Below, one piece after another: positions 1-64,000 of a stretch of DNA of 64,000 nt. The DNA comes from Streptosporangium becharense (lineage in GTDB: Bacteria > Actinomycetota > Actinomycetes > Streptosporangiales > Streptosporangiaceae), in contig NZ_JACHMP010000001.1 in assembly GCF_014204985.1 (NCBI RefSeq), forward strand, positions 1,364,001-1,428,000, in the 5' to 3' direction. The notes under the pieces are model-generated. The model saw only the letters and a list, made by a program, of their open reading frames with translations. It did not search any database and was not told the DNA's origin. The position numbers were made by a program, and so were the translations under genes. Positions within the stretch are counted from its first letter, which is position 1; each line of letters opens with the position of its first letter.

Positions 1-1802
1 GGCACCGCGACGGGGCGTGCCCCGTCGCCGGCGGCCGGGACGGCCTCGCCCTCGGCGACGGCCACGCCGGCGGGGGCGGCGGGCGCCTCCCCGGCCGCCG
101 GCTCGTCCTGGGCGACGGGCTCCTCGATGATCACGTGGGCGTTGGTGCCGCTGACACCGAAGGAGGAGACGCCGGCCCGGCGCGGGGCGCCGGTCTTGTC
201 CCAGGGCAGGTGCTCGGTCAGCAGTTCGACCGCGCCGAGCGACCAGTTGACGTACGGGGACGGCTCGTCCACGTGGAGGGTGCGGGGCAGCAGCCGGTGC
301 CGCATCGCCATGACCATCTTGATCACGCCGGCCACGCCCGCGGCGGCCTGGGTGTGGCCGATGTTCGACTTGATCGAGCCCAGCCGGAGCGGCGGGGCGT
401 CGCCGCGGTCGCGTCCGTAGGTGGCCAGCAGCGCGTGCGCCTCGATCGGGTCGCCCAGCTTGGTCCCGGTGCCGTGCGCCTCGACGGCGTCGACGTCCCC
501 GCTGGAGAGCCCGGCGTTGGCCAGCGCCTGGCGGATGACGCGCTCCTGCGACGGTCCGTTCGGCGCGGTGAGGCCGCTGCTGGCGCCGTCCTGGTTGATC
601 GCCGACCCGCGGATGACCCCCAGCACGGGGTGACCCCGGCGGAGGGCGTCCGACAGCCGCTCGACCACGATGACGCCGACGCCCTCGGAGAAGCCGGTGC
701 CGTTGGCGGAGGCCGCGAACGCCTTGCAGCGGCCGTCGGCGGCGATCACGCGCTGGCGGCTGAACGCGGTGTAGGTGCCGGGGGTGGACATCACGGTCAC
801 GCCGCCGGCCAGGGCGAGCGAGGTCTCACCGGTCCGCAGCGACTGGCAGGCCAGGTGGATGGCGACCAGGGAGGCCGAGCAGGCGGTGTCGACGGTGAGC
901 GTCGGGCCCTCCAGCCCGAAGGTGTAGGCGACACGCCCGGACACCACGCTGGGGGCGTTGCCGGTGACGAGGTATCCCTCGACGTCGCCGGGGGCCTTGT
1001 CCAGGCGGGGACCGTAGTCCTGCGGTTCGGCGCCCATGAAGACACCGGTCTGGCTGCCCCGCAGCGAGCGCGGGTCGATGCCGGCCCGCTCCAGGGCCTC
1101 CCAGGCGGTCTCCAGGACCAGGCGCTGCTGCGGGTCCATCGCCTCGGCCTCGCGGGGGTTGATCCCGAAGAAGGCGGCGTCGAACTCGGCGGCGTCGTGC
1201 AGGAAGTGCCCGACCCGGGCGTAGCTGGTGTTGGGCGTCTCCGGGTCGTCGTCGAAGAGGCGTTCCAGGTCCCAGCCGCGGTCGGTGGGGAACCCGGTGA
1301 GCGTCTCGCCGCCCTCGACGACGAGCCGCCACAGCTCCTCGGGGGTGGCGACGCCGCCCGGGTAGCGGCAGCCGATGCCGACGATGGCGATCGGCTCGTC
1401 GGACCCGGCCGCGGCGTGGATCTCGGCGGTCTCCTCGCCGGCCAGGCCGAGCACCTCGGTGTACAGGTAGGCGGCGACGGCGGCCGGGGTGGGGTGGTCG
1501 AAGGCGATGGTCATCGGGAGTTCGGCGCCGAGCGTCTCGGCCAGCCGGTCGTGCAGTTCCACGGCGGCCAGCGAGTCGAAGCCCAGCTCCTGGAACGCCT
1601 GGTGGGGATCGACCGCGTCCGGCGCGTCCGGCAGCACGGTGCGCAGGATCTCGACCGTCAGGTCGTGCACGATCTCGACCAGGAAACCGGTCCGGCGCTC
1701 GGCGGGGAGCTCCGCCAGCCGGAGCGCGAACGCCGAGGGCTCTCCCCATCCCCCGTCCGGGGCGCCGGAGGTGCCAGAAACGAACTGCTCGGACTCGCTC
1801 AT
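1..1802 (-). CDS. Modular type I polyketide synthase, N-terminal part (ACP-KS...), runs off the window edge
   Basis: About 600 residues are visible, read from an ATG at 1802 with GGAG eight bases upstream; the gene continues past position 1. An acyl carrier domain lies near residues 40-115 with phosphopantetheine Ser77 in [11 protein letters not shown] complete ketosynthase follows (about 136-555) with active-site Cys308 in DTACSAS, His443 in EAHGTGT and His483 in NIGHTQ. An Ala/Pro/Glu-rich linker then leads toward the unseen next domain. An ACP placed before the first KS without a loading acyltransferase is what is expected of a PKS charged in trans by a discrete acyltransferase, as in vicenistatin-type macrolactam synthases. 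It is the last visible gene of the leftward starter operon. The PKS assignment is certain; the loading role is inferred from context. Confidence 0.95.
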
Positions 1803-1942
1803 CCGTACACTCCACGTCGTATGGAAAAGTCGTATAAAACGGCAAAGTCACATGAGAGGCGCCGGGCACGTGGCCCGGGCGGGGAGGAGCGAGCCGTCTC
1901 GCTCCGCGCGTCCCGGCCCCGGGGACACCGGGGCCGGAGCGC

Positions 1943-3184
1943 TCACTGGTAGGTGCGGACGAACTCGATGCGGGAGGCGGACACGACCTCGCCTCCGCGC
2001 ACCACGACCTCGGCGGGGGCGGGCCGCCCCAGGAACATCAGCAGGCTCGCGGTCATCCCGTACGCGCCGGCGTTGGGGATGCCCACCACGTCGCCGATCT
2101 TCAGCACCGGCAGCCGCACGTTCTTGCCGAGGATGTCGCCCGGGGTGCACAGCGGCCCGGCCAGGGTCGCGACCTCCTGCTCGGCGGGGCCGGCCCCCTC
2201 GGGCAGGTCGTCCTCGGCCGGGCGGACCGACACCGGCAGCAGCCGGCCCAGGCCGGACATCCCGCCGAGGGTGTTGATGCCGGCGTCGAGGATGACGAAC
2301 TTGCGTCCGCGGCTCTCCTTGATGTTGACGACGGTGGACAGCAGCTCGCCGCAGTCGCCCACCAGGTGTCGGCCGGACTCGCAGGCCACCCGCGGGGTGC
2401 CCTCGCGCCAGGCGGGGAAGTGCTCGTCGAGGATGGCCGAGAGCTCCGCCCGGAGGTTGGGGTAGACGGGCCGCTCGCCCGGCGTCAGGTACGGGGCGGC
2501 GAAGCCCCCGCCGATGTCCAGGAAGCGGATGGGCAGCCCGGCCTCCCGTTCGAGCCGCGCGGCGACCGAGATGGTGTTGCGAAACTCCGCGACGAGGCTC
2601 TCCTCGTCCTTGGAGTTGCTCAGCGAGAACAGGTGGACCCCGGCCAGGCGGGTGCCGGGCACCGTCCGCAGCTCGGGCATCAGCTCCGGCAGCGTCTCGC
2701 TGTCGATGCCGAACTGCGACGGCGTGCCGGTCATCCGGATGCTGGTGGCCGCGCTCGACGTGGCGCTGTTGACCCGCAGCAGGCAGTCGACCACCACGCC
2801 GCGACCGGTGGCCACCTCCCCCACGTGCTGGAGGTCGGTCGGTGACTCCACCGAGAACATGGCCACCCCGGCGTCGACCGCGGCCTCGATCTCCGCGTAG
2901 GTCTTGCCCGGCCCGGTGTAGAGCACCTGGGAGCCGTCGAAGCCGGCCTCCAGCGCGGCGGCCAGCTCGCCGGTGGAGCTGATCTCCGCCATGCAGCCGT
3001 TCCGCCCGTCCCCCCGCAACGCCCGCGCGATCTCCGGGTGCGGGTTGGCCTTGAAGGAGAAGAAGAGCTCGACGCCCTCCGGCAGCGAGGACAGCAGGGC
3101 GTCGCGGGCGGCCGTGACGCGGTCGAGGTCGTAGACGTACAGCGGGGAACCGTAGCGGGCGACGAGGTCGGCGTGGCGGCTCAC
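1943..3184 (-). CDS. PLP-dependent decarboxylase, diaminopimelate/ornithine decarboxylase fold (VinO/FlvO-like)
   Basis: 413 residues, alanine-racemase-type barrel plus C-terminal beta domain. PLP lysine is Lys45 in FFSFKANPHPE. A glycine-rich phosphate loop (DIGGGF), a CESGRHLVGDCG segment and the C-terminal LCTPGD catalytic Cys/Asp motif are all present, so the enzyme looks intact. The GTG start overlaps the stop of the AMP ligase upstream (GTGA), implying translational coupling. In vicenistatin and fluvirucin pathways the homologous enzyme decarboxylates an acidic amino acid while it is bound to the small ACP, giving a beta-amino acyl starter. The same family includes lysine and ornithine biosynthetic enzymes, but the location between an amino-acid ligase and the PKS argues for the starter role. 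Confidence 0.88.
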   Translation of the reverse strand: MSRHADLVARYGSPLYVYDLDRVTAARDALLSSLPEGVELFFSFKANPHPEIARALRGDGRNGCMAEISSTGELAAALEAGFDGSQVLYTGPGKTYAEIEAAVDAGVAMFSVESPTDLQHVGEVATGRGVVVDCLLRVNSATSSAATSIRMTGTPSQFGIDSETLPELMPELRTVPGTRLAGVHLFSLSNSKDEESLVAEFRNTISVAARLEREAGLPIRFLDIGGGFAAPYLTPGERPVYPNLRAELSAILDEHFPAWREGTPRVACESGRHLVGDCGELLSTVVNIKESRGRKFVILDAGINTLGGMSGLGRLLPVSVRPAEDDLPEGAGPAEQEVATLAGPLCTPGDILGKNVRLPVLKIGDVVGIPNAGAYGMTASLLMFLGRPAPAEVVVRGGEVVSASRIEFVRTYQ

Positions 3185-4740
3185 GGGGCACTCCCCTCCA
3201 GAAGCAGCGTCAGCTGCTTGCGTTCGTTCTTGCCGTTGAGGGTCAGCGGGAAACGGTCCAGGACGTGACAGGCCGCCGGCACCTTCGGCGGTTCCAGCCG
3301 CAGGGCCAGCTCGCGCAGGACCGCGTGCGGGTCGAGCTCGCCCTCGACGAACACCACCAGGTCGCGTTCCCCGGCCGGGGGCAGCGCCACCGCCGCCCGC
3401 ACGCCGGGGATGTCCATCGCGGCGGCCTCGATCTCGACGGTGCTCATCCGGGTGCCCCTGCGCTTGAACATGTCGTCGCGCCGGCCCTCGAAGTAGAGGT
3501 AGCCGTCCTGGTCGAGCCAGCCGTAGTCGCCGGTGTGCAGGCGCGTCCGGCCGGTCTCCGGGTCGGGACGGTAGGCGCGGGCGGACAGCTCCGGGTCGCG
3601 CCAGTAGCCGGCCATCACGTTCGGCCCGTCCACCACGATCTCGCCGACCTCCCCGGCGGGCAGCGGGCGTCCCGCATCGTCCAGGATCAGCACCCGGGTG
3701 CCGGGCAGCGGCCTGCCGGACGCCCCGGGACGCTCGCGGTCCAGCTCCGGCTCCATGATCGTGACGCGCTTGCACTCGGTGATGCCGTACATCCGCACCA
3801 CCCGCGCACCCGGGAACGACTCGTGCAGGTTCGCGATGGTCGCGGCGGGCAGCGCGGCGCCGGTGTTGGTGAACATCCGCACGGCGGGCGCGGAGCCGGG
3901 GGCCCGCCGGGCCAGGGTCGCGATCATGCTGCCCAGCGAGGGCACGATCGGCACGACCGTCGCGCCGCACTCGCGGATCTGCTTGAGCAGCACCAGGTCC
4001 GGCTCGTCCCCGGCCAGCACCAGCTCGGCGCGGCCGAGGGCGGACAGGAAGATCTGGTACAGGCCGTAGTCGAAGGACATCGGCGGCCGGCAGAAGACCA
4101 CGTCGCCCGGCCGGTAGCCGAGCACCGCGTTGATGGCGGAGGCGGCGAAGACGACTCTGGCGTGCGGGCAGACCACCGCCTTGGGTGCGGCCGTGCTGCC
4201 CGAGGTGTAGATGAGGATCGCGACGTCCTCGCCCCGGGCCCCGGCCGGCTCGTCCCGCCCTGACGGGCCCGAAGACCCCGGGGACCCCGAGGACTCCACG
4301 CGGGCCTCGACATCGGCCCAGACGTCGTCGATGTCGTGCACCGGCACGGTCGCGTTCTCCCGCGCCGCGTCGCCCGCCTGGCCGGAGACGAGGACGAGCG
4401 CGGGCTCGGAGTCGCCGAGCACCGAGCGCAGATGGAAAGGTTTCATCCCGGGGTTCAGCGGCACGAGGACGGCACCGCGCCGGGAGACGCCGTAGACGAT
4501 CGGGACCGTCTCCCGCCGGTTGGGCAGCTGGACGATCACGCGGTCGCCGGGGTCCACCCCGTTGTCCGCCAGCCAGCGCTCCACGGCGTGGCTGAGCTCG
4601 ACGACCCGCCGGTAGTCCCACCCGCCTCGCGAGTCGCGGACCGCGGGGTCCGCCGGGCGGTCGGCCGCGGCGTCGTCCAGCAACTGGTGTATGAGATCCG
4701 ACCGCGGGGACCGCGCCCCGGGAATCAAGCCGTCCACCAT
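3181..4740 (-). CDS. AMP-dependent ligase, probable acidic amino acid adenylation enzyme (VinN/FlvN-like)
   Basis: 519 residues, ANL superfamily. Core motifs: A3 loop YTSGSTAAPKA (about 178-188), substrate-pocket segment MSFDYGLYQ with Asp224, A5 MYGITECKR, A7 LHTGDYGW, A8 hinge GRRDDMFKRRG and catalytic A10 Lys504 in LNGKNERKQL. The ATG at 4740 has GGAG six bases upstream. Asp224 sits where related beta-amino-acid-pathway ligases hold the substrate amine. It probably loads an acidic amino acid (aspartate is the simplest guess) onto the ACP encoded at 6858. The gene overlaps the decarboxylase by four bases. Which of the two ligases in this cassette loads the starter and which adds the cap is inferred from gene order, not proven. 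Confidence 0.85.
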   Translation of the reverse strand: MVDGLIPGARSPRSDLIHQLLDDAAADRPADPAVRDSRGGWDYRRVVELSHAVERWLADNGVDPGDRVIVQLPNRRETVPIVYGVSRRGAVLVPLNPGMKPFHLRSVLGDSEPALVLVSGQAGDAARENATVPVHDIDDVWADVEARVESSGSPGSSGPSGRDEPAGARGEDVAILIYTSGSTAAPKAVVCPHARVVFAASAINAVLGYRPGDVVFCRPPMSFDYGLYQIFLSALGRAELVLAGDEPDLVLLKQIRECGATVVPIVPSLGSMIATLARRAPGSAPAVRMFTNTGAALPAATIANLHESFPGARVVRMYGITECKRVTIMEPELDRERPGASGRPLPGTRVLILDDAGRPLPAGEVGEIVVDGPNVMAGYWRDPELSARAYRPDPETGRTRLHTGDYGWLDQDGYLYFEGRRDDMFKRRGTRMSTVEIEAAAMDIPGVRAAVALPPAGERDLVVFVEGELDPHAVLRELALRLEPPKVPAACHVLDRFPLTLNGKNERKQLTLLLEGSAP

Positions 4741-4852
4741 GACTCTCCAGTCTCCGAATGAGAAAGGAATTTCCTCCGGCGGCCCACACGTATACGACCG
4801 GGTGGGGCCAGACAAATCCACGGAAACGTTACCCCGGCCCCTGGCGTGAGCC

Positions 4853-4874
4853 ACACCCCTAGGCCCCCCTAAAG
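4853..4874 (-). promoter_or_regulatory. Cluster-wide G-rich box, copy 1 (upstream of the ligase-decarboxylase-PKS operon)
   Basis: On the minus strand two half-sites TAGGGG lie exactly 10 bp apart (CCCCTA at 4856-4861 and 4866-4871 on the plus strand), pointing at the gene starting at 4740, about 115 bp away. The promoter-proximal half-site is followed by TGTGGC. The same arrangement recurs at four other cluster promoters. The rest of the 337-bp gap 4741-5077 shows no gene. Confidence 0.55.
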
Positions 4875-5055
4875 AAATCGGCCGGCACCGGATCACGCTG
4901 GGGTCGCCTTTGGAGGTCACCTTTCGGGGTCGGTTCGCCGATTTCCTTTCCACGGTTCCGTGAATGCCGCCCAAGGTGCTCTCCCGGCCGGGTCGGGTGT
5001 CCTTTCCCGCGACCCGCGCGGGCATCTGAGCCCGCACCGGCCCCGCTGCCGGCTC

Positions 5056-5087
5056 GGGCGCCTGCCCTCCGGCCGGCTCAGGCGCCC
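5056..5087 (-). terminator. Hairpin at the end of the adenylation gene
   Basis: Inverted repeat GGGCGCCTG / CAGGCGCCC (9 bp, 14-base loop), overlapping the stop codon of the gene ending at 5078. It may separate that gene from the next promoter. No T-run is visible. Confidence 0.35.
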
Positions 5088-6652
5088 TTTCCCGCACCGG
5101 ACAGGACGTCGACGGCCCGGTCGCGCAGGCCCGCCCTGTCGACCTTGCGGTTGGGGTTGAGCGGCAACTCGTCCATGTGCCGGTAGTGGCGGGGGATGAT
5201 GCCCGGCGGCAGGACCCTGCGGAGCTCGGCGGCGAGGTCCGCCGGCCGCGTGGGCGTCCCGGTGTAGAAGACGACGAGCTCGGTGACGCCGTTGATCGTG
5301 CTGCTCACGGTCACCGCGTCGGTGACGCCCGTGCAGCCGCACACGGCGTGATCGATCTCGGCGAGCTCGACCCGCCAGCCCTGCACCTGGACCTGGGCGT
5401 CGGCCCGGCCCAGGTAGACCAGCTCGCCGTTGGCCGCGCGGCGGATCCGGTCACCGGTGTTGTACCACAGGCGTCCGTCGCGCTCGGCGAACCGGCCCGC
5501 GTCGTCCGCCGGGTCGAGGTAGCCGGGGGTGGTCTGCGGCCCGGCGATCCACAGTTCGCCCTCGGTGTCCGAGGGCTGGCCGGCCTCGTCGAGCAGGACG
5601 TGGTCGTGCCCGTCGTTGACGGCGCCGATCGGCGACAGGCCGTTGACGCCCAGACCGGGGGAGGTCTCCTGGTTCCAGCGGTGGCCGGCGATGGTGATGG
5701 TCAGCTCGGTCGGCCCGTAGAGGTTCTCCAGCGTCGAGGCGTCCGCGGCGCGCTGCCAGTCGGTGGCGTCGGCGCACTTCAGCGCCTCACCCGCGAACAT
5801 GCTCCAACGCAGGCCGGGCATGGAGCCCGGCTCCAGGCCGCCCCTCCGGCGGACCATGGCGATCGCGCTCGGCGTGGAGAACCACACCGTGACCTCCTGT
5901 TCCCGCAGGAAGGCCGGCAGGTCCCGGTAGGCGTGCGGTGGCACGGCGACCGCGGTGGCCCCCGCCCCCCAGGCGCAGAACAGGTCGAACATCGCGCAGT
6001 CGAACGTCAGGTCGAAGGTCTGCGAGAAGACGTCGTCCGCGGTGAAGTCGTAGCGTCGGTCCAGGAAGGCGAAGTAGTGGGCGGTGTTGCCGTGGGTGAT
6101 CGGCACCCCCTTGGGCCGGCCGGTGGACCCCGAGGTGAACAGCACGTACGCGATGTCGGCGGCCTCGACCGGACGCGGGTGGGCGAGCGCGAGCGCGGGG
6201 TCGGGCGGGGAGGCGGCCGGGTCCAGGATCGCGACGTCCAGGCCCACGGCGCGCAGCTCGTCCGCCCGTGCCCGGCCCCGCTCGTCGACGACCAGCGCGG
6301 ACACCCCCGCCGCCTCGATCATCTGCCGGGTGCGGGCGGCCGGGAAGTCCGGCTGGAGCGGTACGACGGTCACCCCGGCGTACAGGCCGGCGAGCAGGCC
6401 CGTGTAGGCCGTGGCCCCCTTCGCCGCGAGCACCCCGACGGCTCCGAGGGGCACCGGGGTCCGGCGCAGCAGCGCGCCGGCCCACAGCAGCGCCGTCCGG
6501 TGCACCTCGGCGTAGGTCGCGGTGTCGGCACCCACCCGGAAGGCCGCCCCGCCGGGGGAGGCCGCGAGACCGCGCAGGAAACGCGCGTAGAGAGCACATG
6601 AGGTTTCCACGTTCATTTCCGTCCTAGGATATGGATTAGTGTCCGCGGTCAT
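5078..6652 (-). CDS. Stand-alone amino acid adenylation enzyme (VinM-like)
   Basis: 524 residues with NRPS A-domain motifs in order: FTSGSTGRPKG (A3), the FDLTFDCAMFDLF pocket segment (A4), NLYGPTE (A5), YNTGDRIRR (A7), GWRVELAEID (A8) and NPNRKVDRAGL (A10 lysine). No carrier or condensation domain is attached. I chose the ATG at 6652 because GAGGAG lies nine bases upstream; ATGs at 6715 and 6616 are in frame and also possible. In vicenistatin-type pathways the equivalent enzyme attaches a small amino acid such as L-alanine to the free amine of the ACP-bound starter as a temporary protecting group. It faces the ACP gene at 6858 across a 205-bp divergent promoter region. Confidence 0.85.
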   Translation of the reverse strand: MTADTNPYPRTEMNVETSCALYARFLRGLAASPGGAAFRVGADTATYAEVHRTALLWAGALLRRTPVPLGAVGVLAAKGATAYTGLLAGLYAGVTVVPLQPDFPAARTRQMIEAAGVSALVVDERGRARADELRAVGLDVAILDPAASPPDPALALAHPRPVEAADIAYVLFTSGSTGRPKGVPITHGNTAHYFAFLDRRYDFTADDVFSQTFDLTFDCAMFDLFCAWGAGATAVAVPPHAYRDLPAFLREQEVTVWFSTPSAIAMVRRRGGLEPGSMPGLRWSMFAGEALKCADATDWQRAADASTLENLYGPTELTITIAGHRWNQETSPGLGVNGLSPIGAVNDGHDHVLLDEAGQPSDTEGELWIAGPQTTPGYLDPADDAGRFAERDGRLWYNTGDRIRRAANGELVYLGRADAQVQVQGWRVELAEIDHAVCGCTGVTDAVTVSSTINGVTELVVFYTGTPTRPADLAAELRRVLPPGIIPRHYRHMDELPLNPNRKVDRAGLRDRAVDVLSGAGKGA

Positions 6653-6857
6653 TTCGGCGTCCTCCTCGGAAAGCGATGGAACAATTTCCTGTATTTCATC
6701 GGGAACGGTGGACATCCCCCCGGCGCCGCGCTAGCTTGAACGGCAGCGGAACCGATACCGCAGCCGCGCCCGGCATGGGCGCCATTCCTGGGGTGAATCC
6801 CGCGGATCGCGGCCCCCTTCCACACGAACTCCCCGCTGAGAAGGGAAATCGATTTCC

Positions 6858-7106
6858 ATGTGGGATGATCGGTTCGAGGAGATCCTGCGCCGGCAGCTTC
6901 CCTTTCTGCCGCCCGACGAGAGGATCGAGGAGGGCACGGGCCTGTCCGACCTCGGTCTCGACTCGCTCGGCATCGTCGAGCTGCTCTCCTGTCTGGAGGA
7001 GGAGTACGGCGTGCACTTCCGGGACGAGGCGCTGACCATGGAGACCTTCAGGACTCCGGGCACGCTCTGGAAGACCCTGTCGGAGATGCTCAGACCCGTC
7101 GCCTGA
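6858..7106 (+). CDS. Discrete acyl carrier protein for starter unit (VinL-like)
   Basis: 82 residues, acidic. Phosphopantetheine site is Ser36 in LGLDSLGIVELL, with the usual four-helix ACP length. ATG at 6858, preceded by a GAAGGGA stretch about 12 bases upstream. It should carry the amino acid through adenylation, decarboxylation and capping before the acyltransferase hands it to the PKS. Unlike its partner genes it is on the plus strand, between the divergent adenylation gene and the convergent acyltransferase gene, so it needs its own promoter. Confidence 0.9.
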   Translation: MWDDRFEEILRRQLPFLPPDERIEEGTGLSDLGLDSLGIVELLSCLEEEYGVHFRDEALTMETFRTPGTLWKTLSEMLRPVA

Positions 7107-7116
7107 CCGGCGGCGC

Positions 7117-7158
7117 CGGGGCCCGCGGACGCATCCCCCTCGAAGTCCGCGGGCCCCG
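7117..7158. terminator. Bidirectional terminator between ACP and acyltransferase genes
   Basis: Perfect 14-bp inverted repeat CGGGGCCCGCGGAC / GTCCGCGGGCCCCG with a 14-base loop, filling the 72-bp convergent gap. Suits termination of both the rightward ACP and the leftward acyltransferase transcripts. Confidence 0.65.
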
Positions 7159-7178
7159 TCATCGACGTCCCGTCCCGC

Positions 7179-8129
7179 TCACACGCCGGACGACCGGACC
7201 GGCTGCGGTGCCATCGCCACCCGGGGGTTCACCGGGACCACCGTGAAGTTCTTCGTGGTGACCGGGACCCTGCCGAACAGGCTGTCCTGCCCGGCGACGC
7301 AGACACGCGCCACGTCGAGCCGCAGCAGCGTCTCCACCACCACCGGCCAGCGCAGCGCCCGCACGAAGCCGTCCAGCAACATCGTCCGCACGCCCTCCCC
7401 GGTGGTCAGCACCGTCCCGTCGTGGTCGTCGACGACCGGAAGCCTCGGGTCGGCGAACTCCAGGCCGTCGAGGACCTCCTCGGCGGCCCGCCGCCGGAGC
7501 GGCTCGAAGGCGGCCGAGTGCATGGGGGGCCGCATCGTGTAGAGCGAGAGGCCGCCCGCCGAGCGGACCCGGGCCTGCAGCCAGTCGACCTTTCCCTCCC
7601 GCAGCGACACCATGTGGAAGTCGTGGTCGACGCGGCAGGACAGGTCGTACCACTCCTCCTGGCCCTCCAGCTCCGCCAGCAGCTCGCGCAACCGGGGCTC
7701 GGGGACGCGCACGAAGGAGTGGGTGACGATGTCGGTGTGCTCGCGGCTGAAGTAGTCCTCCGTGCAGCGGGCCAGCGCGGCGGTCATGCGCACGGCGTCC
7801 TCGAACGGCAGTGCGCCGGAGTAGGCGGCGGCGGCCTTGCCGCCGAAGCTGGGACCCGCGCACACCTGCGGTTCGATGCCGAGCGCCTCCCCCGCCCAGT
7901 CGGCCAGGGCCAGGCAGTTGACCATGAAGGCGACCTGCGCCGCCTCCGTGTAGTCGGTGCCGGAGTCGCGGAAGTGGTCGGTCAGCGAGTAGCCGAGCGC
8001 CCGGTCCGCGCGGGCGACCAGCCGCCGGGCGGAGGGGTTGCCGAGCATGAACGCGGCGACGTCGGCGAAGCGCGTGGGCCCCATACCGGGGAAGACGATC
8101 GCCGTGCGGGCGTTGGCACCGGTCTCCAT
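7179..8129 (-). CDS. Discrete trans-acting acyltransferase (VinK-like)
   Basis: 316 residues, FabD/malonyl-CoA:ACP transacylase fold. N-terminal IVFPGMG, nucleophile Ser94 in AGPSFGGKAA and His204 in RPPMHSAAF form the expected catalytic pair. Its ATG is four bases after the stop of the peptidase gene, so the two are one transcript. In the vicenistatin pathway the homologue moves the capped dipeptidyl starter from the small ACP to the PKS loading ACP instead of handling malonyl-CoA. The context here (ACP at 6858, N-terminal ACP on the PKS) supports the same role. Substrate cannot be read from the sequence. Confidence 0.86.
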   Translation of the reverse strand: METGANARTAIVFPGMGPTRFADVAAFMLGNPSARRLVARADRALGYSLTDHFRDSGTDYTEAAQVAFMVNCLALADWAGEALGIEPQVCAGPSFGGKAAAAYSGALPFEDAVRMTAALARCTEDYFSREHTDIVTHSFVRVPEPRLRELLAELEGQEEWYDLSCRVDHDFHMVSLREGKVDWLQARVRSAGGLSLYTMRPPMHSAAFEPLRRRAAEEVLDGLEFADPRLPVVDDHDGTVLTTGEGVRTMLLDGFVRALRWPVVVETLLRLDVARVCVAGQDSLFGRVPVTTKNFTVVPVNPRVAMAPQPVRSSGV

Positions 8130-8133
8130 ATGG

Positions 8134-9033
8134 CTATCCCAAACTCTTGAGGAAATCGATCATGACGTCGGTGAAGCGCTCCGGCTCCTCCAGGTGCGGT
8201 ATGTGGCTGGAGTTCTCGAAGATCTCCCAGCGCACGTCCGGGACCAGGTCGGCGTAGGGCTGCACCGTGGCGGGGGTGGCCTCGTCGTGCCGGCCGGAGA
8301 TCAGCAGGGTCGGCACCGCGATGTCCGGCAGGCAGTCGGTCACCCCCCAGTCGCGCAGCGAGCCGATCACGTGGAACTCGCTCGGCCCGTTCATCGCGTA
8401 GTAGACGGTGGGGTCGTTGTAGATCTCCATGAACGTGGCCATGAACTCGCGCGGCCACGGCTGGAGGGTGCAGACGTGCCTGTTGTAGAAGACCATCATG
8501 GCGTCGAAGTACTCCCGGGAGTCCGTCGTGCCCGCGGCCTCGTGCCTGCGCAACGTCTCGTCGACCCCGGGCGGCAACCGGTCGCGCAGGACCCGCATCT
8601 CCCGCAGCCACAGCGGGTAGGAGGCGGGGGCGTTGGCGACCACGAGGCCGCGCAGCCCGGCGGGCCGGGCCGAGGCGTGCTTGGCCGCCAGCAGACCGCC
8701 CCACGACTGGCCGAACAGCACGTAGTCGTCGGCGACGCCGAGCCTGCCGAGCAGGTTGTCCAGCTCGTCGAGGAACAACTGCGGCGTCCAGAAGTCCGCA
8801 GGCGCGTCGGGCAGGTGGGTGGAGCCGCCGTTGCCCAGCTGGTCGTAGAGGACGACCGGCCAGCCCGACTCGGCGAGCGCGGTCAGGCCGACCAGGTAGT
8901 CGTGGGTGCTGCCGGGCCCCCCGTGCAGGGCGACCAGCGCCGGCCGCCCGGAGCCGGGGTGGCCGGTGACCCGGTACCAGGTCTTGTGCTCGCCGAAGGG
9001 CACGGTCCCCTTGGTGGTGGGGGTGATGGACAT
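8134..9033 (-). CDS. Proline iminopeptidase-like alpha/beta hydrolase (VinJ-like deprotecting peptidase)
   Basis: 299 residues, peptidase family S33. HGGPG oxyanion motif, nucleophile Ser110 in GQSWGG, Asp250 in SGRHDE and His277 in ENSSHIPH complete the triad. ATG at 9033 follows GAGGTAGG. In vicenistatin and related macrolactams this enzyme cuts the terminal amino-acid cap from the finished polyketide chain, freeing the amine that closes the lactam ring. It is the first gene of the two-gene leftward unit with the acyltransferase. Confidence 0.88.
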   Translation of the reverse strand: MSITPTTKGTVPFGEHKTWYRVTGHPGSGRPALVALHGGPGSTHDYLVGLTALAESGWPVVLYDQLGNGGSTHLPDAPADFWTPQLFLDELDNLLGRLGVADDYVLFGQSWGGLLAAKHASARPAGLRGLVVANAPASYPLWLREMRVLRDRLPPGVDETLRRHEAAGTTDSREYFDAMMVFYNRHVCTLQPWPREFMATFMEIYNDPTVYYAMNGPSEFHVIGSLRDWGVTDCLPDIAVPTLLISGRHDEATPATVQPYADLVPDVRWEIFENSSHIPHLEEPERFTDVMIDFLKSLG

Positions 9034-9139
9034 GTGAACCTACCTCACCGGGTCGGCGCGCCGGCCGCCCGTGCCGGAGTCGCTGGGGCACCCGCCCGCC
9101 GGGATCCGGGGCGGGCGGGTCCGGTCGGGCGGCGGATCC

Positions 9140-9171
9140 GGGGGCCGGGCACCCTTGCGTGCCCGGCCCCC
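9140..9171 (-). terminator. Terminator after the aminotransferase gene
   Basis: 13-bp perfect inverted repeat GGGGGCCGGGCAC / GTGCCCGGCCCCC, loop CCTTGC, 32 bp downstream of the aminotransferase stop codon. It separates the sugar operon from the peptidase-acyltransferase unit. Confidence 0.65.
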
Positions 9172-9202
9172 GCTGTGCGGCCGGTCACCGCCGCGGGGGC
9201 CG

Positions 9203-10336
9203 TCACCAGCCCTTTCTGATCGTCTCGACGACGTGCTCGCGCTGCTCGTCGGTGACCCACGAGCCGACGGGGACGCAGACGACGCGCGGGGCGACGCGTT
9301 CGAGGTTGGGCAGCAGCGCGGAGTACTCGCGTACGCAGGTGTGCAGGTCGTTGCGCTCGTGCACGTTGCTGACCATGATCCCGGCGTCGTCCATGCGCTT
9401 CATGAACGACTCACGGTCCTCGACCTTCATCGGGTAGATCCAGAAGGACGACTCGCGGTCGCCGGCCCGCTCGGTCAGCTCCAGGCCGGGGATCCCGGCG
9501 AGCTCGCGGTCGTAGAAGGCGGCGTTGTCTCGGTGCCGGGCCAGCACCCGGTCGACCTCGGCCAGGTTGGCCCGGCCGATCGCGGCGTTGATGTCGTTCA
9601 TGTGGAACTTGAAGCCCCACTCGGGCACGTCCGGGGGGTTGCGCAGCCGGTCGGCGGTGCGGTCGATGCCGAACCAGCGCAGCAGCCGGGCTCGCCGGTG
9701 CAGCTCGTCGGTGGGCAGCACGAGCGCGCCGCCGTCACCGCTGGTCAGGTGCTTGATGGCCTGGAAGCTGAAGACGCAGATGTTGCCGTGGGTGCCGATC
9801 GGGGTGCCGCGGTAGGTGGCACCCCAGGCGTGCGCGGAGTCCTCGATCACCGCCGGGCGGAACCCGAACCTGGCCTCGGCCTCGTCCAGGATCGCGGCGA
9901 GGCGGTCGAGGTCGACCGGGTAACCGGCGAAGTGCACCACCATGATGGCGCGCGTCCGGGGGGAGATCTTCCGGGCGAGGTCGTCGAGGTCGACGTTGAG
10001 GGTGGCCGGGTCGACGTCGACCCAGCGGATGCGCAGCCCGTTGGCCAGGATCGCCCAGTTGGTGGCCTCCATGGTCAGCGGCGTGGACAGCACCTCGCCC
10101 TCGGGGTCGTGCGCGTGACCCGCGGACGCGGGGCCGCCCGCGACCATGTGCACGGCGAGCTGCAGCCCGGAGGTGGCGCTGTTGACCGTGGCCACCCTGG
10201 GGTTGCCGATCCTGCCCGCCAGTTCCCGCTCGAACTCATCGACCTCGGTGCCCTGGCCGATCCGGCCGCTGCCCAGGACCCGGGCGGCCGCGGCGGGCGC
10301 GGCGGCGGACATCGACACGCTGAACAGTGGGATCAT
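9203..10336 (-). CDS. DegT/DnrJ/EryC1-family sugar aminotransferase
   Basis: 377 residues, PLP-dependent. Schiff-base Lys195 in FSFQAIKHLTSGDGG, EDSAHAWGATY motif, and the family N-terminus IPLFSVSM. Start ATG at 10336 has GGAG seven bases upstream; longer in-frame ATGs are less likely. The family transfers an amino group from glutamate to a nucleotide-linked keto-deoxysugar. It is 28 bp downstream of an RmlC-like epimerase and shares a cluster with RmlA and RmlB, so a dTDP-linked amino-6-deoxyhexose is the likely product. Whether amination is at C3 or C4 cannot be told by eye. Confidence 0.88.
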   Translation of the reverse strand: MIPLFSVSMSAAAPAAAARVLGSGRIGQGTEVDEFERELAGRIGNPRVATVNSATSGLQLAVHMVAGGPASAGHAHDPEGEVLSTPLTMEATNWAILANGLRIRWVDVDPATLNVDLDDLARKISPRTRAIMVVHFAGYPVDLDRLAAILDEAEARFGFRPAVIEDSAHAWGATYRGTPIGTHGNICVFSFQAIKHLTSGDGGALVLPTDELHRRARLLRWFGIDRTADRLRNPPDVPEWGFKFHMNDINAAIGRANLAEVDRVLARHRDNAAFYDRELAGIPGLELTERAGDRESSFWIYPMKVEDRESFMKRMDDAGIMVSNVHERNDLHTCVREYSALLPNLERVAPRVVCVPVGSWVTDEQREHVVETIRKGW

Positions 10337-10364
10337 GATCGGCTCCAAACGGTCCGCGGGGTCG

Positions 10365-10976
10365 TCATCCGGTGAAGGCGTGGTCGGCGAGTTCGGCGTA
10401 ACGGGCCCTGCAGTCGGCGTACGCGGGCAGCAGCCCGCGCTCGGCGAGCTCACGCAGGGAGGGGGCGGCACGGTCCTTGTCCGACAGCAGCAGCTCGTAC
10501 CCGGTCGGCCAGGGCAGGGCGAGCTCCGGGTCCAGCGGGTCGATCTGGATCTCCCGCTCGGGGGACCAGGTGCTGGAGCAGAGGTAGACGACCGTGGCGT
10601 GCTCCGTCAGCGGCGCGAAGCCGTGCGCGAGTCCTTCGGCCAGGTACAGGGCCTGCCGGTTGTCGGCGCTCAGCTCCACCGCGACGTGCCGGCCGTAGGT
10701 GGGCGAGCCGGTCCGGATGTCGACGAGGATGTCGACGATGGCCCCCTGCGCGCAGGTCACGTAGCGGGCCTGGCCGGGGAGGGCCGCGGCGTGCAAGCCG
10801 CGGATCGTCCCGCGCCGGGAGACCGAGCAGTTGACCTGGGCGACCGAGAGCGGGTGGCCGACCGCCTCGCGGAACGCCGGCTGGCTGAACGTCTCCAGGA
10901 ACAGGCCCCGGTCGTCGGAGAAGACCTTGGGGGTGACCAGGTACGAGCCGTCCACCGCGAGCTGGTGGATCTGCAT
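10365..10976 (-). CDS. dTDP-4-keto-6-deoxyhexose 3,5- (or 5-) epimerase, RmlC family
   Basis: 203 residues, cupin fold. RmlC-type motifs: DDRGLFLETF, the RGLH catalytic histidine segment, VDIRTGSPTYG and LAEGLAHGF. ATG at 10976 follows AAAGG at eight bases. It is the first gene of the leftward sugar unit. It is clearly homologous to the protein at 26359-26952; one may act at C3 and C5 and the other at a single carbon, or one may be redundant. Full RmlC length argues against a 3,4-ketoisomerase, which is much shorter. Confidence 0.88.
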   Translation of the reverse strand: MQIHQLAVDGSYLVTPKVFSDDRGLFLETFSQPAFREAVGHPLSVAQVNCSVSRRGTIRGLHAAALPGQARYVTCAQGAIVDILVDIRTGSPTYGRHVAVELSADNRQALYLAEGLAHGFAPLTEHATVVYLCSSTWSPEREIQIDPLDPELALPWPTGYELLLSDKDRAAPSLRELAERGLLPAYADCRARYAELADHAFTG

Positions 10977-11343
10977 GTCCGAAACCTTTCTGGGGATCTG
11001 TCGTCTGCCGGGGAACCGCTTCCAGGAAACCGACCGGTGCGACCGGCGGGCGCCTTCCCGGCGGAAAACGCGCGGAATCGCACCTCCGGGAAAACAACCG
11101 GGAAAGAAGCCGGGAAAAGCGCGCGCGAGCGCACTCGGTTCGGCACGTCCTGCCGATAAAGTGTCCGCCGCCTCACGCCGCCTTTCCGGAAGGCGCGTTC
11201 CCACCCCTTCACGTCGTCTTCCCGCCGTCGCCGGTCCGCCGCCGGGACGGATCCGGCGGGCGTCTCACCGGCCCGGCGGGACGGCGCCCGGCGGTCGCTT
11301 CCCGCCGACATCGCTCATGCTGGTCGGCGGTCCGCCTCCGGAC

Positions 11344-11361
11344 AACCCCTAGCCGCCCCTT
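11344..11361 (-). promoter_or_regulatory. Cluster-wide G-rich box, copy 2 (toward the epimerase-aminotransferase operon)
   Basis: On the minus strand AAGGGG and TAGGGG lie 10 bp apart (CCCCTA at 11346-11351, CCCCTT at 11356-11361 on the plus strand). The inner half-site runs directly into TTGTCC, a possible -35. Same orientation rule as the other copies. Confidence 0.55.
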
Positions 11362-11433
11362 AACGGCGGGGGCGGCCCCGGTGACCTCGCGGTACCCGTC
11401 CGGCCGGCGGCGGGAACGCGGACAGGAAATCCA

Positions 11434-11457
11434 CTAGGGGTGCGATAAGGGTTGGTG
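11434..11457 (+). promoter_or_regulatory. Cluster-wide G-rich box, copy 3 (toward the ethylmalonyl-CoA operon)
   Basis: Plus-strand CTAGGGGTGCG followed by ATAAGGGTTGG gives half-sites 11 bp apart. The inner one runs into TTGGTG, and CATATAG follows at 11471-11477. The first gene starts at 11640. Confidence 0.55.
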
Positions 11458-11639
11458 CGCGCATCGCCGGCATATAGCGTTTCGGGCACGGGCCGGGTAG
11501 AACACGGCGGATTTCTGCCCCGTGACCCCGAACGTTTCCCGGCCGTCGTCGAACGGCCGCTCCCTTAACCGACTTTCCTGGGGGTGCCCCACGTGCACGG
11601 AAATACGCCCCGTACCGTATCTATTTTTCCTGGGAATGG

Positions 11640-13070
11640 ATGATGGCGTTGACCGTCGGCTACCCGAGCACCGAGTCGGAGAGCGGGCTCGACCCGCGCA
11701 CGCCGGCCGTGCGTCTGGCCCGCCTGCTCGACCCCGGCTCAGTGGTGCCGCTGCACGAGCGGGACGACAGCGGCGTCTCCGCCGTGCGCGGCCGTGTCGC
11801 GGGCCTCAATGTGATCGCCTACTGCACCGACGCCACCGACATGGGCGGTGCGATGGGCGCCGCGGGCTCCCGCAGGATGGTGGACGCCATTGACACGGCC
11901 CTGCGGGAGGGCCTGCCGGTGATCGGCCTGTGGCACTCGGGCGGCGCACGGCTGGCCGACGGCGTCGAGTCGATGGACGGCGTGGGCAGGGTGTTCGCCG
12001 CGATGACCCGCGCCTCGGGCCGGGTGCCGCAGGTGTCGGTCGTCCTGGGGCCGGCGGCGGGCGCCGCGGCGTACGGGCCCGCGCTGACCGACGTCGTGAT
12101 CATGGCGTCGGCCGGCCGGATGTTCGTGACCGGCCCCGACGTGGTGCGCGCGGTCACCGGCGAGCAGATCGACATGGAGTCCCTCGGCGGCGTCGTCGCG
12201 CACGGCCGCAAGTCGGGGGTGGCGCACGTGGTGGTCGGCTCCGAGGAGGAGGCCTACGAGCGTGCGCGCGCGACGACCGAGCTGCTCGCCCGCAGGTCGG
12301 TCGTCGACCCCGGCGCGGTGGGTGAGGGCTCCGACCTGCGGGCACTGCTGCCGGACAACCCCCGGCGGGCCTACGACGTGCGGCCACTGGTGCGCGAGAT
12401 CCTCGACGGCGACGCGCCGTTCGTGGAGATGCAGCCCGGCTGGGCGGCCAACGTGGTCGTCGGTCTCGGCCGGCTGGCCGGGGCGAGCGTCGGCGTGGTC
12501 GCCAACAACCCGTTGCGCAAGGGCGGCTGCCTGGACTCACTGAGCGCGGAGAAGGCGTCCAGGTTCGTCCGCATGTGCGATGCGTTCGGCGTGCCGCTGG
12601 TGGTGATCGTCGACGTGCCCGGCTACCTGCCCGGCGTCGGGCAGGAGTGGGGCGGGGTGATCCGGCGCGGGGCGAAGCTCCTGCACGCCTTCGCCGAGGC
12701 CGTCGTCCCCCGGGTCACGCTGGTCACCCGCCAGTCGTACGGCGGCGCGTACATCGCGATGAACTCCCGTTCCCTGGGGGCGACCGCGGTGTTCGCCTGG
12801 CCCCAGGCGCGGATCGCGGTGATGAGCGCCGAGGCCGCCGTCGGCGTGCTGCACCGCAAGCGGCTCGCCGCCGCCCCCGAGGACGAGCGGGAGGCGCTGC
12901 GGCTCCGGCTCGTCGAGGAGCACACCCGCACTGCCGGAGGAGTCGGCCGGGCGATGTCCATCGGCGTCGTCGACGAGGTCATCGAACCGGTGCACACCCG
13001 GCGCAGGCTCGCCGAGGCCCTCGCCGCCGCCCCGGCCGACCGCGGCCGCCACGGAAACATCCCTCTCTGA
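11640..13070 (+). CDS. Acyl-CoA carboxylase, carboxyltransferase (beta) subunit
   Basis: 476 residues. The N half has the carboxybiotin site (HSGGARLADG, VLGPAAGAAAYGPA). The C half has the acyl-CoA site (VDVPGYLPG, RQSYGGAYIAM, FAWPQARIAVM). It would carboxylate a short acyl-CoA with a biotinylated alpha subunit encoded elsewhere, supplying methylmalonyl- or ethylmalonyl-CoA. The residue that by my alignment corresponds to the specificity Asp of propionyl-CoA carboxylases is Thr382 (GATAVFAWP), so propionyl-CoA preference should not be assumed. ATG at 11640 with GGGA upstream; ATG at 11643 is equally possible. First gene of a four-gene rightward operon. Confidence 0.87.
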   Translation: MMALTVGYPSTESESGLDPRTPAVRLARLLDPGSVVPLHERDDSGVSAVRGRVAGLNVIAYCTDATDMGGAMGAAGSRRMVDAIDTALREGLPVIGLWHSGGARLADGVESMDGVGRVFAAMTRASGRVPQVSVVLGPAAGAAAYGPALTDVVIMASAGRMFVTGPDVVRAVTGEQIDMESLGGVVAHGRKSGVAHVVVGSEEEAYERARATTELLARRSVVDPGAVGEGSDLRALLPDNPRRAYDVRPLVREILDGDAPFVEMQPGWAANVVVGLGRLAGASVGVVANNPLRKGGCLDSLSAEKASRFVRMCDAFGVPLVVIVDVPGYLPGVGQEWGGVIRRGAKLLHAFAEAVVPRVTLVTRQSYGGAYIAMNSRSLGATAVFAWPQARIAVMSAEAAVGVLHRKRLAAAPEDEREALRLRLVEEHTRTAGGVGRAMSIGVVDEVIEPVHTRRRLAEALAAAPADRGRHGNIPL

Positions 13071-13133
13071 CCGCCTCCGGAGGGCCGCCCCGCCGCGTGG
13101 CCGGGCCCGTCCCCCGACGAAGGAAGGACTCAC

Positions 13134-14537
13134 ATGGACCCCATGGCCGAAGCGCTGCTCGGCGGGGCGACCCCCGAGCAGCTGGCGCGGACCCCGCTTC
13201 CCGAGGAGTACGTCGCCGCCCACCTGCGGGTGGAGGACGTCGAGATGTTCACCGGCATCGACGACAAGGACGTGCGCAAGTCGTTGCGCGTCGGCGCGGT
13301 GCCGATGCCCGAGCTGGCCCCGGACGAGGTCCTGGTCGCGGTGATGGCCAGCTCGATCAACTACAACACCGTCTGGTCGGCGATCTTCGAGCCGTTGCCG
13401 ACGTTCTCCTTCTTGAAGCGGTTCGGCGCCACGGGCGGGTTCGCGGGCCGGCACGACCTGCCGTACCACGTCCTGGGCTCCGACGGCGCCGGGGTGATCG
13501 TCCGGGTCGGCAGCGGGGTGCGCCGCTGGCGGGTGGGCGATCACGTCGTGATGAGCCCGGTCCAGGTCGACGACCAGGAACCGGGTACGCACGGCGACGG
13601 CATGCTCGGCGCCGAGCAGCGCGTCTGGGGCTTCGAGACGAACTTCGGCGGGCTGGCCGAGTACACGGTGGTGCGCGCCAGCCAGCTGGTCCCCAAGCCC
13701 GCCCACCTGACCTGGGAGGAGGCCGCCTGTATCACGCTGTGCGCGGGGACGGCCTACCGCATGCTGGTCAGCCGCCAAGGCGCGTGCATGAAGCAGGGCG
13801 ACATCGTGCTGATCTGGGGGGCGACCGGCGGGCTCGGCGCGTTCGCCGTGCAGATGGTCAAGAACGGCGGCGGCATCCCGGTCGGGGTGGTCGGCTCCGA
13901 GACGAAGGCCAGGGCACTGGAGCGGCTCGGCTGCGACATCGTCATCAACCGCAACGAGATCGGGATGGGCGAGGACGGCCCGCCGAGCCCGGAGCGGACG
14001 ATCGAGCTGGGCAGGCGTCTGGGGAAGGTCATCCGGGAGCGGGCGGGCGGTGACCCGCACATCGTCTTCGACTACATCGGCCAGGCGACGTTCGGGATCT
14101 CGGTGTTCGTCGCCCGGCGCGGCGGCGTGGTCGTCACCTGCGGTTCCAGCACGGGCTACCAGCACCACTTCGACAACCGCTACCTGTGGATGAACCTCAA
14201 GCGCATCGTCGGCAGCCACGCGGCGAACCTTCAGGAGCTGTGGGAGTGCCTGCGCCTGTTCGACCTGGGCATGCTGGTGCCGACCCTGTCGACGGTCTAC
14301 CCGCTCGCGGAGGTCGCCGAGGCCACCCGGCTGGTGCAGACCAACGGGCACCTCGGCAAAGTCGGGGTGCTGTGCATGGCTCCCGAGGCCGGCCTGGGCG
14401 TCACCGATCCGGGGTTGCGCGCGAGGATCGGCGAGGAGCGGCTGAACCCGCTGCGCGGCCCGGGCTTCCCGGCCGCCCCGGCTCCGGGCGCGCTCGCGAA
14501 CGGGCACGGCGACCTCGTCTCCGCCAGGAAGGCGTAA
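13134..14537 (+). CDS. ccr: Crotonyl-CoA carboxylase/reductase
   Basis: 467 residues, medium-chain dehydrogenase/reductase fold. It turns crotonyl-CoA, NADPH and CO2 into (2S)-ethylmalonyl-CoA. NADPH-binding loop is WGATGGLGAFAVQ. The four residues known to hold CO2 in the Kitasatospora setae enzyme (Asn81, Phe170, Glu171, His365) correspond, at a constant offset of three, to Asn78, Phe167, Glu168 and His362 here. Carboxylation competence is therefore expected, not simple reduction. ATG at 13134 follows GGAAGG. Its neighbours supply the crotonyl-CoA precursor, and the product would give ethyl branches in the polyketide. Confidence 0.94.
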   Translation: MDPMAEALLGGATPEQLARTPLPEEYVAAHLRVEDVEMFTGIDDKDVRKSLRVGAVPMPELAPDEVLVAVMASSINYNTVWSAIFEPLPTFSFLKRFGATGGFAGRHDLPYHVLGSDGAGVIVRVGSGVRRWRVGDHVVMSPVQVDDQEPGTHGDGMLGAEQRVWGFETNFGGLAEYTVVRASQLVPKPAHLTWEEAACITLCAGTAYRMLVSRQGACMKQGDIVLIWGATGGLGAFAVQMVKNGGGIPVGVVGSETKARALERLGCDIVINRNEIGMGEDGPPSPERTIELGRRLGKVIRERAGGDPHIVFDYIGQATFGISVFVARRGGVVVTCGSSTGYQHHFDNRYLWMNLKRIVGSHAANLQELWECLRLFDLGMLVPTLSTVYPLAEVAEATRLVQTNGHLGKVGVLCMAPEAGLGVTDPGLRARIGEERLNPLRGPGFPAAPAPGALANGHGDLVSARKA

Positions 14538-14543
14538 CCGGCG

Positions 14544-15557
14544 GTGGCCACACCAACCGTCGGGATCCTCGCGACCGGCTCGTACCTGCCGAAGGAGGAG
14601 GTCGGCAACGAGGAGGTCGCGGAGCGGGCGGGGGTCACCGCGGAGTGGATCCTGCGCAAGACCCAGATCGCCTTCCGGCGCCGCGCCGCACCGGACGAGG
14701 CCACCTCGGACCTCGCGGCGCGGGCCGCGGCCGACGCCCTGCGGCGGAGCGGCGTCGGCGCCGACCGGATCGGTTACGTCATCGTCGCCACCTCGACCGG
14801 TGACTCCCCGCAGCCGCCCACCTCCTACCTGGTGCAGGACGCGCTCGGCGTCCACGGTGCCGCCTGCTTCGACGTCAACGTCGTGTGCAGCGGGTTCGTG
14901 TACGCCCTGGAGCTGGCCCGGTCCCTGATCGCGCTCCGCCCGGACACGTGCGCGCTCGTGGTGGGAGCGGACGTCTACTCGCGGATCCTCGATCCCACCG
15001 ACCGGCGCACCGCGGTGCTCTTCGGCGACGGTGCCGGTGCCGCGGTGGTCGGCACGGTGCCGGAACCGTACGGGATCATCGCCTGCGACCTGTCCAGCCG
15101 GGGTGAGGCGAGCGGGCTCATCGGCGTCAGGGCCGGCGGCAGCCGGCTGCCGGCCTCGTACGAGACCGTCGCGGCCGGTGACCACTACTTCAGGATGGAC
15201 GGCCGCGGGGTGAGGGACTTCGTGATGGAGAACGTTTCACCGGTGCTGGAGAGACTGGTGCGGAGGGCCGGACACCGGCTCGACCAGGTCGACGTGTTCG
15301 TCCCGCACCAGCCCAACGGGGTGCTGCTGGGCCAGCTGGTCGAGCAGGCCGGGCTCACCGGCGCCCGCACCGCGCGCACGCTGGAGAGGTACGGCAACGT
15401 GGGCAGCGCCTCGGTGCCGGTGACACTGGACGAGGCCGGCCGGACGGGCATGATCGGGGACGGCGACCTGGTGCTGCTCGCCGGGTTCGGCGGCGGCATG
15501 GCGGTGGGTGCGGCCCTGCTCCGCTGGTCGGCGGCGGCGTCCGGGGAGGCGAGATGA
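14544..15557 (+). CDS. 3-oxoacyl-ACP synthase III (KAS III/FabH-like)
   Basis: 337 residues, thiolase fold. Catalytic triad Cys115 (NVVCSGF), His255 (VPHQPNG) and Asn285 (YGNVGSAS) is complete. GTG start at 14544, seven bases after the ccr stop codon. Set between ccr and a 3-hydroxybutyryl-CoA dehydrogenase, it most likely condenses acetyl-CoA with a malonyl unit to acetoacetyl thioester, the first step toward crotonyl-CoA. A starter-loading role is less likely because the pathway appears to use an amino-acid starter. Confidence 0.9.
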   Translation: MATPTVGILATGSYLPKEEVGNEEVAERAGVTAEWILRKTQIAFRRRAAPDEATSDLAARAAADALRRSGVGADRIGYVIVATSTGDSPQPPTSYLVQDALGVHGAACFDVNVVCSGFVYALELARSLIALRPDTCALVVGADVYSRILDPTDRRTAVLFGDGAGAAVVGTVPEPYGIIACDLSSRGEASGLIGVRAGGSRLPASYETVAAGDHYFRMDGRGVRDFVMENVSPVLERLVRRAGHRLDQVDVFVPHQPNGVLLGQLVEQAGLTGARTARTLERYGNVGSASVPVTLDEAGRTGMIGDGDLVLLAGFGGGMAVGAALLRWSAAASGEAR

Positions 15558-16414
15558 GCGAGATCCGGAGGGTCGGCATCGTCGGATGCGGTGTCATGGG
15601 GTCGGGCATCGCCGACGTGTGCGCCCGCGCCGGGCTGGAGGTGCGGGTCGCGGTGTCCGGTGAGGCGTCGGCGGCCCGGGGCCGCCGGCGGCTGTCGAAG
15701 TCGCTCGACTACGGCCTGCGCAAGGCGGTGATCACCGAGGCGGAGCGGGACGGGGCCCTGGAGCGGGTCTCGTTCACCACCGACCTGGGCGACCTCGCCG
15801 ACCGGCAGATCGTCTTCGAGACCGCCCCGGAGAACGAGTCGGTCAAGCTCGACGTGTTCGGCGCGCTGGACAAGATCGTGGAGGATCCCGCCGCGATCCT
15901 GGCGTCGAACACCTCGTCCATCCCGATCATCAGGATGGCGCGCGCCACCGGGCGGCCCGGCCAGGTGATCGGCGTGCACTTCTTCAACCCGGTCCCGGTG
16001 CTGCCCCTGGTGGAGCTGATCGGCTCGCTGCTGACCGAGGACGAGACCCGGGTCCGGGCGGAGGCGTTCGTCGCCGTGACGCTCGGCAAGCAGGTGATCC
16101 ATTCACCCGACCGCGCGGGCTTCGTGGTCAACGCGCTGCTCATCCCGTACCTGCTGGCGGCGATCCGGATGGTGGAGACGGGCTTCGCCACCGCCGACGT
16201 CATCGACCAGGGGATGGTGCTGGGCTGCTCCCACCCGATGGGGCCGCTCAAGCTCGCCGACCTGATCGGGCTGGACACGGTGGCCTCCATCGCCGTGGCC
16301 CTGTACGAGGAGTTCAAGGATCCGCAGTACTCTCCCCCGCCGATGCTGCTGCGCATGGTCGAGGGCGGTCTTCTCGGCAGGAAGACCGGGCGGGGCTTCC
16401 ACTCCTACTCCTGA
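15554..16414 (+). CDS. 3-hydroxybutyryl-CoA dehydrogenase
   Basis: 286 residues. N-terminal Rossmann motif VGIVGCGVMGSGIA, NTSSIPI substrate segment, catalytic histidine in GVHFFNPVPVLPLVE, then the helical dimerisation domain. Start ATG overlaps the KAS III stop (ATGA). It reduces acetoacetyl-CoA to 3-hydroxybutyryl-CoA, completing the in-operon route to ethylmalonyl-CoA. No dedicated crotonase is present, so dehydration must be done by a housekeeping enzyme. Confidence 0.92.
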   Translation: MSEIRRVGIVGCGVMGSGIADVCARAGLEVRVAVSGEASAARGRRRLSKSLDYGLRKAVITEAERDGALERVSFTTDLGDLADRQIVFETAPENESVKLDVFGALDKIVEDPAAILASNTSSIPIIRMARATGRPGQVIGVHFFNPVPVLPLVELIGSLLTEDETRVRAEAFVAVTLGKQVIHSPDRAGFVVNALLIPYLLAAIRMVETGFATADVIDQGMVLGCSHPMGPLKLADLIGLDTVASIAVALYEEFKDPQYSPPPMLLRMVEGGLLGRKTGRGFHSYS

Positions 16415-16523
16415 ACGCTCCTGAACGCCCGCTGCTTGCGAGCATCCGCCGCCCCTGAACGCCCGCTCCCGGACGCCCGCGCATCCGCCGGACGTCCGGC
16501 GGGTGCGCGGCGGGGGCTTCTCC

Positions 16524-16554
16524 GAACGGTCCCGGACCCGGTCCGGGACCGTTC
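16524..16554. terminator. Convergent terminator after the ethylmalonyl operon
   Basis: Perfect 14-bp inverted repeat GAACGGTCCCGGAC / GTCCGGGACCGTTC with a 3-base loop, in the 280-bp gap between convergent genes. Confidence 0.65.
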
Positions 16555-16694
16555 ACGCGTCTTCGGGGTCGTCCCGGGGCACCGTTCCCGCCGTCCCGGG
16601 CCCCTGCGGTGTGCCGCCGGACGTTTTCGACGCGCCGCCGGGGGTTTTCAACGCGGGGCCACGCTGTTTCGTCACGATCGAGATGGTGTACGAA

Positions 16695-17495
16695 TTACGC
16701 TCGGGAGGTGCCGGCCGAGGAGGCGCGGAGCGCGTCCAGGGCCGAGGAGATCCGGGCCGCGACGAGGTTCACGATCTCGGCGGCGTGGTCGGCGAGGTAG
16801 AAGTGACCGCCGGGGAAGGTCCGCATCTCGAACCCCGCCTCGGTGTGGTCGCGCCAGGCCCCCACCTCCTCCGGGCGGGCCTTGGGGTCGTCCGCGCCGG
16901 CGAAGGCCGTGATCGGGCACGACAGCTTCGGCCCGGGCCGGTAGCGGTAGGTCTCGATGGCCCGGTAGTCGCTCCTGAGCATGGGCAGCACGGCCCGCAT
17001 GAACTCCTCGTCGCCGAGCACCGCCGAGGCCGTCCCGCCGAGCCCGCGCAGCTCGGCCAGGAGCCCCTCGTCGGTCCGCAGGTGCACCCGCCCCTCACGG
17101 TGGATCGACGGGGCCCGGCGGCCGGAGGCGAACAGGGCCAACGGCGCGGTTCCCGAGGCCTCCAGCCGGCGGGCCACCTCGAAGGCGACGGTCGCCCCCA
17201 TGCTGTGCCCGAAGAGGCTCAGCGGGCGCCCGGTCCACGGCCGCAGCGCCTCCGCGATCCGGTCGGCCAGCTCGCCGATGTCGTCGACGCACCGCTCCGC
17301 GCGCCGGTCCTGCCGGCCCGGGTACTGCACCGCGACGACCTCGACCGAGGACGGGGCCAGGCGCGAGACCGGCAGGTAGAAACTGGCCGAACCTCCGGCG
17401 TGCGGGAAGCAGGCCAGCACCGCGGACGCCCCGGCGTGACCGCCGGACTGGGGGAAACGCCGGATCCAGGCATCGACGTCGTTGAGCTCATTCAT
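16695..17495 (-). CDS. Type II thioesterase
   Basis: 266 residues, alpha/beta hydrolase. Signature CFPHAGGSASFY, VQYPGRQDR, nucleophile Ser98 in FGHSMGA, acidic residue in AGADDPKA and histidine in PGGHFYL. Such enzymes hydrolyse wrong or stalled acyl groups from PKS carrier domains. ATG at 17495 has AAGGAAA about ten bases upstream; an upstream in-frame ATG is possible. It is transcribed alone, divergent from the LAL regulator, and has one G-rich half-site near its promoter. Confidence 0.93.
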   Translation of the reverse strand: MNELNDVDAWIRRFPQSGGHAGASAVLACFPHAGGSASFYLPVSRLAPSSVEVVAVQYPGRQDRRAERCVDDIGELADRIAEALRPWTGRPLSLFGHSMGATVAFEVARRLEASGTAPLALFASGRRAPSIHREGRVHLRTDEGLLAELRGLGGTASAVLGDEEFMRAVLPMLRSDYRAIETYRYRPGPKLSCPITAFAGADDPKARPEEVGAWRDHTEAGFEMRTFPGGHFYLADHAAEIVNLVAARISSALDALRASSAGTSRA

Positions 17496-17768
17496 GAGAT
17501 CCGTTTCCTTCTGGTTCACCGGGACGTCCACGGCCTTCCGTCCGGCACCGCGCGCCCCGATTTCGGACATCTTAAACAACATATGCGGCCAGTACATTTG
17601 TCGAACTGGTCCAGAATTAAGTTCTGTCAAACATGTCACGTACATTTAACCCGGAAGAACCCGTTACCCAACGTCTCCTCGCGATCACATTAAGGCGATA
17701 TTCCACCGCCGACGCGGACCACGATATTCCGAGCTACCTGCGACGATCCAGCGGCGCCGTACGCCAAG

Positions 17769-17782
17769 CCCCCCTAAATCCC
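17769..17782 (-). promoter_or_regulatory. Single G-rich half-site toward the thioesterase gene
   Basis: Minus strand TTTAGGGGGGCTTGGCG: a TAGGGG half-site followed by TTGGCG. The outer half-site is poorly conserved, so this copy is weaker than the others. Confidence 0.35.
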
Positions 17783-17790
17783 GGGACTCC

Positions 17791-17815
17791 ATAAGGGTGA
17801 ATAGGGGGTTTGCAT
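17791..17815 (+). promoter_or_regulatory. Cluster-wide G-rich box, copy 4 (toward the LAL regulator gene)
   Basis: Plus-strand ATAAGGGTGA and ATAGGGGGTTTG, half-sites 10-11 bp apart, ending in TTTGCA. If the LAL protein binds here, the gene is self-regulated. Confidence 0.5.
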
Positions 17816-18109
17816 TTTTGACAGATCATGGAGATGATCCCGCAGGAGCGTATACGAAGTCGCTTCCGCACCATATACACGACATCGTGATGAAACTACG
17901 TACAGAGGAATGATGAAATAACACGCTGCGACGTGATGAAACCCGGGAGAGCCGCCGTCCTCCGGCAAGACCCTTCCGGAGAAGCGTAAATCTCGACCCG
18001 GCCAGCAGGAGAAGGCAGGCGAAGAAGGAGCTCCCGCCTTTCGCCCGCCGGCCGCCGCCGTTCCACCACCTCCTTTCATCTAGGCATGCAGGGGCGAACG
18101 GGGAGCCCG

Positions 18110-20860
18110 ATGACGTTAATTGAGCGGGATACCGATATCACGCATCTCACAGATCTGCTCACGGAGTGCAGGAGGGGCAGGGGTCGCGTCGCGACGATCA
18201 CCGGCCCCACCGCGACGGGGAAGACCGAACTCGTGTACGCCTTCAGCCGCCGCGCGGCCGAGGCCGGGGTCACCTGGCTGAGCGCGACCTGCTCCCAGGC
18301 GGACCGGAACCTGCCGTTCGGCGTGGTGAGCCAGCTCTTCCACAGCGCGGCGCTCTCCATCGACCACGCCTCCCGGGCGGCCAGGCTCGTGGAGGACGCC
18401 TCCCTCGGCGCAGGGGCGTCGGGTGCGCGGCCCCAGGAGTCCGAGTGGCTGCGCACGACCCAGGGCCTGTGGTCGGTCATCCTTGAAATATCAAATAAAA
18501 ACACCGTCCTCATCACGGTGGACGACGTCGAATACGCCGACTCGCTGTCGTGGCAGATTCTTCTCAATTTCGTGCACCGCCTGAAGAGCGCCAACGTATT
18601 CATCATCCTCACCGCCGCCGAGGGCCCGCAGGGCATGGACCCCCTTATCGAGATCGACCTCATGCGCCACCCCCATTACGAGCGCATCGGGCTGACCTCC
18701 CTCTCTTTCCAGGGCGTCATGGGCATGGTTTCCGCGTCCATGGGCGACGCCGCCGCGGTCGCGCTCGGACCGGCGTTCCACAGAATCACCGGGGGTAACC
18801 CGCTGCTGGTCAAGGCGTTGATGGACGACCACCGCGGCGCGGGCGCCGGTGACAGGGAACCGGCCGTGTCCGACGGTTTCTCCCGGTCGGTCCGCGCTCT
18901 GTTGCACCGCAGCGACCCGACGATGCTGATGGTCGCCCGCGCTCTCGCGGTGCTCGGGGAATTCGCCCTTCCCATTCTGCTGTCCGAATTACTGGACATC
19001 AGGACGACCACCGTCAACCAGGCGCTGAACTGCCTCGACGCCGTCGGGATCCTCGACTCCCTGCGTTTTCGTCACCCCGCGGCCCAGGCGGCGGTGCTCG
19101 ACGACCTCGACCCCTCACAACGCCGGGAGATGCACCGGCGGGCCGCGCAGCTCCTGCACGCCGAGGGTGCGGCGGCCACGGTGGTCGCCGCGCACCTCAT
19201 CGAGGCCGAGCGCTTCCAGGAGCCCTGGGCACTGGCCGAGCTGCGCGAGGCCGCCGACCAGGCGTTGCGGGACGACCGGCACGAGTTCGCGGTGCAGTGC
19301 CTCAGGCTCGCCGCCGAACTGACCGACAACGACAGGCAGCGCACGCGGACCACGACGATGCTGGCGCAGGCGGAGTGGCGCATCAACCCGGCCGCCGCCA
19401 ACCGGCACGTCGAGCCGCTCCTCGATGCCGCCCGCGAGGAGCGGCTGAGCTTCCGCGGACTGTACGCGCTGCTGAGGTTCCTGCTCTGGTACGGGCAGCA
19501 CGACGAGGCCGTGGAGGTGCTGGGGCGGATGGCCGGGCGGGCCGCCGAACCGGGAGCGGACGACGCCGCCGCCCGGCTCGACGCCGTCCGCCGCTGGCTG
19601 TCGTGCACGCACCCCTCCGTGCTCGCCCGTGCCGGCGGGGGCACCGTCACCGGCGGGGCGGACACCCCGGCCCCGGGTTCGCACCCGCGGGGAGCAGGGG
19701 CCACGCTGCTGGCCTCCATGCTGCGCGACGGCCCGGACGCCGGCACGGCCGACGCCGCCGAGCGCGTCCTGCGCTCCGCCACCCTGGACGAGGCGAACCT
19801 GGACGCCGCGGAGTCGGCGCTGTTCTCCCTGATACACGCGGATCGGACGGACAAGGCCGCCTCCTGGTGCGACGTGCTGTACGCCGAGGCCGTCCGGCGC
19901 CGCTCCCCCACCTGGCGTGCCCTGTTCGCCTCCCTGCGCGCGAGCATCGCCATCCGCCAGGGTGACCTGGTGGCGGCCGAGAAGTACGCCCGCACGGCGC
20001 TGGACATCCTGCCGCCGCGCAGCCTGGGCGTCCGCATCGGGTTGCCGCTGGCCGCGCTGGTGAGCGCCACCACGGAGATGGGCAAGTACGACGTCGCCGC
20101 GCAGTACCTCAGGCAGCCGGTCCCGGACACGATCTTCGAGACCCGGTTCGGGCTGTACTACCTGCAGGCGCGGGCCCGTTACCATCTGGCGACCGACCAG
20201 GCGCACGCCGCGCTCAGCGACTTCTCCGACTGCGGGCGGCTGATGCGCGACTGGGAGCTGGACACCCCCACGCTCGTGCCCTGGCGTCACGGTGCCGCCG
20301 CCGCGCTGCTCCAGATGGGTCAGCAGGAGCAGGCACGCGCGCTCCTGGAGCAGCCCTACGACCTGGCGAGCGGCGACTCGCTGCGGATCCGGGGCATCGC
20401 GCAGCGCCTGCTCGCCGCGGCCAGCGACCTGCGGCAGCGGCCCCCGCTGCTCCGCGAGGCGATCGACATGCTCCAGACCGCGGGAGACCGCCTGGAGATG
20501 GCCTACGCGCTGGTGGACCTCACCCACACGCTCAACGAGCTGGGCGAGCCCAACAAGGCACGGATGATCGGCTACCGGGCCGACAGCGTGGCCGGCGAGT
20601 GCCGGGCCGAACCGCTGCGGCAGGCCGTGCGGCACAGCACCGACGGCGGCGAGAGCGGTGGCGGCCCGGAGGCGATCAGCGTGCTCAGCGACGCCGAGCA
20701 GCGCGTGGCCTCGCTCGCCGCCCTGGGCTACACCAACCGCGAGATCTCCAGGAAGATCTACATCACCGTCAGCACGGTGGAGCAGCACCTGACCCGCATC
20801 TACCGCAAGCTCAACGTGCGGGGCCGCAGGGACCTGCCCGCGCAGTTCTCCCAGATGTGA
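18110..20860 (+). CDS. LAL-type LuxR transcriptional regulator, probable cluster activator
   Basis: 916 residues. N-terminal ATPase with Walker A GPTATGKT (32-39) and Walker B VLITVDDVEYAD (Asp138-Asp139), a long helical TPR-like middle, and a C-terminal LuxR helix-turn-helix (LSDAEQRVASLAALGYTNRE and following). ATG at 18110 has GGGAG five bases upstream, better than the ATG at 18086. Codons 3 and 294 are TTA (18116-18118 and 18989-18991), so translation should depend on the rare bldA-type leucine tRNA and be delayed in growth. It is the only large pathway-specific regulator seen and probably acts through the G-rich boxes. Confidence 0.93.
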   Translation: MTLIERDTDITHLTDLLTECRRGRGRVATITGPTATGKTELVYAFSRRAAEAGVTWLSATCSQADRNLPFGVVSQLFHSAALSIDHASRAARLVEDASLGAGASGARPQESEWLRTTQGLWSVILEISNKNTVLITVDDVEYADSLSWQILLNFVHRLKSANVFIILTAAEGPQGMDPLIEIDLMRHPHYERIGLTSLSFQGVMGMVSASMGDAAAVALGPAFHRITGGNPLLVKALMDDHRGAGAGDREPAVSDGFSRSVRALLHRSDPTMLMVARALAVLGEFALPILLSELLDIRTTTVNQALNCLDAVGILDSLRFRHPAAQAAVLDDLDPSQRREMHRRAAQLLHAEGAAATVVAAHLIEAERFQEPWALAELREAADQALRDDRHEFAVQCLRLAAELTDNDRQRTRTTTMLAQAEWRINPAAANRHVEPLLDAAREERLSFRGLYALLRFLLWYGQHDEAVEVLGRMAGRAAEPGADDAAARLDAVRRWLSCTHPSVLARAGGGTVTGGADTPAPGSHPRGAGATLLASMLRDGPDAGTADAAERVLRSATLDEANLDAAESALFSLIHADRTDKAASWCDVLYAEAVRRRSPTWRALFASLRASIAIRQGDLVAAEKYARTALDILPPRSLGVRIGLPLAALVSATTEMGKYDVAAQYLRQPVPDTIFETRFGLYYLQARARYHLATDQAHAALSDFSDCGRLMRDWELDTPTLVPWRHGAAAALLQMGQQEQARALLEQPYDLASGDSLRIRGIAQRLLAAASDLRQRPPLLREAIDMLQTAGDRLEMAYALVDLTHTLNELGEPNKARMIGYRADSVAGECRAEPLRQAVRHSTDGGESGGGPEAISVLSDAEQRVASLAALGYTNREISRKIYITVSTVEQHLTRIYRKLNVRGRRDLPAQFSQM

Positions 20861-20934
20861 CGCCGGCCGCCCCGGCGCGACGTCCCCGCCGGGGGCGGCC
20901 CGGTGCAGGCGCACCCCGTCCGGGGTGGAACCGG

Positions 20935-20990
20935 CTCGCCGCCCGCGTCCGCCGCCGGTGGGGGACGACCGGGGGTACGCGGGCGGCGAG
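20935..20990. terminator. Convergent terminator between LAL and exporter genes
   Basis: Perfect 14-bp arms CTCGCCGCCCGCGT / ACGCGGGCGGCGAG, extended by a further bulged AACCG/CGGTT pair, with a 28-base loop. Confidence 0.5.
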
Positions 20991-20994
20991 CGGT

Positions 20995-22536
20995 TCACTC
21001 GGTGCGGGCGTCCGCGGTGGAGGCGTCCACCCGCACCTTCCGGAGAAGGATCGTGGCCAGTACGGCCGTCGCCGCCATGAGGACCGTGCCCATGAGCGCG
21101 GCGACCTGCATACCCCCGGTGAACGCCGCCCGTGCGACGTCGAGCAGCTCCGCCCCGGCCTGTTCCGGCAGCCGGCCGGCCACCCCGACCGCGCCGCCCA
21201 GGGTCTCGCGGGCCGCCTCGGCGTCCTCGGGGGACAGTTCGGCCGGGGCCGCCGTGGTGAACTCGTCGCGGTAGACGGCGAGGCCGACGCTGCCCAGGAT
21301 GGCGATGCCGAGCGCACCGCCGAGCTCGGTCGCGGCCTCCAGGACGGCGGAGGCCGAACCGGCGCGCTCCGGCGGGGCGACCGCGACGATCATGTCGGAG
21401 GCCAGCGCCTGCACCGCGCCGATCCCCGCTCCCAGCAGGACCAGGCCGACGATCAGCACCCACCGCTCGGAGTCGACGTCGACCTGGCTCATCGCCAGGA
21501 AGCCCGCGGCGCCGAGCGCCATGCCGCCGCCCATGATGTGCCCGGGACGGACCCGCTGGGCCAGCGCGGCGGCCAGGATCGAGCCGACCAGGGCCATACC
21601 GGCCGCCGGCAGCGTCAGCAGCCCCGCGACGAACGGCCGCAGCCCCAGCACCATCTGCAGGTACTGCGCGATGAAGTAGAACAGGCCGACCAGCGCGAAG
21701 ATCGCGAGCGTGCTCGTGATCAGCGACATGGTGAAGCCGCGACCGGCGAACAGCCGCAGGTCGAGCATCGGGTCGGGCAGCTTGCGCTGCCTGTTCAGGA
21801 ACGCGGCCCCGATCAGCAGTCCGGCGACGACGCTCAGCACCGACACGGCGCCGAAGTCGTCGGCGGCGAACTGCTTGACCCCGTAGACGATCGGCAGCAC
21901 CGCCGCCAGCGACAGTACGGCACTGAGCAGGTCGAACCTGCCGGGGTCGGGGTCACGGTACTCGGGCAGCAGGATCGGCCCCAGCACCAGCAGCAGCAAC
22001 ATGACGGGAACGTTGATCAGGAAGACCGAACCCCACCAGAAGTGCTCCAGCAGCCAGCCGCCCACGATCGGCCCGAGCACGCTTCCGCCGGCGAAACTCG
22101 CCGCCCACAGGGCGATGGCCATCCGGCGCTGCCGCTGGTCGTGGAACATGTTGCGGATCAGCGCGAGGGTGGGCGGCATCAGGCTCGCGGCCGCGGCTCC
22201 CTGCAGAGCGCGGGCCGCGATGAGCAGGTCGGCGTTGGGTGCGTACGCGGCGATGACCGAGGTGATCCCGAACGCCGTGGCGCCGAGCAGCAGCAGCTTG
22301 CGGCGGCCGATCCGGTCGCCCAGGGTGCCCATCGTGATCAGCAGGCCGGCCAGCAGGAAGGCGTAGATGTCGACGATCCACAACAGCTGCGACCCGGTGG
22401 GGGACAGGTCGGCGCTCAGGAAGGGCAGTGCGAAGTACAGCACTGTCACCGTCACCGAGATGAGCAAGACAGGCAGGACCAGCACGGCGAGCCCGAGCCA
22501 CTCCTTCCGTCCGGCCGTCGTCACGTCTCGTACCAC
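20995..22536 (-). CDS. MFS drug exporter, 14-TM DHA2 type
   Basis: 513 residues with about 14 hydrophobic segments. Motif A GTLGDRIGRRK lies between TM2 and TM3, and motif C-type glycines are in GGSVLGPIVGG. GTG at 22536 is chosen because GAGGAG lies seven bases upstream; an ATG at 22566 lacks a ribosome site. Proton-driven export of a hydrophobic or cationic compound is expected, probably the cluster product and hence self-resistance. Divergent from a TetR-family regulator with palindromes between them. Confidence 0.92.
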   Translation of the reverse strand: MVRDVTTAGRKEWLGLAVLVLPVLLISVTVTVLYFALPFLSADLSPTGSQLLWIVDIYAFLLAGLLITMGTLGDRIGRRKLLLLGATAFGITSVIAAYAPNADLLIAARALQGAAAASLMPPTLALIRNMFHDQRQRRMAIALWAASFAGGSVLGPIVGGWLLEHFWWGSVFLINVPVMLLLLVLGPILLPEYRDPDPGRFDLLSAVLSLAAVLPIVYGVKQFAADDFGAVSVLSVVAGLLIGAAFLNRQRKLPDPMLDLRLFAGRGFTMSLITSTLAIFALVGLFYFIAQYLQMVLGLRPFVAGLLTLPAAGMALVGSILAAALAQRVRPGHIMGGGMALGAAGFLAMSQVDVDSERWVLIVGLVLLGAGIGAVQALASDMIVAVAPPERAGSASAVLEAATELGGALGIAILGSVGLAVYRDEFTTAAPAELSPEDAEAARETLGGAVGVAGRLPEQAGAELLDVARAAFTGGMQVAALMGTVLMAATAVLATILLRKVRVDASTADARTE

Positions 22537-22570
22537 GGTCTCACTCCTCAAGTACTTTGTACGCATGAAG

Positions 22571-22589
22571 GTGCATACATCGTACGCAC
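22571..22589. promoter_or_regulatory. Probable operator in the exporter promoter
   Basis: Imperfect inverted repeat GTGCATAC-ATC-GTACGCAC (7 of 8 positions match), 35 bp upstream of the exporter start. A likely binding site for the divergent TetR-family protein. Confidence 0.5.
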
Positions 22590-22732
22590 ACTCCTGCGGG
22601 ACGCACAACGCCCACCCGTCCGGGACACCTCCCGGTTTCCCCGGGAAATCCCAGGAAACAAGGGGGAGTCAATCCATCCGCAGCCGTCCGGCGTACATTA
22701 ACGTCACACGCCGGCTCCCAATTACGTCACAG

Positions 22733-22744
22733 AACACATGTGTT
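22733..22744. promoter_or_regulatory. 12-bp palindrome upstream of the TetR-family gene
   Basis: Perfect palindrome AACACATGTGTT, 50 bp before the regulator start codon. Possible autoregulatory operator. It differs in sequence from the repeat near the exporter. Confidence 0.4.
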
Positions 22745-22793
22745 AGAGTTTCGTCACGCACAGCCTGGTGAGACAGAGCCGAGCGAGGGACCC

Positions 22794-23795
22794 ATGTTGA
22801 TGTGCGCACAGTGTGGAAAGCCGTTGCAGGCCGCGCCCCGGGGGCGGCGCCCCCGGTACTGTTCGCGGGCGTGCCAGGCGCGGGCGTACCGGTCCCGCGC
22901 CGCCGAACGCGTCGCGCCGCCCGCCGCCGAGCCGGCCGCCACCCGGACGGCGGTGCCCGCCGTCCGGACCGTTCTCCCGTCCGCGGACGGAACCGGCGAG
23001 TCCGCGGGTTACGACGATCTCGGCGATGCCCGCCCCGTGACGGGCGAGCACGCGGCGGCCACGCCGGAGGGCTCCGAACTCCGGAGCGGGTTGAGCACCG
23101 AGCGGATCGTACGCGCCGCGATCCGCATCGCCGACGCCGAAGGACTGGACGCGCTGTCCATGCGCCGGGTCGCGACCGAGCTCGGTGCGGGCACGATGTC
23201 GCTGTACCGCTACGTGCTGGGCAAGGACGCGCTGATCGAGCTGATGGTGGACGCCGTCTTCGGTGAGAACGCATACCCGGCTCCCGTTCCCGGGAACTGG
23301 CGCGCGAGGCTGGAGGCGGCCGCGCGGCGGGAGTGGACGATGTACTCCAGACACCCCTGGGTGCTGCGGGTCATCGCCACGCCCCGCCCTCCCCTCGGGC
23401 CGAATCTGCTCACCGACGTCGAGTGGACGATGCGAGCCCTGGACGGTCTGGGCCTGGACTCCAGGACGATGCAGTGGGTGGCCACCATGGTGAGCGCACA
23501 GGTGCAAGGCGCGGCGCTGATGCTGGTGAACGAGGCGGAGACCGAGCGGCGCACCGGCGTCACGACACCGCAGTGGCGCGCGTCGAAGACGCCGATGCTC
23601 CGGGAGATCCTGGAATCCGGCCGGTTCCCGATGCTGTCCCGGTTCTACGCCGAGCAGGGCGACCAGATCGACATCGACGAGTGGTTCGAGTTCAGCCTGC
23701 GGCGTCTCCTCGACGGCCTCGCCGTGCTGATCGAGCACCGGGAGGGAGAACCCTGCGGCAGGGGGGCGGACCCGGTGGGCGGGATGGTCGGGTAG
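22794..23795 (+). CDS. TetR-family regulator with N-terminal zinc ribbon
   Basis: 333 residues. Residues 1-33 carry Cys4, Cys7, Cys23 and Cys27 (CAQCGKP and CSRACQARAYR), a probable zinc ribbon. A Pro/Ala-rich linker leads to a TetR helix-turn-helix at about 105-145 (SMRRVATELGAGTMSLYRYV). The C-terminal ligand domain resembles tetracycline-repressor types. ATG at 22794 has GAGGG five bases upstream. Divergent from the MFS exporter, which it presumably represses until the product or a related ligand binds. Confidence 0.88.
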   Translation: MLMCAQCGKPLQAAPRGRRPRYCSRACQARAYRSRAAERVAPPAAEPAATRTAVPAVRTVLPSADGTGESAGYDDLGDARPVTGEHAAATPEGSELRSGLSTERIVRAAIRIADAEGLDALSMRRVATELGAGTMSLYRYVLGKDALIELMVDAVFGENAYPAPVPGNWRARLEAAARREWTMYSRHPWVLRVIATPRPPLGPNLLTDVEWTMRALDGLGLDSRTMQWVATMVSAQVQGAALMLVNEAETERRTGVTTPQWRASKTPMLREILESGRFPMLSRFYAEQGDQIDIDEWFEFSLRRLLDGLAVLIEHREGEPCGRGADPVGGMVG

Positions 23796-23823
23796 CGGGG
23801 AGAGGGCGGTCCGGCCGGGCCCG

Positions 23824-24123
23824 TCATTCGGCGATTCTCGTGCGGGTCGTCCACCGGAAGAGCAACGGTTCCCGGCCGTCGGCCCCCGGCGACTCCTCAT
23901 GCCACTCGAAGTGCTCGTAGCCATTGTTACGGGGAATCTTTATCTTTCCCCCCGCGGCCATCACCCCGTCGACGCGGAGCGTACGCGGAATATCGGCCGG
24001 GCCGCCCTCGAGTATGACGTCGACATCCGCCCGGTCGGACGCCGGGGAAACAAATCCGGGATGAATACGGCTTTCCGTCCCGGCGCCTGGGGCGCCGTCG
24101 GCCGGACCGGTGGAAACATGCAC
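23824..24123 (-). CDS. DUF5988-like small protein
   Basis: 99 residues. Conserved-looking parts are VDVILEGGPADIPRT, KIKIPRNNGYEHFEW and FRWTTRTRIAE, the pattern I associate with DUF5988, a family often found in antibiotic gene clusters and of unknown function. GTG start at 24123 has GGAGG eight bases upstream. It is 76 bp after rmlA on the same strand, so the two are probably cotranscribed. No transmembrane segment or catalytic motif is evident. Confidence 0.7.
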   Translation of the reverse strand: MHVSTGPADGAPGAGTESRIHPGFVSPASDRADVDVILEGGPADIPRTLRVDGVMAAGGKIKIPRNNGYEHFEWHEESPGADGREPLLFRWTTRTRIAE

Positions 24124-24199
24124 CTGGAATACCTCCGATCGGTGTTCTCACCTGATGTGATCCGTGTTCCCGGGCCGGCCACCGCCCGGTGCCGGTGGT

Positions 24200-25072
24200 T
24201 CAGCCGAACTCCGCGGCGACCGCGCGCACGTACCGCCCGTAGCTGGAGGCGGCGAGTTCGGCCCCCAGCCTGTCGCAGGCCTCCGCGTCGATGAAGCCCA
24301 TGCGCAGGGCGATCTCCTCGACGCACGCGATGCGCACACCCTGCCGGTGCTCCAGCACCTGCACGTACTGGCTGGCCTGGAGGATGGACTCCGGGGTCCC
24401 GGCGTCCAGCCAGGCGAACCCCCTGCCCAGGTCGTACAGCCGGGCCTTGCCCCGGTCGAGGTAGGTCCGGTTGACGTCGGTGATCTCCAGTTCGCCCCGG
24501 GGGGACGGCCTGAGGTTCTTGGCGATGTCGATCACGTCGTTGTCGTAGAGGTACAGGCCGACGATGGCGCGGTTGGACCGCGGCCGCTCGGGCTTCTCCT
24601 CGATGGACAGCAGCCTGCCCTCGGCGTCCGTCTCCCCGATGCCGTAGCGCTCGGGATCGCTGACCGGGTAGCCGAACAGCACACACCCGTCCACGTCCGT
24701 GACGTTCTCCTGGAGGATGTCGTAGAAGGAGTGCCCGTGGAAGATGTTGTCCCCGAGCACCAGGGCCACCGTGTCGCCGCCGATGTGGTCCGCTCCGACG
24801 ATGAACGCGTCCGCCAGGCCCCTCGGCTCGTCCTGCTGGGCGTAGCTGATGGTGAGACCGAGATGCGATCCGTCCCGCAGCAGGCGGGCGATCTGAGGCA
24901 GGTCGGTGGGCGTGGAGATGACCAGGATGTCCCTGATGCCGGCGAGCATGAGCGCCGACAGCGGATAATAGATCATCGGTTTGTCGTTGACGGGCAGAAG
25001 CTGCTTGGAGACGGCAAGCGTCAGCGGATATAGCCTCGTGCCGTGACCGCCCGCGAGAATGATGCCTTTCAT
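24200..25072 (-). CDS. rmlA: Glucose-1-phosphate thymidylyltransferase
   Basis: 290 residues, normal for the short RmlA type. Nucleotide-binding motif GIILAGGHGTRLYPLT, then SKQLLPVNDKPMIYYPL, LVLGDNIFHG and EEKPERPRSN. It makes dTDP-glucose from glucose 1-phosphate and dTTP, the entry step to dTDP-deoxysugars. ATG at 25072, AAGGG nine bases upstream. A paired G-rich box about 95-120 bp upstream ties it to the polyketide cluster instead of cell-wall rhamnose synthesis. Confidence 0.95.
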   Translation of the reverse strand: MKGIILAGGHGTRLYPLTLAVSKQLLPVNDKPMIYYPLSALMLAGIRDILVISTPTDLPQIARLLRDGSHLGLTISYAQQDEPRGLADAFIVGADHIGGDTVALVLGDNIFHGHSFYDILQENVTDVDGCVLFGYPVSDPERYGIGETDAEGRLLSIEEKPERPRSNRAIVGLYLYDNDVIDIAKNLRPSPRGELEITDVNRTYLDRGKARLYDLGRGFAWLDAGTPESILQASQYVQVLEHRQGVRIACVEEIALRMGFIDAEACDRLGAELAASSYGRYVRAVAAEFG

Positions 25073-25164
25073 GGAAAAGCCCTTCGTGGCGAAGCCAGCC
25101 GGCGGGAGTAGATGGATGGCTGACCGTTGGGGAGAAGACTCACACGGGCCATAGACGCCATCAA

Positions 25165-25192
25165 CCCCCTACCGGCGCCTCCCGTCCCCCTA
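25165..25192 (-). promoter_or_regulatory. Cluster-wide G-rich box, copy 5 (toward rmlA)
   Basis: Minus strand carries two TAGGGGG half-sites 21 bp apart (two helical turns) with a weaker G-rich stretch between. The inner one runs into TTGATG. Located in the 264-bp rmlA-rmlB divergent gap. Confidence 0.5.
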
Positions 25193-25336
25193 TTCCCGGG
25201 TGACGAATTCACTGCGGTGATCGGGGCTTCTCACGCCGGAGCCCACCCTTTACAGTCGGAAACCGCGCCTTCCGGAACCGCGGAACGGAGATCGGCGCCT
25301 CCCCTGCCCAGTGACCACAGCGAGGTGGATCTTTCC

Positions 25337-26311
25337 ATGCGGATTCTCGTCACCGGAGGTGCCGGGTTCATCGGCTCGCACTACGTGCGAACCCTCCTCG
25401 GGACGGACGGGCCGGAGACGGTCACCGTCCTGGACAAGCTCACCTACGCCGGAAACCTCGCCAACCTCGCCGCGGTCAGCGGCAGCGACCGCTTCACGTT
25501 CGTCCAGGGCGACATCTGCGACGTGGAGCTGACCGGCAAGCTCGTCGCCGAACACGACCAGGTGGTCCACTTCGCCGCCGAGTCCCACGTCGACCGGTCC
25601 ATCCTCGGCGCCGCCGAATTCGTCAGGACCAACGTGACGGGCACCCAGACGCTCCTGGACGCCGCGCTCCACGGCGGGCCGACGACCTTCGTGCACGTCT
25701 CCACCGACGAGGTCTACGGCTCGATCTCCGAGGGCTCCTGGCCGGAGACCGACCCGCTGCGGCCCAACTCCCCCTACGCCGCGTCCAAGGCGGCCGGCGA
25801 CCTGCTCGCGCTCTCCTACCACCGCACCCACGGGCTGGACGTCCGGGTGACCCGCTGCTCGAACAACTACGGACCCCACCACTTCCCCGAGAAGGTCATC
25901 CCGCTGTTCATCACGAACCTGCTCGACGGCAGGAAGGTCCCGCTCTACGGCGACGGCCTCAACGTACGCGACTGGCTGCACGTCGACGACCACGTCCGGG
26001 GCATCGAGCTGGTCCGCGCGGCGGGCCGTCCCGGCGAGGTCTACAACATCGGCGGCGGCACCGAGCTGACCAACCGCGAGCTGACCGGCATGCTGCTCGC
26101 GGCCTGCGGCGCGGACGAGAGCATGATCGACTACGTCGACGACCGCAAGGGACACGACCGCCGCTACTCGGTCGACTGGAGCAAGATCCGCGATGAGCTG
26201 GGCTACCGGCCGCGCAAGGACTTCACGACGGGCCTGGCCGAGACGGTGGCCTGGTACCGCGACAACCGCGCCTGGTGGGAGCCGCTCAAGTCCGGCCTGC
26301 GCGCCACCTGA
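25337..26311 (+). CDS. rmlB: dTDP-glucose 4,6-dehydratase
   Basis: 324 residues, extended short-chain dehydrogenase. NAD motif VTGGAGFIGSHYV, catalytic STDEVYG, YAASKAA and NNYGPHHFPEK, and late WLHVDDHVRG. It converts dTDP-glucose to dTDP-4-keto-6-deoxyglucose, the substrate of the epimerases and aminotransferase here. ATG at 25337 follows GAGGTGG. Divergent from rmlA; no G-rich box points its way. Confidence 0.95.
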   Translation: MRILVTGGAGFIGSHYVRTLLGTDGPETVTVLDKLTYAGNLANLAAVSGSDRFTFVQGDICDVELTGKLVAEHDQVVHFAAESHVDRSILGAAEFVRTNVTGTQTLLDAALHGGPTTFVHVSTDEVYGSISEGSWPETDPLRPNSPYAASKAAGDLLALSYHRTHGLDVRVTRCSNNYGPHHFPEKVIPLFITNLLDGRKVPLYGDGLNVRDWLHVDDHVRGIELVRAAGRPGEVYNIGGGTELTNRELTGMLLAACGADESMIDYVDDRKGHDRRYSVDWSKIRDELGYRPRKDFTTGLAETVAWYRDNRAWWEPLKSGLRAT

Positions 26312-26321
26312 CCGCCGGGCA

Positions 26322-26349
26322 CGGGGCCCGGCGGAGGGGCCGGGCCCCG
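26322..26349. terminator. Convergent terminator between rmlB and second epimerase gene
   Basis: 11-bp perfect inverted repeat CGGGGCCCGGC / GCCGGGCCCCG with a 6-base loop filling the 47-bp gap. Confidence 0.65.
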
Positions 26350-26358
26350 CGAGGCCCG

Positions 26359-26952
26359 TCAGCCGCGGAGTTCGGCGTAGAAGCGGCGGCACTCCTCGTA
26401 GTCGGGGAGCAGACCCTTGCGCAGGGCCTCACCGAGGGTGGGGGCCGCGGCGTCCTTCTCCGACAGCAGCGGCGCCACCCCCGCCGGCCACTCGATGCCC
26501 AGCTCGGGGTCGAGCGGGTGCAGCCCGTGCTCGCGCTCCGGCGCGTACCCCTCGGAACAGAGGTAGACCACGGTGGCGTCGTCGCTGAGCGCCATGAACG
26601 CGTGACCGAGCCCTTCGGAGACGTAGACGGCGCGGTGGTCCTCATCGTCCAGGCGCACCGGTTCCCACCGCCCGAAGGTGGGAGATCCCACCCGGATGTC
26701 GACGACCACGTCGAGGACGGCGCCGCGCACGCACTTGACGTACTTGGCCTGGCTCGGCGGCACGTCGGCGAAGTGAACGCCGCGCAGCGTGCCCCGCCGG
26801 GAGACCGAGCAGTTCGCCTGGGAGAGGTTCAGGTCGTGACCGGTGGCCTCGCGGAAGGCCCCGCCGCGGAACCATTCGTGGAAACTGCCCCGATCGTCGG
26901 GGAACACCCTGGGCTCGAACACCCACGCACCGTCGATGCCGAGTGGACGCAT
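26359..26952 (-). CDS. Second RmlC-family epimerase
   Basis: 197 residues. DDRGSFHEWF, RGVHFADVP, VDIRVGSPTFG and SEGLGHAF mark an RmlC-type cupin. ATG at 26952 follows GGAAGGAAG. Homologous along its whole length to the protein at 10365-10976 but clearly diverged. With rmlB and rmlA next door it is the better candidate for general dTDP-4-keto-6-deoxyhexose epimerisation. It may mark the right edge of the polyketide cluster. Confidence 0.88.
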   Translation of the reverse strand: MRPLGIDGAWVFEPRVFPDDRGSFHEWFRGGAFREATGHDLNLSQANCSVSRRGTLRGVHFADVPPSQAKYVKCVRGAVLDVVVDIRVGSPTFGRWEPVRLDDEDHRAVYVSEGLGHAFMALSDDATVVYLCSEGYAPEREHGLHPLDPELGIEWPAGVAPLLSEKDAAAPTLGEALRKGLLPDYEECRRFYAELRG

Positions 26953-27093
26953 GCTGCTCTTCCTTCCCTGAGGCCGGCTCGCCCCGCCCCGTGGGACGCC
27001 CGCCCCGGCGGGTCCGGAGCGCGAGGTCACAGGCGCGGGAGGGGGTGGCGAGGCCGGGGTACGCGCACCGGGCGCCTCCCCACGCCCGGGAGC

Positions 27094-27147
27094 CCGCCGG
27101 ACTTCCCGAGCGGAGTCTCCCCGCCGGACTCCCCGAGCGGAGTCTCC
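27094..27147. repeat. Two 27-bp tandem repeats
   Basis: A unit beginning CCGCCGGACTTCCCGAGC (27094-27120) is followed immediately by a copy with one change (27121-27147). It lies in the roughly 495-bp non-coding stretch 26953-27447, where no gene is supported. Confidence 0.8.
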
Positions 27148-27447
27148 AGGACCGCCGCCGCGTTGGGAACCCCTGATCGCCCCAGGAGCGCGAAGGGGGG
27201 CCACCCGGCCGCGTGCCCCCCGTCCGGCCTGCGGGAATCCTCCCGGAACGGTGGGCACGCCACCGCACCCCCTGCCGAGGCGCCCGCGGTAGGGGTTCTG
27301 CGGACCCGCCGGGGCGGGGCCCCGCACCGGCCCCGGCACGCCCCGCCCCGGCCCGGACGGCGCCCCGGCAGCCGCGGCGCGCCGGACGCGCGTAACATCA
27401 GCGTTCTGCGGCATTCATTCATTTCGCGCTCACGGACCCAGAGGACA

Positions 27448-27591
27448 ATGGACGACTCCTTCACCCTCGCCGCCCGCCCGGCGGCAGGAACGGCAGGGCC
27501 GGTCGAGATCCCCGTGCGGCGGTCCCGCCGGCCGGAGACCGGCGGCGAACGGCCCGACACCACTCTGCCCACCCGGACGGAGGCGTCATGA
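27448..27591 (+). CDS. Possible 47-residue leader ORF ahead of manA
   Basis: ATG at 27448 has GAGGAC just upstream, and its stop overlaps the manA start (TCATGA). The peptide is Arg/Pro/Thr-rich with no recognisable domain. Overlap suggests translational coupling with manA. It could be a true leader peptide or chance; only the ribosome site and the overlap support it. Confidence 0.35.
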   Translation: MDDSFTLAARPAAGTAGPVEIPVRRSRRPETGGERPDTTLPTRTEAS

Positions 27592-28691
27592 CGGACCCGC
27601 TGCGCAATCCCGTCAAGAACTACGACTGGGGGTCGCGTACGGCCATCGCCACACTGACCGGTCGTCCCGCCCCCACCGAGCTGCCCGAGGCGGAGATGTG
27701 GCTGGGCGCCCACCCGTCCGGCTCCTCGTCGGTGCTGCGGGCGGGGACGTGGCGTTCCCTCGCCGACACGGTGGCCGCCGACCCCCGGGCCGAGCTGGGT
27801 GCGGCGACCGTGGAACGGTTCGGCGAGCGCCTGCCGTACCTGCTGAAGCTGATCGCCGTTGACCTCCCCCTCTCGCTCCAGGTCCACCCGTCGCGGGAAC
27901 AGGCGGAGGCGGGGTTCGCCCGGGGAACCTACGTCGACCCGTTTCCCAAGCCCGAGCTGATCTGCGCGCTCACCCCGTTCACCGCGCTGGCGGGGTTCCG
28001 TCCCGCGGACGAGGCGGCGGCGCTCGTCGGCGGGCTGGGCGTGCCCGAGCTGGAGTCGGTCGTCGCGTCGCTGGCCGCGCGGGACGTCTCCGCGGCGCTG
28101 CGCGAGCTGGTGGAGTGGCCGAAGGACGCCAGGCCCGGCCTGGTCGACGCGATCGTACGCGCCGCGTCGGTCACCGGCGGTCCCGACCACGAACTGGTCG
28201 TCCGGCTGGCCGGCATCCACCCCGAAGACCCGGCCTGCCTGGCCCCGCTGCTCCTGCGACGCCACGAGCTCCGGCCGGGGCAGGCGCTGTTCCTGGACGC
28301 GGGAGTGCTCCACTGCTACCTGAGCGGCCTCGGGGTGGAGGTCATGGGCGGCTCCGACAACGTGCTGCGCGCCGGGCTGACCGGCAAGCCGATGGACGTC
28401 GAGGAGCTGCTGCGGGTCACCGACCCCTCGGTCTCGCCGCTGCCGATCGAACCGTCCGGCGCCTTCTACCGGACCCCGGCACCGGAGTTCCGCCTCGGCA
28501 CGGCCACCCCGGGTTCCGGGCTCACGCTGGAGGGCGGGCTGCCGCGCATCCTGCTGTGCACCGAGGGCGAGGTGGAGGCCGGCGGGCTGACGCTGCGTCC
28601 CGGTGAGGCAGCCTTCACCGCGGCCGGCTCCGGCCCGGTCGAGCTGCGCGGTTCCGGCACGCTCTTCTGGGCCGAGCCGGGCATCGGCTAG
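27588..28691 (+). CDS. manA: Mannose-6-phosphate isomerase, type I
   Basis: 367 residues, zinc cupin. Metal-site segments LSLQVHPSREQA, FPKPELICAL and DAGVLHCYLSG with the expected Gln/His, Glu and His, and the N-terminal NPVKNYDWGSRT. It interconverts mannose 6-phosphate and fructose 6-phosphate, feeding GDP-mannose or mannose catabolism. There is no sign that it serves the neighbouring dTDP-sugar genes. Probably outside the polyketide cluster. Confidence 0.93.
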   Translation: MTDPLRNPVKNYDWGSRTAIATLTGRPAPTELPEAEMWLGAHPSGSSSVLRAGTWRSLADTVAADPRAELGAATVERFGERLPYLLKLIAVDLPLSLQVHPSREQAEAGFARGTYVDPFPKPELICALTPFTALAGFRPADEAAALVGGLGVPELESVVASLAARDVSAALRELVEWPKDARPGLVDAIVRAASVTGGPDHELVVRLAGIHPEDPACLAPLLLRRHELRPGQALFLDAGVLHCYLSGLGVEVMGGSDNVLRAGLTGKPMDVEELLRVTDPSVSPLPIEPSGAFYRTPAPEFRLGTATPGSGLTLEGGLPRILLCTEGEVEAGGLTLRPGEAAFTAAGSGPVELRGSGTLFWAEPGIG

Positions 28692-28718
28692 CCTCCCCGG
28701 GCCGGGCGGGAGATCCCG

Positions 28719-28753
28719 GCCGGGCGGTCCCGTTCTTCCCGGGGCCGCCCGGC
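28719..28753 (+). terminator. Terminator after manA
   Basis: 14-bp stem GCCGGGCGGTCCCG / CGGGGCCGCCCGGC with one G:T pair and loop TTCTTCC, 28 bp after the manA stop. Confidence 0.65.
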
Positions 28754-29073
28754 TCCGATCCCCGGTTCCCGATGACCGCGGCGACCGCCTTCCCCCCGGC
28801 AGTGGCGCCGACGGGGTCGGCTGAGGTCACCGAGGACATCCCGTGCGCTGGTATCAGAGCCAACGACGCCCAAGGCGATTCGCGACCACGGCCTTCCCGT
28901 GCCCGGACAGACCTGCCGATCATGACGCCGAAACTGCTCTACCGCATCGCACCGGGCACAGCCTCCTCAACCGCCGTCTCGACGACCGGCTCTCTCACCG
29001 TCCGGCTGAACCTCGACCTCGTGCTGGGCCATCACGGGGTCGTGGACAGGGCACGGAAACACCCGGTGAACGC
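28754..29073. other. 320-bp stretch without a supported gene
   Basis: Open frames here are GC-rich and lack a ribosome site or recognisable product. Nothing else seen. Confidence 0.5.
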
Positions 29074-29110
29074 CGTCGAGCCCGCCTCCCCGGGGGAGGC
29101 GGGCTCGACG
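29074..29110 (-). terminator. Strong terminator after the cold-shock gene
   Basis: 17-bp perfect stem from CGTCGAGCCCGCCTCCC to its complement with a 3-base loop, 21 bp downstream of the cold-shock stop codon. Confidence 0.75.
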
Positions 29111-29131
29111 GGGAATCCGCCGGGCGACCGG

Positions 29132-29335
29132 CTAGATCGGCGTGACCTGCTCGGCCTGCGGCCCCTTCGGTCCGTTCGCCGTCTGGAAGACGACGCGCTG
29201 GTTCTCCTCCAGGCTGCGGTAGCCGCCCGTGGTGATCGCCGAGAAGTGCACGAAAACGTCGGGGCTGCCGTCATCGGGGGCGATGAAACCGAAGCCCTTT
29301 TCGGCGTTGAACCACTTCACGGTGCCTTCAGCCAC
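29132..29335 (-). CDS. Cold-shock domain protein (CspA family)
   Basis: 67 residues. RNP1-type GFGFIAPDD and RNP2-type VFVHFSAI motifs, starting [15 protein letters not shown] at 29335 with AAGGAG six bases upstream; a longer in-frame ATG would add an untypical N-terminus. Single-stranded RNA/DNA-binding chaperone. Monocistronic, closed by a strong terminator. Confidence 0.95.
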
Positions 29336-29589
29336 TACTTCTCCTTCTGAGAATCTCACCGGACCGCCACCGCGGCGGTCAGGAGATTGCATCACGGGCC
29401 GCCTGCGCCGACCCGTTCGGGAGAAGCGAGAAGCCCGCTGTCAAAAACTTCCCACGGGCGCTTCGAAGATAAAAACGTTCGAGGAAAACCAGACTGCAAC
29501 ACGTGCAAGCTACCCCCCTGATTTAGGGGATGTCAATCTCATGGGTAATGACCCCGTCGTCACCCGTCAGGCCCCGCCCCAGGCGGGAA

Positions 29590-29793
29590 TCACCCTTTTA
29601 CCGACGGATCCTCATGAAGGTGCACCCGGATGCCGGAGGAGGTCTCCTCCACCGTGAAGCGCGCGGTGGAACTGCCGCCCGCCGGCATCATCGCGTCGTA
29701 CAGCTCGGCGTTGCCGATCTCCACGACACCGCCCGCCCGATGGATCATCACCAGCAGCATCGCCCGGATGTCGGCGTCGCTGGGCTCGCTCAT
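29590..29793 (-). CDS. Small uncharacterised protein
   Basis: 67 residues, start ATG with GGAGG six bases upstream, which makes it a real gene in my view. One helical segment (IRAMLLVMIHRAGG) is followed by short beta-like stretches. No membrane segment or motif I recognise. Isolated between the cold-shock gene and a putative lipoprotein gene on the same strand. Confidence 0.6.
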   Translation of the reverse strand: MSEPSDADIRAMLLVMIHRAGGVVEIGNAELYDAMMPAGGSSTARFTVEETSSGIRVHLHEDPSVKG

Positions 29794-30051
29794 CGTGACC
29801 TCCAGGCCCGATCCGCCGGCCGGGCTCCATCCTCATGTCGGGCTCCGAGCCGATGACCCGCCTCCCCCCGCCGGGGCGGCGGAACCTCCACCGGGGCCCG
29901 CCGGGGCCCGCTGGGGCGGGAACCTGTGGCACCGGCCGCGGACCGCGGGGAGGCACCACGCACAACGGCAGGCATTACTTCTGTTTCATCACCCTATCTC
30001 CGACAAGGGTTTCTCGCGCGCCGGCCATGCGGTCAGCGGGTGACCCCGCTG

Positions 30052-30546
30052 TCAGCTCCCGCTCGAACCGCGACCGCCGAAACCACCACGCTGGATCACG
30101 ATGCCGCCGCGGCTGGAGACGCGGGCGTCCGAAGGACGGACCGTGGTGCCTCCGGACGCCCGGAAACCGTCACGTACGCCGCCGTAGTACCACTGGTAGG
30201 CGCGGTAGGAGTAGCCGAGACCGGAGTCGTCGGAGCCGTGGGGGTCTTCGAGGTCGTCGAAGTCGTACAGGTCGCACAGGGCCTCGTCGACGACCTCGTA
30301 TGACCCGTCGTCCTCGCGGGAGTCGATGTTCACGCAGTCGGCGGTGATCTCCTTGTCGTTCTCACCGGCCAGGCAGGACGCCACGACCGTCAAGGAGACC
30401 ACCCCGACGGTGAGCAGGGTGATGATGCTGGACGCCTTCATCTCCCGTCGCGGCCCCCACCGCCGAGAGGTGCCCACTGGTGGCGATGTCGTCGCGGTCG
30501 TCGCGGTCGTCGCGGTGGTGTCCGGGTCGCGTTCTGGTGCCGTCAT
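30052..30546 (-). CDS. Putative membrane-anchored protein or lipoprotein
   Basis: 164 residues from an ATG with AGGAAAGAG directly upstream. A Thr/Ala repeat (ATTATTATT) is followed by Met36-Lys and a hydrophobic stretch ending VVASC, a passable lipobox at Cys60. Then come an acidic segment (YDFDDLEDP), a Tyr-rich stretch and a Gly/Arg/Ser tail RGGFGGRGSS. If translation starts at Met36 it would be a classic lipoprotein; if at 30546 a type II anchored protein. Function unknown. Confidence 0.6.
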   Translation of the reverse strand: MTAPERDPDTTATTATTATTSPPVGTSRRWGPRREMKASSIITLLTVGVVSLTVVASCLAGENDKEITADCVNIDSREDDGSYEVVDEALCDLYDFDDLEDPHGSDDSGLGYSYRAYQWYYGGVRDGFRASGGTTVRPSDARVSSRGGIVIQRGGFGGRGSSGS

Positions 30547-30809
30547 CTCTTTCCTGCGGTCGTGGTCGCGTGGCGTCCGATCACCGGTTCCGCCGGGACC
30601 ACTGTCCCGGCCGCCACTTGCCTCCCAATGGCAACCCACTTGGATCTCCGGGGAATCCCGGTCCCCCTCCCGGCCGCCCGGTTTCACCCGGCCATTCAAA
30701 CCGGACGGATTCCATTATCGGCGGCAACGGCCACACGCGAGTTATGGGATCATTTTCGGAAACCGGCGTCGCATGAGACGCCGGGGCGGCTCGGTCGGAG
30801 GTCTCGAAA

Positions 30810-31547
30810 ATGGCGCCGGTGTCATTACGTCCGCAGAAGACAGCCATGCTCGTCGCGCAGCGAATCGTCGCGGACATCAATCGCCGGGGCAACACCGTCG
30901 GCGATCGGCTGCCTCCCGAACGCGCAATGCTCGACGAGTACGACGTGGGTCGCGGAACATTGCGAGAATCGCTCCGTTTTCTGGAACTCCAGGGCGTCAT
31001 ATCCCTCAAGCCCGGGCCGGGTGGCGGCCCGGTGGTGCAGCGGCCGGACGCGGCCAGCCTGGCGACCACGCTGAGCCTGCTGCTGCAGTTCGAGAACGCG
31101 CCGTTCCGCACCATCGCGGAGGCACGCGCCGGCCTTGAGCCGATGACGGCGCGGCTGGCGGCCGAGCGGATGAGCGACGAACGGCTCACCGCCCTGAAAG
31201 ACAGCGTCGACACCATGCGCAAGCACCTCGGCGACCACGCGGTTTTCCTCGACGAGAACAAGCGGTTCCACGACATCATCGCCCACGGATCGGGAAACGC
31301 CGTATTCGGATACCTGGTCGACGCCCTTCTGGAGATCCTCGACGGGTCCGCCATCGGAACCGACTATCCGGAGGCCCGCCAAGCCACGGTGCACAAAGCT
31401 CATCTGCAGATCTACCGGGCGCTCAAGACCCGTGATCCCGAAGCCGCCGCCACCGCGATGGCGGGGCACATCGAGGAATACCTGCGCCACGCCGAGCGCA
31501 AGTTCCCCGAGGCACTCGACACGCCGATCGTCTGGAGAAACGCGTGA
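30810..31547 (+). CDS. FadR-type GntR transcriptional regulator
   Basis: 245 residues. Winged helix-turn-helix at about 15-75 (LPPERAMLDEYDVGRGTLRESL), then an FCD helical domain with candidate metal/ligand histidines in KRFHDIIAHGSGN, VHKAHLQI and MAGHIEEYL. ATG at 30810, GGAGG eight bases upstream. It is convergent with the hydroxyacid dehydrogenase gene; ligand is probably a small organic acid. Confidence 0.92.
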   Translation: MAPVSLRPQKTAMLVAQRIVADINRRGNTVGDRLPPERAMLDEYDVGRGTLRESLRFLELQGVISLKPGPGGGPVVQRPDAASLATTLSLLLQFENAPFRTIAEARAGLEPMTARLAAERMSDERLTALKDSVDTMRKHLGDHAVFLDENKRFHDIIAHGSGNAVFGYLVDALLEILDGSAIGTDYPEARQATVHKAHLQIYRALKTRDPEAAATAMAGHIEEYLRHAERKFPEALDTPIVWRNA

Positions 31548-31562
31548 CGGGGTGCTTCCCCC

Positions 31563-31581
31563 GCCGCCCGTGACGGGCGGC
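31563..31581. terminator. Short convergent hairpin
   Basis: GCCGCCCG / CGGGCGGC, 8-bp stem with loop TGA, between the convergent regulator and dehydrogenase genes. Confidence 0.45.
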
Positions 31582-31631
31582 ACCTCACGAGGCTCACGTG
31601 CCGGGTACCAGGGAACCGCTTCGCGGCCGGG

Positions 31632-32645
31632 TCACGCGGACAGGGCGAGGCGCTCCTCGTTCACCTCGTGTTCGAGGGCGTCCCCCTCGATGAAGCGGAC
31701 GAGTTCGGCGGCCACGAGATCGCCCAGTCTCGCCTCGTCCGTGCCGAGGCTGCCGGCGATGTGCGGGGTGACGAGCGCGTTGCCCAGGCGGAACAGCGGG
31801 TGGCCGACGGGCAGCACCTCGGGTTCGGTGACGTCGAGGACGGCGAAGACGTCGCGCCGGCGGGTCAGGAACTCCACCAGCGCGTCGTGGTCGACGAGCC
31901 CGCCCCTGGCGGTGTTGAGGAGCGTGCCGTGCGGGGGCATCAGGTCGAGTTCCGCCGTGGAGATCATGTGGTGCGTCGTGTCGTTGTGCGGGGCGTGCAG
32001 GGTGAGCACGTCGCTGCCGGCGATGACGGTGGCCAGGTCGGCGAGCTCCACGCCGAGCTCGGCGGCCTCCTCCCGTCCGGTGAACGGGTCGTAGGCGAGG
32101 ACACGCAGGTCGTGCGCGGCCAGGCGCCGCGCGACGAGACGTCCGATGTGGCCCAGCCCGACCAAGCCGATCGTCGCGCCGTCCACGCCGCGGACACCGG
32201 TCCGTTCCACCGGCCCGCCGGCCGCCCGCGCGTCCAGGGCGAGCCGCCAGACGTTCTTCAGCGACAGGTGCACCTGGGCACAGGTGAAGTCGGCGACCGA
32301 GACGGCGTTGGCGGACACCGCCGTCGACACCCGGATGCCCCGTTCCCACACGGCCTCGGTGACGATGCCGCGGACGCTGCCCGCCGCGTGGAGCACCAGC
32401 TCCAGTGAGGGCAGGCGGTCCAGGACGTCGCCGGTCAGCGACGGCGACCCCCAGCCGGTGATGAGGACGCGGATGTCGTCGCGCGCGCCGCCCGCGGCCG
32501 GGTCGACCTCCACGAGATCGACCCGGTGCCGGATGGCGGTCCTCACCCGGTCGGCGAGGACCGACCGGGACCACTCCCGGCCTATGCAGGTCCCCACCGC
32601 CCAGTCGGGGCGGCCTGACACCACTGGCTTCATTGACGCTCGCAT
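31632..32645 (-). CDS. D-2-hydroxyacid dehydrogenase family protein
   Basis: 337 residues. Rossmann motif GLVGLGHIGRLVARR, catalytic Arg in LNTARGGLVD, Glu in DVTEPEVLP and His in TPHIAGS, all in the usual order. ATG at 32645 has GAGGAG eight bases upstream. NAD(P)-dependent oxidoreduction of a 2-hydroxy/2-keto acid. Its place beside sugar-related regulators suggests a sugar-acid substrate; the precise one is unknown. Confidence 0.9.
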   Translation of the reverse strand: MRASMKPVVSGRPDWAVGTCIGREWSRSVLADRVRTAIRHRVDLVEVDPAAGGARDDIRVLITGWGSPSLTGDVLDRLPSLELVLHAAGSVRGIVTEAVWERGIRVSTAVSANAVSVADFTCAQVHLSLKNVWRLALDARAAGGPVERTGVRGVDGATIGLVGLGHIGRLVARRLAAHDLRVLAYDPFTGREEAAELGVELADLATVIAGSDVLTLHAPHNDTTHHMISTAELDLMPPHGTLLNTARGGLVDHDALVEFLTRRRDVFAVLDVTEPEVLPVGHPLFRLGNALVTPHIAGSLGTDEARLGDLVAAELVRFIEGDALEHEVNEERLALSA

Positions 32646-32818
32646 TCTCTGGCTCCTCGGCCCGGGCCGGGACGGCACGCCGGATCTCCACCGTCCGCGC
32701 GGGGGTGCTACGGCTGGATGTCGCGCGGGTTGATTCTTCGTTCGGCGTCGAGCGGGGGTCAATACGGGCAGGATGAAACGATCAAAATCGATCTGGGGCC
32801 CATCCGGGTTCCGTCCAC

Positions 32819-32858
32819 GGTCAGCCTGCGGGAAGCACGGTCAGCCTGCGGGGAGCAC
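32819..32858. repeat. Two 20-bp tandem repeats in a promoter region
   Basis: The unit GGTCAGCCTGCGGGAAGCAC is followed at once by a copy with one A to G change. It lies in the 384-bp divergent gap 32646-33029 before the DeoR/LacI hybrid regulator, next to an AT-rich stretch (AAACGATCAAAATCGATC) that could be the promoter or operator. No gene seen in the gap. Confidence 0.85.
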
Positions 32859-33029
32859 GGCAGCCGTTACGCTGGCATCGGCCCGCCCGGACCACCTGCC
32901 CGTTCCGGATCGTCCGATCCAAAACAGTCGACCGATCCGGGTCCGTTTCCCCTTCTTCCTCGTTCTCCCCTTTGTTCTCCCCTTTCCCCTGCCCCATTCC
33001 CCTTCCCCGACCAGACGGAGGAGATCATC

Positions 33030-34184
33030 GTGATCGGCGCCGAGCGCAGGGAGGCGATCCTCCGCGAGCTCCGGCTGCGCGGCACGTTGAGCGTCGCCGA
33101 GTTCGCGGCCAGGCTCGGGGTGGCGAACGTCACGCTCCGCCGCGACCTGCGCGAGCTCGAACGCGCCGGGCGGCTCTCGCGTGTGCACGGCGGCGCGCGG
33201 CACCTCCAGCGGCCCGCGGACGACGGCCCGGAACGCGCGGCGAAGCAGCTCGCCGCGACGTTCGGCCTCTCGCCCCACCGGAGCGGGGACGACCCGCCGG
33301 TGGCGACGATCGGCATGATCGCCCCCACGGGCGCCTACTACTACGCCGAGGCCATCGAAGGCGCGAAGCTGGCCGCGCGCCTGGCCGGGGTCCGCCTGGT
33401 GCTGGCCGTCTCCGAGTACGACGAGGTCGAGGAGCGCAGGCTCTTCGAACGGATGACGACGATCGGCCTCGACGGCATCCTGATCACGCCGAGCAAGTCG
33501 GAGTTGGCCGGAAGCCCGTTGCGCGCGCTCATCGAGGCGTCCCCGATACCGGTCACGGTCGTCGAGCGGATCTGGGAGTTCCCCACGCGCGGGCGTGTGG
33601 TCGACTCCGTCCGGTCCGACCACCGGCACGGCGCCGAGATCGCCGTGGCGCACCTGGTCGGGCTGGGGCACCGGCGCATCGCGGTCTGGACCTACGACAA
33701 CCCGCACGTCCAGGAGATCTCCGCGGGCGCCCGCGCGGCCGCCCGCGCGCACGGCTGCCGGATGCACGTTCCCGAGTTCGACTACGGCCACCCCGACTGG
33801 AGCTCCATCGCACCCGCCGAGAACGTCCGGCGCTACCTGGCGGAGGCACGTGCCGCGGGCGTGACGGCCGCCCTCGTCCATCCCGACCGGCTCGCGCTGC
33901 AGTTCGCGCAGGCGGCGCTGGAGGCGGGCCTGGACATCCCCGGGGACATCACGATCGTCGCCTACGACGACGAGGTGGCCGGGCTGGGAGAGATGCCGCT
34001 GACCGCGGTCGCGCCGCCCAAGAAGGCCATCGGGTTCGCCGCCATCGACGCCTGCCTGCGCGCCGTCGCCCACTCGGCGCCGCAGGCGGAGCCCTTCCCC
34101 GCCCAGCGCGTCCGCCTGCTCCCGGTGCTGAACGTGCGTGACTCGAGCGGGCCGCCGCCCGGACCCGCCATGGATCGTTTCTGA
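33030..34184 (+). CDS. DeoR-type HTH / LacI-type sugar-binding hybrid regulator
   Basis: 384 residues. DeoR-like N-terminus (RREAILRELRLRGTLSVAEF, VTLRRDLRELERAGRL, VHGGAR) fused to a periplasmic-binding-protein-like ligand domain (IGMIAPTGAYYYAEAIEGA, GLDGILITPSKS, HLVGLGHRRIAVWTYD, DITIVAYDDE). GTG at 33030 with GGAGGAG upstream. It probably senses a sugar and controls the DUF2264 gene 127 bp downstream and/or the divergent dehydrogenase. Confidence 0.9.
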   Translation: MIGAERREAILRELRLRGTLSVAEFAARLGVANVTLRRDLRELERAGRLSRVHGGARHLQRPADDGPERAAKQLAATFGLSPHRSGDDPPVATIGMIAPTGAYYYAEAIEGAKLAARLAGVRLVLAVSEYDEVEERRLFERMTTIGLDGILITPSKSELAGSPLRALIEASPIPVTVVERIWEFPTRGRVVDSVRSDHRHGAEIAVAHLVGLGHRRIAVWTYDNPHVQEISAGARAAARAHGCRMHVPEFDYGHPDWSSIAPAENVRRYLAEARAAGVTAALVHPDRLALQFAQAALEAGLDIPGDITIVAYDDEVAGLGEMPLTAVAPPKKAIGFAAIDACLRAVAHSAPQAEPFPAQRVRLLPVLNVRDSSGPPPGPAMDRF

Positions 34185-34311
34185 TCGTTTCCCCCGGCAC
34201 GCGTTGACTCCCCGGGCCGCCGGGGCTCTACTGGCCGGGACGTCCCCGCACCGGCCCGGAAACCTCGCGGTGAGCCGGGTCCGGCTCCGGTCCGAGCAGG
34301 AAGATCCGCGT

Positions 34312-36591
34312 ATGACGACGGCCGCCCGCCCCTCCCCCCTGACGGACTCCCTGCGGGAGTTCGACGACCACCGGCTCTCCCCCTTCACGGGGTGGACCCG
34401 CGACCACTGGGCGGCCCTCGCCGACCGGCTCCTGCTGTCGGCCCGCCGATACGCCTCCGCCTCCCACGCCCGCGTCTCCTTCCCGGGGGCGCCGGGCGGG
34501 TACGGCGCCGACGTCGACGCCCTGGAGGGTTTCGCCCGCACCTTCCTGGCCGCCGGGTTCCGGGTCGCCGGGGAGGGCGGGCACGACCCGCTGGGCCTCA
34601 TGGAGTGGTACGCCGAGGGGATCGCCGCCGGCACCGATCCCCACTCCCCGGAGCGCTGGGTGCGCCTCGACGAGCACCATCAGGCGAAGGTGGAGGCCGC
34701 CTCCATCGCGCTGGTGCTCCATCTCACCAGGCCGTGGCTGTGGGACCGCCTGACGCCGACGGTGCGGGAGCAGGTCGTCGACTACCTGAGCCCCGCCATC
34801 GGGTCGGAGTACCCGCCGATCAACTGGATCTGGTTCCAGATCGTCGTCGAGCAGTTCCTCGCGTCCGTCGGCGGCCCCTTCGACGACGGGGACATCGACG
34901 ACGGTCTCGCCCTCGCCGACGGCTTCGCCCGGGACGGCGGCTGGTACGCCGACGGTCCCGAACGCTCCTACGACCACTACGCCGGGTGGGCGCTGCACTT
35001 CTACCCGCTGCTGTGGAGCGAGATGGCCGCGGGAGACCCCCGGGCGGAGTCCAGACGCCCGGCGTACCTGCGTCACCTGGAGCAGTACCTGCACGACGCC
35101 GTACACCTCGTCGGCGCCGACGGGTCGCCGCTCGTCCAGGGGCGAAGCCTCACCTACCGGTTCGCCGCCGCCGCGCAGTTCTGGTCCGGTGCGCGCGCGG
35201 GCGTCCGGACCCCGGCTCCGGGGCTCCTGCGCCGGGCGGCGTCCGGCGTCGTACGCCATTTCGCCGAACACGGCGCACCCGACGCCGACGGGGTGCTGAC
35301 GCTCGGCTGGCACGGGCCGTGGCGGCCGATCGCGCAGTCGTACTCCGGGCCCGGCTCCCCGTACTGGGCCGCCAAGGGCTTCCTCGGCCTGGCGCTGCCC
35401 GCCGACCACCCGGTGTGGACGGCCGTCGAGGAGCCGCTGCCGGTCGAGTCGGGCGACTACGGCCTCGTCGTCCCCTCGGCGGGGTGGCTCGTCACCGGCA
35501 CCCGCCGGGACGGCGTCGTCCGGGCGACCAACCACGGCACCGACCACTCCCGTCCCGGATCGCACCTGACCGACTCCCCGCTGTACGCGCGGCTCGGGTA
35601 CTCGACGGCGACCTCCCCCGTCCTCGCAGGCGAGCACGCCGAGCACCCGCTGGACCAGTCTGTCGTGCTCCTCGACGCCCTCGGACGCCCCAGCCACCGG
35701 ACGGGCTTCGAGACGCTCGCCGCCGGGCGCCTCCCCTCCGGGACGCTGACCGGCGGGTCACGCTGGCGTGCCCACTGGGTCGACCCGGAGCGGGAGAGCC
35801 CGGACCACGGCCTCGGGCGCTCCGGACCGGTCCGTCTCGGGCCGTGGATCTGCGTGTTCTCCGTCGTGCGCGGCGCCTGGGAGGTGCGCCTCGTGCGGTT
35901 GTCGGCACCCGCCGCCGGGGAGCGCGGCGAGGGACACGGTGGAGGACACGGCGGGGGACACGATGGAGGACACGGTGGAGGACGCGAGGTGAGGCGCGGT
36001 GAGGGACACGCCGGAGACCACACCGGGGAGCAGCACACCGGGGAGCACACCGGAGAGCACGGTGAGGGCCGTGGCGGGGAGGAGTACGGGGTGCTGCGCG
36101 TCGGAGGGTGGCCCCTGCCCGCCCTCGCCGCCCACGCATCCCCCGCCCTCGCCACCGGTGCCTCCCACGTCGGTGCCCCTCACGTCACCGGCGAGGGTAC
36201 GGCGGAGAACGGCAGGCTGCGCTCACAGGTCGTCGGCGGCCCCGGGCTGGAGGCGTCCGGCGTGACGTCGGCCGGGGCGGCCTCGCCGCTGGCGCCGTGG
36301 ACGCTCGTCCCGTGGTGCGCGACGCGCGCGCAGGCGCGGCTGGACACCTGGTACGAGGCGGCGGTGTTCCTGGGCTGGGGCGACCGCCCGGACGACGGCT
36401 CCGCGGATCATCCGGACGACGGCTCCGCAGCCCGGGTAGACCGGGCAGGGCGGACCGCCACGCCGGACGGGCCCGGCGGGACACCGGCCGTCGCGTGGAC
36501 CGGCCCGTCGGCCGCGCGCGTCACCTGGCCGGACGGGACGGCCGACGAGATCGAGCTTCCCAGCCCGCCTACCCCCTCCGCGGACCGGTGA
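34312..36591 (+). CDS. DUF2264 family protein with a His/Gly-rich insertion
   Basis: 759 residues from an ATG with AGGAAG upstream. The first ~530 residues match the DUF2264 pattern (LMEWYAEGIAAGTDP, PPINWIWFQIVVEQFL, WYADGPERSYDHYAGWALHFY, GPGSPYWAAKGFLGLALP), an all-helical toroid family often near carbohydrate genes. A low-complexity insertion around residues 536-592 and Ala/Asp-rich C-terminal additions make it longer than I expect for the family. No signal peptide seen. Carbohydrate-active function is likely but not shown. Confidence 0.82.
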   Translation: MTTAARPSPLTDSLREFDDHRLSPFTGWTRDHWAALADRLLLSARRYASASHARVSFPGAPGGYGADVDALEGFARTFLAAGFRVAGEGGHDPLGLMEWYAEGIAAGTDPHSPERWVRLDEHHQAKVEAASIALVLHLTRPWLWDRLTPTVREQVVDYLSPAIGSEYPPINWIWFQIVVEQFLASVGGPFDDGDIDDGLALADGFARDGGWYADGPERSYDHYAGWALHFYPLLWSEMAAGDPRAESRRPAYLRHLEQYLHDAVHLVGADGSPLVQGRSLTYRFAAAAQFWSGARAGVRTPAPGLLRRAASGVVRHFAEHGAPDADGVLTLGWHGPWRPIAQSYSGPGSPYWAAKGFLGLALPADHPVWTAVEEPLPVESGDYGLVVPSAGWLVTGTRRDGVVRATNHGTDHSRPGSHLTDSPLYARLGYSTATSPVLAGEHAEHPLDQSVVLLDALGRPSHRTGFETLAAGRLPSGTLTGGSRWRAHWVDPERESPDHGLGRSGPVRLGPWICVFSVVRGAWEVRLVRLSAPAAGERGEGHGGGHGGGHDGGHGGGREVRRGEGHAGDHTGEQHTGEHTGEHGEGRGGEEYGVLRVGGWPLPALAAHASPALATGASHVGAPHVTGEGTAENGRLRSQVVGGPGLEASGVTSAGAASPLAPWTLVPWCATRAQARLDTWYEAAVFLGWGDRPDDGSADHPDDGSAARVDRAGRTATPDGPGGTPAVAWTGPSAARVTWPDGTADEIELPSPPTPSADR
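35917..36087 (+). repeat. His/Gly/Glu-rich low-complexity coding repeat
   Basis: Short units GGACAC-GGTGGA and CACACCGGGGAG repeat within the DUF2264 gene, encoding nine histidines in GHGGGHGGGH and HTGEHTGEHGEG style. It looks like replication slippage of a 12- to 15-bp unit. Confidence 0.8.
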
Positions 36592-36774
36592 CCCTGCCCG
36601 GCCACCGCCTTTCCTCGGACCGGTGACCTTCCAAGGACCGACGACCTCACGCGGGCCGGCCCCTTCCCCGGACCCATGACCTTCCGCGGGCCGACGCCCT
36701 CCCGGGCCGGTGACAACCTCCCATGGGCCGCCCCCTTCCCGGGACCGAACTCCCCGCGACCCGGCGGGCCCCGT

Positions 36775-37929
36775 TCACCCGGCTCCCAGGTCGTGGCGGA
36801 TGGCGATGACCGCCGCGCCGCGGGCCCATTCGGTGAAGGCGAACGGCTGCACCCGGATCGCCACCGGCTCGGAGGTCCAGTGGGTGTGCGCGGCCAGGGA
36901 CTCGGCGAAGGCGGAGGCGCACACGTCGTACATGTGCACCGTCTCACCGGACAGGACGACGACCTCGGGGCCGATCAGGTTGGCGACGGTGGCGACCACA
37001 CGGCCCAGGGCCGCGCCCGCCTCGTCGAAGATCCGGCGGGCGGCGGGGTCGCCCGCACCGGCGAGACGCAGGCAGTCGTCGAAGCTCAGCTCCGGACGGT
37101 CGAGCGCGGCCCGCACGGAGCGGCGCACGGACGGCGCGGCGACGTACGCGCGAGCGCAGCCACGGTGACCGAGCTCGCACAGCGGGCCGCGGTCGTCGAT
37201 CGGCAGGTGGCCGATCAGTCCGCTCACCCCGTCCTTCCCCGACACCAGCCGGTCGTGCACGACCAGACCGCAACCGAGCCCCTCACCCACGGTGACCAGG
37301 GCGAAGGTCCGGCGTCCCACCGCCGCGCCGAACCAGTGCTCGGCCGCGGTCAGCGCCCGCACATCGTTCTCCAGCACGGTGGGCACGCCCACGGCCCGCT
37401 CCACCAGGTCGGCGAGCGGCACGTCGCGCCAGCCGAGGAAGGGCGAGCGGCGCACGACCCGGTCGTCACGTGCCGCCGTACCGGCCAGGCCGACCCCGAC
37501 GGCGGCGGGCGCGCCGGACCCGGACAGCAGCTCCACGGCCTGTCCGACCCGGTCGGCCACCTGGGAGACCTCGTGCCCCAGCAGGCTGAGCCCGACCTGC
37601 TCGCGCACGGTCGCGCCGAGATCGGTACGGACCGCGAACAGCTCGTCGGCGGTGATCTTGACGCCCACGTAGGAACGCCTGGAGTGATCCACTCGCAACG
37701 GGAAGGACGGCCGTCCCGGCGCCGCGCCGCCACCGCCCTGCGGCTCCTCGCACAGCAGGCCCGCGTCCAGCAGCGGGCGGGTCAGCTTGGTCAGCACGGA
37801 GGGCGACAGGTCGAGCCGCCGGGCCACCTCCGCGCGCGACAGCGGCCCGTGCACGAGCAGTTCGGCGAAGACCGCCCGCGCGGTCGGCGAGAGATCGGAG
37901 AACTCGGAGAACTCGGAGAACACTGTCAC
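36775..37929 (-). CDS. ROK-family transcriptional regulator
   Basis: 384 residues. MarR-like winged HTH at the N-terminus (LSRAEVARRLDLSPSVLTKL) and a ROK sugar-kinase-like domain (VGVGLAGTA, VLENDVRA, VGEGLGCGLVV). The zinc motif is altered to CELGHRGCAR, lacking the middle Cys of the usual CxCGxxGC. GTG at 37929 or 37923; no clear ribosome site, so possibly leaderless. Divergent from the alpha-galactosidase gene, which it probably represses. Confidence 0.9.
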   Translation of the reverse strand: MTVFSEFSEFSDLSPTARAVFAELLVHGPLSRAEVARRLDLSPSVLTKLTRPLLDAGLLCEEPQGGGGAAPGRPSFPLRVDHSRRSYVGVKITADELFAVRTDLGATVREQVGLSLLGHEVSQVADRVGQAVELLSGSGAPAAVGVGLAGTAARDDRVVRRSPFLGWRDVPLADLVERAVGVPTVLENDVRALTAAEHWFGAAVGRRTFALVTVGEGLGCGLVVHDRLVSGKDGVSGLIGHLPIDDRGPLCELGHRGCARAYVAAPSVRRSVRAALDRPELSFDDCLRLAGAGDPAARRIFDEAGAALGRVVATVANLIGPEVVVLSGETVHMYDVCASAFAESLAAHTHWTSEPVAIRVQPFAFTEWARGAAVIAIRHDLGAG

Positions 37930-37941
37930 GATACAGATTCA

Positions 37942-37954
37942 TTCACGGCGTGAA
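37942..37954. promoter_or_regulatory. Palindromic operator between ROK and alpha-galactosidase genes
   Basis: TTCACGGCGTGAA is a perfect 13-bp palindrome with a wider GATTCA...TGAATC frame. A partial copy (CCGTGAATATATT) follows near 38010. Likely ROK-protein site controlling both genes. Confidence 0.55.
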
Positions 37955-38039
37955 TCAACTCCGCCCTTGGCAAGTCTATGTCTCTCTGGTTTCCTCAGGG
38001 TTGGTTAAATCCGTGAATATATTATGACCGGAGCAGCGC

Positions 38040-40187
38040 ATGTCCATCATCCCGGTGGCAGAGCACACCTGGGCGGCCGTCACCCCGGCCTCCACCTACC
38101 TGTTCGGTGTGGAGACCGATGGGGACGACCTCCGCGTCGTCCAGTGGTACTGGGGGCCGAGACTGCCGGAGGCGGCACTGGCCGAGGCCGCGCTCCTCGT
38201 GCCGCCACGGCAGGGGTCGAGCTTCCTCGACCCGCGTGACATCGACGAGCTCCTGCCGGTGGACGGCGGACGGCGCTGGGGGGTGCCGTCCCTGCAGGCC
38301 ACCTACGAGGGCGGAGTGCGCTCGGTCGAGCTCGCCTTCTCCGAGGCCGTGCCCGGCCCCGACGAGATCGAACTGGTCCTGCGCGACGAGGCCCACGGCC
38401 TGCGGGTCGGCCTGCACGTGCGCTGCGCCGGTGACACCGACGTCATCGAACGGTGGGTCACCGTGGCGAACGAGGGCACGGCCCCCGTCCGGTTCGGCCG
38501 GCTCGACTCCGGCAGCTGGGTCATCCCCGAGCAGCCCGCCTACCGCTGCACCGGGGTGTTCGGGGCATGGGCCCGGGAGACGCAGCTCCAGCGGGCCGAA
38601 CTGCCGGTCGGGGAGACGACGTTCACCAGCAGGACCGGCGCCACCAGCCACCGCGCCAACCCGTGGATCATGATCGACGCGGGTGACGCCACCGAGGAGA
38701 GCGGCGAGGTGTGGACCGTGGCGCTCGCCTGGAGCGGCTCCTGGCGGCTCACCGCGCAGCGCCGCCCCGAGGGTGACGTGGCCGTCACCTCCGGCTTCGG
38801 CCACGACGGGCCGTCCTGGCACCTTGCACCGGGTGAGCACCTGCGCACCCCGTCCGCGCTCGGCCTCTACAGCGACGGCGGGTACGGCGCCGCCAGCCGC
38901 GCCTGGCACCACCACGCCCGCCGCCACGTCCAGCCGGCGGCGGGCGAGGAGCGGCCGGTCCTCTACAACTCCTGGGAGGCCACCGGCTTCGACCTCTCCG
39001 AGGCGGGCCAGCTCGAACTGGCCGCGAAGGCCGCCGCGCTCGGCGTCGAGCTGTTCGTGGTGGACGACGGCTGGTTCGGCTCCCGCGACTGCGACTCGCG
39101 CGGCCTGGGCGACTGGTGGCCCGACCCGGAGCGGTTCCCCGACGGGCTGACCCGCCTCTTCGACGAGGTCCGCGGGCTCGGCATGGCCGCGGGACTCTGG
39201 GTCGAACCGGAGATGGTCAACCCCGACAGCGACCTGTACCGCAGCCGCCCCGACTGGGTGCTGCACCATCCGGGGCGGCGCCGCGACACCATGCGCAACC
39301 AGCTCGTGCTCAACTTCGCCCGCCCCGATGTGCGCGAGTGGGCGACGGACTGGCTCGACGGGCTGGTCCGCGCGTACGACCTGGCCTACCTGAAGTGGGA
39401 CATGAACCGGAGCTTCAGCCAGGCCGGCTGGCCGGACGCCGGGGACCGGGCGGACATGCTGTGGATCGAGCACACCCACGGCGTTTACACCGTCATGGAC
39501 GAGCTGCGCCGGCGCCACCCCGCCCTGCGCATCGAGTCGTGCTCGGGCGGCGGCGGCCGGGTGGACCTGGGCGTCATGCGCCGCACCGACCAGGTGTGGA
39601 CCTCCGACAACACCGACGCCCGCGACCGGCAGGCCATCCAGCACGGCTTCACGTACCTGTACCCGGCGGGGGTGATGTCGGCCTGGGTGACCGACAGCCC
39701 CAACCCGCACACCCGCAGGCGGGTGCCGCTGCGCTACCGCTTCCACGTCGCGATGGCGGGCGTCCTCGGCATCGGCGGGAACCTGGCCACGTGGAGCGCG
39801 GAGGAGCTCGCCGAGGCCCGTGACCTCGTCGCGGCCTACAAGGCGGTCCGCCCCGTCGTGCAACACGGCCGCCTGCACCGCCTGGGGGGCACGCCCGGCC
39901 TGACCGCCTCCGCCGTGCAGTACGTCCTGGACGACCGGGTCGTGGTGCTCGCCTACAACCCGTTCGGCCTCGACCGGGAGACTCCGAGGCGGCTGCGCCT
40001 GGCCGGGCTCGACCCCGAGGCCCGCTACGAGGTCGTGACGAGCGAGGCCGGGGCGACCGCACCCGTCGGTTCCCGCTGGCACGGCCGCACGCTGATGTCC
40101 CTCGGCCTCGTCCTGTCCACCAGGCTCCCGGACGGCCCGGACTACCGCAGTGAGCTGCTGGAGCTGCGCCGGGTGGAGACGTCCTGA
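38040..40187 (+). CDS. Alpha-galactosidase, GH36
   Basis: 715 residues, usual GH36 length, with N-terminal beta-sandwich and TIM barrel. Catalytic nucleophile Asp454 in YLKWDMNR and acid/base Asp523 in TSDNTDARDR; also DDGWFG and WVEPEMVNP. ATG at 38040 with GGAG six bases upstream. No signal peptide, so cytoplasmic hydrolysis of imported alpha-galactosides such as melibiose or raffinose is likely. Followed by a strong terminator, so monocistronic. Confidence 0.95.
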   Translation: MSIIPVAEHTWAAVTPASTYLFGVETDGDDLRVVQWYWGPRLPEAALAEAALLVPPRQGSSFLDPRDIDELLPVDGGRRWGVPSLQATYEGGVRSVELAFSEAVPGPDEIELVLRDEAHGLRVGLHVRCAGDTDVIERWVTVANEGTAPVRFGRLDSGSWVIPEQPAYRCTGVFGAWARETQLQRAELPVGETTFTSRTGATSHRANPWIMIDAGDATEESGEVWTVALAWSGSWRLTAQRRPEGDVAVTSGFGHDGPSWHLAPGEHLRTPSALGLYSDGGYGAASRAWHHHARRHVQPAAGEERPVLYNSWEATGFDLSEAGQLELAAKAAALGVELFVVDDGWFGSRDCDSRGLGDWWPDPERFPDGLTRLFDEVRGLGMAAGLWVEPEMVNPDSDLYRSRPDWVLHHPGRRRDTMRNQLVLNFARPDVREWATDWLDGLVRAYDLAYLKWDMNRSFSQAGWPDAGDRADMLWIEHTHGVYTVMDELRRRHPALRIESCSGGGGRVDLGVMRRTDQVWTSDNTDARDRQAIQHGFTYLYPAGVMSAWVTDSPNPHTRRRVPLRYRFHVAMAGVLGIGGNLATWSAEELAEARDLVAAYKAVRPVVQHGRLHRLGGTPGLTASAVQYVLDDRVVVLAYNPFGLDRETPRRLRLAGLDPEARYEVVTSEAGATAPVGSRWHGRTLMSLGLVLSTRLPDGPDYRSELLELRRVETS

Positions 40188-40207
40188 CCGGTCACCGCCC
40201 ACCGCCC

Positions 40208-40239
40208 CCGCGGTCCGGGGCCTCAGCCCCGGACCGCGG
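40208..40239 (+). terminator. Terminator after the alpha-galactosidase gene
   Basis: 13-bp perfect stem CCGCGGTCCGGGG / CCCCGGACCGCGG with loop CCTCAG. Confidence 0.7.
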
Positions 40240-40387
40240 GGACGAGACCCCGGACCGCGAGGACGAGGACGAGGCGGGACGTCACGGCGGCCACGATGAC
40301 CGGCCTGCCGCGCGGAACCCGGCCGGAGACCGCAACGCCCGCGAGGCAGCCGTTGCCGGCGTCCTTCGCCACTCGGACAATGTGCTC

Positions 40388-41113
40388 ATGATCAGAGAGC
40401 GACAGATTCTCGCGTGCTCCGGAGTGTTGTATCCCCCGGAAGGGTTTCCCCCGGGCGTCCAGATATGGCAGGCGATGCGGCTGGCCGACGTGCGCAGGCC
40501 GCGGATGTGCTTCATCGCCACGGCGGTCGGCGACTCCAGGGAGCACATCGACCACTGGTACGCGCGGGCCGGGTCGTTCGGAGACGCCGACCTGTCCCAC
40601 CTCCAGTTGTTCACCCAGCCGAACGTCACCGACGTCCGGGCCCACCTTCTGGCCCAGGACGTGATCTTCGTGTCGGGAGGCAGTGTGGTGAACCTGCTGG
40701 CGGTCTGGCGCGCGCACCGGCTCGACGCGATCCTGCGGGAGTGCTGGGAGGCGGGCGTGGTGCTGGCCGGCCAGAGCGCGGGCAGCCTGTGCTGGCACCT
40801 GGCCGGGGTGACCGACTCCTACGGCGACGGCCTCGACGCCGTCGGCGACGGCCTGGGTTTCCTGCCGTTCAGCAACGGCGTCCACGACGACCTGGGCGAC
40901 CAGCCCCGGCGGTCGCGCTTCCGCCGGCTCGTCGGCGAAGGGGTCCTCCCGTCGGGATACGCCACCGAGGACGGTGTCGCCCTCCACTACGTGGGCACCG
41001 GCCTCCACGAAGCCCTCGGTGTCCTTCCTGACCGGAACGCGTGGTTCGTCGAGGCCGACGGGGCGGGCAAGCACCGGGAGACGGCTGTTCCCGCCCGATA
41101 CTGGCTTCCCTGA
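40388..41113 (+). CDS. Peptidase E-like (family S51) protein
   Basis: 241 residues. Nucleophile serine in LAGQSAGSLCW, preceded by FVSGGSVVNLL, and FSNGVHDDLGDQPRRSRF downstream, as in S51 dipeptidases and cyanophycinases. ATG at 40388; a GTG six bases upstream is equally possible and neither has a clear ribosome site. Probably a cytoplasmic aspartyl dipeptidase-like enzyme. Confidence 0.85.
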   Translation: MIRERQILACSGVLYPPEGFPPGVQIWQAMRLADVRRPRMCFIATAVGDSREHIDHWYARAGSFGDADLSHLQLFTQPNVTDVRAHLLAQDVIFVSGGSVVNLLAVWRAHRLDAILRECWEAGVVLAGQSAGSLCWHLAGVTDSYGDGLDAVGDGLGFLPFSNGVHDDLGDQPRRSRFRRLVGEGVLPSGYATEDGVALHYVGTGLHEALGVLPDRNAWFVEADGAGKHRETAVPARYWLP

Positions 41114-41147
41114 CTTCCCTGAGCCGGGAGGGCACCCGCCGGGCCGG

Positions 41148-41570
41148 TCAGTTCGTGAAGACGGCGTCCAGATAGACCCAGGCACCCTCATGCCGGGTGA
41201 ACCGGCTTCGCTCGTGCAGCTCGCCGGGTTGCCCGCCATGGGCGTAACGGGCGCGGAAGGTGACGGTGCCGTCGGTGTGGAACGGGCTCCCGCCGGAAAC
41301 GTCCTCGATCTCCAGCCCGGTCCACCGCATGCCCCGCTCGAACCCGACACGGGCCGGCCGGGTGGTGGGATGCCAGGTTCGCAGCAGGTACGCCTCGTCC
41401 TCGACCGCGAACGCGGCGAAGCGCGAACGCATGAGCGCCTCCGCCGTCGGCGCCGCCTGCCCGGCGTGGAACCGGCCGCAGCACTCGCCGTAGGCGGCGG
41501 GCAGGCCGCAGGGACAGGGCCGCGCGCCGGCGCGCGGCGACGTACGACGGGAGCGGGAGGCGGCGTTCAC
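41148..41570 (-). CDS. YchJ-like SEC-C motif protein
   Basis: 140 residues from a GTG start. Cysteine motif CPCGLPAAYGECCGRFH binds zinc in this family, followed by the NTF2-like YchJ core (AEALMRSRFAAFAVEDEAYLLRTWH, GWSxx-type tail as YLDAVF). Function of the family is not settled. It converges with the peptidase E gene at a 34-bp gap. Confidence 0.85.
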   Translation of the reverse strand: MNAASRSRRTSPRAGARPCPCGLPAAYGECCGRFHAGQAAPTAEALMRSRFAAFAVEDEAYLLRTWHPTTRPARVGFERGMRWTGLEIEDVSGGSPFHTDGTVTFRARYAHGGQPGELHERSRFTRHEGAWVYLDAVFTN

Positions 41571-41812
41571 CCTGCGAGGGTACCCGGCTCCCGTCCCGGA
41601 CGGGCCCCGGCCCGCCGGCGGTCCCGAAGCGGTGCGGGGAGGTGGCCGGCGTGTTCCCGCAGCCGCGCCGCGTCGGGTTCCCGTACCGTCACCTCGTGTC
41701 CTCCCGGGAACGCACCCGACGGCTACCCTGCCGGGAACGCCCGCGACGGCGCCCGCTCCGGCGGCGGACGCCGCTCTCCCGCCGATGACCCCGACTCCCG
41801 AAGGAAGGCGAC

Positions 41813-42175
41813 ATGGAGATCTGGATCAACCCCGACTGCTCCAAATGCCGCTCCGCGCTGTCCGTCCTGGACGCCGAGAAGGCCGAGTACACCGTCCGCC
41901 GCTACCTGGACGACCCGCCCGACGAACGGGAACTGCGCGAGGTGCTGGCCAGGCTCGGTCTCGAACCGTGGGACATCACCCGGACGGGCGAGAGCGTGGC
42001 CGCCGAGCTCGGCCTGGCCGACTGGCCCCGCACCCCGGAGAGCCGCGACCGCTGGATCCAGGCGCTGGCCGCCCACCCGGTCCTCATCCAGCGCCCCATC
42101 ATCACCGCCGACGACGGAACGGCCGCCGTCGCCCGGAGCGAGGAGGCCGTCCGCTCGCTCCTTCCCCGCCGGTAG
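41813..42175 (+). CDS. ArsC/Spx-family thioredoxin-fold reductase
   Basis: 120 residues. Redox motif CSKCR at Cys9-Cys12, then the family's LIQRPII near the C-terminus. Matches arsenate reductase (glutaredoxin type) or YffB-like proteins. ATG at 41813 follows GAAGGAAGG. No ars genes nearby, so arsenate reduction is not certain. Confidence 0.85.
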   Translation: MEIWINPDCSKCRSALSVLDAEKAEYTVRRYLDDPPDERELREVLARLGLEPWDITRTGESVAAELGLADWPRTPESRDRWIQALAAHPVLIQRPIITADDGTAAVARSEEAVRSLLPRR

Positions 42176-42220
42176 GCACCGAAGCCGACCGGCCGCCTGT
42201 CCCCCTGTTCACGGGGCGGA

Positions 42221-42253
42221 CGCCGGGCACGGAATCCGGTTCCGTGCCCGGCG
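42221..42253. terminator. Convergent terminator
   Basis: 14-bp perfect stem CGCCGGGCACGGAA / TTCCGTGCCCGGCG with a 5-base loop between the ArsC-like gene and the small gene at 42423. Confidence 0.7.
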
Positions 42254-42422
42254 CTCCTCGCCCTGGTGCTTCCGCGGGAAGTCCTGGGGCTCCCGCGGGA
42301 AGGCTGTCGGCGACTCCCGATCCGACGATCCCCGCCGCCGTGCCTTCCGCCCGGTTCAGGGTCACGGCCTGCCTCCGCCAAGGGATCGGCCTCCCCGTCC
42401 TCCCGCGTTCGTACCGGCCGAC

Positions 42423-42818
42423 CTAAGGGGTGTCGATACCGATCCAGTTGACGTACCACCCTTGGCTCTGCGCGTCGGCGGGCTCCAGGTGGCCGCCGTC
42501 GCTGCGCCGGATGTACAGGGTGAATCCGGTCGGGCTGGAGTTGTAGATGGCGTTGGTGCCCGACAGCAGCCAGTGATGGGCGAGACCTCCGATGGAGGTC
42601 GTGTAGATCGGGGCGCCGTTGAAGCCCGCCGAGCTGGTGTCCACCTGGATGCAGATGCCCGTGCCGTAGTAGTTCTCCCAGCCCTCTCCGGGCGACGTGT
42701 GCCCGGAGGCGATCCGCTGCGTCACGTGGACCGCCGACGGCGTCGGCGGCAGTGTGGACTGCGGTTGTGACTGCGGCCCGTCCATGGTCTCGTCGGCCGG
42801 TCTTTCCTGGATGGACAT
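42423..42818 (-). CDS. Small beta-rich protein of unknown function
   Basis: 131 residues, ATG at 42818 with AAGGAG six bases upstream. A Pro/Gln-rich 40-residue N-terminus is followed by a compact domain with many Trp/Tyr/Ser (PIYTTSIGGLAHHWLLSG, FTLYIRRSDGG, GWYVNWIGIDTP). The pattern resembles H-type-lectin-like beta sandwiches, but I cannot confirm that. No signal peptide is visible. Confidence 0.6.
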   Translation of the reverse strand: MSIQERPADETMDGPQSQPQSTLPPTPSAVHVTQRIASGHTSPGEGWENYYGTGICIQVDTSSAGFNGAPIYTTSIGGLAHHWLLSGTNAIYNSSPTGFTLYIRRSDGGHLEPADAQSQGWYVNWIGIDTP

Positions 42819-43149
42819 GAGTTCTCCTTCGGTCACGCCCTCCATGGTCATGACCTCGGGATGGGCACTACCGCACGGGTGCGACGGCGCTCGCCATGGT
42901 GTCAGAGGACGACTGCGATTCAGCACCGATCGTAATCAGGCAGTCACAAAATGTCAGGTAACGCCACGTACGCCTGCCGCGTCGCACGATGCGGTCGGCG
43001 CTGCCGAGCGGCTACCGGCCTCGTATTCGGCAAGGATCTTACCGAGGACGCGCCGTGCCCCCGCGGCCTCCTCGTCGGTCCTGTCCACGGTATGAGCACA
43101 GATGACGAGGGCCTTCCACAGGGCCCGGCCGCGCCTGCGGTTACGAACA
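42819..43149. other. 331-bp stretch without a supported gene
   Basis: Frames running through here end in translated tRNA sequence and are not genes. Contains the promoter of the small gene at 42818; nothing else seen. Confidence 0.6.
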
Positions 43150-43204
43150 GGGTGACAGTCACCCGGAATGCAGAAAGGGTGTCTCCCTTGCGGGTGACAC
43201 CCTT
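43150..43204 (-). terminator. Hairpins downstream of tRNA-Pro
   Basis: A 9-bp stem AAGGGTGTC / GACACCCTT (43175-43204) lies 17 bp after the tRNA 3' end. A second perfect palindrome GGGTGACAGTCACCC (43150-43164) lies just beyond. Probably the tRNA terminator. Confidence 0.55.
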
Positions 43205-43221
43205 GCCGACCAGCCGAAGCG

Positions 43222-43298
<77 letters not shown>

Positions 43299-43409
43299 GT
43301 TGTCCGGCTCCCTCTCGGGCGGACGTCATAACCTTAGCGCAGATCGGACGGGCATGTGCACGCCATGGTGCCCGGCAGGGCATGTGATCACGAGAAGGGC
43401 GAGGCGCGA

Positions 43410-43931
43410 ATGGGACGCAAGGCGGTGATCGACCACGATGAGCTGCGGCGACTGGCCGGGCAGGGGTTGTCGAACGCTGAGCTGGCGGTGCGGTTCGGGG
43501 TGAGCGAGTCCGGAATTCTCCAGGCCAAGCGGGCGGCGGGGCTCTCCAAGCCGATGCTCGACCATTCCCGCGCCATTCCCTGGAAGCTGAACCGTGCCCA
43601 CAACCAGTCCGGTCCGGCCACCAACCTGCGGAACCTGTCGGCCGTCGCACAGGGGCGGCCGGTCGCCTCCGAAAGGCTGAACACGGCGCTCCGCTGGGCC
43701 GAGCGACTGGTGGCGGCCGAACTGGACGTCTCGTACGACCCCGGGCTGGGGTTTCACGAGGTTCCGGCGACGGAGGACGACTGGCTGGTGGGGCGGGTGC
43801 TGGCCGAGGCGCGGCGGGCACTGGACGCCACCGAGGCCGCGGAAGTCACCCGAGCCGCAGGGGCCGCCCGAGCACAAGAGTCACCGACGCCACCGCAGGC
43901 TCCGGAAAACCGGGAACCGCCCCGTAAGTGA
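43410..43931 (+). CDS. HTH-containing protein of unknown function
   Basis: 173 residues. The first 45 form a resolvase/Sigma-70-region-4-like helix-turn-helix ([36 protein letters not shown]). The middle has [12 protein letters not shown] and [17 protein letters not shown], and the tail is Pro/Ala-rich. ATG at 43410 with GAGG six bases upstream. Similar small proteins are common near tRNA genes or in mobile regions, but there is no integrase or att duplication here. Confidence 0.65.
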
Positions 43932-44084
43932 AGACTTGCAAAAGAATCCACATTGCCCAATAAAAAGCAATAAAACCCGAAACGAGTGTCGAGTCACCGG
44001 AAACCATGAACGGCGGTAGCCGGTTTCGAGCCCTGCCTCTGGGGCAGCGCACGGGGACAAGCGCCTATACAACCGGAGGCAGAC

Positions 44085-44732
44085 ATGTCCACCGTGAGCT
44101 GGGTGGTCGTGATCGTGGTCGCGGTGGTGGCGATCGTGGCAGTCGGATACTTCCTGCTGCGGCAACAGCGCCGGCACCGCCTCCGTGACCGATTCGGCCC
44201 CGAATACGAACGCACCGTACAGGAGCACGACTCCAGGCGGGAGGCGGAGCAGGAACTCATGGCCCGCCAGCAGCGGGTCGACTCCCTCGACATCCGTGAA
44301 CTGGACCCCAGGACCCGTGAGGTCTACGCCAAGAAGTGGATGGAGGTTCAGGAGCGGTTCGTGGACGCTCCGGGCTTCTCGGTCACCGAGGCCGACCATC
44401 TGGTGACCTCCGTGATGGCCGAGCGGGGTTACCCGACCGAGGACTTCGAGCAGCGGCTCTCGGACCTGTCCGTCGCGCACGGCCGCACGCTCGACCACTA
44501 CCGGCGGGCTCACGAGATCAGCGGCCGGGCCGTCCGCAAGGAGGCCTCGACCGAGGAGCTCCGGCAGGCGATGGTGCACTACCGGGCCCTGTTCGAGGAG
44601 CTTCTCGGGAACTCCGCCGACGGCGTGAACGGGGTCGACGGCGGCAGCGTCCCCCGGCAGGGGGGCCCGGGACTGCGGGAGACCACCGACGGCGACGCGC
44701 CAGCCGCCCGCCGCGACACACGAGGATGGTGA
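44085..44732 (+). CDS. Single-pass membrane protein, paralogous to the next gene's product
   Basis: 215 residues, ATG with GGAGG six bases upstream. One N-terminal TM (residues 4-25), then a helical cytoplasmic region. Residues about 83-175 (WMEVQERFVDAPGFSVTEADHLV ... STEELRQAMVHYRALFEELLGN) match the C-terminal part of the protein encoded at 44739. First of three tightly spaced genes. Function unknown. Confidence 0.75.
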   Translation: MSTVSWVVVIVVAVVAIVAVGYFLLRQQRRHRLRDRFGPEYERTVQEHDSRREAEQELMARQQRVDSLDIRELDPRTREVYAKKWMEVQERFVDAPGFSVTEADHLVTSVMAERGYPTEDFEQRLSDLSVAHGRTLDHYRRAHEISGRAVRKEASTEELRQAMVHYRALFEELLGNSADGVNGVDGGSVPRQGGPGLRETTDGDAPAARRDTRGW

Positions 44733-44738
44733 CGGGAG

Positions 44739-45518
44739 ATGGAGGACCGGTCCGGCCACGGCCACGACCGCCTGGTCTACAAGCGTGATGAGGAAGATCT
44801 GACGGTACCGCCGCAGCGTACCGACGACACGGCCCCGGCCACCGGGGACCCTCGTCCCGGAGACGCTCCGGACGGCTCGGGCCGGGGAGCCTCGCCGGCC
44901 GACGTCCGCTCCAGCGGCCATGTGCCCGCCGGCGCTCCGGCGACCGCCGGTTTCCCGGAGGCCACCGCGGGCCGGCCCGACGACGTGGCCACCCCGGGCG
45001 ACACCGGTGCCGGCACCGGTCTCACCGACGCCGATCTGCCCGACGCCGGCCCTGCGCACACCGGTCCTGCGCACACCGGTCCTGCGCACGCCGCCACCGG
45101 CCTGCCCGGCACCGAGCCCGGTGTCCCCGCGCACGCCGCCACCGGCCTGCCCGACGCCGGCAGTGACCTGCCCGGCACCGGTACCGGCACCGAGCCCGGT
45201 GTCCCCGCGCACGCGGGCGGCACCCGCGGGATCCTGCTCCGGCAGGACGCCGAGGACGTGCGGCGGCGCTGGCAGGCGGTCCAGGCGAGTTTCGTCGACG
45301 ACCCACGTGACTCGGTGGAACGGGCCGACGCACTGCTCGACGAGGTCGTGAACGCCTTCCGCAGCGCGCTGGAGGCTCGCACCGCCGAGCTTCGGGGACG
45401 GTGGAAGGGCTCCGGCGACGCCAAGGACTCCGGTGACACCGAGGAGCTCCGCACCGCCCTGCGCGACTACCGGGCGGCCCTGGAAGAACTGTTGAACATC
45501 TCCACGGGAACGAGGTGA
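44739..45518 (+). CDS. Ala/Pro/Thr-repeat protein with helical C-terminal domain
   Basis: 259 residues. The N-terminal ~165 are disordered and repetitive (GPAHTGPAHTGPAH, GTEPGVPAHA twice). The last 85 (RRWQAVQASFVDDPRDSVERA ... EELRTALRDYRAALEELLNI) are homologous to the membrane protein before it. The start follows GGGAG with almost no spacing, so the exact start is less sure. Seven bases after the previous gene; same operon. Function unknown. Confidence 0.72.
   Translation: MEDRSGHGHDRLVYKRDEEDLTVPPQRTDDTAPATGDPRPGDAPDGSGRGASPADVRSSGHVPAGAPATAGFPEATAGRPDDVATPGDTGAGTGLTDADLPDAGPAHTGPAHTGPAHAATGLPGTEPGVPAHAATGLPDAGSDLPGTGTGTEPGVPAHAGGTRGILLRQDAEDVRRRWQAVQASFVDDPRDSVERADALLDEVVNAFRSALEARTAELRGRWKGSGDAKDSGDTEELRTALRDYRAALEELLNISTGTR
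45051..45215 (+). repeat. Internal coding repeats
   Basis: A 15-bp unit CCTGCGCACACCGGT occurs twice plus a partial copy. A longer unit containing GCCACCGGCCTGCCC and GAGCCCGGTGTCCCCGCG then occurs twice. Confidence 0.75.
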
Positions 45519-45521
45519 CCA

Positions 45522-45704
45522 ATGCTCGCAATCGCCGCCGCCGTCGTGTTCGGCCTCGGTCTCCTGCTCGATCTGGTCAACACCAGGATCGGCGGGATCA
45601 CCGGCACGACGTTCCTGCTTCTCGGGCTGCTGCTGCTCGCGCTGCACCAGGCCGGGATCGGCTCCGCGGGTCCGCGGGGCGGAGGATGGCGCATGAGGCG
45701 CTAG
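45522..45704 (+). CDS. Small two-TM membrane protein
   Basis: 60 residues, almost wholly hydrophobic: TM1 about 2-18, TM2 about 28-44, then a basic Gly/Arg tail. ATG follows GAGGTGACC three bases after the previous stop. Typical of short actinobacterial membrane proteins of unknown function. Last gene of the three-gene unit. Confidence 0.7.
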   Translation: MLAIAAAVVFGLGLLLDLVNTRIGGITGTTFLLLGLLLLALHQAGIGSAGPRGGGWRMRR

Positions 45705-45748
45705 ACGGCGGCCGGGGCCTCGCCCAGGTCCCTCGGGGGCGGCTCGCC

Positions 45749-45800
45749 GGGAGACGTCGAAGGGGTCCGTCCACGTGGACGGGCCCCTTCGACGTCTCCC
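45749..45800. terminator. 52-bp near-perfect palindrome, bidirectional terminator
   Basis: Two 26-nt arms meet at CCAC|GTGG, with one G:T pair in the stem (arm 1 starts GGGAGACGTCGAAGGGG). It lies between the convergent three-gene unit and the NADH dehydrogenase gene. Unusually long for the window. Confidence 0.75.
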
Positions 45801-45963
45801 TTCCACGTCTGCGCTTGCGGTGCTTCCGCACCGGAGTCCTCTCCCCTCGCCTCCCCTTCCACCGATCCCCCGCCGGCCCTCGTGTCCCCGGTCCCCCTCC
45901 CCTCGGTCCGCTGACTCTCCCGGCGAGAGCTCCCGGGACGCCCGGAGCACCGCGACCACCGTG

Positions 45964-47322
45964 TCAGGCTCCCCGCCCCGCCCCCGCCCCCGCCTCCGCT
46001 TCGGTTCCGGCTTCGGCTTCGGCGAACCGGACGGCGTGCTCGAACGCCCGGCGGGGCTGGGTGAGCGCCCCCAGCGAGGTGATCTCCCGGCGGAAGAACA
46101 GCGCGAGCGTCCAGTCGACCAGCACCCGCACCTTGCGGTTGACGGTCGGCACCCGCGACAGGTGGTACGTGCGGTGCATGAACCAGGCCGCCCGGCCCCG
46201 CACCTTGCGGCCGTAGACCTGGGCCACCCCCTTGTTGAGGCCGAGGGAGGCGACCGATCCGGCGTAGGCGTGCCGGTACGGGGTGAGTCCGCCGCCGCGG
46301 ATCGTCGCCACGATGTTGTCGGCCAGCGTGTGCGCCTGGCGCACGGCGTGCTGGGCGTTGGGTGCGCACGTCGTCCCCGGCCGGGTGAGGTCGGGCACGG
46401 CCGCGCAGTCGCCGGCGGTGAAGATCTCGGCGGAGCCTTCGACGGTGAGCTCCGCGGTCGCCCTGACACGGCCCATGGCGTCCAGCGGCAGCCCGCTGCG
46501 CAGGACGATCGGGTGCGGCTTGACCCCCGCGGTCCACACCAGGGTGGCCGTGTCGAAGCTCGTCCCGTCGTCGAGGACGATGTGCCCGTCCACGGCCGAC
46601 TCCAGCCGGGTGTTCAGGCGCACGTCGACGCCGCGCTGACGGAGTTGCTCCAGCGTCCACACGCCCATCTCGGGGCCGACCTCCGGCAGGATGCGGCCGG
46701 TGGCCTCGATCAGGTGCCAGCGCAGGTCCCCGGGGTCCAGGCCCGGATAGTAGCGGCAGGCGTCGCGGGCCATGTCCTCCAGCTCGGCCAGGGCCTCGAC
46801 ACCGGCGTACCCGCCGCCGACGAAGACGAAGTGCAGCGCCTTGGCGCGGACCGCCGGGTCGGTGGTCGACACGGCGAGGTCCAGCTGGGCGAGCACGTGG
46901 TCGCGCAGGCGGATGGCCTCCTCGATCGTCTTGAAGCCGACACCGCACTCGGCCAGGCCGGGGACGGGCAGCAGCCGGGAGATCGAGCCCGGCGCGAAGA
47001 CCAGCAGGTCGTACTCCAGGGTGCGGCCGGGTCCGGTGTGCGGCTGGAGCTCGACGGTGCGCCGTGCGGGGTCCATGGCGACCACCCAGCCGTTGAGGAC
47101 GGCGCAACGGGACAGGACCCGGCGGAGCGGTACGACGACGTGCCTGGCCTCGACGTTGCCCGCCGCCGCCTCGGGCAGGAACGGCTGGTAGGTCATGAAC
47201 GAGTCGGCGCCGACGACGGTGACGCGCGCCTCGTGCGGGCGTAGCCGGCGCTGGAGCCGCAGGGCGGTGTACATGCCCACGTAGCCGCCGCCGACGATCA
47301 CTATGTGAACGGGTTGCCTCAT
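45964..47322 (-). CDS. Type II NADH dehydrogenase (NDH-2) family flavoprotein
   Basis: 452 residues. FAD site VIVGGGYVGMYTA, NADH site FVFVGGGYAGVEALAEL, second FAD motif FTAGDCAAVPD, and TCAPNAQHAVRQA. A membrane-binding C-terminal region (VDWTLALFFRREITSLG) is followed by an Ala/Glu/Gly repeat tail. It oxidises NADH and reduces quinone without pumping protons. ATG at 47322. The adjacent anti-sigma gene is 27 bp upstream on the same strand and may be cotranscribed. Confidence 0.92.
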   Translation of the reverse strand: MRQPVHIVIVGGGYVGMYTALRLQRRLRPHEARVTVVGADSFMTYQPFLPEAAAGNVEARHVVVPLRRVLSRCAVLNGWVVAMDPARRTVELQPHTGPGRTLEYDLLVFAPGSISRLLPVPGLAECGVGFKTIEEAIRLRDHVLAQLDLAVSTTDPAVRAKALHFVFVGGGYAGVEALAELEDMARDACRYYPGLDPGDLRWHLIEATGRILPEVGPEMGVWTLEQLRQRGVDVRLNTRLESAVDGHIVLDDGTSFDTATLVWTAGVKPHPIVLRSGLPLDAMGRVRATAELTVEGSAEIFTAGDCAAVPDLTRPGTTCAPNAQHAVRQAHTLADNIVATIRGGGLTPYRHAYAGSVASLGLNKGVAQVYGRKVRGRAAWFMHRTYHLSRVPTVNRKVRVLVDWTLALFFRREITSLGALTQPRRAFEHAVRFAEAEAGTEAEAGAGAGRGA

Positions 47323-47349
47323 GAACCGGGCGTACCCCGAAAAAGCAGG

Positions 47350-47850
47350 TCAGACCTTAAACGACATGACGATGGACGTGCCCGAAGCGCCAGTGGTGAA
47401 CCTGATGTCGGAACTGACCATCCGGGCCACCCACAGCCCCATGCCGCTGGTCGCGTAGGGGCCGGGAGGCGTCTCGCCGGGGGTGGTCTCGGGCTCCCAG
47501 TGACCCTCGTCGCGGATCTCCACGACGAGGGTCCGCCCGACGGTCCACATCCGCAGCACCGCCTTGGCCGTGGCGTGCCCGTGGGTGACGGCGTTGGTGG
47601 CCACCTCGTTCACGGCGACCAGGAAGTCGGCCAGGCGCTCCTGTGACATGCCGCTGCGCACGGCGTGGGCGGCGGCGAAGTCGCGGACATCGGGAAGATC
47701 GGGGAGGCAGAAGGCGAGCTCTGCCACCGAGGCCGTGACAGAGGGGATACGGGAACGGTCGCCGCCCGCCATGAAGCGAGCAGGACGAGCACCGTCCTCG
47801 TTCACCCGGAATCCGCCTCCCCTGTTCCGTTCCGCCGTTTTCATCAGCAT
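47350..47850 (-). CDS. RsbW-type anti-sigma factor serine kinase
   Basis: 166 residues, GHKL ATPase fold. N box ValAsn81-Glu in VNEVATNAVTHG, G1 box RDEGHW, G2 box SGMGLWVAR. It should bind a SigB/SigF-type factor and phosphorylate a STAS antagonist, both encoded within 2 kb. ATG at 47850 is the longest option; 47844 and 47772 are possible. Sits directly downstream of the sigma gene. Confidence 0.88.
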   Translation of the reverse strand: MLMKTAERNRGGGFRVNEDGARPARFMAGGDRSRIPSVTASVAELAFCLPDLPDVRDFAAAHAVRSGMSQERLADFLVAVNEVATNAVTHGHATAKAVLRMWTVGRTLVVEIRDEGHWEPETTPGETPPGPYATSGMGLWVARMVSSDIRFTTGASGTSIVMSFKV

Positions 47851-47920
47851 GGGGGATTTCCAAACCGCACCCTACAGCCGTGTCGTCGCCGACTGGGGTG
47901 CCCGGTTACCGACGGTGTAT

Positions 47921-48697
47921 TCAGCACTCGGCGACCAGTTCCTCGCGAAGCTGGTCCAGCACCTTCCGCAGGATGCGGGAGACGTGCATCTGGGAGATCC
48001 CGAACTCGGCCGCGATCTCGGCCTGGGTCATGTTGCCGAAGAACCTCAGCAGGAGGATGTTCTTCTCGCGGGCCGGCAGCTTGCCGATGAGCGGCTTGAC
48101 CGCCTCGCGGTCGACCAGCGTGCCCAGCGCGTCGTCCTCGTCGGGGATGACGTCGCCCAGCGCCGCAGCGTCGTCGTCGGCGCCGAGCGGGGCGTCCAGC
48201 GACAGTGCGCTGTAGGCGGCGGAGGCGTCCAGGGTCAGCAGGACGTCCTCTTCGGAGATGTTCATCTTGGCGGCCAGCTCGGAGACCGTGGGGGAACGGC
48301 CGAGCACCTGGCTGAGGTCGGCGACCAGCCGGTTCAGCTCCGCCCTGCGCTCCTGGTAGACGCGGGGAACGCGGATGGCCCAGGTGCGGTCGCGGAAGTG
48401 ACGCTTGACCTCGCCGGTCATGGTAACTACGGCGTATCCGCGGAAGGCGTGCCCGAGGGTCGGGTCGTAGCCGTTGATGGCCTTCATCAGGCCGACGTAC
48501 GCGGCCTGCAGCAGGTCCTCCAGGGGCTCGCCGCGGTAGCGGTAGCGGCGGGCGATCTCCAGTGCGAGGGGGCGGTGCATCTCGACGATGCGCTCACGCA
48601 GGCGTTCGGCACGTTCTTCGGAGATCTCAGGCAGGGCCATCTCCGCCAGGAGTTCCTCGGCGGTCATGTCGATGATTTCGAGTGCCTGAACAGACAT
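47921..48697 (-). CDS. SigB/SigF-family RNA polymerase sigma factor
   Basis: 258 residues. Region 2 (EDLLQAAYVGLMKAINGYDP, FRGYAVVTMTGEVKRHFRD), region 3 and region 4 (LPAREKNILLLRFF, MTQAEIAAEFGISQMHVSRI) are all present. ATG at 48697 follows GGGAG. Group 3 stress/development sigma factor, controlled by partner switching with the kinase at 47350 and the STAS protein at 48893. Confidence 0.93.
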   Translation of the reverse strand: MSVQALEIIDMTAEELLAEMALPEISEERAERLRERIVEMHRPLALEIARRYRYRGEPLEDLLQAAYVGLMKAINGYDPTLGHAFRGYAVVTMTGEVKRHFRDRTWAIRVPRVYQERRAELNRLVADLSQVLGRSPTVSELAAKMNISEEDVLLTLDASAAYSALSLDAPLGADDDAAALGDVIPDEDDALGTLVDREAVKPLIGKLPAREKNILLLRFFGNMTQAEIAAEFGISQMHVSRILRKVLDQLREELVAEC

Positions 48698-48892
48698 TGC
48701 TGCTCCCTGGTATTACTGTCGGGCGAGCCGAGACCACGGAGCCATATCCGGGCAGACGGCATCGCCTCGACCACGTTTCGAGGCGAGGCCCTCTGCTGGA
48801 CCTCTGGTTCCAGTATTACCCCGATTCCAGGAGTATTCCTCGCCCGCAGGTAACAGTAAGGTTGCTAATCGAATGGCGCGAGGAGGCTATGA

Positions 48893-49264
48893 GTGACGGT
48901 GTCGGAGAACGGCGAGAGATCGGCAGCCCTGACGCTCACGTCGGCGCTGGTCGGTGGGATCAACGTGATCCGGGTGACGGGCCTGCTGGACGCGACGACG
49001 AGAGATCAGTTCGCCGACTACCTGGCGGCCGAGACGAGTGAGCACGGGCCCGACATGGCCCTCGACCTGGGCGGGGTCACCTTCATGGATTCCCGGGCGC
49101 TCGGGCTGATCGTCCACCACTGGCAGCTCAGCACCGACGCCGGTGCCAAGTTCGCCCTCATCGGGGTCGAGTACGCCAAGACCAAGGTCATGTGGATCAC
49201 CGGTCTGGCCCAGCGGCTTCCCATGTACGACACGATCGACGACGCGCTCGCCGCCTTCGGCTGA
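48893..49264 (+). CDS. STAS-domain anti-sigma factor antagonist
   Basis: 123 residues. VIRVTGLLDATTRDQF and the phosphorylation loop DLGGVTFMDSRALG with Ser67, then the amphipathic last helix. GTG at 48893 has GAGGAGG upstream. When unphosphorylated it should free the sigma factor from the RsbW-like kinase. Divergent from the sigma gene. Confidence 0.92.
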   Translation: MTVSENGERSAALTLTSALVGGINVIRVTGLLDATTRDQFADYLAAETSEHGPDMALDLGGVTFMDSRALGLIVHHWQLSTDAGAKFALIGVEYAKTKVMWITGLAQRLPMYDTIDDALAAFG

Positions 49265-49362
49265 CCGGGGACGCGGACCGGACCGGCCGCGGCCGGTCCG
49301 CGGCTCCCCCACGGCCGGGTTCCCCACGGCCGGGCTCCCTCCGGCGGCTCCCGCGGCCGGCC

Positions 49363-50079
49363 TCAGGAGTTCGCGGCGCCCCGGTTGCGCTGGTGTTCCT
49401 CGACCAGCAGCCTGGCCAGGTCGGCCACCTTCACCTGGTGGTGCTGCGAGACCCGGCGCAGCTCGTCGAAGGCGGCCTCCGCCGAGCAACCGCTGGACTT
49501 CATGATGATGCCCTTGGCCTGGTCGATGATGGCCCGGCCCGCGAGCGCCTCCTGCATCTGGGCGGCGTCGGTGCGGACCTCGTCGTAGTCCCACATGTTG
49601 GCCAGTGCCACGCCGACCTGCCCGGCGAGCATGTCGGCCAGCGGCGGGACGTTCCTGGCGGCGAAGACGCCGGGCCGCACCCCGTACAGGCCGAGGACCA
49701 GCACGGCGCGTTCGACGGTGATCGGCAGGGTCAGGACCGAGCGGACGCCGCAGCGGACGGCCATCGCGGCGTAGGCGGGCCAGCGCGGCTCACGGAGCGT
49801 GTCCTGGATCATCACGTGGCGGCGGGTGGCGCGGGCCTCCGCGGAGGGCCCCTCCCCCATGTCCCCCTCGCTGTCGACGAGTACGATCAGCTCGCTGTGC
49901 GAGGCGGAGACGACCATCCGTTCCTCGCGCCACAGCTCGGCGGAGCCGCCGGCGCAGCCGGGCACCCCCCCGGCGAGGGTCGCGGTGAGGCCGCGCAGCA
50001 CGCTCTCGCTGGAGGTTTCCTCGCTGACCCTGCCGAGGGACGCCAGATCCCTGGCGAGCACGGGTGTCACCATATCCAT
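49363..50079 (-). CDS. GAF-ANTAR regulatory protein
   Basis: 238 residues. GAF-type sensor at about 20-165, then the RNA-binding ANTAR domain at about 180-232 (LAGRAIIDQAKGIIMKSSGCSAEAAFDELRRVS). Such proteins act as antiterminators after sensing a signal. ATG at 50079 follows a GGGGG run. Divergent from the PAS-GAF-PP2C gene. Confidence 0.92.
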   Translation of the reverse strand: MDMVTPVLARDLASLGRVSEETSSESVLRGLTATLAGGVPGCAGGSAELWREERMVVSASHSELIVLVDSEGDMGEGPSAEARATRRHVMIQDTLREPRWPAYAAMAVRCGVRSVLTLPITVERAVLVLGLYGVRPGVFAARNVPPLADMLAGQVGVALANMWDYDEVRTDAAQMQEALAGRAIIDQAKGIIMKSSGCSAEAAFDELRRVSQHHQVKVADLARLLVEEHQRNRGAANS

Positions 50080-50205
50080 CCCGCGAGCCCCCTTCCTGCT
50101 TTCGCTAACTTAATCACTATCCGACCGCGCATCGATTCGGCCCACCGGGTGGCGTACCGTCTACGACGGGACGAGGCCCATTCCGGCTCCTGACGAGGAC
50201 GTGCA

Positions 50206-52068
50206 TTGACCGACGCCATCGGCCTTCAGGCCCTGGAACAAGCGCTGAGCGCACTCACCACCAGGGTCTCCTCCCTGCGCGAGGCCAAGTCCGCCTACCC
50301 CGCCGACCCCCGGTCCACACTCGACGCGGCCCTCGCCGAGCTCGACACGGCCCGCGAGCTGCTGGAGGCATCCCTGCGGGAGCTGCGCAGGGCACCCAGG
50401 AGGTCGGGTGAGCGGGAGAGCGGGTCGCAGCGGGAGCTCAAGCTGCTGCGGCAGGTGTTCCGGACCTTCCCGGTGCCGGTGGTGGTGCTGGACGCCTCGG
50501 GGGTGGTGCGGAGGATCAGCAACGAGACCTCCCGGATGCTCGGCAGCCCGGCGGGCTACCTGATCGGCCGTTCGTTCCCCCTGTTCGTCGACGTCTCCCG
50601 GCGGGCGGCCTTCCGCTCGCACCTGACCGCGGTCCAGCAGGGCGGCCAGACCGCCACGTTCCAGACCCGGCTGGCCCACCAGGGCCGTGCGCACACCGTC
50701 CAGCTGGCGCTGACCCGGTTGACCATGCCGGGCGAGCCGCAGGAGATGGTCGCGGTCATGGTGCTGCCGCTGGAGACGCAGGTGCCCGGTCCGCCTCCGG
50801 GCCCGGCCGACCGGTCGGACGCGGCCCTGGTGCTGGCCGCGGCGCGCCGCCAGGAGCTGCTGGCCAGGATGGGCCGGTTGCTGCTGGACGAGGAGAGCCT
50901 GCGCCAGCCGGTGACCGTCACCCGGGCGTCCCGGCTGCTCGCCGCCGAGTGGGCCGACTGGGTGATCGCCGACGTGGTCCGCGACGGCATGCCCCGGCGG
51001 GCCTGCGTGATCGGGCCGAGCGACAAGCCGGTGACCGAGCTGGTCCGGGTGACCGAGACGATGAACCCGCTGACCGCTCCGGCCGTCGCGCACGTGTTGA
51101 CCGGCGGTTCCGGCGTGGTGCACGAGATGCTGGAGGAGGAGACGCTGCTCGGCGACGTCCCCGGCGGGCCTCCGCTGCTGCGGGTGATGGGGGCCGCCTC
51201 CGCGCTGATCGTGCCGATCTGCGGCGGCGACGGCGCCGTGCTGGGCACGCTGTCCCTGGTGCGGCTGCGCGACCGCGAACCGTTCTCACTGGCCGATCTG
51301 GGGCTGATGGAGGAGATCGGCGCCCACCTGGGGCTGGCCCTGCGTGCCCGCGAGAGCTTCCAGACCCGGTCCCAGGCCGCCGAGGCGCTGCGTACCAGCG
51401 TGGTGCCGCGGACGCTGCCGGACATTCCCGGGTTCGAGGCCGCGGCGATCTACCACGCCGGCTCCAGCCTGGTGGGCGCCGAGTTCTACGACGTCTTCCC
51501 GGTCAGGGAGGGCTGGGGGTTCGCCCTCGGCGGCGCCGCGGGCAAGGGCGAGGAGGCCGCGTCGGTCAGCGCCATGGTGCGCAACGGGCTGCGGGTGCTC
51601 AGCGTCTGGGAGTCCGACCCGGGCGAGGCCCTGCGCAAACTGAACCAGGCGCTGGCCGCGCAGCACAGCGGCATGTTCGTGATGGCCGTGGCCGGGTTCA
51701 TCCGGGGACGCAGGATCAGGCTGGCCAGCGCCGGGCACCATCCGGCGGCCCTGCTGCGGCCCGACGGCGGGGTGCGTTTCACTGCGGGAGGCGGTGTCCC
51801 GCTGGGCATCGGCCCGGAGGCTGAGATGTTCTCCGAGGAGCTGACGCTGACCGCCGGCCAGACGTTGGTCTTCTACTCCGACGGCCTGGTCGCCTCCCGC
51901 GACGAGCAGGGCGAGGCGTACGGGGAGACCCGGCTCGCCGACGTGCTGGCGCGGTGCGCGGGACGCTCCCCCGCCGAGGTCGTCAAGACCGTCGAGGAGG
52001 ACCGGCACGCGTTCTCCGGCGGACGGGTGTGGGACGAGATCGTGATTCTCGCGCTCCGCGTCGTATAG
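50206..52068 (+). CDS. PAS-GAF-PP2C protein (RsbU/RsbP-like), probably with degenerate phosphatase site
   Basis: 620 residues: helical start (1-75), PAS (about 80-190), GAF (about 215-385), PP2C/SpoIIE domain (about 400-620). TTG start at 50206 with GAGGA upstream. In SpoIIE-type phosphatases the two metal aspartates sit in GGDxYD and GDxxGKG. Here they read GAEFYD (Glu426) and LGGAAGKG (Gly443), so one ligand is lost and the other changed; the C-terminal Asp of DEIVILALR is kept. It would be expected to dephosphorylate STAS proteins, but may be a pseudophosphatase. Confidence 0.88.
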   Translation: MTDAIGLQALEQALSALTTRVSSLREAKSAYPADPRSTLDAALAELDTARELLEASLRELRRAPRRSGERESGSQRELKLLRQVFRTFPVPVVVLDASGVVRRISNETSRMLGSPAGYLIGRSFPLFVDVSRRAAFRSHLTAVQQGGQTATFQTRLAHQGRAHTVQLALTRLTMPGEPQEMVAVMVLPLETQVPGPPPGPADRSDAALVLAAARRQELLARMGRLLLDEESLRQPVTVTRASRLLAAEWADWVIADVVRDGMPRRACVIGPSDKPVTELVRVTETMNPLTAPAVAHVLTGGSGVVHEMLEEETLLGDVPGGPPLLRVMGAASALIVPICGGDGAVLGTLSLVRLRDREPFSLADLGLMEEIGAHLGLALRARESFQTRSQAAEALRTSVVPRTLPDIPGFEAAAIYHAGSSLVGAEFYDVFPVREGWGFALGGAAGKGEEAASVSAMVRNGLRVLSVWESDPGEALRKLNQALAAQHSGMFVMAVAGFIRGRRIRLASAGHHPAALLRPDGGVRFTAGGGVPLGIGPEAEMFSEELTLTAGQTLVFYSDGLVASRDEQGEAYGETRLADVLARCAGRSPAEVVKTVEEDRHAFSGGRVWDEIVILALRVV

Positions 52069-52160
52069 GTTTGCTGACTTGGCGTGACAGGTGGTCTCGC
52101 CGCGTGACGATCGCCCGTCTCCGGCGACGTCCGCGCGCAACGGAGTGGGGACGGTCCTTC

Positions 52161-53114
52161 ATGAGCTCCATCCATCAGGCCGCGGTCTACGACTCCGACC
52201 GGCGTTTCCTGGACGTCGCGGTGCCGTTCGTCCGCGACGGACTGGACCGGGGCGACCCGGTCCTGGTCGCCGTCACCTCGGCCAACCTGGAACTGCTCGG
52301 TGACACGCTGGGCAGGGACGGCCGCCTGGTCGACTACGCCGAGAGCGGCTTCCTGGGCCGGCGGACCGTGGAACGTGCCACGGCCTTCCACCGCTACTGG
52401 CAGCGGCGCGGCTCCGAGGTGTCCCGCGGCGGGCACGTGCGGATCCTCGCCGAGCCGGTGTGGGGCGGCCGGGCGCCGGCCCAGGTGCGGGCCTGGCAGC
52501 GCCTGGAGGCGGCGCTCAACCTGCTGTTGCGGGACACCAACGTGTGGATGATCTGCCCGTACGACGCGAGGGTCCTGGACCGGCACGTGGTGGCCGCCGC
52601 CAGACGCACCCATCCCGCCCTGTCACCGGACGGCCGCTCGCCGGTTCCCTGCCCCGAGTACACCGACCCGGCGGAGTTCATCAGCGAGTGCGACTCGGTG
52701 CCTCCGCCGGAGCCGCCGGACGACGCGGCGCACGCCCGGGTGGGCACGCTTCACGAACTGCGGGCGTTCGTCACCGACCAGGCGTCCTTCATGGGGCTGA
52801 ACCACGACCGGGCGGCACTGCTCGCCGTGGCCGCCAACGAGGCCGCCGGGATGCTCGGGACTCCGCTGACGGTCCGGTTGTGGGAACGCCTGGGTGCGGT
52901 CACCTGCCGGGTCCACTGCGCCGACGGACGCGTGCCCGATCCGGCCGCGGGGTTCCTCCCGCCGGGGTCGTCGGCCGACCCCGGTGACGGGCTGTGGATC
53001 GCCCGGCAGCTCTGCGACCGCCTCGACATCCATCACGACCAGGACGGATGCACCGTGCAGCTGTGCTTCCCGAGCGCACGCGCCGAGGAGCTCCGGCAGA
53101 GCCGGAAGTACTGA
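52161..53114 (+). CDS. MEDS-domain protein with anti-sigma-type ATPase domain
   Basis: 317 residues. The N half (HQAAVYDSDRRFLDVAVPFVRDGL ... GGHVRILAEPVW) is a MEDS sensor domain. The C half is a GHKL-type ATPase with NEAAGML and GDGLWIARQLCDRLDI. ATG at 52161 is chosen for the domain start, but the ribosome site is weak. 92 bp after the PP2C gene. Probably another kinase of the same switch network. Confidence 0.88.
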   Translation: MSSIHQAAVYDSDRRFLDVAVPFVRDGLDRGDPVLVAVTSANLELLGDTLGRDGRLVDYAESGFLGRRTVERATAFHRYWQRRGSEVSRGGHVRILAEPVWGGRAPAQVRAWQRLEAALNLLLRDTNVWMICPYDARVLDRHVVAAARRTHPALSPDGRSPVPCPEYTDPAEFISECDSVPPPEPPDDAAHARVGTLHELRAFVTDQASFMGLNHDRAALLAVAANEAAGMLGTPLTVRLWERLGAVTCRVHCADGRVPDPAAGFLPPGSSADPGDGLWIARQLCDRLDIHHDQDGCTVQLCFPSARAEELRQSRKY

Positions 53115-53116
53115 GG

Positions 53117-53145
53117 TTTGGCTTTCCCCGAGATCGGGGTATGGT
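53117..53145 (+). promoter_or_regulatory. Possible promoter of the glycosyltransferase gene
   Basis: TTTGGC (53117-53122) and TATGGT (53140-53145) are separated by 17 bp. The spacer holds CCCCGAGATCGGGG. Confidence 0.3.
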
Positions 53146-53232
53146 AGGCGGCATACAGACGTGTGCCTAAGACGCAGGCACCCCTGAAGGAATCACAGGC
53201 TTGTCATGCCTATCTCCTCCCAGAGGTGTGCC

Positions 53233-54393
53233 GTGAATATTGCGTTCGTCTCTTCCGAAGCCCTCGCTCCTGCCCAGGACGAGTCCGACCTCGCCGCCCA
53301 GCGTGCCCACCTGCTGGCCATGGCGCGCGAGCTCGGCCGCGAGCACAAGGTCACGATCTACACCCGGAAGAACTCCGAGAGCGGCAAGGACCGGGTCCGC
53401 GTGGCGCAGGGCGTCACCGTCGAGCACCTGCCCGCCGGCCCCGCCACCGAGCTTCCCGAAGACGGCGTGCTGCCCTACCTGTCCGACCTGGGCGACCAGC
53501 TGATGCGCCGCTGGGGACAGGACCGGCCGGATGTGATCCACGCGCACTCCTGGACCGGCGGCCTGGCCGCCATCGCCGGCGCGAACGGGCTGAACGTCCC
53601 CTTCACCCAGACCTTCGGCAGCGAGCACGCCCACGACGCCAAGGACGCCAAGAAGGTGCGTCTGCAGCGGGCCATCGGCCGCCGGGCCAGCGCGGTGATC
53701 GCCGGGTGCGGTGACGAGGAGTCCTCGCTGATCCGGCTGGGCGTGCCGCGCCGCAACATCGCGGTGATCCCCTGCGGCGTCGACGTCGAGCGTTTCAAGC
53801 GCCAGGGTCCGGCCGCCGCGCGCAACGGCAGGCCGCGGCTGCTGCACGTGGGCCCGCTGACGTACGACAAGGGCGTCCACACCGCGATCCGGGCACTGGA
53901 GGGCATCCCGGACGCCGAGCTGGTCATCGCCGGTGGGCCCGCCGCCACCGAGCTGGAGCACGACGCCGACGCGCACCGCGTGATGCTGCTGGCCAAGGAG
54001 GTCGGCGTCGAGAACCGGATCACGCTGCTCGGGCACGTCCCGCACTCCTCGGTGCCCAAGCTGATGCGCAGCGCCGACGTGGTGCTGTCGCTGCCGCAGG
54101 AGGCCCCGGCCGGGGTCGTCGCACTGGAGGCCATGGCCTGCGGCGTGCCGGTCATCGCCTCGGCGGTGGGCGCCCACCTCGACTCGGTCGTGGACGGTGT
54201 GACCGGTCTGCTGGTGCCTGCCGACCGGCCGGCCCGGACCTCCCGCCTCACCCGGGAGCTCCTCGCCGACCCGACCCGCCGTACGGCTCTCGGCTTCGCC
54301 GGCGCCGACCGTGCCCGGTCCCGCTACTCGTGGGAGCGGATCAGCCAGGAGCTCGTGCACGTCTACGAGAACGCGCTGGCCGGCGTCCGCTGA
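53233..54393 (+). CDS. GT4-family glycosyltransferase
   Basis: 386 residues, GT-B fold. N-terminal NIAFVSSEALAP, middle LLHVGPLTYDKGVHTAIRAL, and the GT4 donor site EAPAGVVALEAMACGVPVIAS. GTG at 53233 has GAGG seven bases upstream and gives the family's usual N-terminus; an ATG at 53206 is an alternative. Acceptor and donor unknown. It is more than 26 kb from the sugar genes of the polyketide cluster, so I do not assign it to that pathway. Confidence 0.88.
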   Translation: MNIAFVSSEALAPAQDESDLAAQRAHLLAMARELGREHKVTIYTRKNSESGKDRVRVAQGVTVEHLPAGPATELPEDGVLPYLSDLGDQLMRRWGQDRPDVIHAHSWTGGLAAIAGANGLNVPFTQTFGSEHAHDAKDAKKVRLQRAIGRRASAVIAGCGDEESSLIRLGVPRRNIAVIPCGVDVERFKRQGPAAARNGRPRLLHVGPLTYDKGVHTAIRALEGIPDAELVIAGGPAATELEHDADAHRVMLLAKEVGVENRITLLGHVPHSSVPKLMRSADVVLSLPQEAPAGVVALEAMACGVPVIASAVGAHLDSVVDGVTGLLVPADRPARTSRLTRELLADPTRRTALGFAGADRARSRYSWERISQELVHVYENALAGVR

Positions 54394-54443
54394 GGTGTGG
54401 GCGGGCCGCCGGTGGCGGCCTGTCCCCCCGCACCGGAACCACG

Positions 54444-54478
54444 ACGACCGGGGGCCCCGAAACGGGGCCCCCGGTCGT
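54444..54478 (+). terminator. Terminator after the glycosyltransferase gene
   Basis: 16-bp perfect stem ACGACCGGGGGCCCCG and complement with a 3-base loop AAA. Confidence 0.75.
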
Positions 54479-54645
54479 GTGTTCACCGCCCAGGCCCTTG
54501 TCCCGCGTTCACCACCCGGGGCCCGTAACCCGTGTTCGCCGCCCGGGTCCGTGTCCCGGGTCGGCCGTCTCCGGGGACCGGGAGTCACGGAGGTCAGCGC
54601 CGTCCACGCCGGTCCCGCAGACCGCCGTACTCCCGGGGACCGGGG

Positions 54646-55641
54646 TCACGGACGCCGGGAGCGCGTCCCGACGCGACGGTGGAGGACCACGCCGACGCCG
54701 CTCGCGGTCAGCAGGACGGCCCCGGCCAGGACCAGGACCACCGCGCCACCCACGGCCCCGTCGGTCCAGTCCCAGACGGCCTCGGGCACGGCGAGCGTCA
54801 GCCCGGCCACACCGCTGACGAGCAGCACCCAGGTGCGTTCACGCGCGTACAGCGCGAGGCAGGCCAGCGCGACCGCCGCGGTCAGCCAGTAGCCGAGAGC
54901 GCCGCCGTCCCACAGCAGCGGCCACTGCCCGCCGCCGAGCGCGACCGCGGCGCCCATGCCGGTGCCCAGGTCACGCGGGACGAGCCGGCCGGTGAGGGCG
55001 AGCGTCACGATGAGAGCGCCCAGGGCGACGTAGGCGAAGCCTCCGAAGACGGCGGTGGAGGAGTCCGCGGCGAGCTCGGCGACCAGGCCGGCGACTGTGG
55101 TGACGGCCAACGCCCCGCAGGTCAGCAGGCCGACGGCGGTGGGAAGCAGCGTGTACCCCGCCACCGCGACCGCCAGTCCGGCGGCGCCGCTGACCGCCTC
55201 CCGGTAGCTCTCCAGTCCGTCGGGGCCGCCGACCGCGCTTCCCGTGCAGAAGGCGGCGGCGACCGCGCCCAGCGCGGCGAGCGTGGCGGCCACCCTGCCC
55301 TCCACGACGGCCGTCCGGCCGGTCGCCGACCGTGCGGCCCGGCCCAGGCCGGCGGCCGTCCCGAGCAGCAGGACGGTGATCACCGCGAGGACGGTGATCC
55401 TGGCCGGCTGGTCCATCCGGTCCCAGCCGAGGCCGAGGAAGGCGGCGGCGCCCGCCAGCACGAGCCCTCCGCCGACGTAGGCGACGATCTCGCTCCACGG
55501 TGCCCGGCCCCCGGCTCCGTCCTGGTGTTCCCGCAGTGCCCCGGCCACCGCGCGGGCGACCGGTTCGACCTGGTCGGCGCGGAGCTCGCCGGAGTCCACC
55601 AGCCGCTCCAGTGCCCGCCGTACGGGATCAGCACTGCTCAT
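54646..55641 (-). CDS. DUF2157-like polytopic membrane protein
   Basis: 331 residues. A soluble N-terminal helix (DPVRRALERLVDSGELRADQVEPV) is followed by about ten hydrophobic segments from IVAYVGGGLVLAGAAAFLGLG onward. That layout fits DUF2157. ATG at 55641. Function unknown; isolated gene. Confidence 0.78.
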   Translation of the reverse strand: MSSADPVRRALERLVDSGELRADQVEPVARAVAGALREHQDGAGGRAPWSEIVAYVGGGLVLAGAAAFLGLGWDRMDQPARITVLAVITVLLLGTAAGLGRAARSATGRTAVVEGRVAATLAALGAVAAAFCTGSAVGGPDGLESYREAVSGAAGLAVAVAGYTLLPTAVGLLTCGALAVTTVAGLVAELAADSSTAVFGGFAYVALGALIVTLALTGRLVPRDLGTGMGAAVALGGGQWPLLWDGGALGYWLTAAVALACLALYARERTWVLLVSGVAGLTLAVPEAVWDWTDGAVGGAVVLVLAGAVLLTASGVGVVLHRRVGTRSRRP

Positions 55642-55702
55642 GTCCGGAATAGTGACATAGAAGTGGATAAATCTGGATAGATAGCGCTCCTCCCCCGCGC
55701 AG

Positions 55703-56827
55703 TCAGAGCAGCCGGGCCGCCTTGAGGCCGAGGTGGAGCAGGAGCCGGTCCTCACCGTCGGCCAGATCCCGGCCGGTCAGCCGCTCGGCCTTGGCCAGCC
55801 GGTAGTACAGCGTCTGACGGTGCACGCCGAGCGCGGCCGCGGTCTTCTGCACATGGCCGGCGCGGTCCAGATAGCCCTCCACCGTCCTGGCCAGCTCCGG
55901 GTCACCGGCCAGGATCCCGGTTTCGGCGGCCAGCTCCCGGAGCTCCACCGGGGACATCCGGGCCAGCGCGCGGTAGATCCCGAGGCCGGACCAGGTCGCG
56001 ACCGGCGCGAACGCGGGCACCCGCGCGGCCACCCGCAGCGCGTGCACGGCCTCCCGCCAGCTCCGCCACGCCTGCGCGGGGTCGGCCCGGGAGTCGCCGA
56101 CGCCCGCCGCGGTGGCGTACATGGCCTGGATCCGGCAGGCCAGCTCCCAGGCCTGGCCTGCCGGGGCGAGGAGCGCCACCATCGGCTCGTCCTGGGCTCC
56201 GACGGCCGGGTCGGCGAGGATGCCGCGCGGGAGCGTCCACAGCGCGGCGACCCGGTCCGGGGAGCCGTGGACCGCGATCGCCGCGACCGGTCCGCGCAGG
56301 TCGAGCCGGGCCAGCGCCGAGGAGCGCTCCTCGGCGTCGGAGGAGAACAGCTCCCGCAGATACCTGCCCAGGTCCTCGCGGCGGCGGGCCTCCTGGGCGA
56401 GGGCCGCCGCCGCCCGGGAGACCAGACCGGCCACCGAGGCGAGGGCGTCGTCGCCGAGCGTGCCGTCGTCGAGCAGCCACAGGTAGCCGTACGTCACCTC
56501 CCGGTGCCGCAGCGGCACGCACACCCGGGCGAGCACCCGCAGGTCGGCGTCCGCCGGAATCCGGACCGGCCCGCGGGCGGTGGCGATGCCGTACCCCTCG
56601 AAGTAGGACCGCACCTCCTCGGTGGCGCGGCGGCGGAGGATGGACTCCTGACGCACCGCGTCGATGTCACCACTCTGCGCGGCGTACGCCAGGAGCTGGA
56701 ACGAGCGGTCCTCCAGGGTGGCCGAAGCACCGAGCCTGGCGGCTATCTCATCGACTGTCTCCTGTAGCACCTCACCATTGTTGTGCATTTGTATGAACAC
56801 TTTTGCCGCGTATCGTGGCAGATGCAC
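55703..56827 (-). CDS. PucR-family regulator of proline catabolism
   Basis: 374 residues. The N-terminal sensor region is followed by the C-terminal PucR helix-turn-helix (VEGYLDRAGHVQKTAAALGV, HRQTLYYRLAKAERLTG). GTG at 56827 with GGAG seven bases upstream; an ATG at 56788 lacks a ribosome site. Only 37 bp separate it from the divergent proline dehydrogenase gene, which it most likely controls. Confidence 0.88.
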   Translation of the reverse strand: MHLPRYAAKVFIQMHNNGEVLQETVDEIAARLGASATLEDRSFQLLAYAAQSGDIDAVRQESILRRRATEEVRSYFEGYGIATARGPVRIPADADLRVLARVCVPLRHREVTYGYLWLLDDGTLGDDALASVAGLVSRAAAALAQEARRREDLGRYLRELFSSDAEERSSALARLDLRGPVAAIAVHGSPDRVAALWTLPRGILADPAVGAQDEPMVALLAPAGQAWELACRIQAMYATAAGVGDSRADPAQAWRSWREAVHALRVAARVPAFAPVATWSGLGIYRALARMSPVELRELAAETGILAGDPELARTVEGYLDRAGHVQKTAAALGVHRQTLYYRLAKAERLTGRDLADGEDRLLLHLGLKAARLL

Positions 56828-56864
56828 ATCACGCTCCGCTGAGCTGGAGTTTTAGGGTGGAAGC

Positions 56865-57787
56865 ATGCTCGGTTCCCTACTTCTCGGCGCATCCCGGGTG
56901 CCGCTGGTCCGGCGCGCGGTGTCCGGTGTGCCGTTGACGCGCAAGGTCGTCGATCGTTTCGTCGCCGGCGAGACGACCCAGAACGCGGTCGACGCGGTCC
57001 GCAGGCTGACCTCCGCCGGCCTGACCGTCACCGTCGACCACCTGGGAGAGGAGACGAAGGACGCCGAGGCCGCCACGCAGACGGCCGACGCGTACGTCGC
57101 GCTGCTCGGCGCGCTGAGCGGACTGGGACTCGGCGACCGCGCCGAGGCGTCGGTGAAGCTCTCCGCCGTCGGCCAGGCACTCGGGTCCGACGGCGGCAAG
57201 ATCGCGCTGGAGAACGCCCTGCGCATCTGCGAGGCCGCCCACGCCGTCGGCGCGAACGTGACCCTCGACATGGAGGACCACACCACGGTCGACTCCACCC
57301 TGGAGATCCTGCGGGCGCTGCGCCACGACTTCCCCGCCACCGGCGTCGCGATCCAGGCCTACCTGTTCCGCAGCGAGGCCGACTGTCGTGACCTGGCGCA
57401 CGAGGGCTCGCGGGTCCGGCTGGTCAAGGGGGCCTACGCCGAGCCGGCCTCGGTGGCGCACCAGAGTAAGAACGAGGTCGACAAGGCCTACGTGCGCTGC
57501 CTGCGGATCCTCATGTCCGGCGCGGGCTACCCGATGGTGGCGACCCACGACGACCGCCTGATCTCGATCACCGAGACGCTCGCCGACCGGTTCGGACGTT
57601 CCCGGGGCGAGTACGAGTACCAGATGCTCTACGGAATCCGCACCGACAAGCAGCGGGCCCTGGCCGGGGCCGGCCACACGATGCGTGTCTACATCCCCTA
57701 CGGCGACGACTGGTACGGCTACTTCATGCGCCGGCTGGCCGAACGCCCGGCGAACATCGCCTTCTTTCTTCGCGCTCTTGGAGGCAA

Positions 57788-57791
<4 letters not shown>
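56865..57791 (+). CDS. Proline dehydrogenase
   Basis: 308 residues, monofunctional FAD barrel enzyme. Signature segments VTLDMEDHTTVDSTL, VAIQAYLFRSEADC, RLVKGAYAEP, ATHDDRLI and the C-terminal YIPYGDDWYGYFMRRLAERP. Oxidises proline to pyrroline-5-carboxylate. ATG at 56865. Overlaps the next gene by four bases (ATGA), so the two products are made together. Confidence 0.95.
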
Positions 57792-59416
<1,625 letters not shown>

Positions 59417-59480
59417 CATTCCGCAGAGCGGCCGGCGGGAGCCCGACTTGAGGAAGTTCGGCTACCCGAGCGACGGGTAA

Positions 59481-59524
59481 CGGCGATGCCTGGGACTCAC
59501 GAATCCGAGTCCCGGGCATCGCCG
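59481..59524 (+). terminator. Rho-independent terminator of the proline operon
   Basis: 18-bp stem CGGCGATGCCTGGGACTC / GAGTCCCGGGCATCGCCG with one G:T pair, 8-base loop, then TTTCTT. Confidence 0.8.
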
Positions 59525-59902
59525 TTTCTTCCCCGGCCGCTCCAGATCACGATCAGGAGCCGGTCACTGGTGTCGGCGTGGCCGCCACAGTCCAAGCACC
59601 TCGACACACCCGGCGACCAGAAGCCACTGAAGCTGACCCACCACACCGCTCGTCACGACCTACGCCAAGCTCCCCTTCCTCGCCCGTCCGGCACCATCAG
59701 TGCCGGGCTGCCATCCCCGCGCATGCGCTAGGCGGTGCTCCACTGATGATCGTCAAGGGCCATGAGCCTTCGTCACGAAGGCGGCGGCTACCGGGCTCGA
59801 GTCTGCCCGAAGGCGATCCGGTAGCTCTCATCAGGTTCCGCCCGCGACACATCCGCCGTCAGACACCGTCAGATTGATCATCATGATGGCGCCGTCGGGA
59901 CG
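59525..59902. other. 378-bp stretch without a recognised gene
   Basis: Lower GC than the neighbours. Short frames here lack ribosome sites and recognisable products. It could be the remains of a lost gene, but I see no specific similarity. Confidence 0.45.
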
Positions 59903-60847
59903 TCATCGCGGCTCGCAGACCTTGCCGTCACCATCTCGATCTTGGTACCAGTCGTACTCGGGGTCCACTCCCCTCTGGTAAGGCCCGTAGTTGTTGGCGT
60001 TCGCCTCAGCACACGTGCCGTAGTGAGGATCGGTACTCGGCGGGGGAGGCGGCGGAGGCTGTGTCGGCTTCTCCGACGAAGGATGCGGCTCTGGTGATGT
60101 TGGCGGTTCAGTTTTTTTCGGCTTTTCCGGTCTGGCTGGCTCCGTAGATTTCGCTGGCACTGTCGGCAGTGCGGGTTTCGTCGGCTCCGTCTGTTGGGAT
60201 TGCTGCGGTTGGGCCGTTTCCACCTGCGCCGGTTCCGACGTCTGGATCTTGTCCACCGTCAACGTGATCGCGGTATCCGCGGCGATGGGTGTACCCGGTA
60301 CATGAGACTGACCGACCACGGTCCACAAGGACGCTATGATCACCGGCTTGCCATTCGCCGCCACGACACCGACACCCCGGACACCCAGCTTCCGCAGCAG
60401 GTCCCGAGCATTCGCCCCATCTTGGCCAACGAGGTCGGGCATCAGGATCGATGCAGCCTCCTGAGAGACGGTCGCAGGCGGCAGGGTGGGCTGCGCCAGA
60501 GCCTGCGCTGGGTTGGCGCCTCCACCGGGTGATGCCGAGCCCTGTACGGCGACTCGGTCAGTACCACCGGGGTTGGGATTGGCGCCACCGAAGGGTGCTA
60601 CCAGGATGCTGATCGTCACCAGCCCCAGAAGGCCCGCCCGCACAACTTTGCGTACCGGCGGGTTGTGTGCGGGACCTAGGTAGATTCGCTTGCCTATCAG
60701 CAACCATGCAGGTTCTCGGTCTTCGATCCACAGCTCCCAGCCGGGTGGTGGAGACGGCCAAGAGGGGTCAGGTCGCCATCCGGCAGGCGGGCTCCATCCC
60801 GCTGGTGGGACTGGCCAGTTGGGGGGTGGGTTGTAGCGGCGCGCCAT
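59903..60847 (-). CDS. Membrane-anchored PASTA / Excalibur surface protein
   Basis: 314 residues. A Pro/Trp-rich cytoplasmic start (NPPPNWPVPPAGW) precedes one TM at about 68-85. A PASTA-like domain follows (MPDLVGQDGANARDLLRKLG ... ITLTVDK), then a long Pro/Glu/Lys/Thr linker. The end is an Excalibur calcium-binding domain with the DRDGDGKVCE loop. Probably faces the cell wall. ATG at 60847. Isolated gene. Confidence 0.82.
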   Translation of the reverse strand: MARRYNPPPNWPVPPAGWSPPAGWRPDPSWPSPPPGWELWIEDREPAWLLIGKRIYLGPAHNPPVRKVVRAGLLGLVTISILVAPFGGANPNPGGTDRVAVQGSASPGGGANPAQALAQPTLPPATVSQEAASILMPDLVGQDGANARDLLRKLGVRGVGVVAANGKPVIIASLWTVVGQSHVPGTPIAADTAITLTVDKIQTSEPAQVETAQPQQSQQTEPTKPALPTVPAKSTEPARPEKPKKTEPPTSPEPHPSSEKPTQPPPPPPPSTDPHYGTCAEANANNYGPYQRGVDPEYDWYQDRDGDGKVCEPR

Positions 60848-61263
60848 GGAAGCCAGTTACCTTCGCTCGAATGCATATCAGATCGGGTTAAACACTGCGC
60901 AGCCAAGGCAGTCAGATCTAAAAGTGACGTCTGCGCTTCTATCCGACGTGTGACATGAGTAAACGGTTGACACTCTGGTGATGACTCAACAGCGCCGACT
61001 TTCCGGAGGCCGTTAGACCTGGAGTGAGCTTTCCCCCGTAGCCCGGACGCCGGCGGTGTGCCATCAGGCTCCCGGGACGGCTGACTCCACGCCTGTGAAG
61101 GTGAGTCGAAGTGACTTGACTGACGGCATTCTGAACGGCTCGCATGTCCATAGTGGCGTCGACTGACAGGTGACTTGAGCGAGATTTGGAGTTACAACCG
61201 AAGAGGTGCACCCGTGCGGTGATAGGCGGTTGCCCGTTCACTGACGCTTGGAGGAGCCGTACG
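60848..61263. other. 416-bp stretch without a supported gene
   Basis: Lower GC; carries the upstream regions of two divergent genes. No ORF with a convincing start or product. Confidence 0.45.
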
Positions 61264-62103
61264 GTGACGCAGCAATCGCTTTTCGGGCCGGAGCCAGACG
61301 CCGCCAGGGCCAAACCTCCCGGAGATCAACCACAGCGCTTGAAGGTGCTGATCCTGGTGAAGGCTGCGCCGAATCCATCCCAAACCTATGGGGAGACGGT
61401 ATGCGTGGCCGGCCTTCGCGCCGACTTTCAGGCCACCGGCTGGCTTCGCCTGTACCCCATCAATTTTCGTGCGCTCGACGACCCCAACGAGTTCAAGAAG
61501 TATGACTTCGTTGACTTCGAGGCCCGGCCGGCTCGTAACGACCCTCGCTGCGAGAGCTGGCGACCTGCACTGACGACTATGAACACCGTCGGCCACCTGA
61601 GGGACTGGAAGAAGCGCGCCACCTGGGTCGAGGACCATGTCCAAGGCTCGATGTGCGACGTGCTCAACGCGGTAAGGAACGATCCACCGGCACGGTCACT
61701 GGCGGCGATCCGACCGCAGGAGATCGACGACATCATCATCGAAAACCACCCGGGGTGGAGCCAGGAGGAGCGGGCGAAGATCCAAAGTTATGTGAACCAG
61801 CTCGGTCTGTTCGACAATGCTCCTCGGCGAGCTCTGGAGGCTCCCCGTTTCAAGGCCTGGTACCGCTACCGCTGCGATTCACGGCAGTGCAAGGGGCATC
61901 GGCAGGGCCTTCTGGACTGGGAGTTCGTCCTGCATCAGCGGCGCCTCTCCGACTGGGACGAGGCTAGCGCGAAGGCCGAACTACGGGCCCGTTGGTTCGA
62001 CAAGATGTGCGGGGACGACAAGGACACGGTCTTCTACATCGGGAACCAGGCCAAACGCCAGCATGTGTTCAGCGTGCTTGGCCTCTTCTACCCACCGCGT
62101 TAG
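61264..62103 (+). CDS. Uncharacterised protein, paired with DUF488 gene
   Basis: 279 residues from a GTG with GGAGGAG eight bases upstream. A Walker-less alpha/beta-looking start (LKVLILVKAAPNPSQTYGETVCVAG) is followed by GWLRLYPINFR and FVDFEA. Further on is a cysteine/histidine cluster RYRCDSRQCKGHRQGLLDWEF, perhaps a metal site, and the end is FYIGNQAKRQHVFSVLGLFYP. I do not recognise a named family. Its last bases overlap the convergent DUF488 gene by four bases. Confidence 0.75.
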   Translation: MTQQSLFGPEPDAARAKPPGDQPQRLKVLILVKAAPNPSQTYGETVCVAGLRADFQATGWLRLYPINFRALDDPNEFKKYDFVDFEARPARNDPRCESWRPALTTMNTVGHLRDWKKRATWVEDHVQGSMCDVLNAVRNDPPARSLAAIRPQEIDDIIIENHPGWSQEERAKIQSYVNQLGLFDNAPRRALEAPRFKAWYRYRCDSRQCKGHRQGLLDWEFVLHQRRLSDWDEASAKAELRARWFDKMCGDDKDTVFYIGNQAKRQHVFSVLGLFYPPR

Positions 62104-62546
62104 AGTATGCCCGGCAGGCGCCGACGGACCTGGTCCAGCACCACCGAGCGGTGACAGCGTCGCTCGTCCGCCTCGAAGCAGAGCACGGCCACGAGGCCTT
62201 TCTGCGCCCATACCGCGATCTCATCCATCGCGGCTTCAGCCTCTGAAGAGGCGACGTGGGCCGCGTAGTTGTCCCGGGCCTCAGTGAGTTCGGCCGCCGA
62301 GCCGGCGAAGCCCGCACGGTTCCACCTGGGGTTGCCGAGCTGGGGCATGTGGACATATTCGATGCCGTTCTCGGCCATAGCGGCTGCCAGTCGCCGCTTG
62401 CTGAGACCCGGCTTGCGAGAGATCGGATTGAGGCGAACGTCGATCAGCGTTGTCAGGTCATACGCCAGCGCGTCCTTCACGACCGATTCAAGATCTCTTC
62501 CCTCGTAGCCGATACCCACAATGCCGGTGTCTTGGTCCGAGAACAT
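62100..62546 (-). CDS. DUF488 family protein
   Basis: 148 residues from ATG at 62546. GIGYEGRDLESVV, LIDVRLNPISRKPGLSKRRL, GIEYVHMPQLGNPRWNR and the C-terminal CFEADERRCHRSVVLDQV match DUF488, whose members are small proteins with an unsettled, possibly nucleic-acid or redox-related role. Convergent and overlapping with the unknown gene at 61264. Confidence 0.88.
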   Translation of the reverse strand: MFSDQDTGIVGIGYEGRDLESVVKDALAYDLTTLIDVRLNPISRKPGLSKRRLAAAMAENGIEYVHMPQLGNPRWNRAGFAGSAAELTEARDNYAAHVASSEAEAAMDEIAVWAQKGLVAVLCFEADERRCHRSVVLDQVRRRLPGIL

Positions 62547-62753
62547 GAGTGGCAGCCTCTCACACGTGTGATCGCGGTATCTCTCTACCCTTGGCCGAAG
62601 GTTGGTCACCAGTTTTCGACATGCCGTGGCCCCTCGATCGACCGCGATCGGGACGACGAGGCGCGAGGATCGTGCCCGCCGCGGCGGGATGCCGTCTGCT
62701 CCGGCAAGCGCCACCGCGTACGGCACGACCGACAGCACGAGGAAAGGCGAACA

Positions 62754-63596
62754 TTGATTTCTTCACGTGAGATCGACCCCGCCCGGGAGCCGTGGAGTCT
62801 CGCGCGGCACTTCGCGAATCGACTGGCCGACGCCCTGGACGGCGTTCTCCGCGATGTCGTGGTGATAGGGTCCGCATCGCTCGGGGACTGGCAGGCGAAC
62901 AGCGATATCGACCTCGTCTGCACGGTCGGGCGGGAGCTGGATTCACAGGCGCGTGACGCCGTCTCACCGCTGCACGGGAATTCCTGGAATGAATACGGTC
63001 ACACGATCGACGCGATGTACGTGACGAGCGACGCTCTGGCCAAGGGCCCCGAAGGCATCCCGTCCGTCGTGGCGTCGGTCGCCGGAACTCTGCAGGCCGA
63101 GTCGACGGACGGACCGCTGAACTGGGTGACCTGGCTCAACATCGTGCAGTCCGGTGTGAGCGTTCCGCTCACACCGGACGGCGTGATGACGACGGTCGAT
63201 CCGCAGGACAGCGGGATCCCCATCCGGGAGGAAACCCTGCGCGAAGGGGCTGTCAGGTTCTCCCGCGCGAATCTGGACGAGTACTGGCGCAACAGGGCCG
63301 ACCTGTCCGAACAGATGTATCCGCAGCACAGAGCAGATCAGTCGGTACCGACGTTCGAGATCGAGTGGATGTCCCTGGGACCGGCTCGCCTGCTGGCGAC
63401 CGTCCTCACCGGACGCATCGTCTCGAAGTCGGAGGGCGGGGAGCTGGCCGCCGACAGGTTCCCGGAGTTCGGCCCGCACCTTGAACGGGTGCTGGACTCC
63501 CGCAGGGGGGTGGACCCCGCAAGGACGTGGGATCGCGGCGACCTGGAGCGTTCGCTCGAACTCGCCCGCGCCTGCGTGCGACTCGGCACGGACTGA
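62754..63596 (+). CDS. Nucleotidyltransferase resembling aminoglycoside adenylyltransferase (AadA-like)
   Basis: 280 residues from a TTG start with AGGAAAGG upstream. N-terminal nucleotidyltransferase motif VVIGSASLGDWQANSDIDLV (GS plus DxD metal site). The C-terminal helical part SLGPARLLATVLTGRIVSKSEGG resembles the DUF4111 half of AadA-type enzymes. It might adenylylate an aminoglycoside or some other small molecule. No mobile element flanks it, so it looks like a chromosomal relative and not an acquired resistance cassette. Confidence 0.75.
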   Translation: MISSREIDPAREPWSLARHFANRLADALDGVLRDVVVIGSASLGDWQANSDIDLVCTVGRELDSQARDAVSPLHGNSWNEYGHTIDAMYVTSDALAKGPEGIPSVVASVAGTLQAESTDGPLNWVTWLNIVQSGVSVPLTPDGVMTTVDPQDSGIPIREETLREGAVRFSRANLDEYWRNRADLSEQMYPQHRADQSVPTFEIEWMSLGPARLLATVLTGRIVSKSEGGELAADRFPEFGPHLERVLDSRRGVDPARTWDRGDLERSLELARACVRLGTD

Positions 63597-63652
63597 CCGC
63601 ACGGACTGACCGCACGGACACCCGGGGCCTGTACGGGCAGAGCGGAACAGGC

Positions 63653-63976
63653 TCACCGGATGGCGCACCTGCGGCGGCACAAGAGCTCCTGATGCATGTG
63701 TTCGGTGCTGCGAAGTGCGAGGGCGGCCATCGTCAGCGACGGATTGGAGGTGCCCCAGCGAGGGTGGAAGAATACGGGCCGGAAGAAGGCTCCGAGTGTT
63801 CCCAGAATGAGGCCGGGCAGCAGGGCCTGGAATACATGAGCCTTCAGAAAGCCAGAAGGCTGGGATACTTGAAGGACCAGCGGCGGCGGAAGGTTTCCCC
63901 GGCCGACGCACTCGGCGAGTCCCGGTGTGACACCTGCGTTCACAGCAGCACGCCACGTTGTCCGGCGGTGCCCCAC
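63653..63976 (-). pseudogene. Possible C-terminal remnant of a GMC-type oxidoreductase
   Basis: The frame ending at 63653 includes GTSNPSLTMAALALRSTEHM, close to the NPSLTIMAL-type C-terminal signature of FAD-dependent GMC oxidoreductases. The 60 residues before it do not look like that family, and the segment is far too short for an enzyme. A decayed gene end is the best guess; a chance match is possible. The rest of 63597-64000 shows nothing. Confidence 0.25.
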
Positions 63977-64000
63977 ACCGGACGGTGCGCTCGATCGATA

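Follow-up and report, generated by a model that had tools for sequence, protein, structure and literature searches.

What coordinates the promoters of a polyketide gene cluster in Streptosporangium becharense, and through which DNA element? Polyketide clusters are often under a pathway-specific activator of the LAL family, and one such protein is encoded on the forward strand at 18086–20860 of the window, as we call the whole 64,000-nucleotide stretch of DNA that was analyzed. The 924-residue protein carries an AAA_16 domain (residues 11–174) and a C-terminal GerE/LuxR helix-turn-helix (HTH; residues 866–917) with the recognition helix STVEQHLT. An N-terminal ATPase and a C-terminal LuxR HTH are the layout of the LAL family, and the length is in range for that family, about 870–1160 residues according to the accessible part of one account (PMC6022917). 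Against the MalT model the protein scores 29 bits, where the cut-off is 537.

A sequence-only reading of this DNA had proposed that paired TAGGGG/TAAGGG half-sites link several cluster promoters. The repeated element is real, and its exact positions lie within 1–3 bases of those first given. We propose that it is the putative operator of the cluster-situated, MalT-like LAL activator, a class II site that would unite five promoters in one regulon, and we put the probability of this reading at roughly 0.83.

Direct repeats of TARGGG precede five promoters

The starter and PKS genes are preceded by S1 (4856–4871, reverse strand), a TAGGGG-N4-TAGGGG pair with its outer half-site at 4866–4871, its inner half-site at 4856–4861 and a start-to-start spacing of 10. 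TGTGGC follows the inner half-site, and a -10 box, TAACGT (4826–4831, reverse strand), lies 24 nt past it. The first gene downstream encodes an acyl/aminoacyl adenylation enzyme (3181–4740, reverse strand; ATG likely at 4740), and PKS genes come after it on the same strand, beyond the left end of the window. S2 (11346–11362, reverse strand; TAAGGG-N5-TAGGGG; outer 11357–11362, inner 11346–11351; spacing 11) runs directly into TTGTCC, with CAGCAT, one letter off a -10 box, at 23. It faces rmlC-like, aminotransferase, hydrolase and VinK-like genes, among them a DegT/DnrJ/EryC1-type aminotransferase (9203–10471, reverse strand) and an rmlC-like epimerase (10365–11204, reverse strand, as the longest open reading frame), whose true start is probably near 10976 since the match begins at residue 79.

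On the forward strand, S3 (11435–11451; TAGGGG-N5-TAAGGG; outer 11435–11440, inner 11446–11451; spacing 11) adjoins TTGGTG, and the -10 box TAGCGT (11475–11480, forward strand) is 23 nt past the inner half-site. Its target is a set of genes that opens with an acyl-CoA carboxyltransferase (11640–13070, forward strand), followed in turn by a zinc-type reductase (13134–14537), a KSIII-like gene (14544–15557) and a 3-hydroxyacyl-CoA dehydrogenase (15554–16414). S4 (17792–17807, forward strand; TAAGGG-N4-TAGGGG; outer 17792–17797, inner 17802–17807; spacing 10) continues into GTTTGCA and lies 278 bp upstream of the start of the LAL reading frame, with no recognizable -10 box after it. A single TAGGGG, S6 (17771–17776, reverse strand), diverges from S4 towards a thioesterase gene and has neither a partner half-site nor a clear -10 box. 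The widest pair, S5 (25166–25192, reverse strand; TAGGGG-N15-TAGGGG; outer 25187–25192, inner 25166–25171; spacing 21), continues into GTTGATG 93 bp upstream of an rmlA-like nucleotidyltransferase gene (24200–25072, reverse strand), and its -10 sequence, GAGTCT at 24, is one letter off.

All five pairs are direct repeats and, as the sequence-only reading had it, each points at the next gene. Its further claim that TTGnnn or TTTGCA immediately adjoins the inner half-site in four of the five holds, taken literally, for 11346 and 11446; one extra G intervenes at 17802 and 25166, and 4856 lacks the TTG. Full -10 boxes occur in the window after S1 and S3 only (two of five pairs).

The paired element is concentrated in the cluster

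TARGGG-N4/5-TARGGG occurs five times in the 7.82-Mb genome, and four of these are the cluster pairs, all inside 13 kb; the genome scan that the sequence-only reading had named as a refuting test thus found the paired element at no similar frequency outside the cluster. Pairs with N12–18 number four genome-wide, S5 being one. Could G-rich composition or chance produce such a cluster? Single half-sites stand at expectation (19 seen in the window, 19.9 expected) and the sites were picked after the sequence had been read, both of which allow it. Against it, no N4/N5 pair arose when the window was simulated with Markov models, 200 times at order 1 and 200 times at order 3, where the real sequence has four, and the element recurs in other genomes at a fixed distance from the -10 box with negative controls (below). 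We regard chance as a negligible explanation. Scans that allowed two mismatches were uninformative: they returned at least 438 and at least 404 matches across the genome, and the reversed-pattern control returned more still.

Half-sites keep a fixed distance to the -10 box

In the stretches at 57 loci of the LAL clade, TANNNT starts 23–25 nt after 51 of 485 half-sites, while other offsets average 1.3. Altered motifs had a -10 box at offsets 22–25 far less often (CAGGGG 9/1074, TGGGGG 1/949, GAGGGG 5/997, TCGGGG 7/2218), as had two permuted motifs (5/556 and 6/1173). In 495 kb of control DNA, from which locus L005 was left out, none of 98 half-sites had a -10 box at the set distance, and in the neighborhoods of distant LALs none of 56 had one. 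Stretches obtained after the rule had been fixed gave 14/104 and 17/108.

A comparison of near-LAL sites with 20 far pairs as controls, for which one of three overlapping L050 rows was kept, agrees. TANNNT was found at offsets 21–25 after 13 of 28 near sites, always at 23–25, and after none of the 20 far sites; in 5,000 shuffles the mean was 1.6 and the maximum 7. The half-site runs directly into TTG at only 5 of the 28 near sites, and a T follows it at 18 of them and likewise at 12 of the 20 far sites. An operator that adjoins or overlaps the -35 at a fixed distance from the -10 is the mark of a class II activator site, and this is what we find, in the window clearly for S1 and S3 only.

A fixed distance to the -10 box would also be expected if an alternative sigma factor itself recognized TARGGG as a promoter element, with no activator site involved. 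Yet sigma-factor spacers are shorter than 23–25 nt, the tandem upstream copies would be left without a role, and the sites track the LAL gene across genomes; we think this account very unlikely.

The element accompanies LAL relatives in other genomes

With our own genome excluded, 74 collapsed TARGGG pairs remain, and 10 of them, in 8 of 22 genomes, have a LAL homologue no more than 20 kb away; an even spread of pairs, with genome sizes rounded or assumed, would give 0.40. Overlapping pairs had been merged (114 to 107) before this count, and the G006 LAL, recovered as three fragments, was excluded from the homologues. Two-turn pairs adjoin LALs in further genomes (for example G001, G003, G007 and G009).

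By locus, the element is present at 39 of 57 LAL-clade loci, at 0 of 23 control stretches and at 0 of 20 distant-LAL stretches (stretch lengths 10–40 kb, 20 kb and 11–20 kb, respectively; L005 omitted). The 18 LAL-clade loci with no element in the stretch read include Actinomadura terrae and both Streptomyces loci, three of the five that are named. Near-identical sites in G001 and G007, G003 and G009, G029 and G095, and G060 and G200 suggest close relationship, so the loci are not fully independent. Among 296 genomes, a strict promoter pattern, TAGGGGTTG...TANNNT, which has zero matches in our own genome, matched 21 of the 39 with the LAL clade (E 1e-60) and 14 of the remaining 257, the LAL-clade genomes being larger overall than the rest. 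Ten of the 30 strict matches in LAL genomes are at most 20 kb from a LAL, against 0.26 expected on the same assumptions of even spread and genome size, and 16 of the 30 are not within 100 kb of one.

Co-localization alone does not name the binder, and the LAL could merely mark polyketide clusters with which another regulator travels; the window does hold a TetR-family gene (22740–23795). However, none of the 20 distant-LAL stretches carries the element, and its presence tracks the residues of the LAL recognition helix: STVEQHLT is read in 55 of the 56 clade stretches that could be aligned and in none of 10 distant LALs. Another binder seems very unlikely. A shared regulon and class II action, as the sequence-only reading proposed, are largely supported by elements beside LAL homologues elsewhere, the fixed 23–25 nt to the -10 box and the negative controls, and the neighboring LAL is the probable binder.

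A same-strand half-site lies in the 600 bp ahead of the match start for only 2 of 21 LAL genes, one being the window's own (L019 and L020, at contig ends, were not counted). With such a site in just 1 of 20 relatives, we rejected conserved LAL self-regulation.

A model for the proposed LAL regulon

We infer binding of the LAL protein to the element from their association, and likewise propose activation, cooperativity and autoregulation. In the model, LAL subunits would multimerize via the STAND ATPase portion, as MalT does, and occupy TARGGG half-sites arranged as direct tandem repeats. The half-site nearer the promoter would sit just upstream of the -35, its last base 23–25 nt before a TANNNT -10 box, a placement from which the bound HTH could contact RNA polymerase in class II fashion. 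The predicted regulon comprises the starter/PKS, sugar, ethylmalonyl-type precursor, LAL and rmlA promoters.

More broadly, it is fairly likely that direct tandem TARGGG 23–25 nt before the -10 box is a general operator code of the STVEQHLT LAL clade across several actinobacterial families. If so, sequence alone would suffice to read LAL regulons, silent clusters included. As the element adjoins LAL relatives in many other actinobacteria, it could serve to predict the genes under such activators: a defined operator with fixed geometry may delimit operons, cluster borders and unlinked LAL targets, and help wake silent clusters. It would also make class II activation by STAND ATPases testable beyond the enterobacterial MalT system.

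Relation to known operators

The nearest analog in layout is the MalT box of E. coli and Klebsiella, read by an activator that is likewise a LAL/STAND protein with an ATPase and a LuxR HTH. In the parts of the sources available, MalT boxes are G-rich, asymmetric and directly repeated, one of them overlapping the -35 (PMC7567727), and MalT binds cooperatively and contacts polymerase (PMC4381067). Direct tandem half-sites, the proximal one at the -35 and 23–25 nt from the -10, are shared with our sites; the letters differ, GGGGA(T/G)GAGG as opposed to TARGGG, mostly followed by T. By analogy, the TARGGG element would work like a MalT box while being none. The Actinoplanes motif TCATCC-N5-GGATGA, which overlaps the -35 of 17 promoters in one region (PMC7567727, as far as accessible), is also assigned to an actinobacterial MalT-like regulator; unlike ours, it is an inverted repeat of other letters.

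The sequence-only reading knew of no published consensus that matches, yet the half-site is not entirely new. The PAS-LuxR (PimM) box CTVGGGAWWTCCCBAG, from the -35 region of polyketide-cluster promoters (PMC9774167, in the part seen), has a half-site, CTVGGGA, that is almost identical to ours and can include TAGGG, and both regulators have a LuxR HTH. The PimM box, however, is an inverted 16-bp repeat for a small PAS protein, whereas all five window pairs are direct tandem half-sites beside a LAL, and TARGGG sites show no preference for C before TA. SCO6993, a LAL-type regulator of Streptomyces, differs from our proposed activator in being a repressor whose footprinted sites are short inverted repeats without consensus; in the accessible text its authors report having been unable to predict one (PMC9628970). 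The available portions of PMC6022917, PMC5015266, PMC3551636 and PMC6784220 give no LAL operator, and we found no shared one in the partly accessible literature searched, outside which most subscription papers lie.

Spacing between half-sites is preferred rather than strict

Same-strand pairs in 46 LAL stretches, the window included, have spacings of 10–12 (17 pairs), 21–23 (14 pairs) or other values up to 60 (8 pairs), and the window supplies five of the 31 in the first two classes. Good -10 boxes also accompany pairs spaced 13, 14, 20, 24 or 30. Strict helical phasing was weakened by two later test sets, in which TARGGG gave 7 and 11 phased pairs and the best among 119 permuted motifs, about three times as frequent, gave 7 and 12. 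The spacing is thus looser than the -10 distance.

Spacing also bears on whether the element is a SARP operator, in which heptameric direct repeats with 4-bp spacers (an 11-bp period) near the -35 are read by a SARP activator. The geometry of the PimR CGGCAAG repeats is similar, direct and about one turn apart with 4-bp spacers in antibiotic-cluster promoters (PMC3367932, in the part available), and among the matches listed a BTAD domain lies within about 15 kb of the LAL in G004, G005 (10580536), G015, G019, G026 and G029. Our sites differ in letters and are not fixed at 11, since 10, 12, 21 and other spacings occur. The 27 BTAD matches of our own genome are all at least about 157 kb from the LAL (nearest 1538874), with no SARP gene within 150 kb, and among the matches listed no BTAD accompanies the LALs of G014, G018, G022 and G035, which have near pairs. 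With neither an 11-bp heptamer period nor a SARP gene in the cluster, we consider a SARP operator highly doubtful and retain the LAL operator. In the left flank, scanning with a matrix added a single weak match, at 4635 of L004 (reverse strand). Locus L005, chosen for its triple site at genome position 4370728, has spacings of 11, 22 and 33 and was counted in the spacing control.

A paired promoter element in the PKS cluster

The window (1364001-1428000 of contig 1, in a host genome of 7.82 Mb) covers the right-hand portion of a type I PKS cluster, with genes for adenylation enzymes, a PLP-dependent decarboxylase, a VinK-like acyltransferase, a hydrolase, an aminotransferase and an NAD-dependent epimerase/dehydratase, rmlC- and rmlA-like genes, a carboxyltransferase/reductase/KSIII/hydroxyacyl-CoA dehydrogenase set, a thioesterase, a LAL regulator and a TetR/MFS pair. 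Large minus-strand ORFs extend about 37 kb further to the left; both of the two scanned are PKS modules, one with a thioesterase at its end. By gene set the cluster resembles vicenistatin/fluvirucin-type beta-amino-acid macrolactam clusters, as described in the available parts of PMC11284099 and PMC10951976. The TetR-family regulator (22740-23795, +) adjoins the MFS transporter (20995-22608, -), and these neighbors are perhaps a local control pair.

The TARGGG half-sites (TAGGGG or TAAGGG) that the sequence-only reading had placed in the cluster promoters were all confirmed, with offsets of 1-3 bases. Single half-sites are not above chance in the window (19 seen, 19.9 expected), but pairs are: none of 400 simulated windows had one. 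The reading had named frequency outside the cluster as one test, and the result did not refute it: four of the five N4/N5 pairs genome-wide are the window's own, and the rmlA site (S5) is one of four N12-18 pairs in the whole genome. Both pair and TANNNT -10 box are complete at S1 (adenylation enzyme/PKS) and S3 (carboxyltransferase set). The box is one letter off at S2 (rmlC-like/aminotransferase; CAGCAT, 23 nt from the inner half-site) and S5 (GAGTCT, offset 24), and S6, on the thioesterase side, is a half-site without a partner. Outside the cluster, a triple TAGGGG with spacings of 22 and 11 (G000:C1:4370728-4370766; L005 10728-10766) has a groEL gene about 4.6 kb away, and none of the LAL matches listed for this genome is at that place.

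The distance to the -10 box is fixed

In a near-LAL set of 28 sites (5 from the window, 3 from named loci and 20 from relatives), TANNNT begins 23-25 nt past the inner half-site in 13, and at 21-25 in none of 20 pairs away from LAL. When all half-sites of LAL stretches are counted, paired or single, TANNNT stands at 23-25 in 51 of 485, with other offsets averaging 1.3; a lesser peak at offset 34 (10) is expected from the outer half-sites of 11-bp pairs. Neither four single-letter variants nor two permuted motifs gave a peak, and 495 kb of control DNA had TANNNT at 23-25 after 0/98 half-sites and lacked direct pairs at distances up to 60 bp. By set, the counts are 18/244 for the first relatives and window and 2/29 for named loci; stretches retrieved once the rule had been fixed gave 14/104 in new same-family genomes and 17/108 in other families. 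Around 20 more distant LALs the count is 0/56.

The first 46 stretches contain 39 same-strand pairs no more than 60 bp apart, 31 of them spaced 10-12 or 21-23. This pattern is weaker in two later sets, with 4+3 phased versus 11 off-phase pairs in one (short tandem repeats of stretches L146 and L148 account for seven of these 11) and 8+3 versus 8 in the other; in both, phased pairs are not above the best permuted motif. Pair spacing is therefore a preference, and only the -10 distance is fixed. Six CCCYTARGGG palindromes near LALs carry half-sites on both strands, offset by 4, and could be another binding mode.

The element would share its working mode with MalT boxes, which the available parts of PMC7567727 and PMC4381067 describe (LAL/STAND activator, direct repeats, box at -35); by sequence it is not a MalT box. 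In the accessible portions of the respective sources, the Actinoplanes MalT-like motif (PMC7567727) and the SCO6993 sites (PMC9628970) are palindromic, and the PAS-LuxR half-site CTVGGGA is similar to the element core but inverted (PMC9774167). The claim that no published consensus matches thus needs qualifying for that core, although the literature searched gave no report of TARGGG as a LAL site.

The element accompanies one LAL clade

The LAL gene (18086-20860, +) has no close paralogue in its own genome, the next match among those listed being at E 1.6e-15. LAL homologues and N4-6 pairs were searched independently in 60 genomes, and 22 other genomes passed the homologue threshold (E at most 1.4e-115). 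Of the 74 collapsed pairs in these genomes, 10 stand no more than 20 kb from a homologue, where 0.40 would be expected, and 15 no more than 50 kb from one, against an expected 0.99. Two-turn pairs (N14-16) likewise lie near LAL in genomes where no one-turn pair does, such as G001, G003, G007 and G009. The element occurs at 39 of 57 clade loci (phased pair in 32, half-site with -10 in 29), in 0/23 control stretches and in 0/20 distant-LAL stretches. A scan of 296 genomes from the class for the strict pattern TAGGGGTTG-N20-22-TANNNT gave matches in 21/39 of those carrying the clade and in 14/257 of those lacking it. Among the 30 matches in clade-carrying genomes, 10 fall no more than 20 kb from LAL (0.26 expected). 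Genome G145 has three closely alike promoter-like TAGGGGTTG...TAGCAT sites (C22:97767, C24:55120, C34:53796) and no clade member at E 1e-60.

Recognition helices were aligned by tblastn, in a search that presupposed no helix letters. The helix reads STVEQHLT in 55 of 56 clade stretches and STIEQHLT in the other; the 10 distant LALs all lack STVEQHLT, and the majority have RTVExHLT instead. Helix letters and element thus go together, as would be expected were LAL the reader. SARP genes adjoin LAL in some relatives; none does here, the nearest of 27 BTAD matches being about 157 kb away. S4, upstream of the LAL gene, has no visible -10 box, and among 20 relatives just one shows a same-strand half-site in the 600 bp before its LAL; the putative autoregulatory loop is therefore less certain than any other part of the reading.

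Stretch L014, from a contig filed as Dietzia cercidiphylli, encodes a LAL HTH with STVEQHLT and carries a TAGGGG pair with a -10 box; the contig is possibly foreign DNA in the assembly. At G006:C3:40513-43053 a LAL homologue lies in three pieces, either a broken gene or a sequencing error, and a two-turn TARGGG pair adjoins it at 44480.
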